A stretch of DNA of 64,000 nt from Alphaproteobacteria bacterium. Lineage in GTDB: Bacteria > Pseudomonadota > Alphaproteobacteria > Rhizobiales > Rhizobiaceae. Below, piece by piece: positions 1-64,000 of the stretch. The translations under genes and the position numbers were made by a program. How positions within the stretch are numbered: the stretch's first letter is position 1; each line of letters starts with the position of its first letter. A model generated the notes under the pieces. It worked only from the letters and a program-made list of their open reading frames with translations. It had not been told where the DNA came from and did no database searches. The stretch covers positions 1,302,001 to 1,366,000 of the forward strand of contig JANSYK010000002.1 in assembly GCA_024742485.1 (NCBI GenBank), read 5' to 3'.

Positions 1-132
1 AAGCGCGGCGTCATTGCCCGCGCCATGCCGCAAGGTGATATTCTCGGTTTTGCGCCGCCGCTTTGCCTGAACCGGGCGGAAGCCGATCAGATCGTCGAGA
101 AAACGGTCGAGGCGGTGGATGAGGTCTTTTAA
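1..132 (+). CDS. Class III (omega) aminotransferase, C-terminal fragment
   Basis: The window opens inside a reading frame that ends with TAA at 130-132; 43 residues are visible. The stretch around GVIARAMPQGDILGFAPP, followed by an acidic helix (EADQIVEKTVEAVDEVF), matches the C-terminal small domain of PLP-dependent class III transaminases of the omega-amino-acid:pyruvate type. In that family this segment helps form the substrate entrance; the catalytic lysine lies upstream, outside the window. Family assignment is by recall of the tail motif and the substrate cannot be named. Confidence 0.7.
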   Translation, partial: KRGVIARAMPQGDILGFAPPLCLNRAEADQIVEKTVEAVDEVF

Positions 133-141
133 AGGCGTTCA

Positions 142-166
142 GGGTTGAGCGGATCCGCTAAAACCC
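142..166. terminator. Palindromic hairpin between convergent genes
   Basis: A perfect 12-bp palindrome AGCGGATCCGCT (148-159) is flanked by GGGTT (142-146) and AACCC (162-166), giving an extendable stem between the aminotransferase end and the end of the convergent TetR gene. There is no clear T-run, so a bidirectional transcript end is inferred only. Nothing else is visible in 133-249. Confidence 0.35.
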
Positions 167-249
167 GACCGCATCTGCAAAATCGACGACCGGTGCCATT
201 GACACCCATCCAGGTGAAGTTGAGGGTTTCGGCCGATGTGGCGGACCTG

Positions 250-882
250 TCATCCCGTTTTGTTCGCGGGGGCGATCCGGCCCAGAATGTCGAGCACATT
301 TTCGATGTAGGCTTCTTCCGCCTCCCTGCCGGCAGGCAAATCAAGCTGGTCGTCAATGAGCAGGTTCGCAAGGCCGTGAACAAGGGACCAGATCGCGACG
401 CCTGTCAGTTCGATCTGGTTGCCATCCGGCCGGTCACTTGCAGCCTGCAACAGTGAGACCGCAGCGAAACTGCGGTCCTTTGCAAGTCGCATCGCTTCCG
501 TCAGGTCCGGAAATCGGGTTTCGTCAGAAAACAGGGGCCCAAACATGAGCCGAAAGAGAGCAGGCCGCAGACGGGCGAACTGAACATAGGCGAGTCCGAT
601 TGCCCGTGATTTGAGACCATCTGATTTCTCGCTGATAACGGCAGCATCCATCGTGGAAACCAGATCGCGAAATCCTGTTTCCGCGACGGCGGCAAGCAGT
701 GCGTTCTTGCTGTCGAAATGGCGGTAGGGCGCCATGTGGGAGACTCCAGCCTTTCGCGCAACCCTTCTCAGCGACAAGGCTTCGCTGCCATCTGCCTCAA
801 TCATGTGTACGGCAATATCGATCAACTCCGAACGCAGGCCGCCGCCAGCAGAGCGTGGGTTTTTCTTGTGCGTTTCCGTCAT
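250..882 (-). CDS. TetR/AcrR family transcriptional regulator
   Basis: A 210-residue one-component repressor candidate. Residues about 20-65 form the TetR helix-turn-helix (ALSLRRVARKAGVSHMAPYRHF), and the remaining two thirds is the alpha-helical ligand domain with a TetR_C-type pattern. A TTG start at 900 is possible, but ATG at 882 is preferred because GAGGG lies a few bases upstream. The gene is divergent from the flavoprotein gene, and two 15-bp near-palindromes sit in the gap, so it probably represses that gene and itself. The ligand is unknown. Confidence 0.88.
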   Translation of the reverse strand: MTETHKKNPRSAGGGLRSELIDIAVHMIEADGSEALSLRRVARKAGVSHMAPYRHFDSKNALLAAVAETGFRDLVSTMDAAVISEKSDGLKSRAIGLAYVQFARLRPALFRLMFGPLFSDETRFPDLTEAMRLAKDRSFAAVSLLQAASDRPDGNQIELTGVAIWSLVHGLANLLIDDQLDLPAGREAEEAYIENVLDILGRIAPANKTG

Positions 883-905
883 GGCCCTCGATTGTCGCAA
901 ATAGA

Positions 906-946
906 GTTTACACTGTAAACATGCCGATGTAGTTTACAGTGTAAAC
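906..946. promoter_or_regulatory. Twin TetR-type operators
   Basis: GTTTACACTGTAAAC (906-920) and GTTTACAGTGTAAAC (932-946) are exact reverse complements of each other, and each is itself a palindrome apart from its centre base. Their centres are 26 bp apart. They lie between divergent TetR and flavoprotein genes. A weak promoter for the rightward gene (TTGTCG 892-897, TGTAAA 914-919) would be covered by the first copy. Confidence 0.85.
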
Positions 947-1015
947 ATGGATTCCGACGACCCTGAACCGGTGGTTCACCGAATCAGATGTCGCATCGAT
1001 AGGACCGAAAACGGG

Positions 1016-3205
1016 ATGAGAACCTACATACGCATTAACCTCGCGCTGCTCCCACTTCCGTTATACCTGATGGTCTCATGGCTTGTTTCTCCGGTCGCCG
1101 CTGCCGGCGTGGCACTTGCCTATGCACTGTGTTGGTCGGTTTTTGAACGCGGGATGAAAGTGCCGCCCGTTTTCGAATGCGCCTTGATTCTTGGCCTGGC
1201 GGCGGTTTTGCTGGACCGTCTGTTCAATGTCATGCCTCTGTTGGGATCACCCAATGGCGTGGTGTTGCTGTGCCTGAGCGCCGGCGCGGCCGTGAGCATT
1301 GCGTTACGGCGACCCTGGACGGCGGAATTCTCCGCGTCGGACTATGGCGGGGCCAGTGAAACGCCGCTCTTCATGACCATCAACATGGTCATGTCCGGCC
1401 TGTGGACCATTCTGTTCGCCTGGATGGGTGTTGCCGCGATGACCGATGTTCCGCCCATCGCTTCCTGGGGGCCGGTCGTGTTGGGCGGTGTCGTGTCGGC
1501 GGTTTTGCCCAATGCCATCGTCAATTACATCCTGAAAAAGGAGGCGGCAGGCGATCAACGCAACAACTGGGATGCGCCCGTCTTTCCTGCTGTCGCTGTG
1601 AATTCACATGCCGATGACGAGGTCTGTGACGTTGCGGTTGTCGGTGCCGGTATTGGCGGTCTGACGGCAGCGGCACTGTTGGCCGATCATGGCTTGAAAG
1701 TGGCAGTGTTCGAACAACATGTCGTGCCCGGAGGATATGCCCACAACTGGTTGCGGCGGGCTCGCATTCGCGATGAGAAGACCGGCGAAAAGCTGGTATT
1801 CCGTTTTGACTCCGGCGTTCACGACGTCTCGGGCTGGCAACCCGGAGGGCCGGTGCGGCGTGTTTTCGAACGTCTCGGCATTGCCGGCGAGTGTATATGG
1901 AAGCGGCTGGATCACCGCTATGAGCTGGACGGAAAAACCGTGAATGTGCCGCGGGACTGGCGCCAATATGTGGAGACCCTCGCGGGGTACTATCCGGGCG
2001 AAGCGGCCGGCATCAGGACGCTGTTTGACGACATCCATATCATTTACCGGGCCATGTATTCCAATTCGGACAAGCGAGGCGGCATTCCCGGAGCACCGAC
2101 AACACCGGATGAGCTTCTCACCTTTGCCAAGGACTACCCGCTGGCTGTCCAGTGGATGCAGGAGCCGTGGACCGAGTTTGTCGCAAGGCACATCAAGGAC
2201 GAACGCGTCCTTGGTTGGATCGAATTGCTCAGCGGCTATGTCACCGATGATCCGGGACGAGCCAAGGTGGCCCAAATGGTTCCACTGTTCGGGTATTATT
2301 TCGAGGGTGGCCATTATCCCGTTGGTGGTTCCGGCGTCATTGCACAAAGCCTGGCGTCGGCTCATCGGAGCCGCGGCGGCCACCTTCATCTGAAAACCGA
2401 GGTTCTCAAAATCACCGAGGACAACGGGGCCGCTACCGGGCTTCTGGTCCGGGACCGGAAAGGAAACCAACGCCGTGTTCATGCCGGTGCCGTCATATGC
2501 AATGGCGATTTGCGTGTGATGCTGGATCAGTTGGTGGATGACAGATCCATGGTTTTACGGTTGGAAGCGCAATCCGGGCCGATTGAACCCGCCTGCTCGG
2601 CAATATCGGTCCATCTGGCCCTGCGCGGCGAACTCGACCTGCCTCCGGTGATCCATGTCGGCCTTGACGGCGAGGAGGCGGGGCTGGTTATTCCCTCCGC
2701 GGTCGATCCGGGTTGTGCTCCGAAAGGCTATTCAACCGTCGAAGCCGTCCAGTTGGTGCCATCCACGGACGCGCCTGGCTGGTTTCCCGATTGTGCGGAA
2801 AGTTTTGAATTTGATCTCGTTGGCCATCGCCGTTCCAGCGCCTATCGGAGGCGCAAGAAGAAAGCCGGGGATCGCTTGTTGGCGTTCGTCAGGCAAGTCA
2901 TTCCCGACGTGGATGAGCGCATCGTCTATCGTGCCGATTCAAGCCCGGTCACATTTGCCCGCTACACAAGGACTGCCTTTGGCTCGATCTACGGCGTCGG
3001 GACAGACCATGACAAAGTGCCAACGAAATTGCCGCTTCGCAATCTGGCTATTGCAGGCGCTGCCACCCATGGCCCGGGAATCGAAGCCGTGGTCATTTCG
3101 GGTGCTTATGCCGCTGAGGCCATGGTGCCGGACATCTTGTCATTGGACAAACGACGAGTCAGCGAAGATGGTCGGCGACTTGAATCTGCCGCCTTGGCTG
3201 ATTGA
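1016..3205 (+). CDS. Membrane-anchored FAD oxidoreductase, carotene desaturase/retinol saturase-like
   Basis: About 729 residues in two parts. The first 185 or so contain four to five hydrophobic segments (for example LMVSWLVSPVAAAGVALAYA). A dinucleotide-binding fold then begins near residue 205 (VAVVGAGIGGLTAAALLADH), followed by an acidic strand end and GGYAHNW. The C-terminal motif AIAGAATHGPGIEAVVISG resembles the FAD-closing motif of phytoene desaturase, CrtISO and retinol saturase enzymes. ATG at 1016 has AGGA upstream; an in-frame ATG at 947 abuts an operator and would add 23 residues of poor quality. It is a likely redox enzyme on a lipophilic substrate at the inner membrane. The fused membrane domain is unusual for the family, and the substrate is not predictable. 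Confidence 0.8.
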   Translation: MRTYIRINLALLPLPLYLMVSWLVSPVAAAGVALAYALCWSVFERGMKVPPVFECALILGLAAVLLDRLFNVMPLLGSPNGVVLLCLSAGAAVSIALRRPWTAEFSASDYGGASETPLFMTINMVMSGLWTILFAWMGVAAMTDVPPIASWGPVVLGGVVSAVLPNAIVNYILKKEAAGDQRNNWDAPVFPAVAVNSHADDEVCDVAVVGAGIGGLTAAALLADHGLKVAVFEQHVVPGGYAHNWLRRARIRDEKTGEKLVFRFDSGVHDVSGWQPGGPVRRVFERLGIAGECIWKRLDHRYELDGKTVNVPRDWRQYVETLAGYYPGEAAGIRTLFDDIHIIYRAMYSNSDKRGGIPGAPTTPDELLTFAKDYPLAVQWMQEPWTEFVARHIKDERVLGWIELLSGYVTDDPGRAKVAQMVPLFGYYFEGGHYPVGGSGVIAQSLASAHRSRGGHLHLKTEVLKITEDNGAATGLLVRDRKGNQRRVHAGAVICNGDLRVMLDQLVDDRSMVLRLEAQSGPIEPACSAISVHLALRGELDLPPVIHVGLDGEEAGLVIPSAVDPGCAPKGYSTVEAVQLVPSTDAPGWFPDCAESFEFDLVGHRRSSAYRRRKKKAGDRLLAFVRQVIPDVDERIVYRADSSPVTFARYTRTAFGSIYGVGTDHDKVPTKLPLRNLAIAGAATHGPGIEAVVISGAYAAEAMVPDILSLDKRRVSEDGRRLESAALAD

Positions 3206-3251
3206 TGGCACCCAATCGATAGCGTTGAACGTCAGTTTTCGCGATGGCTGC

Positions 3252-3303
3252 TTGACGCTGTACAGCGATTGCGCTAATTAGTTCGGTAACAGAACGAACT
3301 AAT
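3252..3303 (+). promoter_or_regulatory. Promoter and operators of the ROK operon
   Basis: A -35 TTGACG (3252-3257) and -10-like TAATTA (3275-3280) are 17 bp apart. The spacer holds a perfect 12-bp palindrome CGCTGTACAGCG (3256-3267). A perfect 9-bp inverted repeat ATTAGTTCG/CGAACTAAT (3277-3285, 3295-3303) overlaps the -10. ROK regulators often autoregulate, so these are the natural operator candidates; which one is bound is inference. Confidence 0.65.
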
Positions 3304-3314
3304 AGGATCGTCCC

Positions 3315-4529
3315 GTGAGTGATGCGTCGCGCAAGTCCAGGCAATTGTCTTTGTGCATGGTTATGGAGACCATCGTACATTGTGGGCCGATATCCCGCGC
3401 CAGCATCGCCAAACAGACCGGACTGTCGAAACAGACCATCTCCGAAATCGCCCGTCTGCTCGAAGAAGATGGTTGGATTCGTGAGACCGGGCGGACGAGC
3501 GGGCATGTCGGGCGCACGGCTGTAACCTACGAGATCATCCCGAATGCTGCCTGCATCGCGGCCGTCGATCTTGGCGGGACCAAGGTTCGCGCCGCCATTG
3601 CTGATCTGTCCTGCAATGTGCTGGCGGAACTGGTGGAGCCGACCGACAAGCGCGGCGGCCGGCATGTAGTCGATCAGATCGCCCGCATGTGCCGGGCCGT
3701 GGCGCAACACAATGCCATCGATTTCCAAAAGGTAAGACTGGCTGTCGTCGGCGTTCCCGGTGTGCCGCATCCGAAAACCGGCCATGTGCTGATGGCACCG
3801 AACATACCCGGCATCGAAACATTCGATGTTGCGGATGCCGTCAAGCAGGAACTCGAGCTGGAAGTGATCGTCGAAAATGACGTCAACCTGGCGGTTCTCG
3901 GGGAGCATTGGGTCGGCACCGGGGCCGGCTTTGACGATCTGGCCTATATTGCGCTCGGGACCGGCATTGGTGCCGGCATCATCGTCAATGGCGAATTGGT
4001 GCGCGGCACCGCCAATGCCGCCGGGGAACTCGGTTTCCTGCCTTTCGGGGCCGATCCCTTCGAGCCAGCGTCTCGTCGTATCGGAGCACTTGAGCGGGTC
4101 ACGGCAACGACCGGTATGCAGTCCCGCTACCGGGCGCTCGCCGGGAAAGAGCTGGATGTGCCGGGCATTTTCGATGCCGCGGCGGAAGGCGACGACAACG
4201 CGCTCACCGTGATTGATGAAACAGCGCGCTACGTGGCACGGGCGATCGCGGCGATCAGCGTGATTACCGGGCCGGGAAGGGTGGTGCTCGGAGGATCGAT
4301 TGGCAGCCGCGTTGAAATGGCCGATCGTGTCCGGGACCTTGTTCCGCAATGCACACCGCGCCCGGTCGACATCGTGACGTCCGCGCTCGGCTCCGCCGCC
4401 GCCATTGCCGGTGGCGCTGCTGTCGGCCTGGGGCACCTCCATGCCATCCTGTTTTCAGGCGGTGTCCCGGGTGCGGAAATCGCGCTGCCGCCACCTGACG
4501 TCGTCAAGTTCGCCGGGGCCGGGCAATGA
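3315..4529 (+). CDS. ROK family transcriptional regulator
   Basis: A GTG-started 404-residue protein. Residues about 12-65 form a winged helix-turn-helix (ISRASIAKQTGLSKQTISEIARLL), followed by the ROK sugar-kinase fold with AVDLGGTKVRAAIADL near residue 80, ENDVN (catalytic-type Asp) and GTGIGAGIIVNGELVRG. The cysteine-rich zinc motif typical of ROK proteins is missing: after AGELGFLPFG the sequence has no CGxxGC element. This is a NagC/XylR-type regulator and probably senses the substrate of the operon it heads. It overlaps the next gene by four bases (ATGA). Confidence 0.9.
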   Translation: MSDASRKSRQLSLCMVMETIVHCGPISRASIAKQTGLSKQTISEIARLLEEDGWIRETGRTSGHVGRTAVTYEIIPNAACIAAVDLGGTKVRAAIADLSCNVLAELVEPTDKRGGRHVVDQIARMCRAVAQHNAIDFQKVRLAVVGVPGVPHPKTGHVLMAPNIPGIETFDVADAVKQELELEVIVENDVNLAVLGEHWVGTGAGFDDLAYIALGTGIGAGIIVNGELVRGTANAAGELGFLPFGADPFEPASRRIGALERVTATTGMQSRYRALAGKELDVPGIFDAAAEGDDNALTVIDETARYVARAIAAISVITGPGRVVLGGSIGSRVEMADRVRDLVPQCTPRPVDIVTSALGSAAAIAGGAAVGLGHLHAILFSGGVPGAEIALPPPDVVKFAGAGQ

Positions 4530-5785
4530 GCGATCAGGCCCATCTCGAACAACGGCTCAGGGCACATGTCGACCGCAATGATGCCGTCGCGCTGCTGAGG
4601 GCTGCGGTCGCCCGTGAAAGTGTAACAGGCAATGAGGCCAATTTTGCTGCGTTCCTGAATCAGCGTATGCAGGGACTGTCGCTCGACCCGCAAATGGCAG
4701 AGTTTCAACCGGGCCGCCCAAACGTCTGGGGCGAAAGAAAGGGAGCCGACGGTGGCGACCGTCTGCTTTTCATGGGCCACACCGACACGGTCCATGTGCG
4801 TGGGTGGAGCGAACGATGGGCCGGAACCGAGCGAGAAGATCCCTTTGGCGGCGCCATTGTGGACGGGGAGATCTGGGGCCGCGGGACCGGTGATCTGAAA
4901 GCCGGAATCTGTGCCAGTCTCGCCGCACTCGAACTGCTTGACCGCGCCGGGATCAGATTGCGCGGCGATATTGCCTATGCCTTTGTTGGCGACGAGGAAA
5001 GCGGAGAACCCGGCAGTGGCGTCAGCGCCGGCGCCAAGCATTTTACCGATCGTGTCTTGGCCGGTGAAATCGCCCGTCCTGACTTTGCCATTTATGTTGA
5101 GCCGACCCGGCTGTCGGTCTATCCGGCGCAAATGGGCTTCTTCATCGCCGATGTGACCATCACCGGAAAATCGGCCTATTTTGGGGTGCCCGAACAGGGT
5201 GTCGATGCGCTCAAGGCAACCCATGAGATCCTGTCCGCCATCTGGCGGCACTCCGAGGACATATCCGCCCGGGCCAGCCACGATCTGGTGGGTCGGGCCT
5301 TCGTGCTCGTCACGGAAATTGCCGGCGGTGGTTATATTGCGGTACCGGGCGAGGCGCGGCTGTCGCTGATCAGAAAATTGCTGCCCGGTGAAGGCCTCGA
5401 TGAAGCGGTCCACGATCTGGAAACCGTTATTCGCGGAGCCGTTTCGCAGGATGCCATCACAATCGAGTTGTCCTATCCGGCGGGCCGGGACCACCCATTG
5501 GGCGGATCGCCCGCCGAAATCGATCCCGGTCTTCGGCCTATCGAAATGCTGTCCGGCGCGCTGGATCAGGCCATGCCCGGCCGGGGCCGTATCGAGGGCG
5601 CCCCCTACTGGTCTGAATCGCCCTTTCTGATTGAATCAATCCGCTGCCCGGCCGTCTATTGCGCACCGGGAGACATCACCAACTGCCATACGCTCGAAGA
5701 GCGTGTGAATGTCGACGAATATGTAGCCGGCATCGTCGCATTCGCAACCTTCATCGCCAGCTACTGCGGTACCGTCGAAAACTGA
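4526..5785 (+). CDS. M20 family metallo-hydrolase (ArgE/DapE/carboxypeptidase type)
   Basis: A 419-residue zinc-dependent amidohydrolase of the M20 clan. Visible metal and catalytic motifs are FMGHTDTVH (His, Asp), WGRGTGDLKAGICASL (bridging Asp), FVGDEESGEPGSG (general-base Glu pair) and YVEPT. The lid/dimerisation domain lies between, around FIADVTITGKSAYFG. M20 enzymes remove acyl or aminoacyl groups by amide hydrolysis. It has no signal peptide, so it should act in the cytoplasm on material imported by the transporter that follows. Its start overlaps the ROK stop (ATGA), implying translational coupling. The exact substrate is unknown. Confidence 0.88.
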   Translation: MSDQAHLEQRLRAHVDRNDAVALLRAAVARESVTGNEANFAAFLNQRMQGLSLDPQMAEFQPGRPNVWGERKGADGGDRLLFMGHTDTVHVRGWSERWAGTEREDPFGGAIVDGEIWGRGTGDLKAGICASLAALELLDRAGIRLRGDIAYAFVGDEESGEPGSGVSAGAKHFTDRVLAGEIARPDFAIYVEPTRLSVYPAQMGFFIADVTITGKSAYFGVPEQGVDALKATHEILSAIWRHSEDISARASHDLVGRAFVLVTEIAGGGYIAVPGEARLSLIRKLLPGEGLDEAVHDLETVIRGAVSQDAITIELSYPAGRDHPLGGSPAEIDPGLRPIEMLSGALDQAMPGRGRIEGAPYWSESPFLIESIRCPAVYCAPGDITNCHTLEERVNVDEYVAGIVAFATFIASYCGTVEN

Positions 5786-5814
5786 CACGCCGTATCGTCA
5801 AGGGAGAAACCGCT

Positions 5815-6873
5815 ATGAAATTCAAGAATTTGATTGCAACGGCATCCATCATGGCTGCGTTGATGGGCACCACCGCTCACGCTGAAACGGTTGGCCCGAT
5901 GGGCGAGGCGGCAACGCCGTCAACCACGATCCAGGTATCGGATGACAAGGTCGCCGAGCTGAAGGCAGGCGGCTACAAGGCCGCGCTGCTGTGGCATGAC
6001 CAGTCGGATTTCGTCAATGCTGTCACTCTGGGCGCAACCGATGAATTCAAGCGGCTCGGCATTGAGGTCGTCGCCACAACGAGTGCCGGGTTTGACGCCG
6101 CAAAACAGCGCAGTGACATCGAAACCGCGCTCGCCAAGAAGCCCAACATCATCCTGTCCCTGCCGCTGGACCCGGTCACATCCGCAGCGGCTTTCAAGGA
6201 AGCCAAGGCCGATGGTGTGAAGCTGGTGTTTCTGTCAAACCTGCCGAAGGGTTACCAGCACCCTGAAGATTATGCCGCGATCGTCACTGACGACCTGTTC
6301 CAGATGGGCAAACAGGCAGCAGATGCGCTTGCGGAAGCCATTGGCGGCAAGGGAACGGTTGGCTGGATCTTTCACGATGCGACCTATTACGTAACCAACC
6401 AGCGTGACAACGCGTTCAAGACGACGATTGAGAACGACTACCCGGACATCAAGATTGTCTCTGAGCAGGGCATCAGCGATCCGGCTCGTGCCGAAGAAAT
6501 CGCCAATGCCATGTTGCTGAAGAATCCGGATCTCAGCGGCATCTACGTGACCTGGGCCGGACCGGCAGAAGGTGTTCTTGCTGCGCTTCGCGCCAATGGC
6601 AACAAGACGACGAAGATCGTCACGCTCGATCTGTCCGAGCCGATTGCCCTTGACATGGTCGGAGGCGGCTCCGTTGCGGCCATCATTGCCGATGAAGCCT
6701 ATGAACTCGGGCGTGCGATGGCGGCAGCCGGTGCACGCGCCCTGGTCGGCGAAGAAACGCCACCCTTTGTCGTTGCGCCTGCAATCACGGTCAAAACCGA
6801 AAACGTGGCCGATGGCTGGATGCAATCCTTGAAGCGTGCCGCACCCGACAGCGTCCTGTCGGCAACGAAATAG
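5815..6873 (+). CDS. Periplasmic substrate-binding protein, ribose type (CUT2)
   Basis: A 352-residue precursor with a signal peptide ending near AHA-ET and a type I periplasmic-binding fold (YKAALLWHDQSDFVNAVTLG, then IILSLPLDPVTSAAAF). This class serves CUT2 ABC importers for sugars and related polar compounds. ATG at 5815 is chosen because AGGGAG precedes it at a good distance and the signal peptide starts there. It is followed by a strong hairpin before the permease gene, consistent with the binding protein being made in excess over the membrane parts. Confidence 0.88.
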   Translation: MKFKNLIATASIMAALMGTTAHAETVGPMGEAATPSTTIQVSDDKVAELKAGGYKAALLWHDQSDFVNAVTLGATDEFKRLGIEVVATTSAGFDAAKQRSDIETALAKKPNIILSLPLDPVTSAAAFKEAKADGVKLVFLSNLPKGYQHPEDYAAIVTDDLFQMGKQAADALAEAIGGKGTVGWIFHDATYYVTNQRDNAFKTTIENDYPDIKIVSEQGISDPARAEEIANAMLLKNPDLSGIYVTWAGPAEGVLAALRANGNKTTKIVTLDLSEPIALDMVGGGSVAAIIADEAYELGRAMAAAGARALVGEETPPFVVAPAITVKTENVADGWMQSLKRAAPDSVLSATK

Positions 6874-6886
6874 TCAGACCCATGGT

Positions 6887-6908
6887 CCACCCGGCAAAGG
6901 CCGGGTGG
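6887..6908 (+). terminator. Intra-operon hairpin (attenuator or mRNA stabiliser)
   Basis: A perfect 9-bp stem CCACCCGGC/GCCGGGTGG with an AAAG loop lies in the short gap between the binding-protein and permease genes. There is no T-run, so partial termination or protection of the upstream mRNA from 3' exonucleases is more likely than full termination. Confidence 0.6.
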
Positions 6909-6938
6909 ATCGCAACCAAAGCCGGAGAGGAAGCACGA

Positions 6939-7892
6939 ATGGAAGGGCTGCGTTCGATCACACGAAAGCTCGATTTGCAGCACTATGTTGTCTATCTGGG
7001 CTTTCTGGCGATATTTGCCTTCTTCGCCATCACCTTGAGCGGCGACGGATTCCTGACCACCCGCAACCTGTCCAACATCGTCCTGCAAACGGCGCCGGCA
7101 ACGATCATGGCCATCGGCTTCGTGTTTGTGCTTTCAGCCGGTGAGATCGACCTGTCATTTGGTTCGATTACCGCCGTTTCGGCTCTGGCCGGTGCGGTGG
7201 TCATGCAGGACTTTCCGATGGTTATTGGCATTGCCGCCGGGCTCGGCGCCGGACTTGCCATCGGCTTCTTCAATGGTTTGCTGGTCGCCTATCTTCGCCT
7301 TCCGTCCTTTCTGGTAACGCTGGCCACACTCGGCCTTTTTGCCGGTCTCGCCCGGTCCATGACGAATTTGCGTTCGATCCCGGTCATCAATGACGCCTTT
7401 ACCGGGTTTTTCGGCTCCGGGGCCCTGTTCGGCATTCCCTCCCTCATCCTCTGGACCCTGGGAGCCGTGATAATCGGGCATCTGATCTATCGGGAAACCA
7501 GGTTTGGCGCCCATGTCATCGCAACCGGTGACAATCCGGGGGCGGCACGGGTCTCCGGCATCAAGGTGCCTCGTATCCGGCTCGCCGTCCTCATGATCAG
7601 TGGTGGCTGTGCTGGACTTGCCGGTTTGCTTTATGCCGGTCGCCTGCAGGCCGCCAAATACACTTTGGGCGAGAGCGATCTGATGACCGTCATCGCCGCC
7701 GTCATCGTCGGCGGCACGGCACTCAATGGCGGCAAGGGATCCGTGGTCGGCGCGCTGGTCGGATCGCTGCTGATGGGTATGCTCAACAACGGTTTGATCC
7801 TGATGGGCCTGTCTGTGTCCGATCAGATGATTGTGCGCGGTCTCATCATCCTTATCGCGGTGGCGATCTCGCTGCGCGATACGGGACGCTAG
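6939..7892 (+). CDS. ABC transporter permease, RbsC/CUT2 family
   Basis: A 317-residue, highly hydrophobic inner-membrane protein with eight to ten predicted helices. It shows the RbsC-type pattern GFVFVLSAGEIDLSFGSI and a C-terminal GGTALNGGKGSVVGALVGSLLMG segment. It should form the translocation pore with the ATPase encoded two genes later. ATG at 6939 has GGAGAGG upstream; an earlier in-frame ATG at 6882 lies across the hairpin and is disfavoured. Its TAG stop is also the left end of a dispersed repeat. Confidence 0.88.
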   Translation: MEGLRSITRKLDLQHYVVYLGFLAIFAFFAITLSGDGFLTTRNLSNIVLQTAPATIMAIGFVFVLSAGEIDLSFGSITAVSALAGAVVMQDFPMVIGIAAGLGAGLAIGFFNGLLVAYLRLPSFLVTLATLGLFAGLARSMTNLRSIPVINDAFTGFFGSGALFGIPSLILWTLGAVIIGHLIYRETRFGAHVIATGDNPGAARVSGIKVPRIRLAVLMISGGCAGLAGLLYAGRLQAAKYTLGESDLMTVIAAVIVGGTALNGGKGSVVGALVGSLLMGMLNNGLILMGLSVSDQMIVRGLIILIAVAISLRDTGR

Positions 7893-7982
7893 GGCAATTC
7901 AGGTTTGGTGGAGTCGGCAAAACCTGGTTGCGTCAACAACAGGCGCCGGGGTCACGTTTCTGACAAAACGTGAAACGGCCTA
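7890..7982 (+). repeat. Dispersed two-hairpin repeat, copy A
   Basis: This member of the family is found at five other places in the window. The left end reads CTAGGGCAATTCAGG. Hairpin 1 pairs CAGGTTT with AAAACCTG (about 7899-7926), and hairpin 2 is TCACGTTT...AAACGTGA (about 7952-7973). The right end GGCCTAA lies directly before the Shine-Dalgarno of the YhfX-like gene. The left-end TAG is the stop codon of the permease gene. Confidence 0.85.
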
Positions 7983-7993
7983 AGGAGAAATCA

Positions 7994-9208
7994 ATGTTTC
8001 TGGATGTGTTGAGGCGGAGAAACCCGCAATTCATCGAGGCAGCGATACAATTGCACCAGGAAGGTCGGATTCCGGCAAACGCCTATGTGCTCGATCTCGA
8101 CGCCGTGGAAGACAATGCGCGGATCTTTTCCGATGCCGCTCGAAAACATGATTTGAAAACCTTTGCCATGACCAAGCAGGTCGGCCGCAACAGCGGCTTT
8201 TGCCGGGCAGTGATGCGCGGCGGTATCGACCGCGCCGTGGCCGTCGATATGGCCTGCGCCATCGCCTGTGACCGGGCGGGATTGAAGACCGGTCATCTGG
8301 GCCATCTGGTGCAGGTGCCTCGTCACGAGGCGGCCATGGCGGCCCGCGCGCTGACACCGGATTACTGGACGGTGTTCAGTGATGATAAAGCCGCGGAAGC
8401 GGCCGCAGCGTCAGCTGATGCAGGGCGGATGCAAAATCTTCTCGCCCGAATCCAGACCCAAGATGATATCTTTTATCGCGGTCATGAGGGCGGTTTCGCA
8501 GCCGAGGAGATTGTCGCGGTTGCCGACAGGCTGGATGCGCTGGCCGGTGGTCGTTTTGCCGGCATCACAACCTTTCCCGCCCTGTTGTTTGACAATGACA
8601 GCGGTGCCGTCGAGCCGACCCACAATCTGACGACCCTCTCAAGAGCAGCCGAGGCTCTTGCTGCTTCCGGGCGAGACGATATCGAAATCAACGCGCCGGG
8701 GACGACGTCGTCCATCGTGCTGGATGCTTTGGCGGATGCCGGCGCAACACAGTGTGAACCCGGCAACGGACTACACGGAACGACCCCTCTGCACGCGATC
8801 AAGGACCTGCCGGAACGCCCGGCCGTGCTCTATCTGAGCGAGGTGTCCCATCTGCATGGTGGCCGCGCCTATTGTTTTGGCGGAGGACTCTACATTGATC
8901 CGGTGTTTCCGGACTACGATGTCAAGGCCATTGTCGGTGCTGGCCCCACCACATCGGAACAAGCGCTGGCCAGTGTCGAAATTCCGCCACCATCCGCCAT
9001 CGATTACTACGGCATGATCGACTGCGCCGGCAGTGTAAAGCCTCGGGCAGGCGACAGCGTCATCTTCGGCTTTCGCGGCCAGGCTTTCGTCACCCGCGCC
9101 TATACGGTCGGTGTTTCGGGGATTGCAGCGGGCACGCCAAAGGTTGAAACGATCGAGAACATTTTCGGCGTCGCCGAGCCCTGGCCGGAACGGGGGCAGC
9201 CATCGTGA
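7994..9208 (+). CDS. YhfX-like PLP-dependent enzyme (alanine racemase fold)
   Basis: A 404-residue fold-type III PLP protein. The N-terminal barrel starts around NAYVLDLDAVEDNARIF. The motif TKQVGRNSG near residue 58 carries the predicted Schiff-base lysine in the form seen in the E. coli YhfX group, rather than the KANAYGHG form of true alanine racemases. The C-terminal part (GDSVIFGFRGQAF) looks like the beta domain. Reactions in this fold include racemisation and aldol cleavage of amino acids; the YhfX reaction is not established to my knowledge. AAGGAG precedes ATG 7994. The gene lies inside a transporter operon, which suggests it processes the imported compound. Confidence 0.82.
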   Translation: MFLDVLRRRNPQFIEAAIQLHQEGRIPANAYVLDLDAVEDNARIFSDAARKHDLKTFAMTKQVGRNSGFCRAVMRGGIDRAVAVDMACAIACDRAGLKTGHLGHLVQVPRHEAAMAARALTPDYWTVFSDDKAAEAAAASADAGRMQNLLARIQTQDDIFYRGHEGGFAAEEIVAVADRLDALAGGRFAGITTFPALLFDNDSGAVEPTHNLTTLSRAAEALAASGRDDIEINAPGTTSSIVLDALADAGATQCEPGNGLHGTTPLHAIKDLPERPAVLYLSEVSHLHGGRAYCFGGGLYIDPVFPDYDVKAIVGAGPTTSEQALASVEIPPPSAIDYYGMIDCAGSVKPRAGDSVIFGFRGQAFVTRAYTVGVSGIAAGTPKVETIENIFGVAEPWPERGQPS

Positions 9209-9957
9209 CGGATCAACAATCACACCGTCGGCCGGTGCTGGAACTCCAGAACGTTCACAAGGCCTTTGCCGGCCTCGTCGCCGTCGAGGACTTTTCGCTG
9301 GACTTGCACGCCGGGGAAATCGTCGCCCTGGTCGGTGACAATGGTGCGGGCAAGTCGACCCTTGTTAAAATGATTTCGGGTGTCCATGCACCGACATCGG
9401 GAACGATCCGCCTGGATGGTGAAGATGTGAGCTTCGCCGATGCCAGTGTCGCCCGCTCGCGCGGCATCGAAGTGGTCTATCAGGATCTTGCTCTGGCCGA
9501 CCAGCAGCCGGTTTACATGAACATGTTTCTGGGGCGCGAAGCCGTGCGCGGACCGTTGCATTTGCTGGATCGCAAGACAATGATCGAACAGACCCAGACG
9601 CTGGTCGATGAACTGGATGTGCGCATCCCCTCTGCCCGCGCGATCATCCGCGACCTGTCCGGCGGTCAGCGGCAGGGTGTCGCGATCGCCCGTGCAACCC
9701 GCTGGGCCAAGAAACTCATATTGCTCGATGAACCGACAGCGGCGCTCGGCGTTGCCGAAACGGACAAGGTCGAAAAGATCATCACCACGCTCAAGGAACG
9801 CGACATTGCAATCCTGATCATCAGCCACAGCCTTGATCAGGTCTTCCGGCTGTCCGACCGGATCTGCGTCTTGAGACGCGGCGTTCAGATCGGCGTGCGC
9901 GAAACGGCTGCCACTGACAAGAACGAAATCGTCTCGATGATCACCGGCGTCAGTTGA
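9205..9957 (+). CDS. ABC transporter ATP-binding protein, single-domain sugar type
   Basis: A 250-residue nucleotide-binding subunit. Walker A is GDNGAGKST, the Q-loop is VVYQDLAL, the signature is [14 protein letters not shown] and Walker B is [12 protein letters not shown]. Classic RbsA proteins carry two fused ABC domains of about 500 residues; this one has a single domain and presumably dimerises. The GTG start overlaps the YhfX stop (GTGA). It completes the importer formed with the permease and binding protein, and ends 15 bp from the convergent edd gene. Confidence 0.9.
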
Positions 9958-9972
9958 ACGGGTGGCCCGATC

Positions 9973-11793
9973 TTATCCGTATAGCACGCTCGCACCGGCA
10001 TCGGCGCGCCCGGCCAGTGCCCGGAAATTGGCGAAGATTTCGCGGCCCATTCCGTGTTCATTGTCCGACAGGTCGACCTTGACCGGTTCGCGAGCCGAAA
10101 ATTCACTGTCATCGACCAGTACCGACAGGGTTCCGGCATCGGCGTCGAGGCGGATCATGTCGCCTTCGCGCAGCCGGGCAAGCGGGCTGTCATCGATGGC
10201 TTCCGGTGTCACATGGATGGCCGCAGGCACCTTGCCCGAGGCACCGGACATGCGCCCATCGGTTACCAGCGCCACCTTGCAGCCGCGATCCTGCAGCACA
10301 CCGAGCGGCGGCGTCAGCTTGTGGAGTTCCGGCATGCCATTGGCGCGTGGTCCTTGAAAACGGACGACAGCGATGAAGTCGCCGTCCAGGGCATCGGCTT
10401 TGAACGCTTCCTGAAACGCCTTTTGCGAGTGAAAGATTCGCGCCGGTGCTTCGACGATCCGGTGCTCCGGCTTGACGGCTGAAATCTTGATCACCGACTT
10501 GCCGAGATTGCCGGACAGCATCTTCAGGCCGCCATTTTTCTGGAACGGAGCCTCGAAGGTCGACAGGATTTTCGCGTTACCGCTGACCGGAGGAACCGGT
10601 TCGCGGGCGACCGTGCCATCTGCGTTGAGTTTCGGGTCGATGGCGTAGGCGGCAAGTCCGTCGCCCCAAACCGTGCGCACATCGTCATGCAGCATGCCAT
10701 TGGCCAGCAACTGCGAAATGAGAAAGCCGAGGCCGCCGGCCGCATGGAAGTGGTTCACATCGGATGGTCCGTTGGGATAGACCCGTGCCAGCAACGGCAC
10801 GATATCGGAAAGCTCCGATATGTCTTCCCAGGTCAGATGAATGCCGGCCGCGCGGGCCATGGCAATGAGGTGCATGGTGTGATTGGTCGAGCCGCCGGTT
10901 GCGTGCAGGCCGACAATGCCGTTGACCACGCTGCGCTCGTCGAACATCACCCCGGCAGGCGTGAACTCGTTACCGAGCGCAGTGATGGCCAGTGCCCGTT
11001 TGGCAGCTTCCCGTGTCAGGGCGTCACGCAACGGTGTGCCCGGATTGATAAAGGACGCGCCGGGCGTGTGAAAACCCATCAATTCCATCAGCATCTGGTT
11101 GGAATTGGCGGTTCCGTAGAATGTGCAGGTTCCGGGCCCGTGATAGGACTTGGATTCCGCATCGAGCAGTTCGGCGCGACCGACCTTGCCTTCGGCAAAG
11201 AGCTGGCGAATGCGCGTCTTCTCATTGTTGGGCAGTCCGGAGGTCATCGGTCCCGCCGGAATGAACACGGCCGGTAGATGGCCGAATGTCAGCGCCGCGA
11301 TCAGCAGTCCCGGAACGATCTTGTCGCAGACACCCAGATAGGCTGCGGCATCGAACATATTGTGGGAAAGACCGACGGCTGCCGACAGGGCGATGACATC
11401 TCGGGAGAACAGGGAAAGGTCCATGCCCGGCTGCCCCTGTGTGACACCATCGCACATGGCCGGCACACCACCGGCAACCTGCGCGACACCGCCCGCTTCC
11501 CTTGCGGCCGCCCGGATCAGATCCGGATAGCGTTCAAAGGGCTGGTGGGCGGACAACATGTCATTATAGGAGGTGATGATCCCGAGATTGGCGACCGTAT
11601 CCCCGGCCAGGGCATCCTTTTCATGCACACCGCAAGCGGCAAATCCGTGGGCAAGATTACCGCAGGAAAGGGTGCCACGGTGCGGACCGTGGTCTGCCGC
11701 CCGGTTGACGCGATCAAGGTAGATTTCGCGCGACGGTTTCGACCGCTCGATGATGCGGTGCGTGATGGTCTGTACAGATGATTGTGCGGCCAT
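9973..11793 (-). CDS. edd: 6-Phosphogluconate dehydratase (Entner-Doudoroff)
   Basis: A 606-residue IlvD/Edd family dehydratase that converts 6-phosphogluconate to 2-keto-3-deoxy-6-phosphogluconate in the cytoplasm. Edd-typical segments include [71 protein letters not shown] and [16 protein letters not shown]. The cysteines in the second and third of these are the expected iron-sulfur cluster ligands. ATG at 11793 has AGGA upstream. It is the last gene of zwf-pgl-edd, separated from pgl by repeat copy B. The eda aldolase gene is not in the window. Confidence 0.95.
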
Positions 11794-11866
11794 GATGTTC
11801 CTGCCGATCAAATGGTTTCGTTTGATGCCCGTTCGGGCAAAGGCGGCTAAGCCCTTTGCTCTGGTT

Positions 11867-11964
11867 CGTTTCACGTTCCGTCAGAAACGTGACAACGGTG
11901 TTGGCCGTTGATTCTGTTGATGCATTCAGGTTTTGCCGGTTCCGTCAAAACCTGAATGGCACTA
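11867..11964 (-). repeat. Dispersed two-hairpin repeat, copy B
   Basis: The reverse-oriented copy between pgl and edd. Hairpin 2 is TCACGTTCCGTCAGAAACGTGA (11871 onward), and hairpin 1 pairs ATTCAGGTTTTG with CAAAACCTGAAT (about 11924-11956). Its left-end TAG, read on the minus strand, is the stop codon of pgl (11962-11964). Confidence 0.85.
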
Positions 11965-12663
11965 TGGCGCCCAGTAAATCTGCAGCGGGCTACCGGTCTT
12001 TTTCAAGGCGGCACGAATGGGAAGCGCGCTGACCGGTCCCGGTTGCAGAGCCTTGTCGAGCACGTCCTTCTTGCCGCTTCCCTCGATGTGAAGGATGCAA
12101 AGTCCTGCCCGTGCAATGACCGGCAGGGTCAGGGTCAAGCGAGGCTCCCCGGCGCCTGGCGCGTCGATTGCCATCACTGTCTCGTCCGTTGCCGGATCGG
12201 TGACGGTATCCAATTGGTCACTTTGGGGAAACCAGGATGCCGTGTGCCCATCCGTGCCCATCCCGAGTATGACCGCATCGAACGGCTGTTTGATGGCGGC
12301 AATGTTTCCCGCCGCCCGACGCGCCGCTTCGGCAGCGCTGATCCCATCGGCGAACAGCGGAACGAATTGTGCGAAGGCTGCTTCGTTTTGCAGCAGTAAT
12401 GTGGCGACGAGGCGATGGTTCGACCGTTCATGGGACGATGGCACAAAACGCTCATCAACCAGTGCGATGGCGACCTTGTCCCAGGCGAGTGCGTGTTTGC
12501 TGAGGGCGAGAAAGAAGCCGCGCGGCGTGGATCCGCCTGATACGGCGAGGCTGGCTGCGCCGTCGCGTTCGACGGCTTGCGCAAGCACGTCGGCAACACG
12601 TTTCGCGAGGGCCTCGGCCAGCGCATCGCCCGTCTCGAATTCGATCATTCGCGGTTCACTCAT
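11962..12663 (-). CDS. pgl: 6-Phosphogluconolactonase
   Basis: A 233-residue protein that hydrolyses 6-phosphogluconolactone to 6-phosphogluconate. Family marks are AASLAVSGGSTPRGFF (phosphate-binding loop), VALVDERFVPSSHERSN, DAVILGMGTDGHTASWFP and a C-terminal PGPVSALPIRAAL segment. It lies between zwf and edd in the usual Entner-Doudoroff order, with a repeat copy on each side. Its TAG stop falls on the terminus of repeat B, so its last residues may reflect where that element inserted. Confidence 0.95.
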   Translation of the reverse strand: MSEPRMIEFETGDALAEALAKRVADVLAQAVERDGAASLAVSGGSTPRGFFLALSKHALAWDKVAIALVDERFVPSSHERSNHRLVATLLLQNEAAFAQFVPLFADGISAAEAARRAAGNIAAIKQPFDAVILGMGTDGHTASWFPQSDQLDTVTDPATDETVMAIDAPGAGEPRLTLTLPVIARAGLCILHIEGSGKKDVLDKALQPGPVSALPIRAALKKTGSPLQIYWAP

Positions 12664-12686
12664 TACAAATCAGGCGCCCTTCGCGC

Positions 12687-12789
12687 TAGATCAATTCAGG
12701 CTTTGGCGGTTTCGGTAAAACCTGAATGCATTGACAAAATCACAGGCCGATACCGTTGTCCCGTTTCTGACCAAACATGAAACGGTCTA
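12687..12789 (+). repeat. Dispersed two-hairpin repeat, copy C
   Basis: The forward-oriented copy between zwf and pgl. The left end is CTAGATCAATTCAGG, hairpin 1 pairs CAGGCTTTG with TAAAACCTG, and hairpin 2 starts CCCGTTTCTG. The right end GTCTAG supplies, on the minus strand, the TAG stop codon of zwf (12787-12789). Both termini read CTAG inward, the clearest example of inverted ends in the family. Confidence 0.85.
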
Positions 12790-14262
12790 GTGGCTCTCAT
12801 GCCAGGTTCGGCCGTCCCGTTCGATCAGCGCGATTGCCTGGGCCGGACCGGATGTCCCGGCCGTGTATCCGTGGCAGGGCTGCTCGCTTTCTTCCCATGC
12901 GGTCAGGATCGGATCGATCCATTGCCAGGCCGCTTCGACCTCGTCGCGCCGCATGAACAATGTCTGATTGCAGCGAATGACATCCATCAACAGGCGCTCA
13001 TAGGCGTCCGGATTGCGCACGCCGAAGCTTTCCGCGAAACTCATATCGAGCGGAACATGCCGCAACCGCATGCCTCCGGGCCCCGGATCCTTGATCATGA
13101 TCCACTGCTTGACCCCTTCGCCCGGTTGCAGCCGGATAACCAACTGGTTGGCGATCACATGCCCGGCGCTCTTGTCGAATATGGAATGCGGGATCGGCTT
13201 GAAATTGATGACGATCTCTGACACCCGTTCCGCCATCCGCTTGCCGGTCCGCAGGTAGAACGGCACGCCGGCCCAGCGCCAGTTCTCGATTTCCGCCTTG
13301 ATGGCGACAAAGGTCTCCGTCGTGGAGTTCTCGTCGCCGAGTTCCTCCAGGTAGCCGTCGACGGCGCCGCCGACGGAGGCGCCGGCCCGATATTGGCCGC
13401 GCACGGTTCGCATAGCGGCATTTTCGCCATCAATCGGGCTGAGCGCCCGCAAGACCTTGAGTTTTTCATCGCGAACCGCCTCGGCATCGGCGGAGGGCGG
13501 AGCCTCCATGGCCACCAGGCACAGAAGTTGGAGCATATGGTTCTGGACCATGTCGCGCAGTGCACCGGCCCGGTCGTAATAGGTGGTGCGGCCCTCGAGT
13601 CCGACCGACTCCGCAACGGTGATCTGGATATGGTCGATATGCGCGGAATTCCAGAGGGGCTCGTAGAGCGCATTGGCAAAACGCAGCGCCATCAGGTTCT
13701 GGACTGTTTCCTTGCCAAGATAGTGATCGATGCGAAAGATCTCGTCCTCGGAAAAGGCCTGACCGATCGTGTCATTCAATACCTGTGCAGACGCCAGATC
13801 GCGCCCGATCGGCTTTTCAACGACGATCCGTGTGTTTTCGGTCATCAGGCCATGGCTGCGGATTTGTCCGCAAATGTCCCCGAAGATCGACGGGCTGACG
13901 GCCAGGTAAAAGGCGCGAACCTGGGCCTCGCCCGAAGAAAGTAGCTTGGCCATGTCGTCCCAGCCGCGATCGGACCGTGCGTCGACGGAAACATAGTGGA
14001 GACGGTTCAGGAACCGGTCGACTTCCTGTGCATCATGCTCGCCCTCCCGGAGGTGGCGCGACAGGGCTTCGGCGGCGAATTCGCGGAAACTCTTGTCATC
14101 CAGCGCGGCGCGTGAGGCTCCGATGATGCGGGTCGGTTCGCTCAACTGGCCGGCGATTTGCCGGTGATAAAGAGCAGGAAGCAACTTGCGTTCGGAAAGG
14201 TCGCCGGTGCCGCCGAACACAACATAATCAAACGGTTCGACAGGGATCGTTTGGCTGCTCAT
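12787..14262 (-). CDS. zwf: Glucose-6-phosphate 1-dehydrogenase
   Basis: A 491-residue enzyme that oxidises glucose-6-phosphate to the lactone with NADP(+), feeding both the Entner-Doudoroff and oxidative pentose phosphate routes. Visible motifs are the coenzyme fingerprint VVFGGTGDLSERKLLPALYHR near the N-terminus, the active-site RIDHYLGKETVQN, and the substrate-binding FYLRTGKRM. It is the first gene of the operon; ATG 14262 faces the ArsR gene across about 220 bp. Its stop codon lies in repeat C. Confidence 0.97.
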   Translation of the reverse strand: MSSQTIPVEPFDYVVFGGTGDLSERKLLPALYHRQIAGQLSEPTRIIGASRAALDDKSFREFAAEALSRHLREGEHDAQEVDRFLNRLHYVSVDARSDRGWDDMAKLLSSGEAQVRAFYLAVSPSIFGDICGQIRSHGLMTENTRIVVEKPIGRDLASAQVLNDTIGQAFSEDEIFRIDHYLGKETVQNLMALRFANALYEPLWNSAHIDHIQITVAESVGLEGRTTYYDRAGALRDMVQNHMLQLLCLVAMEAPPSADAEAVRDEKLKVLRALSPIDGENAAMRTVRGQYRAGASVGGAVDGYLEELGDENSTTETFVAIKAEIENWRWAGVPFYLRTGKRMAERVSEIVINFKPIPHSIFDKSAGHVIANQLVIRLQPGEGVKQWIMIKDPGPGGMRLRHVPLDMSFAESFGVRNPDAYERLLMDVIRCNQTLFMRRDEVEAAWQWIDPILTAWEESEQPCHGYTAGTSGPAQAIALIERDGRTWHESH

Positions 14263-14444
14263 GGGCTTCGCTCATCGATGGGTTCAATTTTCCCCGGTCA
14301 TAATCTAATCGATTTAAAAAGACCAGTGCCAATCTGAAATATCGTTGCGGAAATGCATATTCGTCGTTTCTCGGCGGGTGGAAACCGCTTGAAACAGATG
14401 ATGAAACAATCGTGAGGCCGGATATTGCATCATGGAGAAAGTTT

Positions 14445-14474
14445 GGTAACTTTGAAGTTACGGTAACCTGAAAG
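14445..14474 (+). promoter_or_regulatory. ArsR-type operator
   Basis: GTAACTT/AAGTTAC forms an inverted repeat with a 2-nt centre (14446-14461), immediately followed by GGTAACC (14462-14468). The unit GGTAAC-N4-AAG thus also recurs directly with a 17-bp step (14445 and 14462). It lies just upstream of the ArsR start, the typical position for autoregulation. The rest of 14263-14481 shows no feature I can name beyond the expected zwf promoter. Confidence 0.6.
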
Positions 14475-14481
14475 TTTCGGT

Positions 14482-14832
14482 ATGAAGCGCTCTCCACAAC
14501 AAAGATCGGACATTGATGCCTCGGCAGCGCTCGACGCCTTGGGAAACAAAGTCAGGCGGGAGATCATCAGCATGCTGTCCAACGGTCCGCGTGCAGCCGG
14601 CGAAATTGCCGATCAATTTCCGATCAGCCGGCCGGCGATTTCCAAACATCTCCGATTGCTGGAGCAAGCCAATATGGTCAGTCACGAAACCATTGGAAAC
14701 CGCAACGTCTACCAACTTGATCAAATGGGATTTGACCACGCCCGGCATTGGCTGGATCATTTCTGGACGGATGCGCTCCACCGGTTTGGCATGGTTGCCG
14801 AAAACACGTTCGTGGCGGATGACCGTGAGTAG
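14482..14832 (+). CDS. ArsR family transcriptional regulator
   Basis: A 116-residue winged-helix regulator. LDALGNKVRREIISMLSNGPRAAGEIADQF leads into the recognition helix ISRPAISKHLRLLEQANMV. There are no cysteine pairs of the arsenic-sensor kind, so metal sensing is unlikely. This subtype is commonly encoded with SRPBCC (AHSA1) proteins, as here. It overlaps the next gene by 14 bases. Confidence 0.9.
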   Translation: MKRSPQQRSDIDASAALDALGNKVRREIISMLSNGPRAAGEIADQFPISRPAISKHLRLLEQANMVSHETIGNRNVYQLDQMGFDHARHWLDHFWTDALHRFGMVAENTFVADDRE

Positions 14833-15313
14833 CCCCTTCGAGACGTCCGTGACGCTGCGCTGCAGCGTTGAACATGCCTTTGATGTCTTCATAACGAAGG
14901 TCGATCTGTGGTGGCCGCGAAGCCACCGCCGGTTTGAACACTCGACATTCAGTATGGAGGCCAGGGCGGGCGGGCGGCTTGTCGAGCGTGCCGCTGATGG
15001 ATCGGAGATGGTTTTCGGTGACGTGCTGGTCTTTGAGAGGCCAAACTGCATTCGTATGACCTGGCATCCCGGCAAGGTCAGTCAACCGACCGAGGTGACG
15101 ATCAGTTTTGCGCAAGAAGACGGGCGGACGACGGTGCGTGTTGTCCATACCGAAGGCGCCAGCGAGTTGGGACCTCAATGGGATGAAAAGGTCGCGCTGT
15201 TTTCCAAAGGCTGGTCGGCCATCCTTGCAGCGCTTGGTGATTTCACCCGGGTAGGTGAGGGCGAAAAGCCCCGCCCAACCGGTCATCAGACAAACGAAAA
15301 AGGAAAGATGTGA
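14819..15313 (+). CDS. SRPBCC (AHSA1-like) domain protein
   Basis: A 164-residue START/Bet v1-like protein: SVEHAFDVFITKVDLWWPRSHRR opens the fold, EARAGGRLVERAADGSEMVFGDVLVFERP forms central strands, and GWSAILAALGDF is the long C-terminal helix lining the cavity. Such proteins bind small hydrophobic ligands; no catalytic residues are evident. It is co-transcribed with ArsR and a DUF1761 membrane protein, and its stop overlaps the next start (TGATG). Confidence 0.85.
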   Translation: MTVSSPFETSVTLRCSVEHAFDVFITKVDLWWPRSHRRFEHSTFSMEARAGGRLVERAADGSEMVFGDVLVFERPNCIRMTWHPGKVSQPTEVTISFAQEDGRTTVRVVHTEGASELGPQWDEKVALFSKGWSAILAALGDFTRVGEGEKPRPTGHQTNEKGKM

Positions 15314-15726
15314 TGGACCTGGATTTTGGAAATCTGAACTGGCTGGCAATCCTCCTGTCGGTCGTGATCGGACAGGTCGTCTTGACGGTCTGGTTCGCAG
15401 TGCTGTTTGCGGAACCCTGGGCAAGAGCCTATGGCGCGGCCGACAAGGCTGAACATACAAAAGACATTCCCGCCTACACCTACGGCATCGGAGTTGCATG
15501 CATGGTCCTGTTGACTGTGGGATTGGCCCTCTTTCAGCAAAGCGTCGGCGTTCAGTCATTTGGCGGGGGCCTTGCAACCGGCATTTTCGTCGCGCTGTTC
15601 TTTGCTCTCGCAACCGCGTTGCCCGGCTATGCGTTTCTGAAAAAACTGGACGCGGCTGCGATCGCCATCGGCAGCCAATGTGTGGTGATCCTGATCGTTT
15701 CATGCATTCTGGCGATCTGGACCTAG
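15313..15726 (+). CDS. DUF1761 integral membrane protein
   Basis: A 137-residue protein with four predicted helices (for example LAILLSVVIGQVVLTVWFAVLF and IAIGSQCVVILIVSCILAIW), matching the DUF1761 pattern of small four-helix membrane proteins. AGGAA at 15301 precedes ATG 15313; an overlapping GTG at 15310 is also possible. Function unknown. The gene is the last of the ArsR-SRPBCC-DUF1761 unit. The following 15727-15949 gap holds only a small GC-rich hairpin (GATGCCTCCGGCATC) and no convincing gene. Confidence 0.82.
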   Translation: MDLDFGNLNWLAILLSVVIGQVVLTVWFAVLFAEPWARAYGAADKAEHTKDIPAYTYGIGVACMVLLTVGLALFQQSVGVQSFGGGLATGIFVALFFALATALPGYAFLKKLDAAAIAIGSQCVVILIVSCILAIWT

Positions 15727-15949
15727 GCCCGACCGAGGCTTTGTGTGAAGGCATTGGCGTATATACGCCCGGCCCATCGGGTTTGCGGTCGGCGCGCCGG
15801 CAGCGTCAGGATGCTCGCAAGATGCCTCCGGCATCGTGCTGCGCTCCTTGCTTGCCGATCACCGCGCCGACGACAAACAGAATCGATCCCATTTAAACCA
15901 GAAAGGCTTTGGCACACCGCCCGCGCGGAGCGATGAGAGGATTGGTCGG

Positions 15950-16525
15950 TCACGTTTGACTGTGTTCGGCCGACAGCATGCCAAGAAATTCCGACACGGC
16001 CGGCTCATCAACACCGACCGCCCGAAAGACCGCGGCGGAAAAGCGGGCAGGGGCGTGGCCGGGTGCCGTTATGACGTTCCGGTCATCGATTGCGGTTACC
16101 GCGTCAACGTAATGGGACTGCCCGAGATAAGCATCGACGTTACCGGTCAGGAACGCAGCCGCATTGCTCGTGTGACGCCGGTCGTCGAGTAGACCCGCAC
16201 GGGCAAGCGCCAGCGTTCCGCCACATATGGCCGCAACTGTTTTGTCCGCATCCAGAAATGATCGCGCCAGCGAAGCCGTGTCGGGCGCGTCGGCCGTTTC
16301 CCAAATCGTGCCGCCGCACAAAACCATGGCGTCGAACGCGTCCGGCCTGATGGTCTCAAGCGCGTCATCCGGTATCGTTTTTAGACCGCCCATGGAGATG
16401 ACATTGTCACCATTGGGAGTCACCTTCGTCGTTTCGACATTGTAGTAAGCCTGTCCGATACCGTTGAGAAAGCTGCATTCCCAATCGGCATAACCATTGG
16501 TCAGAACGATGACGATTTTCGGCAT
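15950..16525 (-). CDS. DJ-1/PfpI family protein
   Basis: A 191-residue class I glutamine-amidotransferase-like protein. The acidic residue in GYADWE (Glu16) and the nucleophile-elbow cysteine Cys101 in AAICGGTLALARAGLL fit the DJ-1/PfpI layout, although the usual residue after Cys is Gly here rather than His, as in some intracellular protease/glyoxalase-like relatives. ATG 16525 has AGGAG upstream; a longer frame to 16630 has no Shine-Dalgarno. Possible roles are glyoxalase or protein deglycation; the reaction is not determined. Confidence 0.85.
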   Translation of the reverse strand: MPKIVIVLTNGYADWECSFLNGIGQAYYNVETTKVTPNGDNVISMGGLKTIPDDALETIRPDAFDAMVLCGGTIWETADAPDTASLARSFLDADKTVAAICGGTLALARAGLLDDRRHTSNAAAFLTGNVDAYLGQSHYVDAVTAIDDRNVITAPGHAPARFSAAVFRAVGVDEPAVSEFLGMLSAEHSQT

Positions 16526-16675
16526 GTGCCTGCTCCTGCCTGTTGAGTATGGCCGTGTTGATCTATCGGGAATGCGGAACAGGCAAGGATGGCTCCGCGC
16601 CTGTCCGGCAAACCGGAACGCCACCATCAAAACTCTGCGTTTGAGACGAAAACAAGGTGGCGCCTGAAACGATGT

Positions 16676-17077
16676 TCAGCGCATGTCCCGATACTCCTCG
16701 TCCGTCACCGCTTCAAGCCAGTCGGCAGCGGCTCCGTCCAGGGCTTCCTGGATTGCGATATGGCACATTGCATGGTCCGGCGCTGCGCCATGCCAGTGTT
16801 TTTCACCAGGTGCGATCCAGACCGTGTCGCCCGCCATGATCTCCTGCACCGGTTCACCGGACTTTTGAATGCGACCAACTCCGGAGACCACATGAAGGGT
16901 TTGTCCGAGCGGATGGGTGTGCCAGTTGGTTCTCGCCCCAGGTGAAAAACTGACCCGGACAGCGCGAACTCGCGCTGGAGCCGGGGCCTCAACGATCGGA
17001 TCCATCATGACCGTCCCGGTGAAATACTCGGAACCGGCTTGAACCGTCGGGCGGCTGGTTGATCTGTAAATGTCCAT
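16676..17077 (-). CDS. Cupin domain protein
   Basis: A 133-residue single-domain cupin. Motif 1 is NWHTHPLGQTLHVVSGVG (two His and a Gln in the metal positions), and motif 2 is IAPGEKHWHGAAPDHAMCHIAI (His). This resembles the carboxymuconolactone-decarboxylase-associated or quercetinase-like small cupins. A divalent metal site is predicted. It lies downstream of, and in the same direction as, the MerR gene, which may control it. Confidence 0.85.
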   Translation of the reverse strand: MDIYRSTSRPTVQAGSEYFTGTVMMDPIVEAPAPARVRAVRVSFSPGARTNWHTHPLGQTLHVVSGVGRIQKSGEPVQEIMAGDTVWIAPGEKHWHGAAPDHAMCHIAIQEALDGAAADWLEAVTDEEYRDMR

Positions 17078-17171
17078 TGTTGATCCTCAGATGTCTCACA
17101 CGATTCGGAGCGCTTTGCGAAACCTTATCAGATATGGACAGCTCTGTGCCTGCCCGGGGCCGGGTGACGGT

Positions 17172-17528
17172 TCAATCAGTAATATTCAGTGCATCCTTGG
17201 TTTGCCTTAGCGTTCGCAGAAAACGCCGGGACTGAGCGATGGTGCGCTCCACTTCCGCGATCTTCCGGTCGAGGAATGCATCGCTGTCGAAATCCGGATC
17301 GGACGAATTCTGTAACGTCGTAATGAACTGACGCAGTTCGGCCAACGTAAATCCTGCAGCCTGAGCTTCGCGAATGAGATCGAGTGTCAGTGCAGCGTCC
17401 TCGGAATAGATCCGGTAATTGTTGGACGGGCTGGCGCTTGGGCGCGACGTGATCAGCCCATGCCGTTCATAGAATCGGATGGTATCCCGACTCACTGCAG
17501 TTTGCTTTGCAAGTTCGCCAATTCGCAT
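17172..17528 (-). CDS. MerR family transcriptional regulator
   Basis: About 118 residues. MRIGELAKQTAVSRDTIRFYERHGLI is the MerR winged helix; a long coiled-coil dimerisation helix follows (DRKIAEVERTIAQSRRFLRTLRQT). The cysteines used by metal sensors such as CueR or ZntR are absent. A start ten codons earlier (17558) is possible but lacks a better ribosome site. It is divergent from the zinc-ribbon/HEAT pair and upstream of the cupin, so either may be its target. Confidence 0.88.
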   Translation of the reverse strand: MRIGELAKQTAVSRDTIRFYERHGLITSRPSASPSNNYRIYSEDAALTLDLIREAQAAGFTLAELRQFITTLQNSSDPDFDSDAFLDRKIAEVERTIAQSRRFLRTLRQTKDALNITD

Positions 17529-17637
17529 ATTCTGACCAAACCATTGACTATGATCCATGGTTTATGCATTGATATGGCCATGCTGTCCAGTGCAAATGGC
17601 TTGGGGCAGCAACCTCCAGCAAGCCGAAAGGGAAGAC

Positions 17638-17892
17638 ATGGGAGCCAAGTGCCAGAGCTGCGGCATGCCACTGAACAAGGATCCGTCAAAGGGCGGCACC
17701 GAGGCGGATGGCAGCATCAGCCAAACCTACTGCTCATTCTGCTATCGCGATGGTGCCTTCATTCATCCGGACTTCACCGTTGCCGAGATGCAGGAGCATT
17801 GCCTGGTACAGCTCAGGGAGAGGGGAATGCCCGCAATCATGGCATGGGTCTTTACGCGCGGCATTCCGAAGCTCGGTCGCTGGACGGCATGA
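17638..17892 (+). CDS. Small zinc-ribbon protein (Zn_ribbon_2-like)
   Basis: An 84-residue protein starting MGAKCQSCGMPL with a second cysteine pair in YCSFCYRDG, giving a CxxC-N(x)-CxxC zinc ribbon that recalls the putative zinc ribbon family PF12674. The C-terminal half has EMQEHCLVQLRERG and a basic tail. GGGAAG precedes ATG 17638. Function is unknown. The stop overlaps the next start (ATGA), so the two products are translationally coupled, opposite a MerR gene. Confidence 0.75.
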   Translation: MGAKCQSCGMPLNKDPSKGGTEADGSISQTYCSFCYRDGAFIHPDFTVAEMQEHCLVQLRERGMPAIMAWVFTRGIPKLGRWTA

Positions 17893-18518
17893 GCGACGGA
17901 ATCGCATCCAGGCTGGCCCATGCAATGGAACGGCGGGATGAAGAGCCCAATGTTGGGCTGGCCGAGGAGCTTGTGCGGGAAAAGAACAGAGACGGCATAG
18001 CCCAGCTCATCAACCTCGCAGTTTCAGGCAGAAGACCGGCGCAAAATGACGCAATCAAGGTTCTCTATGAAGTGGGCGCGCGCAATGCCGATCTACTGCG
18101 CCCGCATACCCAATCTCTTCTTCAACTGATCCATAGCCGCAACAATCGGATGGTCTGGGGGGCGTTGACCGCTCTTGCCCAAATCGCCAGAGTTGATGCG
18201 GATCCGATCGCGGCCAGGCTTGATGAGATTACGGCCGCCGCGGATGCCAACTCGGTGATTGCCCGGGACCAGCTTGTACAAATCCTGATTGCGCTGGCGG
18301 CAAGACCGGATATGGCCAATGATGCCAAAAGACGATTGTTTGCCCGTCTGCACACTGCGGCGATCAATCAATTGCCAATGTATGCCGAACAAACCTATGC
18401 GGTTTTGAACCCGGCGGAATATGCGGAATTTCGTGCGATACTGTCGCACCGTCTGGCCGGGGATTTGCCGGCGAGCAAGCGACGGCGCATTGAGAAAGTG
18501 GCTCGCAAATTGGCGTGA
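17889..18518 (+). CDS. HEAT-like alpha-helical repeat protein, unknown function
   Basis: A 209-residue, mostly alpha-helical protein with repeating helix pairs of HEAT type (GIAQLINLAVSGRRPAQNDAIKVLYEVG; LLQLIHSRNNRMVWGALTALAQIA) and a basic C-terminus (SKRRRIEKVARKLA). No catalytic motif is visible. It is coupled to the zinc-ribbon gene by an ATGA overlap. It is probably a binding scaffold; I do not recognise a named family. Confidence 0.65.
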   Translation: MSDGIASRLAHAMERRDEEPNVGLAEELVREKNRDGIAQLINLAVSGRRPAQNDAIKVLYEVGARNADLLRPHTQSLLQLIHSRNNRMVWGALTALAQIARVDADPIAARLDEITAAADANSVIARDQLVQILIALAARPDMANDAKRRLFARLHTAAINQLPMYAEQTYAVLNPAEYAEFRAILSHRLAGDLPASKRRRIEKVARKLA

Positions 18519-18521
18519 GCA

Positions 18522-18538
18522 CCGCCGGTAACCGGCGG
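18522..18538. terminator. Hairpin between convergent genes
   Basis: CCGCCGG/CCGGCGG with a TAA loop lies between the HEAT-like gene and the end of katG; ATTTT follows on the plus strand a few bases on. It could serve as a bidirectional terminator. Confidence 0.55.
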
Positions 18539-18554
18539 CGCCCATTTTGTCAGA

Positions 18555-21021
<2,467 letters not shown>

Positions 21022-21948
21022 ATGAACAATCTGACCCTCAGACAGCTTCGCTATTTCGATGCGCTGGCGCGACACGGGCATTTCGGGCGGGCAGCGGATG
21101 CCTGTGCCATATCGCAACCGGCGCTGTCGATGCAGATCAAGGAATTGGAGGAATCGCTTGGTACCGAACTCTTCGAGAGAGGTGCCCGGCAGGTGCGACT
21201 GACCAATTTCGGCGAGGAGTTCGCGGTGCGTGCTCGCGACATCCTACGCTCGGTCAACGAGCTGGGCGACCTGGCGCGGGCCTCGCAGGAGCGGCTGGTC
21301 GGGCGGTTGCGGCTCGGCGTCATCCCGACCATTGCGCCTTATCTCCTGCCGACAATTATCGGCCAGCTCACCCATCGCTATGACGGCGTCGAACTCCAGC
21401 TGCGCGAGACGCTGACGGCGACGCTGATCCGGGAATTGTCGGAAGGTCGGATCGACGCGGCCATCGTCGCCCTGCCGGTGTCGGAACCATCGCTGAGTGA
21501 AGTGGCCCTGTTTGACGAGAATTTTGTCCTTGTCCGGCCGGGGGAAGATGCCGGCAAGCCTGTTCCCAGCCGGGAAATGCTGCGCGAAATGAGATTGCTG
21601 CTGCTGGAGGAAGGGCATTGTTTTCGCGATCAGGCGCTATCTTTCTGCAACATGCACTCGGCGCTTCCGCGAGAACTTCTGGATGGAAGTTCCTTGTCGA
21701 CTTTGGTGCAGATGGTCAGCGCCGGCATCGGTGTAACATTGATTCCGGAGATGGCCGTGGACGTGGAGACACGCTCCGCGTCTGTGTCCGTAACGCGATT
21801 CAGAAAACCCCAGCCCTCGCGGACCATCGGCATGATCTGGCGCAAGACCAGCCCGCTCGCCAAACAGCTGATGCAGATATCCGAGGTCGTCCGTCAATCG
21901 GCCGATACGGTGCGCAATCAGCAAATGACGGAAAGGCTGCCCGTTTGA
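21022..21948 (+). CDS. oxyR: Hydrogen-peroxide sensor regulator OxyR
   Basis: A 308-residue LysR-type regulator. The N-terminal helix-turn-helix is RQLRYFDALARHGHFGRAADACAISQPALS. In the effector domain EEGHCFRDQALSFC places Cys200 and Cys209 at the positions of the E. coli Cys199/Cys208 redox disulfide, which is diagnostic for OxyR rather than a generic LysR protein. Peroxide oxidation forms the disulfide and switches DNA binding. Divergence from katG supports the assignment. Confidence 0.95.
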   Translation: MNNLTLRQLRYFDALARHGHFGRAADACAISQPALSMQIKELEESLGTELFERGARQVRLTNFGEEFAVRARDILRSVNELGDLARASQERLVGRLRLGVIPTIAPYLLPTIIGQLTHRYDGVELQLRETLTATLIRELSEGRIDAAIVALPVSEPSLSEVALFDENFVLVRPGEDAGKPVPSREMLREMRLLLLEEGHCFRDQALSFCNMHSALPRELLDGSSLSTLVQMVSAGIGVTLIPEMAVDVETRSASVSVTRFRKPQPSRTIGMIWRKTSPLAKQLMQISEVVRQSADTVRNQQMTERLPV

Positions 21949-22074
21949 TTTTTCGATTTGTCGAAGCAGAAGTTTCTCGTTGGTCCTTGTCGGGACAGTC
22001 GCTGGCCGCTGTGTATTTTTTTTCGCTCGGAATGCCTCCGGTGAGGTTGCGGGTCCTTTCTGCGCGAGCCTCCG

Positions 22075-23520
22075 TCAGACATTCAGCAGCAGGAATTCCC
22101 TTTCCCAGGGGCTGATGACCTGCATGAATGTCTCGAATTCACCCCGTTTGACGCCGCCATAGATGTCGATGAATGTGTTGCCGAACATCTCGGCAAATGC
22201 CGGTTCGCTTTCAAGCAGCGATACGGCTTCGAGCAGCCCGCGGGGCAGGTCGACCGTTGCGCCGGCATTGGCGGTTGTCGCCGTCGGACCATCGGGAACA
22301 ACGTCGCGCATCATGCCGAGCCAGCCGCTGGCAAGCGATGCCGCGATGGCCAGATAGGGATTGGCGTCTGATGATGGCAGCCGGTTTTCCAGTCGCCTTG
22401 CTTCAGGATCCGAATGGGGAACGCGAAACGCCACCGTGCGATTGTCATAGCCCCAGGCATTGTTGACGGGACAGGCCATATCGGGCGTCAGGCGGCGGTA
22501 GGAATTGACGTAAGGGGCCATCATGACCAGCGCTTTCGGCACGAAATGCTGCATGCCGCCGATAAAGGAAAAGAAACGCGGCGACGGCGAGCCGTCCGGG
22601 TTGCAGAAAATGTTCTTGCCGGTTTTGATATCCGTGACCGATTGATGGATATGCAGGGCCGAGCCGGCCTGACCCTGCATCGGCTTGGCCATGAATGTGG
22701 CGTAGATGCCGTGATTGAGCGCCGCCTCGCGCAGGGTGCGTTTGAACATGAAGACCTGGTCGGCCAGTTCCAGCGGATCGCCGTGTCGCAGGTTGATTTC
22801 CAGTTGCGCCGGGCCCTCCTCGTGGATCAGCGTGTCGATTTCCAGGCCCTGGGCCTCGGAGAAATGATAAATGTCGTCGATCAGCTCATCGAACTCGTTG
22901 ACGCCCGCAATCGAGTAGGACTGTCCGCGCACAATGCGTCGCCCCGATCGGCCAACTGGCGGCTGCAGCGGGTAATCGGGATCATCATTCAGCGCTATGA
23001 GATAAAATTCGATTTCCGGTGCGACGGCGGGTCGCCAACCCTGTTGTTCGTAGAGCGAGACAACCCTCTTGAGCACGGTGCGTGGCGCGTATTCGACACT
23101 CTGACCGTCCGGGTCCACCATGTCGCAAATCACCTGGGCGGTCGGATCGCTCTCCCATGGCACCACAGAAAGCGTGGACAGATCGGGCATCAGTTTCAGA
23201 TCGCCATCGCGCGGGTCGTATCGGAAATTGCCGGTTTCATCCGGATATTCGCCGGAGATTGTCTGCCGATAGAGGGCCGATGGCAGTGACAGCGACGTGT
23301 TCGAGGTGAATTTCGAACTTGGCATCATCTTGCCGCGGGGTACGCCGGCCAGGTCCGGCGTCACGCATTCGATATCCTCGATGCCGCGCGCACCAAGCCA
23401 TTCATTGACCTGCTTCCAGCTTGCCACGCCCCGGATATTGTCGATATAGGCCGGTCTCTTGTCTGTTTTTCTGCCCGCCCGGGTTTTGGGATGCGGGTTC
23501 TTTTTGGGTTTTTCGGCCAT
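22075..23520 (-). CDS. Glutamine-synthetase-like enzyme (PuuA/gamma-glutamylamide synthetase type)
   Basis: About 481 residues with the glutamine synthetase fold. The beta-grasp N-domain holds VTPDLAGVPRGKMMP; catalytic-domain motifs are VAPEIEFYL (metal-binding Glu), EEGPAQLEINLRHGD, GSALHIHQS and NRLPSSDANPYLAIAA. Divergence from GlnA and the short adenylylation region suggest a gamma-glutamylpolyamine or gamma-glutamylamide synthetase that ligates glutamate to an amine with ATP. No other polyamine genes are adjacent, so the amine is unknown. ATG 23520 is preferred over the TTG just before it. Confidence 0.85.
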   Translation of the reverse strand: MAEKPKKNPHPKTRAGRKTDKRPAYIDNIRGVASWKQVNEWLGARGIEDIECVTPDLAGVPRGKMMPSSKFTSNTSLSLPSALYRQTISGEYPDETGNFRYDPRDGDLKLMPDLSTLSVVPWESDPTAQVICDMVDPDGQSVEYAPRTVLKRVVSLYEQQGWRPAVAPEIEFYLIALNDDPDYPLQPPVGRSGRRIVRGQSYSIAGVNEFDELIDDIYHFSEAQGLEIDTLIHEEGPAQLEINLRHGDPLELADQVFMFKRTLREAALNHGIYATFMAKPMQGQAGSALHIHQSVTDIKTGKNIFCNPDGSPSPRFFSFIGGMQHFVPKALVMMAPYVNSYRRLTPDMACPVNNAWGYDNRTVAFRVPHSDPEARRLENRLPSSDANPYLAIAASLASGWLGMMRDVVPDGPTATTANAGATVDLPRGLLEAVSLLESEPAFAEMFGNTFIDIYGGVKRGEFETFMQVISPWEREFLLLNV

Positions 23521-23587
23521 CAAGTGCTCATTCGCAAATTTACATTTGGCTCCTCTTACCCCATTGCATGGTGCATTACAGCAAGAT

Positions 23588-23689
23588 TAGACCGCTTCCC
23601 GTTTGTTAGGCACGGGATAACGGTGCCGGCCTTGGATTTTGTTGATGCATTCGGCTTTTGTCGATTCGGTCAAAACCTGAATGGCTCAA
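23588..23689 (-). repeat. Dispersed two-hairpin repeat, copy D
   Basis: A diverged, reverse-oriented copy ending 17 bp before the BaiN-like start. Hairpin 2 has changed to CCCGT...ACGGG, where other copies have CACGT...ACGTG. Both arms changed together, a compensatory substitution that argues the hairpin structure is, or was, maintained. Confidence 0.75.
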
Positions 23690-23705
23690 ATTGTCAGGTA
23701 CACGC

Positions 23706-24884
23706 ATGAAAAAGTACGACGTTATTGTTCTTGGAGCCGGTGCGGCCGGCATGATGTGCGCCATTGAGGCGGGCCGGCGAGGACGCCGCGTTCTTGTTGT
23801 GGAACATGCAAAGAATCCCGGCGAGAAGATCCGCATTTCCGGCGGCGGGCGCTGCAATTTCACCAATCTGCATGCCGGGCCGGAAAATTTCCTGTCAGCC
23901 AATGCGCATTTCTGCAAATCGGCCCTCAAGCGCTACACGCAGCATGATTTCGTTGATCTGGTTGCCGGTGCTGGTATCGGGTATCACGAAAAGACCAGGG
24001 GTCAGTTGTTCTGCGATGGCTCGTCCCGCCAAGTGGTGGATCTGTTGGTGGGATCCATGAATGCGGCCAATGTCGACCTGATGCTGAACACGGCAATTGA
24101 ATCCGTGGAAAGGTCCGGCGGTGATTATCATCTGCATTTGACCAATGGGCCGGTTTCATGCCGGTCGGTGGTCGTGGCGACCGGTGGAAAGTCCATCCCC
24201 AAAATGGGGGCGACCGGCCTCGGATACCGGATTGCGGAGCAATTCGGATTGGCGGTTACGGAAACGCGCCCTGCGCTGGTTCCGCTGACCTTCGATAAGC
24301 AAATGCTGGCGCAAACGGCTCCGTTGTCCGGTGTATCCGTCGACACCGTCATACACCATGGCAATGTACGGTTTGACGAGGCGATGCTCTTTACCCATCG
24401 CGGCCTCAGCGGCCCGGCCATTCTGCAGATTTCGTCCTATTGGCGTGAGGGCGACAGCATCACGGTCAGCATGCTGCCGCAGGTTGAGATTTTGCGCGAA
24501 TTGCAGACGGCGCGATCACGAAATGGCCGGCAATCGGTTCAGACCGCCCTGGCCGCGCACTTGCCGCGACGCCTGGCGCAGATGGTGGCGGAACGCGAAA
24601 ATGCGACCGGCAATCTGGCCGATTTCAATGACAGGCGATTGAAGGATATCGCTGACGCGGTGCAGCGCTGGCAGGTAACGCCGACAGGTTCTGAGGGTTA
24701 TCGCACCGCCGAGGTGACGCTGGGCGGCGTCGACACCGGTGGCCTCGACTCCAAGACGATGGAGGCAAAGATCGCTCCGGGCCTCTATTTCATCGGCGAG
24801 GTGGTTGATGTGACCGGCTGGCTCGGCGGCTACAATTTTCAGTGGGCCTGGTCCTCCGGCTGGGCCGCCGGGCAGGTGGTTTAG
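23706..24884 (+). CDS. BaiN/HI0933-like NAD(P)/FAD oxidoreductase
   Basis: A 392-residue flavoprotein. The N-terminal FAD fold is YDVIVLGAGAAGMMCAIEAGRRGRRVLVVEH; the family signature GEKIRISGGGRCNFTNL follows, and the C-terminal GEVVDVTGWLGGYNFQWAWSSG is typical of the HI0933/YhiN group. Physiological substrates of this group are mostly unknown. ATG at 23706 begins directly before the FAD motif. Repeat copy D lies immediately upstream, where the promoter would be expected. Confidence 0.88.
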   Translation: MKKYDVIVLGAGAAGMMCAIEAGRRGRRVLVVEHAKNPGEKIRISGGGRCNFTNLHAGPENFLSANAHFCKSALKRYTQHDFVDLVAGAGIGYHEKTRGQLFCDGSSRQVVDLLVGSMNAANVDLMLNTAIESVERSGGDYHLHLTNGPVSCRSVVVATGGKSIPKMGATGLGYRIAEQFGLAVTETRPALVPLTFDKQMLAQTAPLSGVSVDTVIHHGNVRFDEAMLFTHRGLSGPAILQISSYWREGDSITVSMLPQVEILRELQTARSRNGRQSVQTALAAHLPRRLAQMVAERENATGNLADFNDRRLKDIADAVQRWQVTPTGSEGYRTAEVTLGGVDTGGLDSKTMEAKIAPGLYFIGEVVDVTGWLGGYNFQWAWSSGWAAGQVV

Positions 24885-24942
24885 AGCGACCGTCGCTTTG
24901 GGAGCGCTGGCGTCTGCGGCACCCACCGGATAGTCTCATGCA

Positions 24943-25209
24943 ATGAGTGAGGTGGTTCAACGCAGGCTGGTCGCAATTGTCTCGGCGGATATTGTCGCCT
25001 ATTCGCGCCACATAGAGGCAGATGAGACCGGCACATTGGATCTCTTGCGGGCGCACCGCGCGGAACTTGTCGATCCGTCGATTACCAGACATCGAGGACG
25101 CATTGTCAAGACGATGGGCGACGGCCTGCTTCTGGAATTTGAGTCCATCGTCGATGCGGTGACCTGCGCCAGGCCGGTCTGGGCGTATAGGCAATTGACC
25201 CCTGACTAA
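24943..25209 (+). pseudogene. Truncated class III adenylate/guanylate cyclase
   Basis: Only the first half of a cyclase catalytic domain remains: RRLVAIVSADIVAYSRHIEADETGTL and GRIVKTMGDGLLLEFESIVDAVTCA, with both metal-binding aspartates present. Homology ends abruptly near residue 76 and a short unrelated tail RPVWAYRQLTPD precedes the stop. The segment carrying the second half of the active site is missing, so it cannot form a normal catalytic dimer on its own. It reads as a deletion remnant whose junction lies near 25170; a strong terminator and a repeat fragment follow. Confidence 0.8.
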
Positions 25210-25220
25210 ATCCGGCAATA

Positions 25221-25248
25221 CCACCACGCGGGGCCGCGTGGTGGTTTT
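25221..25248 (+). terminator. Rho-independent terminator
   Basis: A 10-bp perfect stem CCACCACGCG/CGCGTGGTGG with loop GGGC is followed by TTTT. It ends transcription after the cyclase remnant and the flavoprotein gene. Confidence 0.85.
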
Positions 25249-25257
25249 CCAGATCGC

Positions 25258-25297
25258 TTCAAGTCTTTCCGATTCCGTCAAAACCTGAATTGTTCTG
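25258..25297 (-). repeat. Dispersed repeat, copy E (left-end fragment)
   Basis: Only the left end and a decayed hairpin 1 of the repeat family remain: TCAAAACCTGAATTG matches the conserved arm, while the opposite arm is degenerate. It sits beside the cyclase deletion remnant, so local rearrangement may have removed the rest. Confidence 0.6.
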
Positions 25298-25316
25298 ATG
25301 GAGTGCAGATCGTCGT

Positions 25317-25553
25317 CTACCGTCCCTGGGTGACGATGACCGGGATCAGCAGGTCGCCCCAATTGCCCTCGCCACCATGGTGACGGGCGGACCGGACCAG
25401 TTCCACCGAGACACCCGCATCGACGGCTTTCATCACGGACTGGTTGAGCCTGTGCAGATCATTGGCGACCATGCGGATGGCGGCCTGTTGTTCCGTGGTC
25501 ATGGCGGAGGACTGCTCCTCTGCCCGTTCCTTGACGCGTGTCTGCGGTGCCAT
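25317..25553 (-). CDS. Small conserved-looking protein downstream of aceA
   Basis: A 78-residue soluble protein (MAPQTRVKERAEEQSSAMTTEQQAAIRMVANDLHRLNQSVMKAVDAG...), helical at first and ending GNWGDLLIPVIVTQGR. I recognise no domain. AAGGAG lies 8 bases before ATG 25553, while an earlier ATG at 25559 is too close. It follows aceA in the same direction after 35 bp and is probably co-transcribed, suggesting a role during growth on acetate or fatty acids; this is inference. Confidence 0.65.
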   Translation of the reverse strand: MAPQTRVKERAEEQSSAMTTEQQAAIRMVANDLHRLNQSVMKAVDAGVSVELVRSARHHGGEGNWGDLLIPVIVTQGR

Positions 25554-25588
25554 TGTCATATCTCCTTGTCAGGCGTTTGCAGTTGGTT

Positions 25589-26878
25589 TTACTCGGCTGC
25601 GGGTCGAAACTGTGCTGTTTCGGTCGATTCACCCATGGCGGTGGTGGAGGATTGTCCGCCGGTAATGGCCATGGAAACGGCATCGAAATATCCGGTGCCC
25701 ACTTCACGCTGATGCTTGGTGGCAGTATAGCCATTGGCCTCGCTGGCAAATTCGGCTTCCTGCAGTTCCGAATAGGCGGCCATCTGACGGTCCTTGTAGC
25801 CACGTGCCAGTTCGAACATGCCGTAATTGAGCTGGTGGAAACCCGCCAGGGTGATGAACTGGAATTTGTAGCCCATGGCACCCAGTTCACGCTGGAACTT
25901 GGCAATGGTTGCATCGTCCAGGTTCTGCTTCCAGTTGAACGAGGGTGAGCAATTATAGGCCAGCAGCTGATCGGGATGCTCGCGTCGAACGGCTTCGGCG
26001 AAGCGCCGCGCCTGATCCAGGTCCGGCCTTGATGTCTCGCACCACACCAGATCCGAATAGGGCGCATAGGCGATGGCCCGTGCAATGCAGGGTTCCAACC
26101 CGTTTTTGACACGATAGAAACCCTCGGCCGTGCGACCCGCATCATAGTCGACGAATGGCTGGTCACGCTCGTCAACATCAGATGTCAGGAGCTTGGCGGC
26201 TTCCGCATCGGTGCGGCAGATGATCAGTGTCGGTGTGCCCATGACATCGGCGGCCAGCCGGGCCGCATTCAGGTTGCGGATATGGGCGGCGGTGGGGATC
26301 AGGACCTTGCCGCCGAGATGGCCACATTTCTTTTCGGATGCCAGCTGGTCTTCGAAATGGACACCGGCTGCACCCGCCTCGATATAGGCTTTCATCAGCT
26401 CGAAGGCGTTGAGCGGTCCGCCAAACCCGGCCTCGGCATCAGCAACGATTGGTGCAAACCATGTGTCGACCGACAGGCCATTGCCTTCCGAGACCTCGAT
26501 CTGATCGGCGCGCTGCAGGGTCTTGTTGATCCGCTTGGCAAGCTCTGGCCCGGCATTGGCCGGATAGAGGGATTGATCAGGGTACATGGCCGATGCGGTA
26601 TTGGCATCCGCCGCAACCTGCCAGCCGGAAAGGTAGATCGCCTTCAGGCCGGCCCGGACCATCTGCATCGCCTGATTGCCGGACAGTGCGCCGAGCGAAT
26701 TGACATAGTCTTCCTCATGGATGAGCTGCCAGAGCCGGTTGGCGCCCATTTCAGCAAGGGAGTGCTTGATCTGAACGGAACCGCGCAGCTGTTTTGCATC
26801 ATCGGCGCTATAGGGGCGTTCGACGCCGTCGAACCGGCCTTCCGGTGCACCGGGAACGAGGTTGTAAAAATCTGTCAT
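25589..26878 (-). CDS. aceA: Isocitrate lyase (glyoxylate shunt)
   Basis: A 429-residue enzyme that cleaves isocitrate to glyoxylate and succinate during growth on acetate or fatty acids. The catalytic loop [13 protein letters not shown] places the active cysteine at residue 185. [17 protein letters not shown] and YNCSPSFNW are further active-site segments. ATG 26878 with GGAG upstream is chosen over a start 12 bases earlier. It is divergent from a RamB/ScfR-like regulator gene, which likely controls it. Confidence 0.97.
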
Positions 26879-27044
26879 ACCAAACTCCATTGTGTCTTTT
26901 CGTGGCGGCTCAATCTGTCGATGGCCGCATGTTCATCTCGTTTTGTATGACTATCATTACAATGCGCTGCACAAATCTGACAGAATAATATTGTGAAATA
27001 GGGAGTTAAAGAGGTCATGCTGTTTCAGGATTGACAAATTGGAC

Positions 27045-27105
27045 TTGTAAATTTGTAAAAAATGTAATACCCAAAAACACGCAACCCCTTGTCAATTTGT
27101 GTAAA
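27045..27105. promoter_or_regulatory. Candidate operators between aceA and its regulator
   Basis: TTGTAAA occurs twice in tandem with an 8-bp step (27045-27051 and 27053-27059), and a related TTTGTGTAAA lies at about 27096-27105. Inverted versions (ACAAATT at 27034, ACAAATC at 26971) lie nearer aceA. The cluster resembles the short A/T-rich sites of RamB-type regulators, but binding is inferred. Confidence 0.45.
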
Positions 27106-27112
27106 GAAATCG

Positions 27113-28528
27113 ATGAGCAGTCAAAAAATCTTCGCTGGTCCGCGCTTGAGACGCATTCGGCGGCAGCTTGATCTGACGCAGACCGCAATGGCTGAGGAAC
27201 TGGGGATCTCGCCGTCCTACCTCAATCTGATTGAGCGCAATCAACGTCCTTTGACGGTGCAGCTGCTGATCAAATTATCCTCCGTCTACAAACTGGATCT
27301 TGATGAACTGCAGGGGGAAAACACGGGAACGGCATCCGCCCTCAAGGAAGTGTTTTCCGACCCGCTGCTGGTTGGAGAACTGCCCGGGGACCAGGAATTG
27401 CTGGAAGTTGCCGATGCGGCACCGAATGCGGCCGCCGGTGTCGTGAAGCTCTACAGGGCCTACAAGGAAGCCCAGTCGCGTTTGACCGATCTGTCGGACC
27501 TGCTGGCGCAGGAGGGCAGATCGACCGAGGCGTCGAGCACAAGGCTGCCGGTCGACGAGGTGCGTGACGTTTTTGAGAAGAGGCCCAATCACAGTGCGGC
27601 GATCGAAAGCGCTGCCGAGACCTTTTACGATCAAATAGCGCCGGGCGAGGATCTGGCGGCCGCACTCAAGGCATGGCTTGCCAAGGATCACGGCATCGTT
27701 GTGCGGTCCCTGCCTGTCCACACCATGCCCAATTGGCGCCGGCGGTTCGATCGGCATTCCATGCGTCTCTTTCTGTCAGAGCGGCTGTCGCCCTTTGATC
27801 AGTTGCGGGAAATTGCGCTGGAAGTCTGCCAACTGGCCCTCAGGGACGCGATTGCCGATGAGCTGGCACAAATGGATCTGTCGTCCGACGAAGCAAGGCG
27901 ACTGGCCCGTTTCGAGATTGCCCGCTATGCCGCCCATGCGCTGATGATGCCTTACGGACCATTTCAGACTGCTGCTGCCCGGGCCAGATATGATGTCGAT
28001 GTCCTGCGGTCGCGGTTTCATGTCTCCTATGAACAGGCGGCGAACCGTCTGACCATGCTGCAGCGACAGGGTGCGGCAGGTGTCCCGTTTTTCATGCTCG
28101 AAGTGGACAATGCCGGCAACCGGTTCCGCCGCGCCGGTGCCAAGGGTTTTCCGCAGTCACGGTTTGGCGGTGCCTGTCCGAAGCTCAATATCCATGCGGC
28201 CTTTTCTCAACCCGGTCAGATTTTCGTCGAGACCGTCGAAATGCCGGATGGCGCCGAGTTTCTTACGATTTCCCGCACGTTGGAAGGACCGCAGGGCGCC
28301 TATAATGAAAGAGTGCGCCGAACGGCGCTGTTGCTTGCTTGTGATATCGGATTCCGCGACGAGGTTGTCTATGCGGCCGCGGCAACCGGGGAGGCGCCGA
28401 CACCAATCGGCGCGGCCTGCCGCCTGTGCGAGCGTCATGGTTGCCTTGCCCGCGCCGAACCGCCGTTGACGAGGCCATCAGGCCTTGATGAAATGGTCAC
28501 CGGCCTCAGTGCGTTTGATTTTCAGTAA
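27113..28528 (+). CDS. ScfR/RamB-like short-chain fatty acid regulator (XRE + IrrE-like)
   Basis: About 471 residues: an XRE helix-turn-helix (LRRIRRQLDLTQTAMAEELGISPSYLNLIERNQRPLT) at residues 8-60, a helical linker, an ImmA/IrrE-like central region (AHALMMPYGPF; the strict HExxH zinc motif is absent), and a cysteine-containing C-terminal domain (IGAACRLCERHGCLARAEPP) of the DUF2083 type. In actinobacteria and alphaproteobacteria such proteins control glyoxylate-shunt and propionate/acetate genes. The position divergent from aceA fits. ATG 27113 has no strong Shine-Dalgarno; a start 24 bases upstream is possible. Confidence 0.85.
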   Translation: MSSQKIFAGPRLRRIRRQLDLTQTAMAEELGISPSYLNLIERNQRPLTVQLLIKLSSVYKLDLDELQGENTGTASALKEVFSDPLLVGELPGDQELLEVADAAPNAAAGVVKLYRAYKEAQSRLTDLSDLLAQEGRSTEASSTRLPVDEVRDVFEKRPNHSAAIESAAETFYDQIAPGEDLAAALKAWLAKDHGIVVRSLPVHTMPNWRRRFDRHSMRLFLSERLSPFDQLREIALEVCQLALRDAIADELAQMDLSSDEARRLARFEIARYAAHALMMPYGPFQTAAARARYDVDVLRSRFHVSYEQAANRLTMLQRQGAAGVPFFMLEVDNAGNRFRRAGAKGFPQSRFGGACPKLNIHAAFSQPGQIFVETVEMPDGAEFLTISRTLEGPQGAYNERVRRTALLLACDIGFRDEVVYAAAATGEAPTPIGAACRLCERHGCLARAEPPLTRPSGLDEMVTGLSAFDFQ

Positions 28529-28573
28529 TCGTCTACAGCGTTGCTTCACATGGCGCCGGGATGCGTTGACCGC

Positions 28574-29500
28574 TCAATAGGTTTCGATATCGAGAGCGTG
28601 GATCAATTCATCCCGGCGCTGCAGTGCGTCCTTGGCTGCGTCGCCGAGAACTGTGGCCGTTCCGTTGATCAGGCTTTCAACGCAAAAGGCGAATGTCGTG
28701 ATGCTGTTCGACAGGAAGCTGGTCTTGTGGGGCACGAAAATGGCGTGTCTGGCAAATTCGACCAGAGGAGAGCTGGCCCGGTCGGTGATAACCACCGTTT
28801 CAATGCCGGTTTCATGAGCCGCCCTGCATACTTCGATGACCTGCTTCGTGTAGGGACTGCAACTGAAAACGACCAAAACATCCTGCGAGGACATTCCGGC
28901 CAGTCCCTCGGCGGTGCCGAGACCCGGCGCGTCCAGAAGACTGACATCCGAACGGATCATGCCCAGCCCATAGGACAGGAACATGGCCATCGACAGGAAT
29001 TGGCGAACGGCGAAAATCCGGATACGGGGTGACCGCGCCAGCAGATCAACGGTCTCGGCAAATTCGCCGCGATCGAAGCTGTCCGTGAAATAGTCGATGT
29101 TTTTGGTGTTCTCGGAGGCCAACTGGCTGATGCGTTCATCCAGGCCGAAATCGCCACCCTGCAGCGCCTGTTGGGCCTGCCTCGTATAGAAAGATATCGC
29201 CGGGGAGAGATTCTCGCTGAGAAGGATGCTGCGAAACTCGGTGAAACCCGAATATCCCAGATTGCGGGCAAGGCGGCTGAGCGTTGATGGGTTGATACCG
29301 AGCCGTTCGGCAAGGGTGGTGATGGTCAGCAGGGATTGATCGGCGCCGAGTTCCAGAATCTGACCCAGCGCATCCGCTGCCTTTGAACCCAGATTGATGT
29401 CACTTCGGCCCTGCTTGATCGCAACCAGGAGCGATCGCAATTCATCGGCTGAACGCGGTGCTGTTGTCGGAACGCTGTTTTGGGATGTTTTTGCTGTCAT
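28574..29500 (-). CDS. MurR/RpiR family transcriptional regulator
   Basis: A 308-residue regulator. The N-terminal HTH_6 region contains ITTLAERLGINPSTLSRLARNLGYSGFTEFR, and the C-terminal SIS domain (IRIFAVRQFLSMAMFLSYGL; LVVFSCSPYTKQVIEVCRAA) binds a phosphosugar or similar ligand in known members. It is the last gene of an ABC/C45 hydrolase operon; its start overlaps the C45 gene by 59 bases, an unusually long overlap with no better downstream start. It probably binds the twin palindromes upstream of the operon. Confidence 0.88.
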   Translation of the reverse strand: MTAKTSQNSVPTTAPRSADELRSLLVAIKQGRSDINLGSKAADALGQILELGADQSLLTITTLAERLGINPSTLSRLARNLGYSGFTEFRSILLSENLSPAISFYTRQAQQALQGGDFGLDERISQLASENTKNIDYFTDSFDRGEFAETVDLLARSPRIRIFAVRQFLSMAMFLSYGLGMIRSDVSLLDAPGLGTAEGLAGMSSQDVLVVFSCSPYTKQVIEVCRAAHETGIETVVITDRASSPLVEFARHAIFVPHKTSFLSNSITTFAFCVESLINGTATVLGDAAKDALQRRDELIHALDIETY

Positions 29501-30497
29501 AGAGCTCTACTTTTGAGTCCCCGGCATAAAATGTCCAGTCCAGGCTGGATCTGGAGACGCAAAATCTCGCGGAGGCGATGGTGTTTTCATTGTCCGGATC
29601 ATTAGGACTCCGGCGCCAGATCGGCAACCCGTCACCGCCCGTGTCACGCAAAATCTCCATCGGGTTCCGGTTGCGCGCTGTCACAAGCTGTTCGCCGCGC
29701 GCCTGTCTGTCCTGCGAGGATTTGGTGATGATTTGGTTCTTGTGGACCGGATGTTCGAGAACCGCATGGTTCGCATGAACGGATCGTTGCGTCACTTCCC
29801 TTTCGACAAAGCCGCCACCGCCGAATTCGAGGCTGGTCAGTGTCTGTCGACCGGTGTGAGCCAGTGTATAGTGGAACCCGCCGCTCGGCGGCGCCGGTTG
29901 CAGAAGATCGCGAACCTCATCAACGCTGCGGCAACCGAGCATCGCCCGACCGAGAACCATGCGCGGTATGTGCGGCATCACTCCGGTCAGCCTGAGATTG
30001 TTGGCCGTCATCACAAGGCCGCCTCGCGTCATTGCGAATGTGTGTCCGGGTATGGAACCTGGATAGCAAAAGGAGGTAAAATCATCCCGTCCCGCAATTT
30101 CGGCAATGAAGCAATGTCCGTCAAAGAAGGGCAAGCCGTCTTCATTGTGGGCAATGACAATAGTATCGCCAGGCAGTTGAACGGTGGTGCAGCCGTCGGA
30201 TGTGTCGGCAGCCAGATCACCCCGGCAATTCCACGCGAACACATCGTCAAATGGCAGGTCCAGCCCGTCGGCCAGGCCTTCGATCTCGCTGTAAATATTG
30301 GGAAACAGTGATTTGGTCGTGGCCGCCATGCGTGAAATTGCCGGTTGCCGATCGGCCACGACGACGGACTCCCACACATCGCAGGTCAAAAGATGGTCGC
30401 GCACTGCCTGTTGGCCTCGCCGGCCGAGGGCATAACCAATATCGTAGGGTGTCCCTGCAATTCGAACCCAACCCAGGCTCGGGTGATCAATGCACAT
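29442..30497 (-). CDS. C45 family N-terminal-nucleophile hydrolase/acyltransferase
   Basis: A 351-residue protein of the acyl-CoA:6-aminopenicillanate acyltransferase (C45) family. These are made as precursors that self-cleave before a cysteine; here Cys103 in SDGCTTVQL is the predicted nucleophile, followed by HNEDG. The family hydrolyses or forms linear amides such as N-acyl amino compounds. It has no signal peptide, so it probably acts in the cytoplasm on the compound imported by the adjacent polar amino-acid ABC system. It overlaps the ATPase gene by 11 bases. Confidence 0.82.
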
Positions 30498-31215
30498 GAG
30501 CCAGGAAGTCTTTCAGCCGGTCATTGGGCGGGTTGGCAATGATGTCCCTGGGGTTTCCATCAACGGAAATCTTACCGTGTTCCATGAAGATCAGCCGGGT
30601 TCCGACCTGCCGAGCAAAGCCCATTTCATGGGTTACGACAACCATGGTCATGCCCTCGACTGCCAGTTGCTGCATGACACTGAGAACCTCTTGTTTCAGC
30701 TCCGGGTCCAGGGCCGAAGTCGGCTCGTCGAACAGCATGACCTCCGGTTTGACGGCCAGTGCACGGGCGATTGCCACGCGCTGTTGCTGGCCACCGGAAA
30801 GCTCGGCAGGACTGTGATCGGCCTTGTCGCCCAGGCCGACCTTCGCCAGCAGCGCCAGAGCTTCGGTTCGGGCTTGTCTCCTGGATGATCCGCGTGAATG
30901 CCGGGGTCCGAATGCGACATTTTCAACGGCGGTCATCTGTGGAAACAGATTGAATTGCTGGAAGACCATGCCGGCTTCCCGGCGGATATCCTGCAGGGTC
31001 GCCTTGCCGTCCGTCACACTGCGGCCATCGACCAGGAGGTGTCCTCCGGAAATCATCTCAAGGCCGTTGATACAGCGCAACAAGGTGGATTTTCCGGAGC
31101 CGGACGGACCGATCAAAACCACCACCTCGCCTTTCTCGATGGCCAGATCGACTTCGTCGAGCACGGTGAGAGGCCCGAATTTTTTCGTGACCTGCTGAAA
31201 TTCGATAATGCTCAT
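30487..31215 (-). CDS. Polar amino-acid ABC transporter ATP-binding protein
   Basis: A 242-residue GlnQ/HisP-type ATPase: Walker A is [11 protein letters not shown], the Q-loop is [12 protein letters not shown], the signature is [15 protein letters not shown], Walker B is [13 protein letters not shown], and the H-loop is VTHEMGF. It energises import with the adjacent permease and binding protein. It overlaps the permease gene by four bases (ATGA). Confidence 0.93.
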
Positions 31216-31868
31216 AGGATTTTCATCCGTTTTTCGATGAACCGCAGTGCGAGGGTCATTGCGCCGGTCATGATCAGGTAAAAGACCGCGACGGCAGTCC
31301 AGATTTCAACGGCGCGGAAGTTGGCGGCCATGATTTCCTGGCCGGTGCGGGTCAATTCGCCCACGCCGATCACGATGAACAAGGACGTGTCCTTGAGGCT
31401 GACGATATACTGGTTGCCCAATGGTGGGATCAGTCGCCGAAAAGCCACCGGCCCGACAATATAGGCTAGAACTTTCCACGTCGGCAGGCCAAGCGCATAG
31501 CCCGCCTCGCTCAGCCCCTTGTTGACCGACAGAAAGGCGCCCCGGACGATTTCGGCGATATAGGCGCCGGCGTTCAGGACAATGGCCAGCACCGCTGCAA
31601 GGAAGGGGTCGATGCGAATATCGGCAAGAACAGGCAGCGCGAAATACAAAAACATGACCTGCACCACGATCGGCGTGCCGCGGATGATCTCGACATAGAC
31701 AAAGGCGATCGCGTTGAGAAGCACACCGCCATAGGAGCGCATGAGGCCTGCAATTGTCCCCAGAATTGTGCCGCCGACCAGACCAAGCAGCGTAATGATG
31801 ATGGTGACCTTTGCGCCGGTCATCAGTTGAGGAATAAAGTCCAGTATGATCGACCAATCGACCTGCAT
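31212..31868 (-). CDS. Polar amino-acid ABC transporter permease
   Basis: A 218-residue permease of the HisM/GlnP family with about five helices. The family segment [20 protein letters not shown] and the EAA loop region ([25 protein letters not shown]) that docks on the ATPase are both visible. Only one permease gene is present, so it may work as a homodimer. The gene lies between the binding protein and ATPase genes. Confidence 0.92.
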
Positions 31869-31928
31869 ATCGTCACCACCGATCAGAGGGAAAGGCGACA
31901 GGCCGCATAACGCGACCTGTCCGGGTCA

Positions 31929-32666
31929 TCAGTTGGTTGGTTTTTCACCGAACCATTTGGCAAAGATCGCGTCGTAGCGACCGTCCGCGCGCATGTTGGC
32001 GAGAGCCTTGTTGACCGGTTCGACCAGTTCGCTGCCCTTGGGAAATCCGATGCCGTACTGATGGGCCTGCATCTGTTCCCCGACGGCCTTGACCTGGCCG
32101 TCGCCGGCGGTGGCGACGTAGTAGAGCACGTTGGGGGTGTCGTGCATGGCGGCGTCTACACGGCCGGTGCGCAGTTCGAGATAGGCATTGTCGATATTGG
32201 GAAACAGGCGAAGTTTTGCCTCGCCCAGATTTTCCTTGGCATAGTCGACAGCCGATGTGCCGGTTTTCATGGCAATGGTTTTGCCGGCAAGGTCTGCCGG
32301 GCCGGTGATGTCGCTGTCGGCGGGCACCATGAGCAGAAAGCCGCTATCGTAGTATCCATCGGAAAAATCGATGACTTCCTTGCGGCTGTCCTTGATCGTG
32401 ATGCCGGCAAGGGCGACGTCGACCTGGTTAGTCTGCAATGCTGGAATGATGCCGTTGAAATCCATCGGCCGCAGCTCGAATTCCCAGTCCAGCTCCTTGG
32501 CAATGGCGTTCCACATATCGATATCAAAGCCCGTATAGGTGTCGCCATCCTTGAATTCGAAGGGAACGAACGCGGTATCCGTGGCCACAATCAGCTTGTC
32601 TGCGGCTGAGGCTGCGCCGGCCAGCAACAGCAGTGCTGACGCGGCAATCGATAAAAACTTTCTCAT
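31929..32666 (-). CDS. Polar amino-acid ABC transporter periplasmic binding protein
   Basis: A 245-residue precursor. The signal peptide [21 protein letters not shown] is followed by a type II binding fold ([36 protein letters not shown]), close to the glutamine-binding protein GlnH. The Asp-rich ligand pocket (GFDIDM, then [13 protein letters not shown]) fits an alpha-amino-acid moiety. Together with the C45 hydrolase, an N-acyl or amide-linked amino compound is a reasonable substrate guess. ATG 32666 has GGGAAC upstream. Confidence 0.9.
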
Positions 32667-32693
32667 GATGAAGTTCCCTATTGTTGGTATCAA

Positions 32694-32737
32694 GCAAAAA
32701 TATTTGCACAAAGAATATATAAAAGCAAATTATTTGC
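32694..32737 (-). promoter_or_regulatory. Twin palindromic operators of the ABC/C45/RpiR operon
   Basis: GCAAAAATATTTGC (32694-32707; arms GCAAA/TTTGC) and GCAAATTATTTGC (32725-32737; arms GCAAAT/ATTTGC around one base) lie just upstream of the binding-protein gene. Their centres are about 30.5 bp apart, close to three helical turns, with a TATATA-rich core between them. RpiR regulators bind such repeats, and the operon encodes one. Confidence 0.7.
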
Positions 32738-32874
32738 ATGCCGGGCTCCATTGGCCAGACAACTCCGCGTAGCGCAGGTGTTCGGTGACCGGGATCATCC
32801 GCATCCACGCAGTTGATATTCAGATGAGTGTTTTGTGCGCCAGGCACCGGGTCTCAGGGCGTCGCCATTGGCGA

Positions 32875-33345
32875 TCAGATATCCGGTCGGGCGAGCATCA
32901 ACCACAAAATTGCGAGAACACCGGCAAAGGCCGGAAAGCCGCAGGCAAACCAGATCCGGAAGAGCCGATCATAGGCGTCGGGTAGGTCTGCAGCGTTTGC
33001 TTGCGCCCGTTGGGCGATGGTTCTCAGCCTGATCTGGATCCAGACGACCGGCAGCCAGAACACGCCGACCATGACATAGAGAGCCAGTGACCACACGAGC
33101 CAGCCCTGCGTGAGCGGCCAGCCCACCATGTGCGCCAACGCAAGACCGGTAATCGGTTGCGCAATGACGGCCGTCGCGGTGAACAGGAGGTCCGCAAACA
33201 CAACGACGGATGCCGTGTGGGCGATGATGGCGGGATTTCTTGTGCGATGGGCCATCAGCATGAAAAACGCAATCCCGGCACCGGTGCCCAACAGGACGCA
33301 CGCGCCGATTACGTGGAGCCAGCGGACCAGAAGAACAAGATCCAT
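32875..33345 (-). CDS. DUF2269 family integral membrane protein
   Basis: A 156-residue protein with four predicted helices (LLVRWLHVIGACVLLGTGAGIAFFML; TQGWLVWSLALYVMVGVFWLPVVWIQIRL). A His in the first helix (RWLHVIG) is typical of DUF2269, and function is unknown. Its ATG overlaps the stop of the SDR gene by one base (TGATG), so it is translationally coupled to it. Confidence 0.8.
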   Translation of the reverse strand: MDLVLLVRWLHVIGACVLLGTGAGIAFFMLMAHRTRNPAIIAHTASVVVFADLLFTATAVIAQPITGLALAHMVGWPLTQGWLVWSLALYVMVGVFWLPVVWIQIRLRTIAQRAQANAADLPDAYDRLFRIWFACGFPAFAGVLAILWLMLARPDI

Positions 33346-34670
33346 CAGCGGGTATCCAACGTGACACGCGCCACCAGTGCCAGCACCACGCCTGGCACGA
33401 TCTTGACGAGCGGGCCCAGCGGATCGGCCCAAAGGTCGGGCACCGCAAGGCTTGCGGAGAGGAGGTACAGGGCGCTTACGGCAACCATCGCAACGCAGGC
33501 GCGGGCAGCATGTTTGCGGACAAGCACCAGCCCGGCGATCGCGATATCGACCAACGACCAGAACACCACACTTGCCATTGCCCAGGAGGGCGGCCAACCG
33601 GCGGCTTCAAGCACACCCGCAGCCATATCGGTTCTCGCAAGGCCCACAAGTCCCGAAATCAGCCAGAAGAAGAACAGGGTGCCGATGATGAAGGGCATCA
33701 GCAGCGCCATGCGCGCAAAGATTCTGTCCTCGATGGTTGCGGGTGACGCAGCCAAAGTATCGTTCAGGCTGGAAAGACTGGCATGTCCAAGACCCTTGAG
33801 CATTGCCGGATCACCGGTGACACCCTCCGAGAGAACCTGGATGGCGGAACGCCTCAGCGGAGAGCGCCAGCCCAAATGGCCCAGCATGTCTGCCACTCTG
33901 CTGATCGGCCACAGCAACCAGGGCGGTGTATTCATCTCCCATCTGGCTGGTGCGAAGCCAAGCCAGGAACGAAATGCCATGATGAGGTCGCGGAGCGTGT
34001 GGGTTTCATCCTCGACAAGATCGCATTCGGTGCCGGGTGGAATCTGTCCATTCAACGCCTTTGAAACGGTCCGGGCAACGTCCGCCACAGACACGGTCTG
34101 TATGGGAGTATTCGCATGGGCCAGGGGCGTGATCAGCGGCACGGCCGCCAGCATTCTCAGCAGCACTGTGCCGCCATAGGCCGTCGAGGCCAGCACCAGT
34201 CCCGGACGAAAGATCCAATATCGGAGATCGGCTTGCCTGACGGCCTGGTCACCCGCGAATTTGCTGCGCATGAAGGCAGTCGTCGCATCGGGCCGGACGC
34301 CAACAGCGGAGATTTGCACGAGACCAACCTCTGCATACTGACACGCCTCAGCCAGTGCCTCCACCATGTCGGAATGGATCATCGTGAGATGGTCATTTGC
34401 CCCGTCCTGAAGAGCGCCCGCGCAATTCACGACCATGTCGATGTCACGCAACAGCGGCTCCCAGGACGCTGCATTGCAAAGCTCGGAAAGGTCTTTGATG
34501 ATCCACCGGGTGTCTGGCAAAACCCGTCGTGCGGTTGCTGCATTCCGGCCAAGCCCGGTGATCGAAAACCCGTCTGCCTGAAGGTGCCGCGCAACGGCTG
34601 AGCCGATCAGCCCGTAGGCACCCAGCACCAGCACGCGGCATCGGCTGATTTCGGTCTCGGCAATCGTCAT
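33345..34670 (-). CDS. SDR/NAD-dependent epimerase-like protein with DoxX-like membrane tail
   Basis: A 441-residue two-part protein. Residues about 10-230 form an atypical short-chain dehydrogenase fold (VLVLGAYGLIGSAVARHLQADGF; VNCAGALQDG). Residues from about 310 contain four hydrophobic helices (ALLMPFIIGTLFFFWLISGLVGL and others) of DoxX-like type. The same fusion occurs as a recurrent family in proteobacteria. A quinone or nucleotide-sugar related redox role is possible but unproven. It lies between the AsmA and DUF2269 genes, all on one strand. Confidence 0.82.
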   Translation of the reverse strand: MTIAETEISRCRVLVLGAYGLIGSAVARHLQADGFSITGLGRNAATARRVLPDTRWIIKDLSELCNAASWEPLLRDIDMVVNCAGALQDGANDHLTMIHSDMVEALAEACQYAEVGLVQISAVGVRPDATTAFMRSKFAGDQAVRQADLRYWIFRPGLVLASTAYGGTVLLRMLAAVPLITPLAHANTPIQTVSVADVARTVSKALNGQIPPGTECDLVEDETHTLRDLIMAFRSWLGFAPARWEMNTPPWLLWPISRVADMLGHLGWRSPLRRSAIQVLSEGVTGDPAMLKGLGHASLSSLNDTLAASPATIEDRIFARMALLMPFIIGTLFFFWLISGLVGLARTDMAAGVLEAAGWPPSWAMASVVFWSLVDIAIAGLVLVRKHAARACVAMVAVSALYLLSASLAVPDLWADPLGPLVKIVPGVVLALVARVTLDTR

Positions 34671-34706
34671 CGCGATCCCGCCTGATCACAATGGAAGCGC
34701 TTTGCC

Positions 34707-36611
34707 TCAATTGCCCAGGATTGGAGAGATGACCGGCGTCGGCCATGAGCCGCCGACAAAGAACTGTATGGCGTTGTTGGTCGTCTCAGGTGCCTCGGTT
34801 TCATCCGTTCCTTCCTGCGTTTCGGGTGGAGTGTCCGATAGCAGGCCCACCAGGGCCAGCCCGCCGCGCTGATAGGGAATGATCCCGGTGATGTCGATCA
34901 GTGCATTTTCACCGACGATCTTGCCGGTGTCGATTTCGGCAAGCCCGTTGGCAAAGCTGGCCTTGAACTCAGCCGAGGCAAAGGCGAAAGAACCGTCCGC
35001 GACGCCACTCAATCCGAAAAACCGCTGATTGGCTGCCAGTTCCCGGAACTGATCAATATCGAAGGACGGTATCGATCCGTCGACTATCGAGATCTCGAAC
35101 ATGCCGTCAAGATCCCGCAGCCCTGTGGCCCAGGTCGGATAGCGCGACGACAGGGCAAGATTCAGCGATGCCTTGCCCTGGGGCAGGGGCCCGCCGACCT
35201 CCAGTGCCCCGAGTGCCGCAGCAAGGTCGATGTCGCGGGCCGAAAACTTCACCTCACCGCCACCCTGGGCACCGCTTTCGGCCAACACGATACGCCCCGC
35301 CAGGCCGCCGCCATAGGCCTCCGCATCACCGATATCGAATACTGCGCGTCCTTCGACAATGCGTGCCGCGGCCGCCAGATTGGTCAGATTGAGCGGGCCA
35401 AGGGTCGCGGACTGGGACGACAGGCGCATATCAAGTGTCAGCTGATGCAGAAAGGAAGTGTCGATCGTTTCGGCAATCTCTTCGCCTGATTGTGGCAGTG
35501 GTGTAAAGGCGCGCAGGAAAGATCCCACGTCAAGGGAATTGAAGGCCAGCGTCCCTGATATGCCGGGCGTGCCGTCCTCAGGATTTTGCACATCGAGCAC
35601 GCCGATGCCGCGATTGCCCTCGAGCTCGATAATCACGTCATTGAGCATCGCGCGGCCATTCTGCATCTGAATTTCAGCTTCCAGAGACAGAGCGCCTATC
35701 GCTTCGCCGGGCTTGATTTCGGTGCCGGCCCACTGGAGTGTTTGCCGCATGGACGGGCTTGCCATGGTCAGGTCACCGGCAAAAAAGGGATTTTCCGAGA
35801 GATTGGCCATACCGTCAAAGGTCACGGTCATCGGTGACGATGCGAGGCTCACACGGGTTTGGGCGCTCTTTTTTGCAAGCAGCAAGAGCGGATCGGCGGA
35901 GTTGATGTCCAGCGCCACGGCTTCACCGCGAAAAATGCCGCGAATGTCGACCCGTAAACCGCCATCGAGGCGAGGCCACCCGATGGTGCCGTTGATCGCT
36001 GTGACTTTCTCTTCCATGCCGGCACCTGGATCGACCCAGGAAAATGTGCCGTTTTGAACCGTCACATTGCCAAGGCGATAGGCAGGAACCGGCCCTGGTT
36101 TGTTACTGTCCTCCGAGGATGTCTCGGCAATCTGCACGGAAATGGCCATGCCCTCTGCGATCCGGCCCGCTTCACTGTTCCAGCTTGTTGTTCCATCGGC
36201 GAATTTTTCCACGGTGAAGATCGGTCTGACCAGGACGAAATTGGAAAAGCTCGGCTCACCGGTCAGCGCCGACAGGATGGAAAAGTCGACAATCATTTCG
36301 TCAGCGAACACGATTGGCTTTGCATCAGGGTACTGGCGTGACGAGACGCTGATTCTGTTCAGTTCGATGCGCGGAACCGGCCAGAAGTGGATTTCCGGAT
36401 TGTCGAGCAGTTCGACCTCATGTCCGGTCCATTCGGAGATATCGCGTTCGAGCCGGTCGCGAACCAGATCCGTAGAGATGGCAAAAGGCAGGGCAACTCC
36501 GGCAATGCCGGCGATCAGTCCCGCCACGACCGCGCCGGCCAATGCCCAGCGTAGCCACCGCCTGCGGTTTGCCCCTTTGCGTTCCAAGCCCGTTCTGCCC
36601 TTCGCTACCAT
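34707..36611 (-). CDS. AsmA family inner-membrane-anchored periplasmic protein
   Basis: About 634 residues. One N-terminal membrane anchor (WLRWALAGAVVAGLIAGIAGVALPFAI) precedes a long periplasmic part with the AsmA pattern (DISEWTGHEVELLDNPEIHFWPVPRIELNRISV near the start; LDLRLSS- and FSARDIDLAAALGAL-like repeats later). AsmA-like proteins form beta-rich grooves linked to lipid transport between membranes. ATG 36611 with GGAG nearby is preferred over a TTG at 36659. It lies 36 bp upstream of the SDR gene, probably in one operon. Confidence 0.85.
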   Translation of the reverse strand: MVAKGRTGLERKGANRRRWLRWALAGAVVAGLIAGIAGVALPFAISTDLVRDRLERDISEWTGHEVELLDNPEIHFWPVPRIELNRISVSSRQYPDAKPIVFADEMIVDFSILSALTGEPSFSNFVLVRPIFTVEKFADGTTSWNSEAGRIAEGMAISVQIAETSSEDSNKPGPVPAYRLGNVTVQNGTFSWVDPGAGMEEKVTAINGTIGWPRLDGGLRVDIRGIFRGEAVALDINSADPLLLLAKKSAQTRVSLASSPMTVTFDGMANLSENPFFAGDLTMASPSMRQTLQWAGTEIKPGEAIGALSLEAEIQMQNGRAMLNDVIIELEGNRGIGVLDVQNPEDGTPGISGTLAFNSLDVGSFLRAFTPLPQSGEEIAETIDTSFLHQLTLDMRLSSQSATLGPLNLTNLAAAARIVEGRAVFDIGDAEAYGGGLAGRIVLAESGAQGGGEVKFSARDIDLAAALGALEVGGPLPQGKASLNLALSSRYPTWATGLRDLDGMFEISIVDGSIPSFDIDQFRELAANQRFFGLSGVADGSFAFASAEFKASFANGLAEIDTGKIVGENALIDITGIIPYQRGGLALVGLLSDTPPETQEGTDETEAPETTNNAIQFFVGGSWPTPVISPILGN

Positions 36612-36849
36612 CAGCTCCACGGTCCGGAGTCCGGTGTCGGTCCCGTGCTCTGAGCTCAATTGGCCCTAGGGGTAAAGTGTCACAGGCTTGAATGCAATTC
36701 GAACCGGATCTTTTCGTTCGGTAGCGTGAACATGTTCGGCGATTCCATTGCCCGGGTTCCGGCTGCATACGACAATATGCGATCCACGCTTTATTTGTTG
36801 CACCGCAGCATGCTAAAGGGTCGGCACCGCATGACTTGGGAGGGACAGT

Positions 36850-38802
36850 ATGCAAGACGATCAACCCTTGTGGGCTCCGGACGCAGACGAAATTGATCGT
36901 GCCGTGATGACCGATTTTGCCAGATTTGGCAGCGAACGCAGCGGCGTTACAATGTCGGACTTCAAGTCTCTTCACCAGTGGTCGGTGTCCGATCGTGAGG
37001 GCTTTTGGTCGGCGGTCTGGGACTATTGCGGTGTGGTTGGCAACAAGGGCGAGACCGTTCTGGAAAATGGCGACGCGATGCCCGGTGCCCGGTTTTTTCC
37101 ACAGGCAAGCCTGAACTTTGCGGAAAACCTGCTGAAAACCGTCGGCGATCATGACGCCATCATTTTCCGGGGTGAGGACAAGGCCGAAGCCAGGATGAGC
37201 TGGAACGCGTTGCACGCGCTTGTCTCCAGATTGCAGCAGGCCATGCTTGATCTTGGAATTGGTCCCGGTGACCGCGTTGCCGCGATGATGCCGAATGTTG
37301 CAGAGACGATCGCCGCGATGCTGGCGGCAGCATCGATTGGAGCCATCTGGTCCTCCTGTTCGCCTGACTTCGGTGACAAAGGCGTGCTTGATCGGTTTGG
37401 CCAGATCGAGCCGAAACTCTTCATTGCTTGCGATGGTTACTGGTACAATGGCAAGCGGCAGGATGTGGCAGACAAACTGGTCGCCGTTGAAGCTGCCCTC
37501 AATCCCTTGAAAACCGTTATTGTCCCTTATGCTGGAGACACGCCGGCCCTGGTCTCGCGTCTCGAAAATGCGGTGTCCCTGGCGGATTTCACCGCGTCCT
37601 TCGAGCCCCGTCCGGTAACCTATACGCGCCTGCCGTTCGACCACCCGCTCTATATACTGTTTTCCTCCGGAACCACGGGTGTTCCCAAATGCATCGTTCA
37701 TTCTGCCGGCGGGACCTTGCTGCAGCATCTCAAGGAGCAGCAGATTCACAGCGGATTACGGCCTGGTGAACGGCTATTCTATTTCACCACCTGTGGCTGG
37801 ATGATGTGGAACTGGCTTGCGTCGGGATTGGCCAGCGGCGTGACCCTGTGTCTTTTCGACGGGTCTCCGTTCTATCCGGATGAAAAGGTTCTGTTCGATT
37901 ATGCGCAGGCGGAAGGGTTTGCCATTTTCGGAACATCGGCAAAATACATCGATGCCGTGCGCAAGTCCGGTTTTGTTCCAAGGGTCACCCATGATCTTTC
38001 GACCGTTCGGATGATGACGTCAACCGGTTCGCCACTTTCTCCAGAAGGTTTCAACTTCGTCTATGAGGGAATCAAGCCCGATATCCATCTGGCCTCCATT
38101 TCCGGTGGAACCGACATCGTTTCCTGTTTCGTTTTCGGTGTTCCGATATTGCCGGTCTGGCGTGGAGAGATACAGGGAGCGGGGCTCGGCATGGATGTCG
38201 ATGTGTGGAACGATGATGGCCAGCCCGTGCGCCAGGAAAAGGGAGAGCTGGTTTGCACCCGCGCATTTCCCTGCATGCCGGTTGGCTTCTGGAACGACCC
38301 GGACGGCGCCAAATACAAGGCGGCCTATTTCGAGCGGTTCGACAATATCTGGTGTCACGGCGACTTTGCCGAATGGACCGAGCACGATGGAATCATCATC
38401 CATGGCCGGTCCGACGCCACGCTCAATCCGGGTGGTGTGCGCATCGGAACGGCAGAGATCTACAACCAGGTGGAGCAGATGGACGAGGTCCTCGAGGCCA
38501 TTTGCATCGGACAGGATTGGCAGGATGATGTCCGGGTGGTGCTGTTTGTGCGTCTGGCAGACGGCGTCGCCCTCGATGAGGACCTGACGAAAAGGATTAA
38601 GATGCGCATCCGGACGGGCGCATCACCCCGCCATGTTCCGGCGGTGATCATTGCGGTGGACGATATTCCGCGCACGAAGTCAGGCAAGATCACCGAGCTT
38701 GCCGTGCGCGATGTCGTTCACGGTCGCCAGGTCAAAAACCAGGAGGCTCTGGCCAATCCGGAAGCCCTGAAGCTTTTTGCGGATCTGGAGGGGCTGAAAT
38801 AG
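36850..38802 (+). CDS. aacS: Acetoacetate-CoA ligase
   Basis: A 650-residue adenylate-forming enzyme that activates acetoacetate to acetoacetyl-CoA with ATP, as in ketone-body or PHB-derived carbon use. The AMP-binding motif is LYILFSSGTTGVPKCIVHSAGG, followed by TTCGWMMWNWLASGLASG, WCHGDFAEWTEHDGIIIHGRSDATLNPGGVRIG and the catalytic lysine segment DDIPRTKSGKITELAVR. The acetoacetyl-CoA synthetase subgroup is suggested by the length and N-terminal WSVSDREGFWSAVWDYCGV. GGGAGG precedes the ATG. A phasin gene in the window fits active PHB metabolism. Confidence 0.92.
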   Translation: MQDDQPLWAPDADEIDRAVMTDFARFGSERSGVTMSDFKSLHQWSVSDREGFWSAVWDYCGVVGNKGETVLENGDAMPGARFFPQASLNFAENLLKTVGDHDAIIFRGEDKAEARMSWNALHALVSRLQQAMLDLGIGPGDRVAAMMPNVAETIAAMLAAASIGAIWSSCSPDFGDKGVLDRFGQIEPKLFIACDGYWYNGKRQDVADKLVAVEAALNPLKTVIVPYAGDTPALVSRLENAVSLADFTASFEPRPVTYTRLPFDHPLYILFSSGTTGVPKCIVHSAGGTLLQHLKEQQIHSGLRPGERLFYFTTCGWMMWNWLASGLASGVTLCLFDGSPFYPDEKVLFDYAQAEGFAIFGTSAKYIDAVRKSGFVPRVTHDLSTVRMMTSTGSPLSPEGFNFVYEGIKPDIHLASISGGTDIVSCFVFGVPILPVWRGEIQGAGLGMDVDVWNDDGQPVRQEKGELVCTRAFPCMPVGFWNDPDGAKYKAAYFERFDNIWCHGDFAEWTEHDGIIIHGRSDATLNPGGVRIGTAEIYNQVEQMDEVLEAICIGQDWQDDVRVVLFVRLADGVALDEDLTKRIKMRIRTGASPRHVPAVIIAVDDIPRTKSGKITELAVRDVVHGRQVKNQEALANPEALKLFADLEGLK

Positions 38803-38906
38803 GCTGCGGGTCCGTCAAATGCACAGCAAGAGGGTTAACGAAGTGTCACCAGGAAATTTACCGTCTTTGCGGGTACAGCCCGATGTTTAAAATTCGTGAA
38901 CCTCTA

Positions 38907-38922
38907 TTAAGGCTTCGTTAGC
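38907..38922 (+). promoter_or_regulatory. CtrA-box-like element
   Basis: TTAA-N7-TTAGC (38907-38922) is one base from the CtrA consensus TTAA-N7-TTAAC. It lies in a 273-bp gap between aacS and the iron permease, upstream of a terminator, so it could drive a short transcript. The evidence is a motif match only. Confidence 0.3.
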
Positions 38923-39036
38923 ATTCGCTTCCGTAGGATATATTCCGTTAACGTAATCTCATAGGTTGCGCACGGCAGATTTAGAGCATTGCAGTATACG
39001 GACCTTTAGCCCGTCAGACAGCATTCCAATTTCAAA

Positions 39037-39061
39037 GGTGCGCCCCGGCGCACCTTTTTTT
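39037..39061 (+). terminator. Strong Rho-independent terminator
   Basis: A perfect 7-bp stem GGTGCGC/GCGCACC with loop CCCG is followed by seven T residues. It is 235 bp beyond the aacS stop, so it ends either a long 3' untranslated region or a separate small RNA. On the minus strand it could also terminate after the iron permease gene. Confidence 0.85.
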
Positions 39062-39075
39062 CTGTCAGCATTCGA

Positions 39076-40788
39076 CTACCGTACGCCATACCCGCTCTGG
39101 AGATGGCGCGCCTTGCCGGTGTTTTTAACGAAACTGCGCGAGACCAGTATGACGGGAATGATCCCCGCCAACACGATGATCAGCGCCGCGACGGAAGCAT
39201 CTTCAACCCGGGCACGCGATGCATCCTCGTAGACAAGTGTCGCCAAGGTGTTGAAATTGAAAGGCCGCAGCAGGAGCGTTGCAGACAGTTCCTTCAATGT
39301 GTCGACAAACACCAAAAGTGCAGCAGTAATGACCGCGGGACGCATCATCGGAAGCAAAACGACGTGAAGGGTCTGGCTCGCATTGCGTCCGAGGGTGCGG
39401 GCGGCCATATCAAGATGCGGCGATAGTTTTTGGAAACCGGAATCGATTGATCCTTCCGCCATCGTCAGAAAGCGGACGCTGCAGGCATAGACAATTGCAA
39501 ATCCTGATCCGGTCAGCAGCAATCCCACGGTCATTCCCAGATAGGACTGGGTGATCGTGTTGAGCCAATTGTCGGCTGCCGCCAATGGGATCAACACGCC
39601 AATGGCCAGGACCGTGCCGGGGATGGCATAACCGAAGGATGCGATTCTCGCGGTCAGGGCAACCAGCGGACCGCTTGAGACACGGGCCGCATAGGCCAGA
39701 ACAAAGGCAAGCGCCACCGTGCAAAGAGCCGTCGCACTGGATACGATGAGGCTGTCCAGCAGCGCAAAGTAGATGCGATCCGTCAAAAGCTGGTCGAGCC
39801 GCTTGATCGCATACCCCCCAAGCACATAGGCCGGTACGCCGAACCCGAGAAGGATCGGCAGGGAACACAACACGAAGGCGATCCATCGCCGGATACCGAA
39901 AAGCGGCAACGGCACAGCGTCATGAACGGCACCGGTGGTCCGGCTTGCGCCGAAACGCTGTCGCCTGCGTCCCCAGCGCTCTGCCAGCACCGCGCACAAC
40001 GCGATGAACAGCATCGCGCAGGCCATCTGTGCGGCGCCCGCCAGATTGCCGCGGTTGAGCCAGGTGTCGAAAATGGCGAAGGTGAGCGTGTTGACACCGA
40101 GATATTCCACGGCGCCGATATCATTGAGTGTTTCCATCAGGGCCAGGGTCAGGCCGATGACCAGCGCCGGCCGCGCCATCGGCAATTGAATGCGCCAGAA
40201 GACCGAAAAAGGCCCGGCACCCAATGTGCGGGCGACATCCTGAGCCGATTTGCTCTGCATGAGAAACAATGCGCGGGTTGTCAGATAGATATAGGGATAG
40301 AGCACGACGGACAGGACCAGAATGGCGCCCGGCAAACTGCGGACCTGCGGGAACCAGTATTCCCGTCCGGACTCAAAGCCGAACAGCCCGCGGATCAGCG
40401 ATTGCGGTGGCCCGGTAAAGTCGAGAAACTCGCCATAGGCATAGGCCGCAAGATAGGTCGGAACCGCAAAGGGTAGAACCAGCGCCCAGGAAAACACACG
40501 CCGCATGGGAAACTCGAAGGAGACGACCAGCCAGGCCGACAGCACACCCATCGTGCCGGCCAACAGCGCCACACCGAGCAGCAGAAGGACTGTGGTCCAC
40601 AAGGCGCCGGGAATGACATAGCGGATGAGATGGGGCCATTCGCCAGTATCGCCGGAAAAGGCCAGATAGATCAGCGCAACCACCGGCATCAGCACGAAAA
40701 CCGCGATGAATGCGGCGAATGTCATCAAATACGGGTTGGAGCTGCTGCGGGAGCGCATTTGATAGGTTCGCAGTGGCAAAGTCGCCAT
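39076..40788 (-). CDS. Iron(III) ABC transporter permease, two-domain FbpB/ThiP type
   Basis: About 570 residues with around 12 helices: two fused permease halves, each with its own EAA-type loop (DVARTLGAGPFSVFWRIQLPMARP in the first; MAARTLGRNASQTLHVVLLPMMRP in the second). This is the layout of FbpB-type ferric permeases. No binding-protein or ATPase gene is adjacent, so the partners must be elsewhere. ATG 40788 is preferred over GTG 40821. An Irr-type iron box about 130 bp upstream supports an iron role. Confidence 0.88.
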   Translation of the reverse strand: MATLPLRTYQMRSRSSSNPYLMTFAAFIAVFVLMPVVALIYLAFSGDTGEWPHLIRYVIPGALWTTVLLLLGVALLAGTMGVLSAWLVVSFEFPMRRVFSWALVLPFAVPTYLAAYAYGEFLDFTGPPQSLIRGLFGFESGREYWFPQVRSLPGAILVLSVVLYPYIYLTTRALFLMQSKSAQDVARTLGAGPFSVFWRIQLPMARPALVIGLTLALMETLNDIGAVEYLGVNTLTFAIFDTWLNRGNLAGAAQMACAMLFIALCAVLAERWGRRRQRFGASRTTGAVHDAVPLPLFGIRRWIAFVLCSLPILLGFGVPAYVLGGYAIKRLDQLLTDRIYFALLDSLIVSSATALCTVALAFVLAYAARVSSGPLVALTARIASFGYAIPGTVLAIGVLIPLAAADNWLNTITQSYLGMTVGLLLTGSGFAIVYACSVRFLTMAEGSIDSGFQKLSPHLDMAARTLGRNASQTLHVVLLPMMRPAVITAALLVFVDTLKELSATLLLRPFNFNTLATLVYEDASRARVEDASVAALIIVLAGIIPVILVSRSFVKNTGKARHLQSGYGVR

Positions 40789-40915
40789 ATGAATTTTCCC
40801 GACGCTGACCAAGACGGTCACTGGCGCTTTGAGCCATGTCTTTGGTTCAATAGCCGCTTGCCATTCGCAAAGCAGATATGACGGGCGGCGTCAAGAAAAT
40901 CTGTAAAATCAAATA

Positions 40916-40932
40916 TTTAGAATAATTCTAAT
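40916..40932 (-). promoter_or_regulatory. Irr box (iron control element)
   Basis: TTTAGAATAATTCTAAT matches the rhizobial Irr/ICE consensus TTTAGAA-N3-TTCTAAA at all but the final base of the right arm. It lies upstream of the iron(III) permease gene. Irr is a haem-responsive Fur relative that acts under low iron; at uptake genes it usually activates or derepresses. Confidence 0.75.
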
Positions 40933-40980
40933 CTGCGGCGTGGCCCGCTCGGTGTCGTGATCCGGTCCACCCCCTTCAGT

Positions 40981-43900
40981 TCATTCCGCAAGTACCCTTT
41001 GGGACGGAAAAACGATCTCGACCAGCGTTCCCTGCCCGGGTTGAGAGTTCATTGCGAATTGCGCCCGGTTGGCCTCGGCCATCGCTTTGGCGAGGGGCAG
41101 GCCGAGCCCCGTTCCATCGCCGCGCTCGCGCGGCACGCCTGTCACCTGCCGGAACGGTTTCATGGCCTGCTCCAGCTGATGGCGGGTCATGCCGACGCCC
41201 GTATCGCGTATGCGCAGGCTGACATTGCCGCTCTCTTCATAGGATGTGGACACCACCACCTGACCGCCGGCCTGTGTAAAGCGGATCGCATTGGACAGAA
41301 TGTTGATGGCAATCTGCTTGATGGAACGCTGATCGGCAACAACGTCTGGCACCGATGATGAAAGGCTGGTTCGAATGATGACCCGCTGGCTGTTGGCCTG
41401 CGGTTGCAGGATCGAGACGGCGTCGAGCAGTGCCTGGTTGAGAGACACTGCCTGAAAGTCCAGTTCCTGTTCTCCGGCCTCAATCTTCGAGATGTCCAGC
41501 AGATCGTTGACGATATCCAGCACATGTTTGCCGGATCGGCCGATATCATGGGCATATTCAACGTAACGCGGGCTGCCGATCGGCCCGAACCGCTCTTCGG
41601 CCATCAGGTCCGAAAATCCGATAATGGCATTGAGCGGTGTGCGGATTTCATGGCTCACTCGCGCCAGAAATTCACTCTTGTGAGAGCTGGCCGTTTCAGC
41701 TTCGCGTTTTGCGGTCCGCAATTCCTCCTCGGCTCGTTTCCATTGCGTGATATCGCGCATCACGGCGCAAAACCCGTTCGAACGCGATAGATGTCCGATG
41801 GTCATGAACAGCGGAAGAAAGCCGCCGGAAGCCTCCCGGCCAATGACTTCCCGCCCGTCATTGAGGACGCTGGCCACGGCATTTCCGGTCAAACCCGCCA
41901 GATAGTCCTGGACGGCCCGTTGGCTCTCATGGGCAAACAACATGGCAAAGGGTTGACCACTTGTCTCTTCTTCATCGTAATCGAACAGTGCGCTGGCTGA
42001 CTGGTTCATCGAGCGGATGATCCCGTCATCGTCAATCAGGACGACGCCATCGGTGGCCGTTTCCAGGATGGAGCGCAATTCATCGACCTCAACCTGCAAC
42101 GCCGAAATCCGACCGGCTGATTCCACCCGTTCCTCTTCGGAGACCGTATCCTCGACCGGTCCGTCAATGACGTCGGCTTCCGGTTGTGAGGCCGCCGGCA
42201 CGACTTCCGACAGCGCCAGCATCAAGGCGCGACCGTCATCCCAGGCGATCGAACGAAGGCGGGCCCGCACGGATACCGATTGCCCGTTTGCCAGATGCAG
42301 CGCCAAGGTTCCCGCGCCGCTTGCGGTTTCCACCGTGTCCCCTATGGCACTGTGCCCGTCAAACAGAATATCCAGTCCGCCGGCTTCATTGAGCTGGGTG
42401 GTGGAAAGATAACCTGTCAGCAGACGGAACTCTTCATTGATATGAAAGATGGTCGTGCCGTCATGTACGATCACGGGTATCGGAAGGTTTTCCAGCAGTT
42501 CCGGCGTGACACTGGCGTCCCGTCCCAGGAGTTCCTGCGTCGGTTCCTCCTCGGTTTCGGTTTTGACGGCCGGTGGCGGAGCATCCGCATCATCAGGCGT
42601 GTCCGCGGTGACAGGCGTATTTGCCTCATCCTGGCCGCCCGTTTCGTCCTCTTCACTCGCCAAGCCCGGGGCAACATCGTCGTCAGCAGATTGCGGTGGT
42701 ACAGGTCGTTTTCCGAAGGCAACGGGCGGCTCCGGCGTATCCTGATCGGGTGTTTGCCCCAGCCTCTTCGCTATTTCGTGGAAAGCCTGCTTTTCTGCTG
42801 TGCTCAGCCCGTCCCGTGGTTTCGACCGCCGCTCCTCAAGGCGGATCACCTTGTCTGACTGCCGACGTCCAGGGGAATCGGCGATATCGAGAGCCGGTTT
42901 TTCACCCTCTTCCTGGGCCCCATCCCGACTGTGTGGTTGCTCGCCGCTCGGAGGAGTTTCATCGTTCTCGGTTGGTTGCGGCCCGTGGGAGGGGCCGTCG
43001 ATCGAGTCGGACTCATCATGTTGTCCAACCGGATCAGGTGCTTGATCGATACTGTCCAGTGTTGCCGGATTATTGACGAGGGCCAGGCCTATCCGCTCGG
43101 GGTCGGATTGTGCATCGCTGGCCCTGACAATTCCAAACCCGCGAAATCCATCAAACTCGCGGTCCCTCGAATAGGTCGGGAGCGCTGCAAGATCCACCGG
43201 TACGCGAAGATCGGTGCCCTGTACCGGCCACAGGACCGTCTTGCCGGACCAGGTATCGCGTCGGCGCAGAAGATCTGAAATGGCATGGTCCGGATCGGTG
43301 TTGAAAACCTGTGCCACGTCGGCGAATTTGCGACCTTCGATATCCGCCGCGTTCGGGCCGACGGTTTCGGCGAATTCATCGGATATTTCCCTGAACACGC
43401 CTTCGGCATCGATCTTCCAGACGAAACGCACTGGGCGTTTCCTTGGGTTGAAGACAAATTGATCCTCGTCTGGCGAACTTGTTTTCCCGTCATCATCGAC
43501 GGGGTGCGCGATGTCCGGGCTGGACACGGATGCTTTCGCAGTTGCGGCAGTGTTTGCGTCCCGGTCATCCTGATCGTTGGCGGCTGATTGCCGCGCCGGC
43601 TGCTCGGCCGGTCCTTCCGTAACATCCAGATCCTGTTCACGACTGTCAGCATCCGCGGGTCGTTGACGGTCGCCGCCATCTCTCTCACGTGACGATGATG
43701 CTAGATCGAGAACCGAAGGCGTCGGATCTGGAGCCTTGACCGGTTGAACGGCCGGCACGGCAGCGCGTTCAATTGTTTTTGGTTGGTCGCCCGGTGCCGG
43801 GTCGAGGTTGCCGATCGACATTTCTATGGCGATCAGCAAATGGGCATCATCGGTAATTCTGGCAATTGCTGCCGGAAGAAACCCAAGCGCAGTTCGCACC

Positions 43901-44478
43901 GGATGTTTGACCAATCGGTCATTTTCCGACGCCACGTCGCGGACGATTTGTGCGCGTGTTTCGGCATCCATGTTCAGACGGTCAAAGGATCCGGTGGCCT
44001 GCAGGATTGCGCCATCGCGGTCCAGAACGGCCGCGTGGGTGTCCATTTCTTCGAAGCCGTCGATAATGAATGCGGCCTGTTCTTCGGGGGTTTCGGCTGG
44101 ATCGGCAATGCTGGCGGTCAATAAAAGGGCATGATTGCCATCGGCAAGTTGAATGCGTTCCATCGCCGCGGGCAGCAGCGGGCGCCGGAAACCTGAGCCG
44201 GTACGCATGACGAAGGTCTGCTGCGGATTATCGGTCGCATTCACAACACTGCTTGCCGCGGCCTCGATCTGTCGAAAAGACGCGGTTGAAGGGCTCAAGC
44301 CCGAATCCATGAACTCGTACAGGCCTGCGTGGCCGAACAGCCGCGCACCCGGACCATTGACCCACAGGACATCGGTGAGTGACAGGGAGAGCACCACAAC
44401 GGCGTCACCCGCGGCGTAGCGCGTCCGTATCTTCTCATGAACGGCAATATCGATGAAAGGGTATTGCCCCGTTGGCAT
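40981..44478 (-). CDS. Large PAS-domain sensor histidine kinase, PdhS/CbrA-like
   Basis: A 1165-residue cytoplasmic kinase with no clear membrane helix. An N-terminal sensory region (YPFIDIAVHEKIRTRYAAGD) is followed by a long acidic, low-complexity linker, then PAS-like units near residues 345-480, 650-740 and 785-905. The HisKA box RVSHEIRTPLNAIIGFSDLMAEERFG has the phosphorylated His at residue 943. The ATPase has N (INILSNAIRF), G1 (RDTGVGM) and G2 (GDGTGLGLPLAKA) boxes. The H-box type is shared with PdhS, CbrA, PleC and DivJ kinases that act on the DivK cell-cycle relay. A CtrA-type site lies upstream. The exact orthologue is not certain. Confidence 0.85.
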   Translation of the reverse strand: MPTGQYPFIDIAVHEKIRTRYAAGDAVVVLSLSLTDVLWVNGPGARLFGHAGLYEFMDSGLSPSTASFRQIEAAASSVVNATDNPQQTFVMRTGSGFRRPLLPAAMERIQLADGNHALLLTASIADPAETPEEQAAFIIDGFEEMDTHAAVLDRDGAILQATGSFDRLNMDAETRAQIVRDVASENDRLVKHPVRTALGFLPAAIARITDDAHLLIAIEMSIGNLDPAPGDQPKTIERAAVPAVQPVKAPDPTPSVLDLASSSRERDGGDRQRPADADSREQDLDVTEGPAEQPARQSAANDQDDRDANTAATAKASVSSPDIAHPVDDDGKTSSPDEDQFVFNPRKRPVRFVWKIDAEGVFREISDEFAETVGPNAADIEGRKFADVAQVFNTDPDHAISDLLRRRDTWSGKTVLWPVQGTDLRVPVDLAALPTYSRDREFDGFRGFGIVRASDAQSDPERIGLALVNNPATLDSIDQAPDPVGQHDESDSIDGPSHGPQPTENDETPPSGEQPHSRDGAQEEGEKPALDIADSPGRRQSDKVIRLEERRSKPRDGLSTAEKQAFHEIAKRLGQTPDQDTPEPPVAFGKRPVPPQSADDDVAPGLASEEDETGGQDEANTPVTADTPDDADAPPPAVKTETEEEPTQELLGRDASVTPELLENLPIPVIVHDGTTIFHINEEFRLLTGYLSTTQLNEAGGLDILFDGHSAIGDTVETASGAGTLALHLANGQSVSVRARLRSIAWDDGRALMLALSEVVPAASQPEADVIDGPVEDTVSEEERVESAGRISALQVEVDELRSILETATDGVVLIDDDGIIRSMNQSASALFDYDEEETSGQPFAMLFAHESQRAVQDYLAGLTGNAVASVLNDGREVIGREASGGFLPLFMTIGHLSRSNGFCAVMRDITQWKRAEEELRTAKREAETASSHKSEFLARVSHEIRTPLNAIIGFSDLMAEERFGPIGSPRYVEYAHDIGRSGKHVLDIVNDLLDISKIEAGEQELDFQAVSLNQALLDAVSILQPQANSQRVIIRTSLSSSVPDVVADQRSIKQIAINILSNAIRFTQAGGQVVVSTSYEESGNVSLRIRDTGVGMTRHQLEQAMKPFRQVTGVPRERGDGTGLGLPLAKAMAEANRAQFAMNSQPGQGTLVEIVFPSQRVLAE

Positions 44479-44598
44479 GGCACTTCCTGCGTCAGTCTGG
44501 CCGGTCGGTTCAGTCCCGTGACTCTAACCGTCTGCCATTTGCGTTTTGTCGCACTGCCCGGGATCCGTGGACACCCGGTTAGAACACGACCTTCATTG

Positions 44599-44613
44599 TT
44601 AAGAAATTGTTAA
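44599..44613. promoter_or_regulatory. CtrA-box candidate
   Basis: TTAA-GAAATTG-TTAA is an exact TTAA-N7-TTAA pair, about 120 bp upstream of the kinase start and 77 bp before the phasin operator. CtrA is the cell-cycle master regulator of this group, and the adjacent kinase resembles kinases of the same circuit. Confidence 0.5.
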
Positions 44614-44689
44614 TAAATCGCAACTGGCCCCTGGTCCAGAACGCGGGCTCTTTGGGCTGATGATTCCTGCCAACAGGGTTAATGGGATG

Positions 44690-44735
44690 GTGCACTGCAA
44701 AAAAATGTTGCAATGCACAAAAACATCCTTATATA
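44690..44735 (+). promoter_or_regulatory. Phasin promoter with PhaR-like operator
   Basis: GTGCACTGCAA (44690-44700) and TTGCAATGCAC (44708-44718) form an 11-bp inverted repeat with one mismatch and a 7-nt centre. The right arm doubles as a -35 (TTGCAA 44708-44713), and TATATA (44730-44735) is a -10 at 16 bp. TGCA-rich repeats are the known binding mode of PhaR, the PHB-responsive repressor of phasin genes. The rest of the 44479-44800 gap contains the CtrA-box candidate and nothing else I can name. Confidence 0.7.
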
Positions 44736-44800
44736 GACCCTGTAATCATCGACAAACAATGGGCGCCTTTGAAGAGGGCCCGCAATCAGGAGTGCATATT

Positions 44801-45256
44801 ATGGCTACCAAAAAGACACCAGCAGAAGACGTTTTCTCCTTTGCCGCCTTCGATCCGGCAAAACTGACCGAGTCCTATCGCGAATTTGCTGAAAAGGGCA
44901 TGGTTCAGTCGAAGGATGCCTATGCAAAGCTGAAGGATGCTGCCGAAGACGCAACCAAGACGGTCGAACAGACACTTGAAAGCGCACAGGCCGGAAGCGT
45001 TGCGTTGAGCCTCAAGGCAATCGACACGGTCCGCGCCAATGCCGACAGCTCGCTGTCGCATGCCGAAGCGCTTCTCGGCGTCAAGTCCGTTGCCGAACTG
45101 TTTGAATTGCAGTCCTCGTTTTTCCGCAGTCAGGCCGAAGCCGCTGTCGAACAGGCCAAAGACATCCAGGAAGCAGCACGCAAGGTTGCCGAAGATGTCT
45201 CGAAACCCGGCAAGGCCGCATACGAAAAAGTATCCAAAAACATCAAAGCCGCTTAA
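44801..45256 (+). CDS. Phasin family protein
   Basis: A 151-residue amphipathic helical protein: FDPAKLTESYREFAEKGMVQSKDAYAKLKDAAEDATKTVEQTLESA is the phasin signature region, and the tail repeats A/K/E heptads (EQAKDIQEAARKVAEDVSK). Phasins coat polyhydroxyalkanoate granules and limit their fusion. AGGAG lies 8 bases before ATG 44801. A PhaR-like operator and a strong terminator bracket the gene, so it is monocistronic. Confidence 0.93.
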   Translation: MATKKTPAEDVFSFAAFDPAKLTESYREFAEKGMVQSKDAYAKLKDAAEDATKTVEQTLESAQAGSVALSLKAIDTVRANADSSLSHAEALLGVKSVAELFELQSSFFRSQAEAAVEQAKDIQEAARKVAEDVSKPGKAAYEKVSKNIKAA

Positions 45257-45285
45257 CCCGAGCGCGCAAGCCAACGGATGTTTCG

Positions 45286-45313
45286 AAAGCCGGACCTTTG
45301 GTCCGGCTTTTTT
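45286..45313 (+). terminator. Phasin Rho-independent terminator
   Basis: An 11-bp stem AAAGCCGGACC/GGTCCGGCTTT with a TTT loop continues into a T-run to 45313. Confidence 0.93.
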
Positions 45314-45348
45314 GTTTCTGTGGATAGGCGTGGGGGACACAATCCCTC

Positions 45349-45377
45349 TTGCAAAAAGAACCGCATCGCCGTATGTC
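45349..45377 (+). promoter_or_regulatory. Promoter of tRNA-His
   Basis: -35 TTGCAA (45349-45354) and -10 TATGTC (45372-45377) are separated by 17 bp, 26 bp before the mature tRNA 5' end. Confidence 0.55.
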
Positions 45378-45403
45378 ACGCCCTCAGGACGATGCACTGA
45401 CAT

Positions 45404-45480
45404 GCGGTTGTAGCTCAGTTGGTTAGAGCGCTGGATTGTGGATCCAGAGGTCGGTGGTTCAAATCCACCCAACCGTACCA
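45404..45480 (+). tRNA. tRNA-His (anticodon GTG)
   Basis: A 77-nt cloverleaf with encoded CCA. The acceptor arm is GCGGTTG/CAACCGT, the D-loop contains AGTTGGTTA, the anticodon stem CTGGA/TCCAG encloses GTG (45438-45440), and the T-arm is GGTGGTTCAAATCCACC. The base before G1 is T, the 1:72 pair is G:U and the discriminator is A73. G-1, the near-universal tRNA-His identity element, is therefore not encoded, as known for a subgroup of alphaproteobacteria. Confidence 0.97.
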
Positions 45481-45570
45481 TCGCTCACCGGTCCATGCCG
45501 GCCGATCTTCAAAACACGGATTGATGCCGATCATAACAATTGGTGTTTGCTGACCCTCCGGTCGGTCAGG

Positions 45571-48231
45571 ATGTGTTCCCATGAGTGGTTCCATCCAAAA
45601 CAAACTTGCTCTACTAATCCTGTGGGTACAGATTCGATCACAGGACGGGCAGGCGGATTGGCGACGGCGGCATCTGAAAATCGACTGAATATCCGAACCT
45701 CTCTGACCGCCGTCTTCGCCATTGGCATCACGGTTTTCTCCCTCTATCTGTTGCACAACCTGACCGCTGAGATTTCGTTTTCGGATGTTGTCACCGACAT
45801 ACGAAACACGCCAACCAGCCATGTCCTCTTTGCCATTTGCGCGACGATCGTCAGTTTCACCGCGATTGCCTACTACGAAATTCTTGCGGTGCGGACCGTC
45901 GCACCGGGGCGGGTCTCCACCGCAACCGCTGCCTGGACTGGAATTGCCGGTTTCGCGATATCGGATGTTGCCGGTTTCCATGTTCTGACCGGCGGCGCCC
46001 TGAGGTATCGGATCTACAGCCAGAAGGGGTTGGAATTCCCGCTGATCAGCCAGATTGTTTTCCTTTCCTGGATGTCACTCTGGCTTGGCATGTTTTTCCT
46101 CATCAGCGCGGCGTTGGCAGTTCATCCGAGCGGTATCCTCGTGCTCCAATGGCTGCCGACCGATATTGTGCGCTCTCTGGGCATCGCGATTTTGTTGCTG
46201 ATCGCGGCCTATTTCATCTGGGGTGCCAATGGGCAACGGACGATTTCGATAAGGGGCATGTCGGCCCGGATACCGGGGATCGGCACCAGCCTGCAGCAAC
46301 TGGCATCCGGCGTTCTCGACATCGCCGCATCGGCATTCACACTCTATATTCTGCTGCCCGCTGACGTTGCCGGTTCGCTGAGCGGATTCTTCGTGCTCTA
46401 CATTTCGGCGGTGATCCTGGGTGCCGTCAGCCATTCGCCGGGTGGGATTGGTGTCTTCGAGGCCACCATGATGGCCGGGCTCGGCGTTCTTGGCCGGTCG
46501 GATGTGGTGGGTGCACTCGTTCTCTACCGCGTCATCTACTATTTCCTGCCACTCGTTCCAGTCGCCCTTATTCTGCTTTTTCTCGAAGTGGTGCGCGGAC
46601 ACAGGGCGATCCGAAAGTCCGTCCGGGAAATCGGAAAGGCATCCGAACCGCTGGTTCCTCCCCTTGCCGCCGGGCTGACCTTCATTGGTGGCCTGATCCT
46701 TCTGTTTTCCGGCTCGCTTCCCATGAGCGCACTGGATGATGCCTGGGTCCGGTCGGTGCTGGCTCTGCCCTTTGTTGAATCGTCGCACCTGTTGGCCAGT
46801 CTGATCGGCGTGGCGCTCCTGGTGGTCGCCCATGCCCTGCTGAGGCGTCGCGCTGCCGGTTTCAACATGGCGATCATCCTGCTGATTGCCGGCGCCGTGT
46901 TTTCCCTGGCCAAGGGTCTGGATTTCGAGGAAGCCGGTATCCTGGCCGTTATTGGCCTCATTCTCATCCCTTTTCGCCCTGCATTTTACCGCAAATCCGG
47001 AGAGCCGCTTTTTGCCGTCACGCCATCCTGGCTCGCCATCATCGCCATTACCGTGGCAGCGGCTGTCTGGCTCGGTTTCTTTGCCTATCGCCACGTTGAG
47101 TATTCCAACGAATTGTGGTGGCAGTTTTCATGGCAGGACGGTGCTCCGCGTTTTCTACGGGCAAGCGTAGCCATCGTCGCAGTGGTGTTTGCTCTCGGAC
47201 TCTATCTGATCCTCAACCGTCGGGCGGCGAATGTCGCACCGATCGGACCTGTTCCTGATGTTGTGCGCTCGCTCGTTGAAAAGTCCACCAGCACCGACAC
47301 GACGATCGCGCTGCTCGGAGACAAGCATTTTCTGATCGCCGAGGACGAAAGCGCCTTTTTGATGTACGGCGTCATGGGCGGGACCTACATTTCCATGTGC
47401 GACCCTGTCGGAGATCCGGTGCAGGGTGCCGCGCTGGCGTGGCAGTTTCGCGAAATGGCCGATCAGGGCGGTTATCGCACCGCGTTCTATTCGATCGGCA
47501 CGGACTACCTGCCGCTTTATCTCGATATGGGGCTGTCGGTTCTCAAGATGGGAGAAGTGGCGCGGGTCGATCTGGCCGCCTTTTCCCTTGAAGGCCCGAA
47601 GCAGAAAGATTTTCGCTATGCCCGCCGGCGTGCCGCCAAGGACGGATTGCAGTTCGAGATCGTGCCACGGACGGATGTGCCGGCCATTCTGCCGGAACTC
47701 AGGGAGGTGTCCAATAGCTGGCTGGAAATCAAGTCCGGCAATGAGAAACAGTTTGCGATTGCCAATTTCAACGATGACTACATGCGCTGTTTCGACTGCG
47801 GCATCGTGCGCCATGAGGGGCGGATCGTGGCCTTTGCGAATATCCTGGCCGGCGCGGACAAGGAGGAAATGTCGATCGACCTGATGCGCTATCGGCCAAA
47901 GATCTCCAACGTCTTGATGGATTTCCTTTTTGCCGAGCTGCTGCTCCACGCCCAGCAGGAGGAGTATCGCTGGTTCAATCTCGGCGCGGCGCCACTTGCC
48001 GGTCTCACCGATCATCCGCTTGCGAGCTCGTGGAACCGCATCGGCACGATGATCTACAGGCGTGGCGAGGATTTCTATCATTTCGAAGGGTTGCGTTCCT
48101 TCAAGGACAAGTTCAGTCCGGTCTGGACGCCGCATTATCTGGCCTGTCCGGGCGGACTGGCCGCGCCGCGCGTGCTGTTTGATATCACCGCGCTGATCGC
48201 CGGCGGGCGGCTCGGGATCGCCAAGCGGTGA
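45571..48231 (+). CDS. mprF: Lysylphosphatidylglycerol synthase/flippase (MprF/LpiA)
   Basis: About 886 residues. A membrane half with a dozen or more helices contains the flippase motif region (HSPGGIGVFEATMMAGLGVLG), followed by a DUF2156 synthase domain in the last 300 residues (FLIAEDESAFLMYGVMGGTYISMCDPVGDP; FNLGAAPLAGL; WTPHYLA). It transfers lysine from Lys-tRNA to phosphatidylglycerol and flips the product, lowering membrane charge; in rhizobia (lpiA) it is acid-induced. The start is uncertain: ATG 45571 lacks spacing to a Shine-Dalgarno, and TTG 45658 (after GGCAGGCGGA) is a good alternative. It is coupled to acvB by GTGA. Confidence 0.92.
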   Translation: MCSHEWFHPKQTCSTNPVGTDSITGRAGGLATAASENRLNIRTSLTAVFAIGITVFSLYLLHNLTAEISFSDVVTDIRNTPTSHVLFAICATIVSFTAIAYYEILAVRTVAPGRVSTATAAWTGIAGFAISDVAGFHVLTGGALRYRIYSQKGLEFPLISQIVFLSWMSLWLGMFFLISAALAVHPSGILVLQWLPTDIVRSLGIAILLLIAAYFIWGANGQRTISIRGMSARIPGIGTSLQQLASGVLDIAASAFTLYILLPADVAGSLSGFFVLYISAVILGAVSHSPGGIGVFEATMMAGLGVLGRSDVVGALVLYRVIYYFLPLVPVALILLFLEVVRGHRAIRKSVREIGKASEPLVPPLAAGLTFIGGLILLFSGSLPMSALDDAWVRSVLALPFVESSHLLASLIGVALLVVAHALLRRRAAGFNMAIILLIAGAVFSLAKGLDFEEAGILAVIGLILIPFRPAFYRKSGEPLFAVTPSWLAIIAITVAAAVWLGFFAYRHVEYSNELWWQFSWQDGAPRFLRASVAIVAVVFALGLYLILNRRAANVAPIGPVPDVVRSLVEKSTSTDTTIALLGDKHFLIAEDESAFLMYGVMGGTYISMCDPVGDPVQGAALAWQFREMADQGGYRTAFYSIGTDYLPLYLDMGLSVLKMGEVARVDLAAFSLEGPKQKDFRYARRRAAKDGLQFEIVPRTDVPAILPELREVSNSWLEIKSGNEKQFAIANFNDDYMRCFDCGIVRHEGRIVAFANILAGADKEEMSIDLMRYRPKISNVLMDFLFAELLLHAQQEEYRWFNLGAAPLAGLTDHPLASSWNRIGTMIYRRGEDFYHFEGLRSFKDKFSPVWTPHYLACPGGLAAPRVLFDITALIAGGRLGIAKR

Positions 48232-48893
48232 GGGTCGCTCTGACCATTCTGCTTTTGCTCTTGGGCATTGGCAGGGTTCCTGCGGATACGGCCTTCGCCG
48301 ATCTGCCACTCAATGTGACCGAACCGAACGGCCAGGTGCGTGGAATGGTGATCCTGTGGTCCGGGGATGCAGGCTGGAGCGGCACCATGCAGTCGCTCGC
48401 GGATGCGCTCGCAGAACGAGGCTATGGTGTGGTTGGTATCAGTTCGCTGCGTTACTTCTGGCACGAGCAGGCGCCGCAGATCATGGCCACCGACAATGAC
48501 CGCCTTGTGACCCATTATGCGGCATTGTGGGAGACAGATACAATCATCCTCGCCGGCTATTCATTTGGTGCCGATGTGCTGCCCTTTGCCTGGCCGCTGA
48601 TGGCAGAAGAGACACGAGCGGCAACCAGCCTGATCGGGTTGTTGAGCCCATTTCCGAAAACGGAATTCAGGATCACGTTTCTCGGCATGCTGGGGATCAT
48701 ACGCGGCAGTCACGATGTCAGTGCCGCGATTGCATCGCTGCCGGCGGACCGGGTTTTTTGCCTGATCGGTGAGGACGAAGACGATATGGCCTGCGCGCCA
48801 TCAACCGAATACAGATTTGAAACGGTGCCGGGTGGTCATCGCTACAATCGCGATGCCGATCTCGTCGCGGACCGGCTGATCGGGGCGCTTTGA
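48228..48893 (+). CDS. acvB: AcvB/VirJ-like lysyl-phosphatidylglycerol hydrolase, single domain
   Basis: A 221-residue periplasmic alpha/beta-hydrolase with an N-terminal signal sequence (VALTILLLLLGIGRVPADTAFA). The nucleophile elbow AGYSFGADV places Ser112, with a likely acid at GEDEDD (183-186) and His204 in GGHRYN. In Agrobacterium AcvB and R. tropici AtvA this domain cleaves lysyl-phosphatidylglycerol, the product of the upstream gene. Those proteins carry an extra domain and are about twice as long; this one has only the VirJ-sized part. The GTG start overlaps the mprF stop. Confidence 0.88.
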   Translation: MRVALTILLLLLGIGRVPADTAFADLPLNVTEPNGQVRGMVILWSGDAGWSGTMQSLADALAERGYGVVGISSLRYFWHEQAPQIMATDNDRLVTHYAALWETDTIILAGYSFGADVLPFAWPLMAEETRAATSLIGLLSPFPKTEFRITFLGMLGIIRGSHDVSAAIASLPADRVFCLIGEDEDDMACAPSTEYRFETVPGGHRYNRDADLVADRLIGAL

Positions 48894-48928
48894 TGTTGAC
48901 CCTGCCGCTTTGCTCCGGCTCACACGGG

Positions 48929-49030
48929 TAGGGCAATTCAGGTTTTGACGGGTTCGGCAAAACCAGAATGCGTCAACAGGATCAACTACCGACACCGTTG
49001 TCACGTTTCTGACAGAATCAGAAAGGCGTC
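48929..49030 (+). repeat. Dispersed two-hairpin repeat, copy F
   Basis: The left end is TAGGGCAATTCAGG, hairpin 1 pairs CAGGTTTTG with CAAAACCAG, and hairpin 2 starts TCACGTTTCTGA with a decayed right arm. The right end overlaps the 3' end of the GNAT gene, whose last four codons and TGA stop (49018-49020) are encoded in the element. Confidence 0.8.
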
Positions 49031-49557
49031 ATTTGCACCGGCCGCTCCAGTTCGAACCGGACGTGCGTTTTTGTGCCGGCGGTCCATGGCGGTGTTGTTC
49101 GTCGGAGCACGAATCCTTCGCGTTCCCAGAAAGCCCGACCTTGGGGATTCTCTTCAAGAACACACAACAACAGCCTTTCGGCGCCGGCTTTGCGGGCTGC
49201 ATCGAGCACCCAATTCAGTGCCTGACGGCCAAGTCCCCTGTTGCGAAACCGGGCATCGATCATCATCAGCCCGAGATACCAGTCACCGGCCTCCGGATAA
49301 CCCGGACCTATGTCAATCAGGCCGACTAGACGCTCGTCGTGATCGAAAACACCAAGTTTCAATGCATCCGCCACCCTCAATCCGGGCGCGACCTCCTCGA
49401 AGAACTCCGTGACGTTGGCCTCGCCGGGCTCCTCCCCGGTTTCAAGCAGAACATAATCGGCGCAGGACTTGAACACGCTCAAGACGGCCTGGCGATCCGC
49501 GATGGGGTCGAGCGGGCGCACCAATGGTTCGGAGCGCGGTTTCCCATCGTTCACCAT
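49018..49557 (-). CDS. GNAT family N-acetyltransferase
   Basis: A 179-residue acyl-CoA-dependent transferase. The acetyl-CoA loop is DARFRNRGLGRQALNWVLDAARKAG (R-x-x-G-x-G type), and VLEENPQGRAFWEREGF is the usual late strand-helix. The substrate is unknown. Its final residues (QMTPF) and stop derive from repeat copy F, so the original C-terminus may have differed. Confidence 0.85.
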   Translation of the reverse strand: MVNDGKPRSEPLVRPLDPIADRQAVLSVFKSCADYVLLETGEEPGEANVTEFFEEVAPGLRVADALKLGVFDHDERLVGLIDIGPGYPEAGDWYLGLMMIDARFRNRGLGRQALNWVLDAARKAGAERLLLCVLEENPQGRAFWEREGFVLRRTTPPWTAGTKTHVRFELERPVQMTPF

Positions 49558-49572
49558 TGCAGTCTCACTGCA

Positions 49573-49806
49573 TCAGCCGTCAGCATAGACCTCGCCATCC
49601 AGATCGTCGAGCTTGAGCTGAAGATGCGCCCGCACATCCTGTACGGCCTGGTTGTATACAGCGGGGCCAAGCGTTTTCAAAAACAGGGCAAGCACAGCTT
49701 CGGCGCGAAATTCTGATATCGGTTCATCAAATTCATCGGCGAACAACGCGCCCAGCTCGCGGAGAAATTCGGCGCGCCTGTCCTCACTAAGGGAAATTTG
49801 CATCAT
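49573..49806 (-). CDS. DUF2164 family protein
   Basis: A 77-residue protein matching DUF2164: FADEFDEPISEFRAEAVLALFLKTLGPAVYNQAVQDVRAHL with a C-terminal LDDLDGEVY. AAAGG lies 6 bases before the first of two adjacent ATGs (49806). Function unknown. It lies 15 bp upstream of the GNAT gene on the same strand and is probably co-transcribed. Confidence 0.82.
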   Translation of the reverse strand: MMQISLSEDRRAEFLRELGALFADEFDEPISEFRAEAVLALFLKTLGPAVYNQAVQDVRAHLQLKLDDLDGEVYADG

Positions 49807-49918
49807 CTGGTGCCTTTCGATCGTTGGCTCGCAGCCCTGTGGGCGTGTTTTGACCTGACGACGTGCCGCAGAGGGATGGGGCGACGACGCGATGGTCTCC
49901 ACGGGATGAAGCAATCAA

Positions 49919-51205
49919 TCATGGTTCTGCCTTTTTGTCGTCCTGATCTTTTGGCGCGCGATGCATGATCAGGCGTACGCCGCGTTGCCATGTCAAATAG
50001 GACCACAACCAGTGCAGCATCACGAACAACCGGTTTCGGAAACCGATCAGAAAATAGACATGAGCGGCGCCCCACAGCACCCAACCCGGGAAACCCTTGA
50101 CTTTCAGCCCAAAAATATGGGCAACAGCGCGGTTTCGCCCGATGGTCGCAAGCGCCCCGGCATCGGAATACCGAAAACCTGCCGGCGGTGCCAGGCCCCG
50201 TGCCGTTCGGGCCAACCGTCGACCGACATAGATTCCCATCTGCTTGGCAACCGGCGCGATTCCCGGCAGCGCGCTTCCTTCAACTTCAAGCAGGGCGGCA
50301 TCGCCGATGACATAAACATTGTCGAACCCGGCTGGCCTCAGCGTTTCGTCAATTTCGACATGGCCGCTCTTTCCTGTCGGCACGGACAGCCATTGGCCAA
50401 CTGGCGAGGCCTGAACGCCGGCTGCCCAGACCACCGTTTCCGTTTGTAGTTCGCCTCCAGTCGTGGTGACCCGGCCGCGGGCAATGTCGGTCACCATGGT
50501 GTCGGTTTGCACCTCGACCCCCAGATCGATCAAATCGCGGGATGCCCTCAATGAAAGGTCGGCGGCGAATGTGGGCAAGACACGCGGTCCACCTTCGAGC
50601 AGGATGATCCGGTTCCGGGCTGCATCGATGCGCCGAAAGTCGCGCATGACGGAGTGCGACAACTCCGCAATTGCACCGGCCATCTCGACACCGGTCGGCC
50701 CGCCTCCGACGACCACAAATGTCTGAAACCGTTGGGCAGCAACGGGGTCGTGCTCAACCACCATTTCGGCCTGCTCGAAGGCCATCAGAATTTTTTCCCG
50801 CAGACTCAGCGCGTCGTTTAGGGTCTTGAGGCCTGGGGCATGCTCGGCCCACTGATCCTTGCCAAAATAGCTGTGCTGCGCGCCGGTAGCGACCACCAGC
50901 GCGTCATAGGAAGCGCTCTTTCCAGTCTCTAGCAGAACCAATTGACGATCCGTGTCGATGCCGACGACGCGATCCATCAAAACCTGCAGATTTTCCTGAT
51001 TGCGCAATACGTGGCGGATCGGCACGGCAATTTCGGCGGGTGTCAAAGCTGCCGTAGCGACCTGGTACAATAGCGGTTGAAAGAGATGATGATTCTGCTG
51101 GTCGATGAGCGTAACGGTGACCGGCGCTCTTGCCAATTCCCTGGCCGCCGAAAGGCCCGCGAATCCGGCTCCAACAATGACCACATTTCTGGGAGGCTGA
51201 AGCAT
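49919..51205 (-). CDS. ndh: Type II NADH:quinone oxidoreductase
   Basis: About 428 residues, single-subunit, non-proton-pumping NADH dehydrogenase on the inner membrane face. The FAD motif is NVVIVGAGFAGLSAARELA, the NADH motif is FVVVGGGPTGVEMAGAIAEL, and NVYVIGDAALLEVEG closes the FAD site. The C-terminal amphipathic helices around WGAAHVYFLIGFRNRLFVMLHWLWSYLTW anchor it. The quinone-site motif AxxQxA-like IAPVAKQMG is present. ATG 51205 directly precedes the FAD fold; an upstream extension to 51328 is unlikely. Confidence 0.93.
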   Translation of the reverse strand: MLQPPRNVVIVGAGFAGLSAARELARAPVTVTLIDQQNHHLFQPLLYQVATAALTPAEIAVPIRHVLRNQENLQVLMDRVVGIDTDRQLVLLETGKSASYDALVVATGAQHSYFGKDQWAEHAPGLKTLNDALSLREKILMAFEQAEMVVEHDPVAAQRFQTFVVVGGGPTGVEMAGAIAELSHSVMRDFRRIDAARNRIILLEGGPRVLPTFAADLSLRASRDLIDLGVEVQTDTMVTDIARGRVTTTGGELQTETVVWAAGVQASPVGQWLSVPTGKSGHVEIDETLRPAGFDNVYVIGDAALLEVEGSALPGIAPVAKQMGIYVGRRLARTARGLAPPAGFRYSDAGALATIGRNRAVAHIFGLKVKGFPGWVLWGAAHVYFLIGFRNRLFVMLHWLWSYLTWQRGVRLIMHRAPKDQDDKKAEP

Positions 51206-51455
51206 GATCAACGCATCCTTTTTCACCGCATCAAACCGGGCACATTTCACCCTTTGATAGATAAGTGTTTTCAGCGAATTTTCATCCCCGCGCCACATAC
51301 GCGAGTGCACTGTTTTCCGACTGTTCATGACGGCTGCTTCGGGCGGCAGGAAATTGTTCCGATCTTAACGGATCACGCATCGTTTGCTTTCGTCATTCCC
51401 GAATTTCGGATAGTCAGCCGCCAGCACCGGCTGCATCAATGAAGGCTCTGACCCA

Positions 51456-52589
51456 ATGGACCTCTTTTCACCCTTTTCGCTTCGACAACTCACCTTCAGG
51501 AACCGGATCGCCGTTTCCCCGATGAGCCAGTATCGCGCCCGCGACGGCTTTGCCAATGACTGGCACAAGGTCCATCTCGGTCGTTTTGCCATGGGTGGCG
51601 CCGGTCTGGTCTATGCCGAAGCAACGGCCGTTGAGGCTGATGGCAGGAGAACGGCGGGCGACCTTGGGATCTGGAGCGACGCACATCTGGACAATCTGAG
51701 CGCTATTGCCAGCTTTTTGAGCCAAGAGGGCGCTGTCCCCGGCATTCAGTTGAGCCATGCCGGCCGAAAGGCATCGGAACGAAGACCGTGGCATGGCGAA
51801 ACACCGATAAATGAGGAAGATGTCACCGAACGCGGCGAGCATCCCTGGGCTTCGGTTGCGCCATCGGCGATCCCCTATGCGGATGGCTGGCCGTGTCCGC
51901 GTGAGATGTCCGAGCAGGATATTCAACGGGTGATTGCGTCATTTGGTGAAGCGGCGCGGCGGTCTCGCGATGCCGGGTTCAAGATCATTGAAGTATACGC
52001 TGCACACGGATTCCTCGTTCACCAGTTTTTATCGCCCATCTCCAACAAACGAACAGACCATTGGGGAGGAAACTCGGAAAATCGCTGTCGTTTTGCAGTG
52101 GAGATCGCCCGGGCCATTCGTGCCAACTGGCCCGAGACATTGCCGCTGGCCTTTCGCCTGTCGGCGACGGACTGGCTGGATGATGGGATTGAAATCGAGG
52201 ACGCGGTCGAAACGGCAAGACGGCTCAAGGAAGCTGGTGTCGACATGATCGACTGCTCATCCGGCGGCATCAGTGGGAAGGAACGACCAGGGAGAATGGT
52301 CATCGAGCAGGGATTTCAGGCACCCTTAGCCGAGCATATTCGCCGCGAGGCCAACATTTCGACCATGGCCGTTGGGTTCCTCTGGGATGCCGAGTATTGC
52401 AGCGACCTGGTGGCCTCCGGCAAGGCCGACATGATTGCCCTGGCGCGCGAACTGCTGGACGATCCGAACTGGCCGCACCACGCGGCCGCAAAACTCGGGC
52501 TGGACCTGGAGCATGCATTGTGGCCGGTCGAGTCCGGCTGGTGGCTGCAAAAGCGTCAGCGCCTTGTCCGTAAGCTGGACCTTCGATAA
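51456..52589 (+). CDS. NADH:flavin oxidoreductase, Old Yellow Enzyme (YqjM/NamA class)
   Basis: A 377-residue FMN enzyme that reduces activated C=C bonds. FSPFSLRQLTFRNRIAVSPMSQYRARDG is the N-terminal barrel strand with flavin contacts, IQLSHAGRKA contributes the substrate His, and AHGFLVHQFLSPISNKRTDHWGG is the class signature. DMIALARELLDDPNWP is the phosphate-binding end. It is divergent from ndh; the 250-bp gap between them holds both promoters but no motif I can name. Confidence 0.92.
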   Translation: MDLFSPFSLRQLTFRNRIAVSPMSQYRARDGFANDWHKVHLGRFAMGGAGLVYAEATAVEADGRRTAGDLGIWSDAHLDNLSAIASFLSQEGAVPGIQLSHAGRKASERRPWHGETPINEEDVTERGEHPWASVAPSAIPYADGWPCPREMSEQDIQRVIASFGEAARRSRDAGFKIIEVYAAHGFLVHQFLSPISNKRTDHWGGNSENRCRFAVEIARAIRANWPETLPLAFRLSATDWLDDGIEIEDAVETARRLKEAGVDMIDCSSGGISGKERPGRMVIEQGFQAPLAEHIRREANISTMAVGFLWDAEYCSDLVASGKADMIALARELLDDPNWPHHAAAKLGLDLEHALWPVESGWWLQKRQRLVRKLDLR

Positions 52590-52597
52590 CGGTCCCA

Positions 52598-53152
52598 TCA
52601 GCGATGGGAAATGCCAAGGTTCCCGGTTGATGCCGCGATCCGAAGACCGCTGAGAAACTGTTCGACATCCCGATTGCCGCGCAGGTGAAATTTCGACTTG
52701 TCTGCCGGCACGGACCGGTAAAGTGCCTGCATGGCATCGCGCGACGTGTGGCGGGTATCCCAGATCCAGCGCAAGAACGTCCAGCTCAGTTTCTCCGGGC
52801 ATCCTTCCGGCAGATCCGGGCGCGTTCGGCCCCAGTAGCGGACGGTCCTCCAAAGCACCCGCCAAAGGCGCTTTGCCAGGGGAAGGTCGAGCCAGATGAC
52901 GCTGTCGGCGCGCGCCAGCCGTTCCGGCCATGTGACAGAGCGTCCGCCCTCGAATATCCAGGTCTCCCTTGCGTGCACCTCGGCACAGAGCGCGTCTTTT
53001 TCCGGTCCCGGCCGTTCCACCCAACCCGGCTTCCAGTGAATATGATCGATGTGAACGACGGGAAGATGCGTGATGCCGCCGAGCGTTCTTGCAAGGGTCG
53101 ATTTTCCCGAACCCGGTTGGCCGATAATCATCACGCGTCGCATTTCCGGCAT
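52598..53152 (-). CDS. P-loop kinase-like protein (adenylate kinase/FlaR-like)
   Basis: A 184-residue P-loop NTPase: VMIIGQPGSGKSTLAR near residue 8, then VHIDHIHWKPGW, EARETWIFEGGRSVTWPERL and a C-terminal FLRWIWDTRH. It belongs to the group often annotated DNA topology modulation protein or adenylate kinase-like, with no proven activity. The start is either 53152 or one of two following ATGs. It is divergent from the quinone reductase gene. Confidence 0.8.
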   Translation of the reverse strand: MPEMRRVMIIGQPGSGKSTLARTLGGITHLPVVHIDHIHWKPGWVERPGPEKDALCAEVHARETWIFEGGRSVTWPERLARADSVIWLDLPLAKRLWRVLWRTVRYWGRTRPDLPEGCPEKLSWTFLRWIWDTRHTSRDAMQALYRSVPADKSKFHLRGNRDVEQFLSGLRIAASTGNLGISHR

Positions 53153-53354
53153 CCATCATCGCTCGATCTTGATCTTCCGGGACCAAATATCATTTGCACC
53201 AACGGCAAATCTTGCGGGCCCCGCCACGGTTGGACAAGTCCATTTCTGGTCAGGGATTTGCACTGCAGGGCGGCAAATCTTCTTTGTCCATCTCCCGGTC
53301 GTCCTATATGGTTTAGCCAATGATCTGCAAGACCCATTCAGGAAAGAGCGAGAC

Positions 53355-54329
53355 ATGAAAGCAATCCGTGCCCATTCCTTCGGCGGACCGGAGGTTCTGC
53401 AATATGAGGAAATCGAAGACCCGGTACCTGGACCCGGCGAAGTGGTGATCGATGTGCGGGCGGCCGGGGTCAATCCCGCGGACACCTATATGCGCAATGG
53501 GACGTACGCGATCGTTCCGGACCTTCCCTATACGCCCGGTGGCGATGCCGGTGGCGTTGTGTCGGCGGTGGGCGCGGATGTCACGGGTCTGTCGGTCGGT
53601 GATGACGTGTTCGTCGGCACGGCGCTGAGCTTTGACTTGACGGGCTGCTATGCCGAAAAAGTGTTGCGCCCCGAGAGCGAAGTATTGCCGCTGCCAACGG
53701 GTGTCAGCCATGCCCAGGCAGCCGCCTTCGGCGTGTCTTATCCCACAGCCCATTATGCACTTTTCGAACGCGGAGGTGCCAAGGCCGGTGAGACGGTGTT
53801 CATCCACGGTGCAAGCGGGTCCGTTGGTACCGCCGCCATCCAATTGGCAAAACGAGCCGGACTGAGGGTGATCGGCAGCGGCGGAACGGACAAGGGTCTT
53901 GATCTGATCCACGCTGAAGGTGCCGATCTGGCGGTGGATCACAGCAGGCAAGGCTACCTGGACGAGGTGACAGAGTTTACCGATGGAAAGGGACCAAATC
54001 TGATCCTGGAAATGTTGGCCGACGTCAATCTTGCCGCCGATCTGGATCTGGTCGCCAAATATGGACGCATCGTTGTGATCGGCAACCGGGGAGAGATCAC
54101 CATTTCACCGCGTGTCGCGATGATGAAGGAACTGGATATTCGGGGCATCGCACTGTGGAATGCCACGGCTGAGCAGATTGCACCGATCATGAAGGATATC
54201 GTGGCTGGCATCGCCGAAGGCACGCTACGGCCGATTATCGGTAGGGAAATGCCGCTGGCCGAAGCTGCTGCGGCGCACGTCGCGGTGCTCGAACCGGGCG
54301 CTTACGGAAAGATTGTTCTGGTTCCTTGA
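53355..54329 (+). CDS. Quinone oxidoreductase, zinc-free MDR family
   Basis: A 324-residue NADPH-dependent enzyme. YEEIEDPVPGPGEVVIDVRAAGVNPADTYMRNG is the N-terminal fold without the catalytic zinc cysteine/His set, and VFIHGASGSVGTAAIQLAKRAGLRVIGSGGT is the nucleotide fold. It is similar to QorA/zeta-crystallin reductases that act on quinones or enones. ATG 53355 follows a purine-rich GAGCGAG. It ends a few bases from the convergent SH3 gene. Confidence 0.88.
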   Translation: MKAIRAHSFGGPEVLQYEEIEDPVPGPGEVVIDVRAAGVNPADTYMRNGTYAIVPDLPYTPGGDAGGVVSAVGADVTGLSVGDDVFVGTALSFDLTGCYAEKVLRPESEVLPLPTGVSHAQAAAFGVSYPTAHYALFERGGAKAGETVFIHGASGSVGTAAIQLAKRAGLRVIGSGGTDKGLDLIHAEGADLAVDHSRQGYLDEVTEFTDGKGPNLILEMLADVNLAADLDLVAKYGRIVVIGNRGEITISPRVAMMKELDIRGIALWNATAEQIAPIMKDIVAGIAEGTLRPIIGREMPLAEAAAAHVAVLEPGAYGKIVLVP

Positions 54330-54335
54330 CGGAGC

Positions 54336-54677
54336 TCAGGGACATTCGGATGGATACAGGTAGCGGCGTTTGACGTAACCGCGCGCCGTCGCATCGCCGT
54401 CATAATATGCGATGCGGCACCATCGGCTGTCGAGTGCAACCGAAGTCGGCTCGCAACGCCCCTCCAGCGCGATTATTCCGTGCTGTTCTGGCGGTATGAC
54501 TCCAACGATGGACGATCTTGCGGATCGTTCCTGGCGGATATTGAGAACATCGTCCTGCTGCACATTGCGCACCTGAAAACACGTGCCTTCGGTTGTTGCG
54601 TGAGCAGGCAGCGGTGCCATTGTCGCCATGCCGCACAGGACAGCGAGGCACAATTTGCTGGTTCGAGCTTCCATCAT
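54336..54677 (-). CDS. Secreted SH3-like domain protein
   Basis: A 113-residue precursor. A signal peptide (SKLCLAVLCGMATMAPLPAHA) is followed by an SH3b-like module: VLNIRQERSARSSIVGVIPPEQHGIIALEGRC and SRWCRIAYYDGDATARGYVKRRYL. Two to three cysteines may form disulfides in the periplasm. SH3b domains bind peptidoglycan or mediate host contacts; no catalytic domain is present. AAGG precedes ATG 54677. Confidence 0.78.
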   Translation of the reverse strand: MMEARTSKLCLAVLCGMATMAPLPAHATTEGTCFQVRNVQQDDVLNIRQERSARSSIVGVIPPEQHGIIALEGRCEPTSVALDSRWCRIAYYDGDATARGYVKRRYLYPSECP

Positions 54678-54791
54678 GGTCACCTTGTCCCTTGTCGAAC
54701 GGAAACACGTTCCGAAAATGAGGCGATGCGATCCATAGTTTGATGTCGCTTTCGAATTCAGACCTTTGCTTCTGTCAGGCACTGACTGACC

Positions 54792-56381
54792 TCAAAACAG
54801 ATCACCTTGGCCGCCACCATCCTTTTTTGCCGGTTTCGCCGCGCTCTTGCGTGGCTCCTTGACCGCACCGCTGCCGGCGGTCACCGCGTCAACCTTGCCA
54901 TCGGCAAATTCCAGCGATACCGCATCGCCCGATGTCAAAAGGGTGGCCCGGTCCACCACTTTGCCGCCCGCATTGCGAACCACCGCATAGCCGCGATTGA
55001 GAACGTTGCGATAGGACATGGAGTTGAGAACACGCGCAGCTTCCTGAACCTTTCGCCGTCGACGTTCCGTGTGCAACGCCGTGATTTCATCCGACCGCCT
55101 GGCAAGCACCGCCAACCGTTCCCGGCCCCGGCTGATCCGTTCGGAGGCGGGGCGCAATGTCAACCGCGCCACGACAGTGGAGAGCTGCGCCGACAGGCGG
55201 TCGCGCAGCCTTTCATTGTGGCGTTCGCTCTGCGCGGCGAGCTCAAGCACGCGCTGTCGCTTCTCCATCACCCGCCGCTGCAATGTGGCCGGTGCAAGCA
55301 GGGCTGCGCGTCGTTCGAAAATCTGTCTCTTGTTGGCCGTGTTGAGTTGCAAGGCCTTGCCGAGGCCGCCGGCCGCCTCGTCGAAACGGCGTCGCGGCAG
55401 TGCCAGCAGGGCATCGATCGAGGGCAGGGCGCGGGCCAGTGCCCGCAAACTCTGACGGTTGGTGTCCACAGATCGCGACGTTGCGCCCGAAAGGCGAGCG
55501 GCAAGTGCCGCCAGATTGGCCTCCAGTTCCGCCTTGACCGGAACGGCCATTTCCGCAGCGCCAGTGGGTGTTGGTGCCCGAACATCTGCGGCGTAATCCA
55601 GCAGCGTCCAGTCCGTTTCGTGGCCAACGGCTGAAATCAGCGGAATGTCGCTGTCGGCTGCCGCCCGCACCACCGCCTCGTCATTGAAACCCCACAGGTC
55701 CTCCAGGCTGCCGCCACCGCGCGCAACGATCAACACGTCCGGCCGCGCCAAAGGCCCACTGTCCGGACCAGCCATTGAAATGGCATTGAAGCCGTTGATC
55801 GCGGCGGCGACTTCATCACCGCTGGTTTCACCCTGTACCCGCACCGGCCAGACCATGACATGGACCGGAAACCGGTCACCAATTCGGTGCAGAATGTCGC
55901 GAATGACAGCCCCCGTCGGTGACGTAACGACGCCGATGACTCGCGGCATATGCGGCAACAATTGCTTTCGCGCATCGTCGAACAGGCCCTCGGCCGCCAG
56001 CTTCTTGCGCCGCTCTTCCAGCAGGGCCATCAGAGCGCCGGCACCGGCTGGTTCCAGCGACTCGATGACGATCTGGTATTTGGACGAGCCCGGATAGGTG
56101 GTGACCTTGCCGGTCGCGATCATCTCCATGCCTTCTTCCGGTTTGAATTTCAGCCGGGAGAAAACACCGCGCCAGATGACCGCTTCGATGCGAGCCCGGT
56201 CATCCTTCAGGGAAAAATAGGCGTGGCCGGAGGAATGCGGGCCGCGATAGCCGGAGATCTCGCCGCGGATGCGGACATGTCCGAATGCATCTTCAACGGT
56301 TCGCTTGATGGAACCCGAAATCTCGCTGACGGAATATTCCGTCATATTGCTGGCCGAATCGGCTTTGGATGATGGTGTCAT
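54792..56381 (-). CDS. xseA: Exodeoxyribonuclease VII large subunit
   Basis: A 529-residue subunit of the nuclease that trims single-stranded DNA. The N-terminal OB fold is [50 protein letters not shown]. The catalytic domain has [17 protein letters not shown]-like and [24 protein letters not shown] segments and [26 protein letters not shown] long coiled-coil follows, and a basic C-terminal tail ends GGGQGDLF. The small subunit xseB is not adjacent, as is common in this group. Confidence 0.96.
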
Positions 56382-56462
56382 TTGCCTATTGCGCCCGGTT
56401 CGAGCCTTGGGGTCAAGCACCGTTGGACAGATATCGAAAAACCCCGATGGGCCTGACTGCGG

Positions 56463-57413
56463 TTACCAACTGGGAAACGTCAGGCCGTTTGGTGCGCGGC
56501 TGAGTCCGGTTCGGTTGGGCAGATGGCCATCCGACGCATCATCGGCGCCGGCGGGTGCCAGATTGTCCAGACTTGCGGCGATGTGATCGGTGAGAGCGTC
56601 CATCAACACCGTTGGAACCCCCTGCCTGCGGATCATGCCGATTTCAGCCGGTGGCAAATCGGGAAATCCCTCATTCGGTGTGAGAATGCGCATACCCGGA
56701 CGCAGCGCCGATTCCGGCAAAAGCGATACTGCGAGACCGGAAAGCACCGCTGACGCCACGACCGTCGATGACCGGCTGGTAAACAACACCGAATAGTCGC
56801 GTCCGACGGAGTCGAGCGCCGCACATCCCAGTTGCCGCCAATCGCAACTTTGCCGGCCGACGGCCAATGGCACCGGTGTGTCGCTGTGGACCGAATGCGC
56901 CATCGACGTGACCCAAAAAAGCGGTTCGGAACGCAACAGCAGGGCGTGGCGGACCTTCGGGTTGTGGGTGACCAGCGCAATGTCCAATTCGTTGCGGGAC
57001 AGTTTGTCGACGAGGTCGCGAGAGGGTTCGCAAGTGATGCTCAATTCGACATTGGGATTGGTCTTGGCAAACCGGGCAATGATGTCGGGCATGTAGCGGT
57101 CGGCATAGTCGTCGGGCGTGCCAAGCCGGATTGTGCCCGCCAGGGCCTCCTCATCAAAGGCAGCCAGGGTCTCGTTGTTGAGCCGCACCAGGCGGCGCGC
57201 ATAGGCCAGCAGCCGTTCGCCGTCGGCGGTCAGGCGATTGATTCGACCATCCTTGCGAAACAGGTTCCTGTTGATGCGCTCCTCCAGTCGCCGCATTTGC
57301 ATGGAGACGGCCGACTGGGTCTTGTTCACCTCATCGGCCGCCCGGGTGAAGCTGCCGCTGTCGATGATCGCGATAAAGGTTTTGAGTTGGTCGATATCGA
57401 GAGGAGCGGCCAT
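56463..57413 (-). CDS. LysR family transcriptional regulator
   Basis: About 316 residues. LDIDQLKTFIAIIDSGSFTRAADEVNKTQSAVSMQMRRLEERINRNLF is the helix-turn-helix, and the two-lobed effector domain follows. The effector is unknown, and no metabolic gene is adjacent. ATG 57413 with GGACAG upstream is preferred over TTG/ATG at 57428/57425. A near-palindrome 20 bp upstream of the start is a probable autoregulatory site. Confidence 0.88.
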   Translation of the reverse strand: MAAPLDIDQLKTFIAIIDSGSFTRAADEVNKTQSAVSMQMRRLEERINRNLFRKDGRINRLTADGERLLAYARRLVRLNNETLAAFDEEALAGTIRLGTPDDYADRYMPDIIARFAKTNPNVELSITCEPSRDLVDKLSRNELDIALVTHNPKVRHALLLRSEPLFWVTSMAHSVHSDTPVPLAVGRQSCDWRQLGCAALDSVGRDYSVLFTSRSSTVVASAVLSGLAVSLLPESALRPGMRILTPNEGFPDLPPAEIGMIRRQGVPTVLMDALTDHIAASLDNLAPAGADDASDGHLPNRTGLSRAPNGLTFPSW

Positions 57414-57432
57414 GATTCTGTCCATCAAAAAA

Positions 57433-57448
57433 AATGATACTTATCATT
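57433..57448 (-). promoter_or_regulatory. Palindrome upstream of LysR gene
   Basis: AATGATA-CT-TATCATT has perfect 7-bp arms. It contains the T-N11-A core expected for LysR binding, although Fur-like proteins bind similar AT-rich sequences. It probably controls the LysR gene and perhaps the divergent DUF1127 gene. Confidence 0.5.
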
Positions 57449-57621
57449 AAAAACATTCACTGGATAAATAAGTCAATGTTTGAAAGGATCGCCTTCCGGA
57501 TGGGACGGCGTTGTTGCCGTCACGGCATCCGGACCGACAGGCTGTGCCCGACCGCGGAAACGTCCGCTCCAAACGCACGCTGTTACCCATTTGATTATCA
57601 CGACTGGAAAGGAGACATGAC

Positions 57622-57891
57622 ATGACCGTTTTTGCGCGAAATCACCCTGTTGGTGCCGTTGCGTATGGCATGCGAGATCTTTTCCGGTCGGTCGTCGCAA
57701 TCCTGACAAAACGCCGCAGCAACCGCCGCAACGTTGCAAACCTGCGTGAACTCTCGGACTTCCAGCTGGCAGACATCGGTCTGATCCCGAGGGACCCTGC
57801 TCGTTCGTCGCGCGGCAGATTGGATGACGATCATTCCCGGGAACTGGCGCGCACGGCCCTCATCAGCCGGACCTTCACCGGTATCTGCTGA
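57622..57891 (+). CDS. DUF1127 domain protein
   Basis: An 89-residue basic protein. The C-terminal half carries the DUF1127 pattern (NRRNVANLRELSDFQLADIGLIPRD), in which small arginine-rich proteins of alphaproteobacteria have been linked to RNA binding and to phosphate or nitrogen adaptation. AAGGAG lies 9 bases before the ATG; an overlapping ATG at 57615 is stopped after two codons. The gene is followed by a terminator. Confidence 0.88.
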   Translation: MTVFARNHPVGAVAYGMRDLFRSVVAILTKRRSNRRNVANLRELSDFQLADIGLIPRDPARSSRGRLDDDHSRELARTALISRTFTGIC

Positions 57892-57959
57892 TGAGAATTC
57901 GACCGGTGCGTTGACCGGCTTTCACTCCCCAGCGGGCTCTGACCGAAGCCCGCCCTCTG

Positions 57960-57993
57960 CCCGGCGCCTGCAACAGCAGACGTCGGGTTTTTT
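57960..57993 (+). terminator. Rho-independent terminator after DUF1127 gene
   Basis: CCCGGCG/CGTCGGG form a 7-bp stem (one G:U pair) with a 14-nt loop, followed by six T. A second GC-rich hairpin GCGGGCT/AGCCCGC (57932-57953) lies just before it. Confidence 0.65.
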
Positions 57994-58007
57994 GACCTGG
58001 GGGCCGC

Positions 58008-58778
58008 TCATTTTTCCATGCCACGTTCGGCGACGGCCTTTCGCATATCGATCAGATGCTGCTCGTTGTTGGTCAGCATCAGCCGCATGGCGGCGCGGGC
58101 GGCATCCGGATCACGTCTGTTTATGGCTTCCGCAACCTGTCTGTGCTCCTCCAGGAATTCGATGATGTGGTAATCGGCCTTGATCGCCAATGCGAAATTT
58201 GCCCGGAGCACCACGACGACCGTACGCAATATCGCAGTGAGAAACTTGTTATGGGCGGCGGCAAACAGGCGTCGATGGAAGAGAATATCGGCTTCCACCG
58301 CCTGCTCGGGAATGTCGCGGTTCTTCTCCATCTCCTCAAAGGCTTCGAACAGCCGCAAGATCTCGGTTGTCGACGCGGTCTGCGCGGCAATCGCTGCCAC
58401 TTCCGGCTCCACGATCAGCCGTAGCGTGCTCAATTCATCGATCAGGTCATCTCTCAGATCGTCGGAGTCCATCGCCCATCCGATGACGCGTTGATCGAGA
58501 TAATTCCATTGATCGACCGGTTGCACCTTGGTGCCGGAACCCTGGGCAATGCGAAGAAGTCCAACCGAGGTGAGAATTTTTGTTGCTTCGCGCACGACGT
58601 TTCGGCCGACACCGATGGCGCGGGCGATTTCGACCTCCGGTGGCAGCGACTCGTTTGGGGCATAGGTGCCGTTGATGATGTCGCGACCGAGCACATCGAT
58701 GGTCTGTTCGACAAGCGACGGGCTGCGCGTCTGGCCAGAGGATTGCTGGTTTTTTTTCAAAGGCCGATTCACGGTCAC
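58008..58778 (-). CDS. GntR family regulator, FCD (FadR) subclass
   Basis: A 256-residue regulator. The N-terminal wHTH is IINGTYAPNESLPPEVEIARAIGVGRNVVREATKILTSVGLL. The FCD ligand domain follows, with metal-type Asp/His in EADILFHRRLFAAAHN and a later His. It overlaps the GMC gene by four bases (ATGA) and closes the ATPase-GMC-GntR operon. It is the likely binder of the repeated ACATCC sites in the divergent promoter region. Confidence 0.88.
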   Translation of the reverse strand: MTVNRPLKKNQQSSGQTRSPSLVEQTIDVLGRDIINGTYAPNESLPPEVEIARAIGVGRNVVREATKILTSVGLLRIAQGSGTKVQPVDQWNYLDQRVIGWAMDSDDLRDDLIDELSTLRLIVEPEVAAIAAQTASTTEILRLFEAFEEMEKNRDIPEQAVEADILFHRRLFAAAHNKFLTAILRTVVVVLRANFALAIKADYHIIEFLEEHRQVAEAINRRDPDAARAAMRLMLTNNEQHLIDMRKAVAERGMEK

Positions 58779-60400
58779 AGGCTCGCAAGTTCTGCTGGTT
58801 GTCCAGCGCTGTCTCGAATGATGGACACTGCCCGGTCGGCAACGGCCATTGCCGGAGCATTAGTGTTTCCGGACGGTAACAATGGCATCACCGAACAATC
58901 AATAACACGCAAGGAGTCGATGCCGCGAACCCGCAGTTCCTTGTTGACAACCGTCATCGGGTCGTCATCCCTTCCCATACGCGCCGTACCGACAGGGTGA
59001 TAGTTGGTTTTGACCATTTTGCTGCTGTATTGGTGTAGGTCCTCGTCTCGCGTGACCTCGGCACCGGGCAGCATTTCCCCTGATATCAGCGATGCAGCCG
59101 GCTCCGTTGCAAGAACCTGCCGCGCAAATGCCAGCGCCTTGATTGTCAGACGCAGATCGTCCTCATGGCCGAAGAACCGGCAGTCCACCAGCGGCTTGTC
59201 TTCCGGGTCGGCCGACCGTAACCGTACTGTGCCCCGTGCCTTCGGACGCAAAAGGCAAGAGGTCAGTGTGACGCCATGGGTAGGGCTATAGCCGGAAATG
59301 TCACGATCCAGATAGATGATCGGAGCGCAGTAGAGTTGGATGGTCGGCCGGTCGCCGCCGTCTGGATCATAAAATGCGCAGGCCTCCACGCCGGTCGTGG
59401 TCACAGGGCCGGACCGGAAGGCCAGATATTGCAGTCCGTTGCGGATCATGCGCCAGCCCCGATCCTCACCGTAGTAGCCGGCTGGGCGGTTGATCGTCGA
59501 AATGACCGGCACTTCGTGATGATCCTGGAGGTTTTCACCGACGCCGGGCAGATCTGAGACGCAATCAATTCCGTGATCCCGCAAATGGTCTGCGGCACCG
59601 ATACCGGATAGCATCAGCAGTTTGGCGGTGTTGTAGGTTCCGGTTGCGACCAGGACTTCGCCATCGGTCCTCGCGGTCACCATCTGGCCGTCCTTTCGGT
59701 ATTCGACACCGACCGCCGTTCCGTTTTCGACAAGAATGCGGGTCACCAGCGCACCGGTCACGATATCGAGATTTTCATGGTCTTGCACCTGAGACAGAAA
59801 TGCCCTGACTGCGTCGCAGCGTTCGTGGTGTCCAATCGTGTGCTGCATCAAGCCGACGCCGGCCTGTTGGGCGCCGTTGAAATCGGGATTGTAGGCGATC
59901 CCCTGACCCTGTGCGGCCAGAACGAACGCGTCGGTCATTTCAGCGGTGTATCCCGGGTCGGAAACCCAGAGGCTTCCGGATACGCCGTGAAATTCATTGT
60001 TGTATTTCGCGTTGCGCTCCATCGATCTGAAATGCGGCAGGAGATCTGCATAGGACCAGCCGGATTGCCCACCCAGAAATGCGTCCCATGCATCATAGTC
60101 CTGGGCCTGGCCACGCATATAGACCATCGCATTGATGGCACTTCCACCGCCCAGCGCGCGACCCTGGGGAATGATCGGTGCACGCCCGTCCAGCTGTGGC
60201 TGCGGCACCGTCTGGTGCATTTCCAGATAATCTTCGCGGGCCAGATATTTCATGTATCCGGCCGGCATCTTGATAATCCGTGCGGTCCGCGCCGGACCCC
60301 GCTCGATCAGAAGAACCCTGGCGCCGTGGTCACGGACCAGCCGGGTTGCCGCGACGCAGGCCGCCGATCCGCCGCCTGCAATGATATAGTCATATGCCAC
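58775..60400 (-). CDS. GMC family oxidoreductase (choline dehydrogenase-like)
   Basis: A 541-residue FAD enzyme. The ADP-binding fold is YDYIIAGGGSAACVAATRLVRDHGARVLLIERG (GGGSAA in place of the common GGGSAG), followed by GRALGGGSAINAMVYMRG (GMC signature 1) and GVGENLQDHHEVP. The catalytic His region is YHPVGTARMG, with the partner NAPAMAVADRA. It oxidises an alcohol, probably the polyol or sugar alcohol brought in by the neighbouring ABC system. It begins 15 bp after the ATPase stop. Confidence 0.9.
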   Translation of the reverse strand: MAYDYIIAGGGSAACVAATRLVRDHGARVLLIERGPARTARIIKMPAGYMKYLAREDYLEMHQTVPQPQLDGRAPIIPQGRALGGGSAINAMVYMRGQAQDYDAWDAFLGGQSGWSYADLLPHFRSMERNAKYNNEFHGVSGSLWVSDPGYTAEMTDAFVLAAQGQGIAYNPDFNGAQQAGVGLMQHTIGHHERCDAVRAFLSQVQDHENLDIVTGALVTRILVENGTAVGVEYRKDGQMVTARTDGEVLVATGTYNTAKLLMLSGIGAADHLRDHGIDCVSDLPGVGENLQDHHEVPVISTINRPAGYYGEDRGWRMIRNGLQYLAFRSGPVTTTGVEACAFYDPDGGDRPTIQLYCAPIIYLDRDISGYSPTHGVTLTSCLLRPKARGTVRLRSADPEDKPLVDCRFFGHEDDLRLTIKALAFARQVLATEPAASLISGEMLPGAEVTRDEDLHQYSSKMVKTNYHPVGTARMGRDDDPMTVVNKELRVRGIDSLRVIDCSVMPLLPSGNTNAPAMAVADRAVSIIRDSAGQPAELASL

Positions 60401-60415
60401 TGGCCACCTCCCGGT

Positions 60416-61471
60416 TCATGCTCGGCGCCGTTTTTCGCTGTCGGCATCGAAGAAGAAGATACCTGCTCTGTCGATCGTGAGACCGATGTGGTCATTGAAT
60501 TTGGGCCGGATATCCGGGTTCCCCATCGCCGTCACCATGGCGTTACCCACCTGAACCACGACGAGCAGTCCGGACCCGGTATATTCGACGGCAAAAACCG
60601 TTCCGGTAATATCGGCCCCTTCAGCTGGAGCAATGGAAACATGTTCCGGGCGCACGCCCAGGATGACGTCACCGGAAATCGCCTCTTGGAGCTTTGAGAT
60701 CTTCGCGTCCGCATTCTCAAAAATTCCGCCGGACAGCGTGCCCCGGATGCAATTCATGGGAGGTGATCCGATGAAGGTCGCAACGAACAGTGTTTCTGGG
60801 TCACCATAGATTTCTTCAGGTGTCCCGATCTGCGCCACTTCGCCCTTGTTCATGACGACGACCCGCGTTGCCAGGGTCATCGCCTCGATCTGATCATGCG
60901 TGACATAGACTGTGGTGGTTTCAAGTTCGTGGTGCAGATGTTTGAGCTCGGCGCGCATGGATACCCGCAGGATGGCATCGAGGTTCGACAGAGGCTCATC
61001 CATCAAGAACAGATTTGGCGTCCGCACGATGGCTCGAGCCAGGGCAACACGCTGCCGTTGCCCTCCGGACAATTCACGAGGCCGACGTTCGAGGTAATCC
61101 TCCAGGTGCACCTTGCGCGCCGCATCGGCGATCCGGTTGCTCCGTTCGGGTTCGCCGACCTTTCTGAGCCGCAGGGGGTAGCCGATATTCTCCCGCACAT
61201 TGAGATGGGGGTACAAACCATAGTTCTGGAAGACCATCGAAATATCCCGATCGCGGGCAGGGCGGTCATTGACCTGCACGCCGTCGATCAGGATTTCACC
61301 CGATGTCACTGGCTCCAGACCGGCTATCATCCGCATCGTGGTTGTTTTTCCACAGCCGGATGGTCCCAGAAGCACAAGAAACTCACGATCTCTGATCGTC
61401 AGCGTCAAATCCCGAACCGCCGTCAGGGATCCCCAACGCTTTTCCACCTGGCGCAATTCAACTTCAGCCAA
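60416..61471 (-). CDS. CUT1 ABC transporter ATP-binding protein (UgpC/MalK-like)
   Basis: About 351 residues with a full MalK-type layout: Walker A LLGPSGCGKTT, Q-loop VFQNYGLYPHL, signature LSGGQRQRVALARAI, Walker B LFLMDEPLSNLD, H-loop VTHDQ, and a C-terminal OB-like regulatory domain (VILGVRPEHVSI). Two TTG starts exist; TTG 61471 sits 9 bases after GGGAGG, while TTG 61480 touches it, so the shorter form is chosen. It is divergent from the binding protein and permease genes it serves. Confidence 0.92.
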   Translation of the reverse strand: MAEVELRQVEKRWGSLTAVRDLTLTIRDREFLVLLGPSGCGKTTTMRMIAGLEPVTSGEILIDGVQVNDRPARDRDISMVFQNYGLYPHLNVRENIGYPLRLRKVGEPERSNRIADAARKVHLEDYLERRPRELSGGQRQRVALARAIVRTPNLFLMDEPLSNLDAILRVSMRAELKHLHHELETTTVYVTHDQIEAMTLATRVVVMNKGEVAQIGTPEEIYGDPETLFVATFIGSPPMNCIRGTLSGGIFENADAKISKLQEAISGDVILGVRPEHVSIAPAEGADITGTVFAVEYTGSGLLVVVQVGNAMVTAMGNPDIRPKFNDHIGLTIDRAGIFFFDADSEKRRRA

Positions 61472-61564
61472 TGGCCGCAACCTCCCAGTCAGTCCGTCTT
61501 TCAGGCGGGTGGTCCACCTCGCGGGGCGCTGCGATTCTCATTCATCGCGCTCGCTTTCAACGGA

Positions 61565-61646
61565 ACATCCCACAAATTTTCGATAACATCCAATGTTTCA
61601 CTTGACTGCAAATGTCAAGACATCCTATTAATAATTCGAAACATCC
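61565..61646. promoter_or_regulatory. Four ACATCC sites in two pairs, divergent control region
   Basis: ACATCC begins at 61565, 61586, 61620 and 61641: two pairs, each with a 21-bp step (two helical turns), and similar 15-bp spacers ending TTCGATA or TTCGAA. Between the pairs lies TTGAC/GTCAA (61602-61606, 61614-61618). The region separates the ATPase-GMC-GntR operon from the binding protein-permease operon, and the GntR protein is the natural candidate binder. The remainder of 61472-61814 shows only the AGGAGGA ribosome site of the next gene. Confidence 0.65.
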
Positions 61647-61814
61647 TACCAATCTGGGTTGCCTGCAAGTGGGCGGACCCGAGAGCGGCAGGGATGTTGA
61701 ACTTTGTTGCCCGGATTTGATGTCCGGCTGTGACGGAGGTCAGGCGGTTCGAAGAGATCAGCGAACGACGCCGTGGGGGATACGCCGCCGGTCCGCTCAC
61801 GTCAGGAGGAGATC

Positions 61815-63203
61815 ATGACCAAATCACCCAACTGGCCGCAGGGCGGCTTCCACCTTCCAATGTCACGGCGGCGACTGCTGCAGGCGGGTACGGTTCTGGC
61901 AGGAGCCGGAGTACTGTCATCGGCGGCCAGCCCGCTTTGGGCTGCAACTTTCGAAGAAGTTGGCGATCAGTGGACGTCCGCAGATATCGATTGGAAATCG
62001 CAATCCGGCAAAACGATCGTGCTCAATGCGGTTCAGCACCCCTGGACGGATGCCATCACGCCATTGATCCCGCTCTTCACCGAACTCACCGGTATTACCG
62101 TTGATGTTCAGACACAGTCGGAAACCGAGTACACTGCAGAACTGCCCGTCAAGCTTGGTGCCAAGAGTGCGTCCCCGGACGTTTACATGGTTTGGGCCAT
62201 CGGTCAGGCGATCACGGCCGGATGGCTTGAGAATCTGGATGGGTACTACGCCAACAGCGAATTGAGCGATGCGTCCTGGTGGGATGGCGATGATCTTTTC
62301 CCCTCCGCCCGTTCGTTCCAGAAATGGTCGGATGGCGTTCGCTACCTGATGCCGATTACCGCCGAATCGCAGGTCATGTTCATGAACCAGACCATGCTTG
62401 ACTCAAAGGGATTGTCTGCCCCGTCCACGATGGAAGAACTGATGGAAACCGCGGTGGCACTGAAGTCCGACGATGTTGCCGGAATTGCCATGCGGGCCAA
62501 ATCAAGCGGCGACAGCACCTGGCCGGCCGGTGGTTTCATCTTCTCCTATGGTGGAGCGATCATCGATCTCGATGGCAAGAATGTCATCAATTCGCCGGAA
62601 GCCGTCGCCGCGATCGAAATGTATGGCGGCCTGCTCAACAAAGCAGGCCCCGTGGGCATCAGCAGCTATCAATGGGTTGAGTGCCTCAATGACTACATGG
62701 CCGAAGCCATTGCAATGGGCTGCGACTCATCCAATTTCGCCACGGACATCGCCAACCCTGACAAGAGCCAGGCCGCCGGTCATACAACCTATGGAACGAT
62801 CCCCAAAGCCGGGAGCAATCCGATCAAGCCGAATATGTGGCACTGGACGGCAGGCATCAATTCGAACTCGGCCAACAAGGAAGCCGCCTGGCTGTTTCTG
62901 CAATGGGCTGTTTCGAAACCAACCTGCCTCCTGTCTTCGGCCGCCGGTCTGGCGACGCCAAGGGCATCGGCCTGGGCGTCAGACGGGTTCCAGAAACGGT
63001 TCGGCAAGCAGGCCGCGGACACGGCACTCGCCAGCCTCAAGGCAGGAGACGGTGATCTCTTCAAGGCGACATGGTTCCATCCGAAGGGGCCACAGATCCT
63101 CGATGCCTTCGGTATTGCCGTCAATCAGGTGGCGACCGGCGCAATGGACGCCAAATCCGCCATGGATGCCGCTGCGGCGAAAATCGACGCGGATCTCGGT
63201 TGA
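61815..63203 (+). CDS. CUT1 periplasmic sugar-binding protein, Tat-exported
   Basis: A 462-residue precursor of solute-binding family 1. The signal MSRRRLLQAGTVLAGAGVLSSAASPLWA contains a twin-arginine motif (SRRRLL), so it is probably exported folded. The mature fold shows IPLFTELTGITVDVQ and a WPAGGFIFSYGGAIIDLDGKNV hinge. The optimal AGGAGGA precedes ATG 61815. It works with the permease that follows and the divergently encoded ATPase. Confidence 0.92.
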   Translation: MTKSPNWPQGGFHLPMSRRRLLQAGTVLAGAGVLSSAASPLWAATFEEVGDQWTSADIDWKSQSGKTIVLNAVQHPWTDAITPLIPLFTELTGITVDVQTQSETEYTAELPVKLGAKSASPDVYMVWAIGQAITAGWLENLDGYYANSELSDASWWDGDDLFPSARSFQKWSDGVRYLMPITAESQVMFMNQTMLDSKGLSAPSTMEELMETAVALKSDDVAGIAMRAKSSGDSTWPAGGFIFSYGGAIIDLDGKNVINSPEAVAAIEMYGGLLNKAGPVGISSYQWVECLNDYMAEAIAMGCDSSNFATDIANPDKSQAAGHTTYGTIPKAGSNPIKPNMWHWTAGINSNSANKEAAWLFLQWAVSKPTCLLSSAAGLATPRASAWASDGFQKRFGKQAADTALASLKAGDGDLFKATWFHPKGPQILDAFGIAVNQVATGAMDAKSAMDAAAAKIDADLG

Positions 63204-63239
63204 TCTGCTCGACGGGCATCATTTGATGCTCCTCCCATG

Positions 63240-63265
63240 CCCTCTCCGACGAATGCCGGAGGGGG
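63240..63265 (+). terminator. Hairpin between binding protein and permease
   Basis: CCCTCTCCG/CGGAGGGGG pair over nine positions (one G:T) with an 8-nt loop. There is no T-run. As in the CUT2 operon at 6887-6908, it probably limits read-through or stabilises the binding-protein mRNA. Confidence 0.6.
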
Positions 63266-63326
63266 TATGCGCCCCGATAATCTGCTACACCGGACCCACA
63301 CTCTCTGAATCGGTAACGACTGACTC

Positions 63327-64000
63327 ATGATTTCACCCGCCGCTCGCGACCGCCGCCGATTTGTTCTGTTGATGCTGGCTCCCGCCACCGTGTTGCTGAT
63401 CGGCCTGACGCTTGTGCCGTTCATCGTGAGTGTTCTGTTTTCCCTGTCCAATTTTTCCCTGATCACGCCGGACGACTTCGCATTCAGCTGGTTTGAAAAC
63501 TACGGCAAAATGTTTGACAGCCCGGAGTTCTGGAATGCGTTGCGGATTACGGTGATCTTCACGATCGCCGCCGTCGCGGTTGAACTGGTGCTCGGTGTCG
63601 GGATTGCCGCGCTTCTGCATTTCGAAACCCGGGCGGTTCCGTTTTTGCGGCTGGTCTATCTGTTGCCATTGGCCATCACTCCGGTCGCAGCCGTCTTTAC
63701 CTTCCGCATCATGCTCAATCCCAGCCTTGGCATATTCAATTACATGCTCAAGCAAGTGGGACTGCCACCGCAGGACTGGCTGGGAACGCCGGGGATGGCG
63801 CTGGCCACGCTGGTGGTCGTCGACGCCTGGCAGTGGACACCCTTTATCATGCTGATTGCTGCCGGTGGACTGGCTGCGATGGATGAAGAACCGCTTGAGG
63901 CGGCGCAGATGGACGGCGCCGGGCCGATCACCAGTTTCTTCCATCATTCGTTGCCAATGCTGTTCCCATATCTCGCGGTGGCTGTCGTCTTTCGCAGCAT
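63327..64000 (+). CDS. CUT1 ABC transporter permease (MalF-like), N-terminal part
   Basis: The frame is open to the window end; 224 residues are visible. Several helices (LLMLAPATVLLIGLTLVPFIVSVLFSL; FTIAAVAVELVLGVGIAALLHF) and the EAA-type loop EEPLEAAQMDGAGPITSFFHHSLP that contacts the ATPase are present. A second permease gene is expected just beyond the window. Confidence 0.9.
   Translation, partial: MISPAARDRRRFVLLMLAPATVLLIGLTLVPFIVSVLFSLSNFSLITPDDFAFSWFENYGKMFDSPEFWNALRITVIFTIAAVAVELVLGVGIAALLHFETRAVPFLRLVYLLPLAITPVAAVFTFRIMLNPSLGIFNYMLKQVGLPPQDWLGTPGMALATLVVVDAWQWTPFIMLIAAGGLAAMDEEPLEAAQMDGAGPITSFFHHSLPMLFPYLAVAVVFRS

Follow-up and report, generated by a model that had tools for sequence, protein, structure and literature searches.

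Alphaproteobacterial repeats of the kind considered here were first catalogued in the 1990s. They include the Rhizobium-specific intergenic mosaic elements (RIME), reportedly described by Osteras in 1995 and annotated as intergenic repeats in Sinorhizobium meliloti, and the CIR elements of Caulobacter and Brucella, which Chen and Shapiro are said to have described in 2003.

As far as the accessible parts of a review present them, CIRs are about 110 bp long and consist of two long inverted repeats that form arms joined by a linker, with GANTC in a loop, TA termini and an intergenic location, and the mechanism of their mobility is a matter on which more information is needed (PMC2229807). The same parts describe RUP of Streptococcus pneumoniae as a non-coding, 107-bp repeat with a TA target, for which mobilization in trans by IS630-Spn1 has been proposed (PMC2229807). 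In the available portions of three papers, Bru-RS1 and Bru-RS2 of Brucella are palindromic intergenic repeats of 103-105 bp, and the associated IS711 duplicates TA at YTAR (PMC3163539, PMC2266754, PMC2267715). In 36 annotated genes, the stop codon is supplied by the BOX repeat of S. pneumoniae, according to the accessible text without strong evidence of truncation (PMC3049150).

In this study, we report the analysis of a repeat family in a 64,000-nucleotide stretch of a Rhizobiaceae genome (the window) and in related genomes. We document its copy number, its presence or absence at orthologous sites, its placement on CTAG and on stop codons, its use of both orientations and the homology of its two halves, and we suggest that its abundance reflects selfish spread. 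The element is probably a 105-bp non-autonomous, trans-mobilized (MITE-like) unit that, by description, is of the RIME, CIR and Bru-RS kind. Titles and abstracts in a part of the open-access literature held no description of its consensus or of stop-codon landing in alphaproteobacteria. The family supplies empty sites, a CTAG/YTAR target and a quantitative reason for the occurrence of repeats on stop codons.

Genomes, models and copy sets

The genome of the window is denoted G000, the second carrier of the family G001, and six congeners without copies G002-G007. Two models were used, R1 for the 105-bp family of the window and R2 for a diverged related family. The R1 copy set comprises 107 copies (50 from G000 and 57 from G001), obtained from 108 listed copies by removal of one duplicate; it includes the top-scoring copies of both genomes and is thus a non-random sample. 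By listing, 15 of 30, 45 of 60, and 26 of 28 matches and 22 of 29 loci were kept, those left out being weak, fragmentary, on the opposite strand, or already within retrieved stretches. The R2 set holds 40 of 44 matches, after removal of one duplicate and the three weakest.

Copies in the window and structure of the element

The initial annotation had listed five copies and one fragment in the window; all are present, with the model-fitted limits given below, and one further degenerate copy was added:

130..237, plus strand: extra degenerate copy, 31.5 bits, absent from the initial list
7889..7983, plus strand: copy A; its left-end TAG (7890-7892) is the stop codon of an ABC permease gene (6882-7892)
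11861..11965, minus strand: copy B; its left-end TAG (11962-11964, minus) is the stop codon of a 6-phosphogluconolactonase-type gene (11962-12663)
12686..12790, plus strand: copy C; its right-end TAG, read inward (12787-12789, minus), is the stop codon of zwf (12787-14262)
23587..23690, minus strand: copy D; between a glutamine synthetase gene (22075-23523, minus) and a HI0933-like flavoprotein gene (plus)
25216..25298, minus strand: fragment F, a degenerate copy, model score 28.8 bits
48928..49033, plus strand: copy E; begins 35 bases past the stop codon of a VirJ-domain gene (48228-48893)

The right end of copy A lies directly 5' of an AGGAGA stretch that is followed by the ATG (7994) of the next gene. 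Copy D is flanked by divergent genes and has no stop codon at either end. The repeats are not a chance occurrence, as a 14-base arm pattern with at most three mismatches matched 15 times against 5.1 expected, a number reached by none of 100 shuffles. The repeat had not been recognized as a named family, and no Rfam family reached its gathering score on it in the window, where the single Rfam match at that score is a tRNA (45404-45477).

The element is a short, non-coding, dispersed sequence of 105 bp present in many copies, in which a linker of about 22 bases joins two hairpin arms. Its end sequences, given for comparison with transposase terminal repeats, are GAGCAATTCAGG / GACCGTTTCACG. Imperfect inverted ends bearing TAG had been proposed earlier, and the relationship proved to be stronger than first claimed, as the two halves are inverted homologues identical at 27 of 36 positions, a similarity equaled in none of 2000 shuffles. 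The element thus has long imperfect terminal inverted repeats, each predicted to fold as an arm, and the folding of the consensus is better than that of all 200 shuffles, both as DNA and as RNA.

A paired change in copy D had been taken as a sign of maintained structure; it is a single change that restores a pair, since position 76 is normally a C opposite T (81 of the 107 copies, with C-G in 5 and A-T in 9). Pairs with double changes numbered 3 against 2.8 expected, with no excess (275 of 500 shuffles), and cells with double changes were somewhat commoner (7 against 3.0 expected; 15 of 500 shuffles). The dispersed, mobile-looking character of the repeat, its two palindromes and its RIME-like layout stand, and covariation within the family as proof of maintained structure does not.

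The loop of arm 1 reads GAATC in the consensus, which raises the question of whether the element is of the CIR type and maintained for a GANTC (CcrM) methylation site in one loop, as CIRs, in the accessible account, combine a length of about 110 bp, two arms and a linker with GANTC at one loop (PMC2229807). We consider this highly improbable, because the site is intact in 69 of 107 copies against 70 predicted from the product of the four site frequencies, and its positions are among the more variable ones; selection for GANTC was accordingly rejected.

Distribution among genomes

Copies are abundant outside the window. The R1 profile search matched 96 of 96 scored candidates in G000, and likewise in G001; some of the G000 matches are possibly weak opposite-strand matches of the same copy, and 50 distinct G000 copies were examined. 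None of the 96 candidates scored in each of the six congeners G002-G007 matched, nor did R1 match S. meliloti 4H41. A further 30 genomes, most of which belong to other genera, gave only weak matches, in two of them. The consensus is the same in the two carriers at 105 of 105 positions, despite a zwf identity of only 76%, the lowest to G000 within the genus; the closest copy-free congener, G003, has 83%.

Empty sites and target

The testable orthologous sites are empty in G003, the closest relative. Sites A and C were resolved on both flanks, with one YTAR when empty (TTAG and CTAG, respectively) and two when filled; at site C, the empty CTAG lies at the same zwf stop codon. Four further G003 sites were resolved on the left only. 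At all six sites G003 and G000 share the codon at which the gene ends, and at three of them G003 reads CTGA, not YTAR. No element is present at site B in G003 or G001, nor at sites C and E in G001, of which E was aligned on its left side only. In G001, a copy occupies the stop codon of edd. Six congeners terminate edd at that same codon, and G003 does so one codon before it. The protein is unshortened at the seven sites for which orthologues were available.

At the edd stop codon of G005, TAGAGCAAATCAGG agrees with 13 of 14 bases of the left end of the element; it is the sole such match (at most one mismatch) in the copy-free DNA examined, where 100 shuffled patterns average 0.02. This site is therefore probably not pristine, and it may once have held a copy. 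Such a probable 14-base remnant, where G001 has a full copy, would be expected if the family were old and had been inherited from the common ancestor of the genus, with loss from most of its species, and had not spread recently in two of them; the identity of the consensus in G000 and in G001, whose zwf is the most distant from that of G000 in the genus, would also fit. However, the three sites at which G000 and G001 could be compared (B, C, and E) are not shared, and no remnant is found at the six G003 sites, so we regard ancestral presence followed by loss as improbable and favor recent spread.

Set against the closest copy-free congener, the copies are insertions whose ends abut YTA/TAR, best CTAG. 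Among the 103 of 107 copies used for end statistics, the inner base is nearly fixed (G in 86 on the left and C in 90 on the right) and the outer base varies, which makes a four-base target duplication unlikely. Left and right terminal dinucleotides were equal in 45 copies against 41.2 expected (p 0.18), so that equality of the end bases was rejected as proof of target duplication. As left and right ends are not significantly correlated, duplication of TA on insertion may be proposed from the two empty sites and the base composition.

Landing on stop codons

In 43 of 107 copies (25 of 50 in G000 and 18 of 57 in G001), the terminal TAG or TAA is the stop codon of a neighboring stop-to-stop ORF (minimum length 120 codons); no other offset occurs in more than 3 copies. 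Left and right ends serve as stop codons about equally (26 and 22). The pattern is explained by the choice of CTAG as target together with selection against gene disruption, as CTAG shows a three-fold depletion here and stop codons make up 39% (19 of 49) of the non-genic CTAGs in the copy-free congeners. The 43 of 107 fit this CTAG control (p 0.77), which relies on a greedy start-to-stop caller with a minimum of 100 codons, unlike the ORF caller used for the copies, and fit neither YTAR in general (p 5e-7) nor TA (p 1e-16). With this greedy caller, the stop-codon offset accounts for 45 of the 135 gene ends located at copies. Landing at the rare CTAG thus very often means landing exactly on the stop of a gene, with the first bases of the element, TAG, serving as the stop codon; the TAG-bearing termini noticed initially are in this way tied to the insertion target.

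Gene context was counted for 99 of the 107 copies (4 at stretch edges and 4 within an ORF were left out), against a background of 585 gene pairs, some of them from the G000 stretches themselves. Copies are commoner between convergent genes (44/99 against 137/585) and rarer between divergent genes (8/99 against 117/585). This distribution, the stable folding as RNA and the stronger conservation of the arms than of the linker could indicate a selected 3'-end RNA or DNA element, such as an mRNA stabilizer, a processing site or a bidirectional terminator, kept for its hairpins. We find that explanation quite improbable, as the two orientations are about equal at stop codons, six congeners yielded no copies, CTAG targeting accounts for the placement, and double-changed pairs are no commoner than in shuffles.

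Proposed mechanism and search for the mobilizing enzyme

In the proposed mechanism of trans-mobilization, a transposase supplied in trans would recognize the arms, excise or copy the element and insert it at YTAR, best at C^TA^G, leaving TA, perhaps as part of a longer tetramer, at both flanks. Whether a TAG or TAA stop codon is entered from one side or the other, TAG would remain, because the first base of the element inside the TA is G, and the gene would keep its full product; insertions elsewhere in genes would be removed by selection.

The mobilizing enzyme was sought among Y1/RAYT proteins, IS630-type DDE_3 transposases and longer elements with matching ends, and was found in none of these groups. 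IS630-type DDE_3 was rejected as helper, as its distribution does not follow the element: there are 2 matches in G000, none in G001, and matches in the copy-free G004, G006, and G007. No longer element or IS with matching ends was present in the examined stretches, which cover part of the genomes. Three inverted pairs of ends 600-1700 bases apart were seen there; the best encloses an ORF that reads, by inspection, as a membrane transporter, another lies between two listed copies, and the third links a copy with another end, so none was accepted as an autonomous parent.

RAYT was likewise rejected as helper, with no Y1/RAYT (PF01797) match in G000. It is the enzyme expected if the element were REPIN/BIME-like, that is, two inverted tagged REPs that a Y1 tyrosine transposase moves in single-stranded form without duplicating the target. 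The arrangement of two homologous hairpins in inverted orientation, with (C)TAG before each as in inverted tagged REPs, and the independent variation of the left and right terminal dinucleotides agree with such a design, and Y1_Tnp matches occur in 4 of 14 genomes, including G001 and the R2-rich Mesorhizobium genomes G062 and G063. Nevertheless, G000 has none, and neither do 9 of the 13 genomes searched besides it, among which S. meliloti 4H41 (G044) and Mesorhizobium 1M-11 (G064) contain numerous related elements; the match in G001 is weak (24.1 bits at a cut-off of 23) and contains an internal stop; and the copy-free G003 also has a match. Since REPs are, in addition, 20-40 bp long in the accessible text (PMC3733652), we consider a REPIN/BIME-like origin unlikely and retain trans-mobilization of a MITE-like unit.

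The diverged family R2 is abundant in Sinorhizobium and Mesorhizobium, with 83 matches in S. meliloti 4H41. It matches R1 in length, arms, ends and landing on stop codons (16 of 40 copies), and in Mesorhizobium it shows arm exchange (mosaic). No R2 match was found at the chvI-exoS locus in S. meliloti 4H41 or in two other Sinorhizobium/Ensifer genomes; in S. meliloti 4H41, where the locus was also viewed by eye as a RIME1 calibration, nothing was seen. As a tentative and rather doubtful extension, a widespread trans-acting system of Rhizobiales, neither RAYT nor standard IS630, might mobilize a superfamily of two-armed hairpins adapted to land in and rebuild CTAG stop codons; one 105-bp sequence would then have multiplied independently in congeners that are distantly related. 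The two carriers and six copy-free congeners form a natural contrast set for the search for the enzyme that mobilizes R1.

Comparison with known systems

Like R1, tagged REPs and REPIN/BIME combine two palindromes in inverted orientation with a tag that contains TAG; by the accessible account, R1 differs in its longer units and in a genome that lacks RAYT (PMC3733652). BOX, compared by description only, also supplies stop codons, but no CTAG target is described in the available text (PMC3049150). RUP, again known here from partial descriptions only, shares with R1 its size, non-coding nature, TA target and proposed mobilization in trans; for R1, in contrast, no IS with matching ends was found in the examined stretches. 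CIR, set beside R1 by partial description only, agrees in a length of about 110 bp, two arms with a linker and TA termini, and differs in that GANTC is not preferentially conserved in R1. RIME is similar, by description only, in its intergenic repeat layout, with R2 present in S. meliloti 4H41 and showing arm exchange in Mesorhizobium, whereas R1 itself has no match in S. meliloti 4H41. Bru-RS, as partially described and compared on that description only, is like R1 in its size and its palindromic structure, and the YTAR target of the associated IS711 is the one that we propose for R1.

Structure and copies of the repeat

The 105-bp element has the consensus CTAGAGCAATTCAGGTTTTGACGGAATCGGCAAAACCTGAATGCATCAACAAAATCAAAGGCCGACACCGTTGTCCCGTTTCTGACAAAACGTGAAACGGTCTAG, in which arm 1 and arm 2 each form an imperfect palindrome and are mutually inverted homologues, with 27 of 36 positions identical, a value equaled in none of 2000 shuffles. 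The imperfect inverted repeat that the initial annotation placed at the ends is therefore the outer portion of a 36-base terminal inverted repeat. The consensus folds both as DNA (-23.6 kcal/mol, z -5.8) and as RNA (-34.5 kcal/mol, z -4.4). Across 107 copies the linker is less conserved than the arms: its position 59 deviates in 32 copies and its position 65 in 25, as compared with mostly 0-10 at arm positions. Covariation in the family is weak (3 double-change pairs vs 2.8 in shuffles; 7 cells vs 3.0), and the paired change described for copy D turned out to be a single change opposite a majority C. In one copy from G000, the genome of the window (L021, 1497-1602), the right palindrome is near-perfect through several simultaneous changes, as though one strand of the arm had served as the template for its partner.

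The five copies and one fragment annotated initially are present in the window, with model-fitted limits shifted by a few bases, and arm-pattern matches there exceed those in every one of 100 shuffles. The model fit yielded one further copy:

Window 130-237: degenerate copy of the element

The copies at 11861-12790 of the window flank a 6-phosphogluconolactonase-type gene within the zwf-pgl-edd row, one lying on the zwf stop codon and the other on the pgl stop codon.

A search of G000, as suggested in the initial annotation, used R1, a model built from 34 aligned copies, and matched all 96 of the 96 scored candidates, part of which may be opposite-strand matches of a single copy; the second carrier congener, G001, likewise had 96 matches. 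At a threshold of at least 75 bits, 29 copies were counted in 864 kb of G000 (the window and further stretches) and 31 in 400 kb of G001, which extrapolates to about 230 copies in 6.87 Mb and about 530 copies in 6.8 Mb, respectively. The consensus is the same in both genomes at 105 of 105 positions (50 and 57 copies).

Placement at stop codons and target preference

ORFs of 120 codons or more that run into the element use its terminal TAG or TAA as their stop codon in 43 of the 107 copies (left end in 26, right end in 22, both ends in 5), as compared with at most 3 copies for every other offset at either end. Intervals between convergent genes are enriched in copies (44/99 vs 137/585), and those between divergent genes are poor in them (8/99 vs 117/585). 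A strand-specific RNA role for the element is spoken against by its orientation at stop codons, which are served about equally by both orientations; thus, inserted DNA is favored.

In 359 kb of DNA from the six congeners without R1 matches (hereafter, copy-free), CTAG occurs 77 times vs 230 expected from trinucleotides, and a depletion of about threefold is also seen in G000 and G001. Outside called genes, 19 of 49 CTAGs (39%) in the copy-free DNA are stop codons, as are 55 of 287 YTAR and about 137 of 1401 TA sites, the last being our own summation of TAG and TAA stops over those stops plus non-genic TA. The 43 of 107 observed for the element is consistent with the CTAG proportion (p 0.77) and rejects those of YTAR (p 5e-7) and TA (p 1e-16), all proportions being approximate since genes were called as simple ORFs, in a slightly different way for copies and control.

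Among 103 copies, the left outer base is mostly a pyrimidine (C 59, T 29) and the right one a purine (G 63, A 34), T and A each reach about 75-80% on either side, and the inner G/C is almost fixed. These end bases fit a TA retained on either side of C^TA^G, although left and right end bases were not significantly correlated in these copies (p 0.18). Where copies depart from the pattern, the change is usually a transition to CA or TG; mutational loss of CTAG in these genomes, which its depletion suggests, would also produce such changes.

Empty sites and a probable remnant

Loci with and without the element were compared using G003, the copy-free congener closest to G000, where sites A and C of the window are resolved on both flanks. 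Site A reads gggacg-TTAG-GAGAAGAC when empty (G003) and gggacg-CTAG...CTAA-GGAGAAATCA when filled (G000), and at site C, on the zwf stop codon, CTAG is present once when empty (G003) and twice when filled. The left flank is resolved at four more G003 sites (L183:18990, L184:2609, L183:8188, and L183:7083), where the last codon of the gene upstream is the same in both genomes; its stop in G003 is TAG at one site and TGA at the other three. The data show presence and absence of the element, its target, and the consequence for the stop codon. Because G003 is without any R1 match, these six sites are more simply read as gains in G000.

In G001, no element was found at the B and C sites, nor on the aligned left flank of the E site, and a copy occupies the edd stop. 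The end of edd falls at the same codon in G000, G002, and G004-G007; in G003 it comes one codon sooner. At the edd stop of copy-free G005 (L168 14314), TAGAGCAAATCAGG matches 13 of 14 bases of the left end, with no further element sequence; it is the sole match within one mismatch in the examined DNA of copy-free congeners, and shuffled patterns gave a mean of 0.02 and at most 1 match (100 shuffles). This sequence is probably a deletion remnant; therefore, the copy-free congeners may once have carried copies, which complicates the picture.

Distribution and a related family

At E 0.001, R1 had no matches in G002-G007 (96 candidates scored per genome, under a stricter tool filter). Judged by zwf DNA, the congener closest to G000 is G003 (83%), which is without R1 matches; the farthest is G001 (76%, equal to G004 at 76%), which is full of copies. 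The zwf gene places the host in Rhizobiaceae: among named genomes, its protein is most similar to that of a Rhizobiaceae MAG (85%) and to that of Flavimaribacter sediminis (81%). Of 247 genomes of this family, with 16 candidates scored in each, 8 match R1 at E 1e-6, the matches being weaker in the six other than G000 and G001; of the 30 genomes reached via zwf loci, two matched weakly, both of them Mesorhizobium (best E 2.5e-4 and 0.007).

A weak full-length R1 match at one Mesorhizobium locus provided the entry to a diverged family, modeled as R2 from 10 copies. Its end-to-end alignment with the window consensus scores 19, and none of 2000 shuffles exceeds 0.5. At E 0.001, R2 matches 25 of the 30 genomes, or 24 of 29 given that G002 and G041 are probably the same genome. 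Matches number 131 in Mesorhizobium sp. 1M-11 (all scored candidates), 118 in Pseudochrobactrum kiredjianiae, 91 in S. psoraleae, and 83 in S. meliloti 4H41; within the window's genus, G000 has 1, G001 8, G002-G004 3-4, and G005-G007 none. The R2 copies end as the window element does (CTAG, TTAG, CTGG, CCAG) and also land on stop codons (16 of 40). In two copies of Mesorhizobium sp. 1M-11 (L266 and L267, both 1501-1607), the standard right arm is combined with a different left arm, and arms seem to have been exchanged between subfamilies in Mesorhizobium.

Two further observations concern similar sequences. In Bartonella choladocola (L079, 408-882), a 19-base stretch like part of a Mesorhizobium element arm occurs five times with a 114-base period (408, 522, 636, 750, 864); this may be a piece of an element repeated in tandem. 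In copy-free G004, TAGAGCGTTTCATGATCAAATGGAAACATTTGATG (L172 14372, minus strand) resembles an arm from a further family of this type.

Comparison with known repeat systems

The element is most likely MITE-like and would be mobilized in trans by a putative DDE-type transposase specific for YTAR/TA. IS630-type elements and IS711, a member of the IS5 family, serve as models for such an enzyme, neither being linked to the element here. IS711 is described as duplicating TA at YTAR and as associated with Bru-RS repeats, of which Bru-RS1 is 103 bp (PMC3163539, PMC2266754) and which are given as 103-105 bp in length (PMC2267715). According to PMC2229807, the 107-bp RUP has a TA target and IS630-Spn1 as proposed mobilizer, and CIRs of about 110 bp have two arms and a linker, GANTC at a loop, and TA termini, with their mobility mechanism still open. 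BOX is reported to supply the stop codon of 36 genes, with strong evidence of truncation described as absent in that account (PMC3049150). Mobilization by a RAYT, as in the tagged REP systems treated in PMC3733652, is less likely than by a DDE-type transposase, though it may apply outside G000. RIMEs are annotated in S. meliloti (PMC2573895, PMC2245857), and PMC2873474 refers to the RIME paper for REP elements. The "mosaic" in the RIME name suits the joined-arm copies of Mesorhizobium, and we believe the R2 relative to be a putative RIME-type element.
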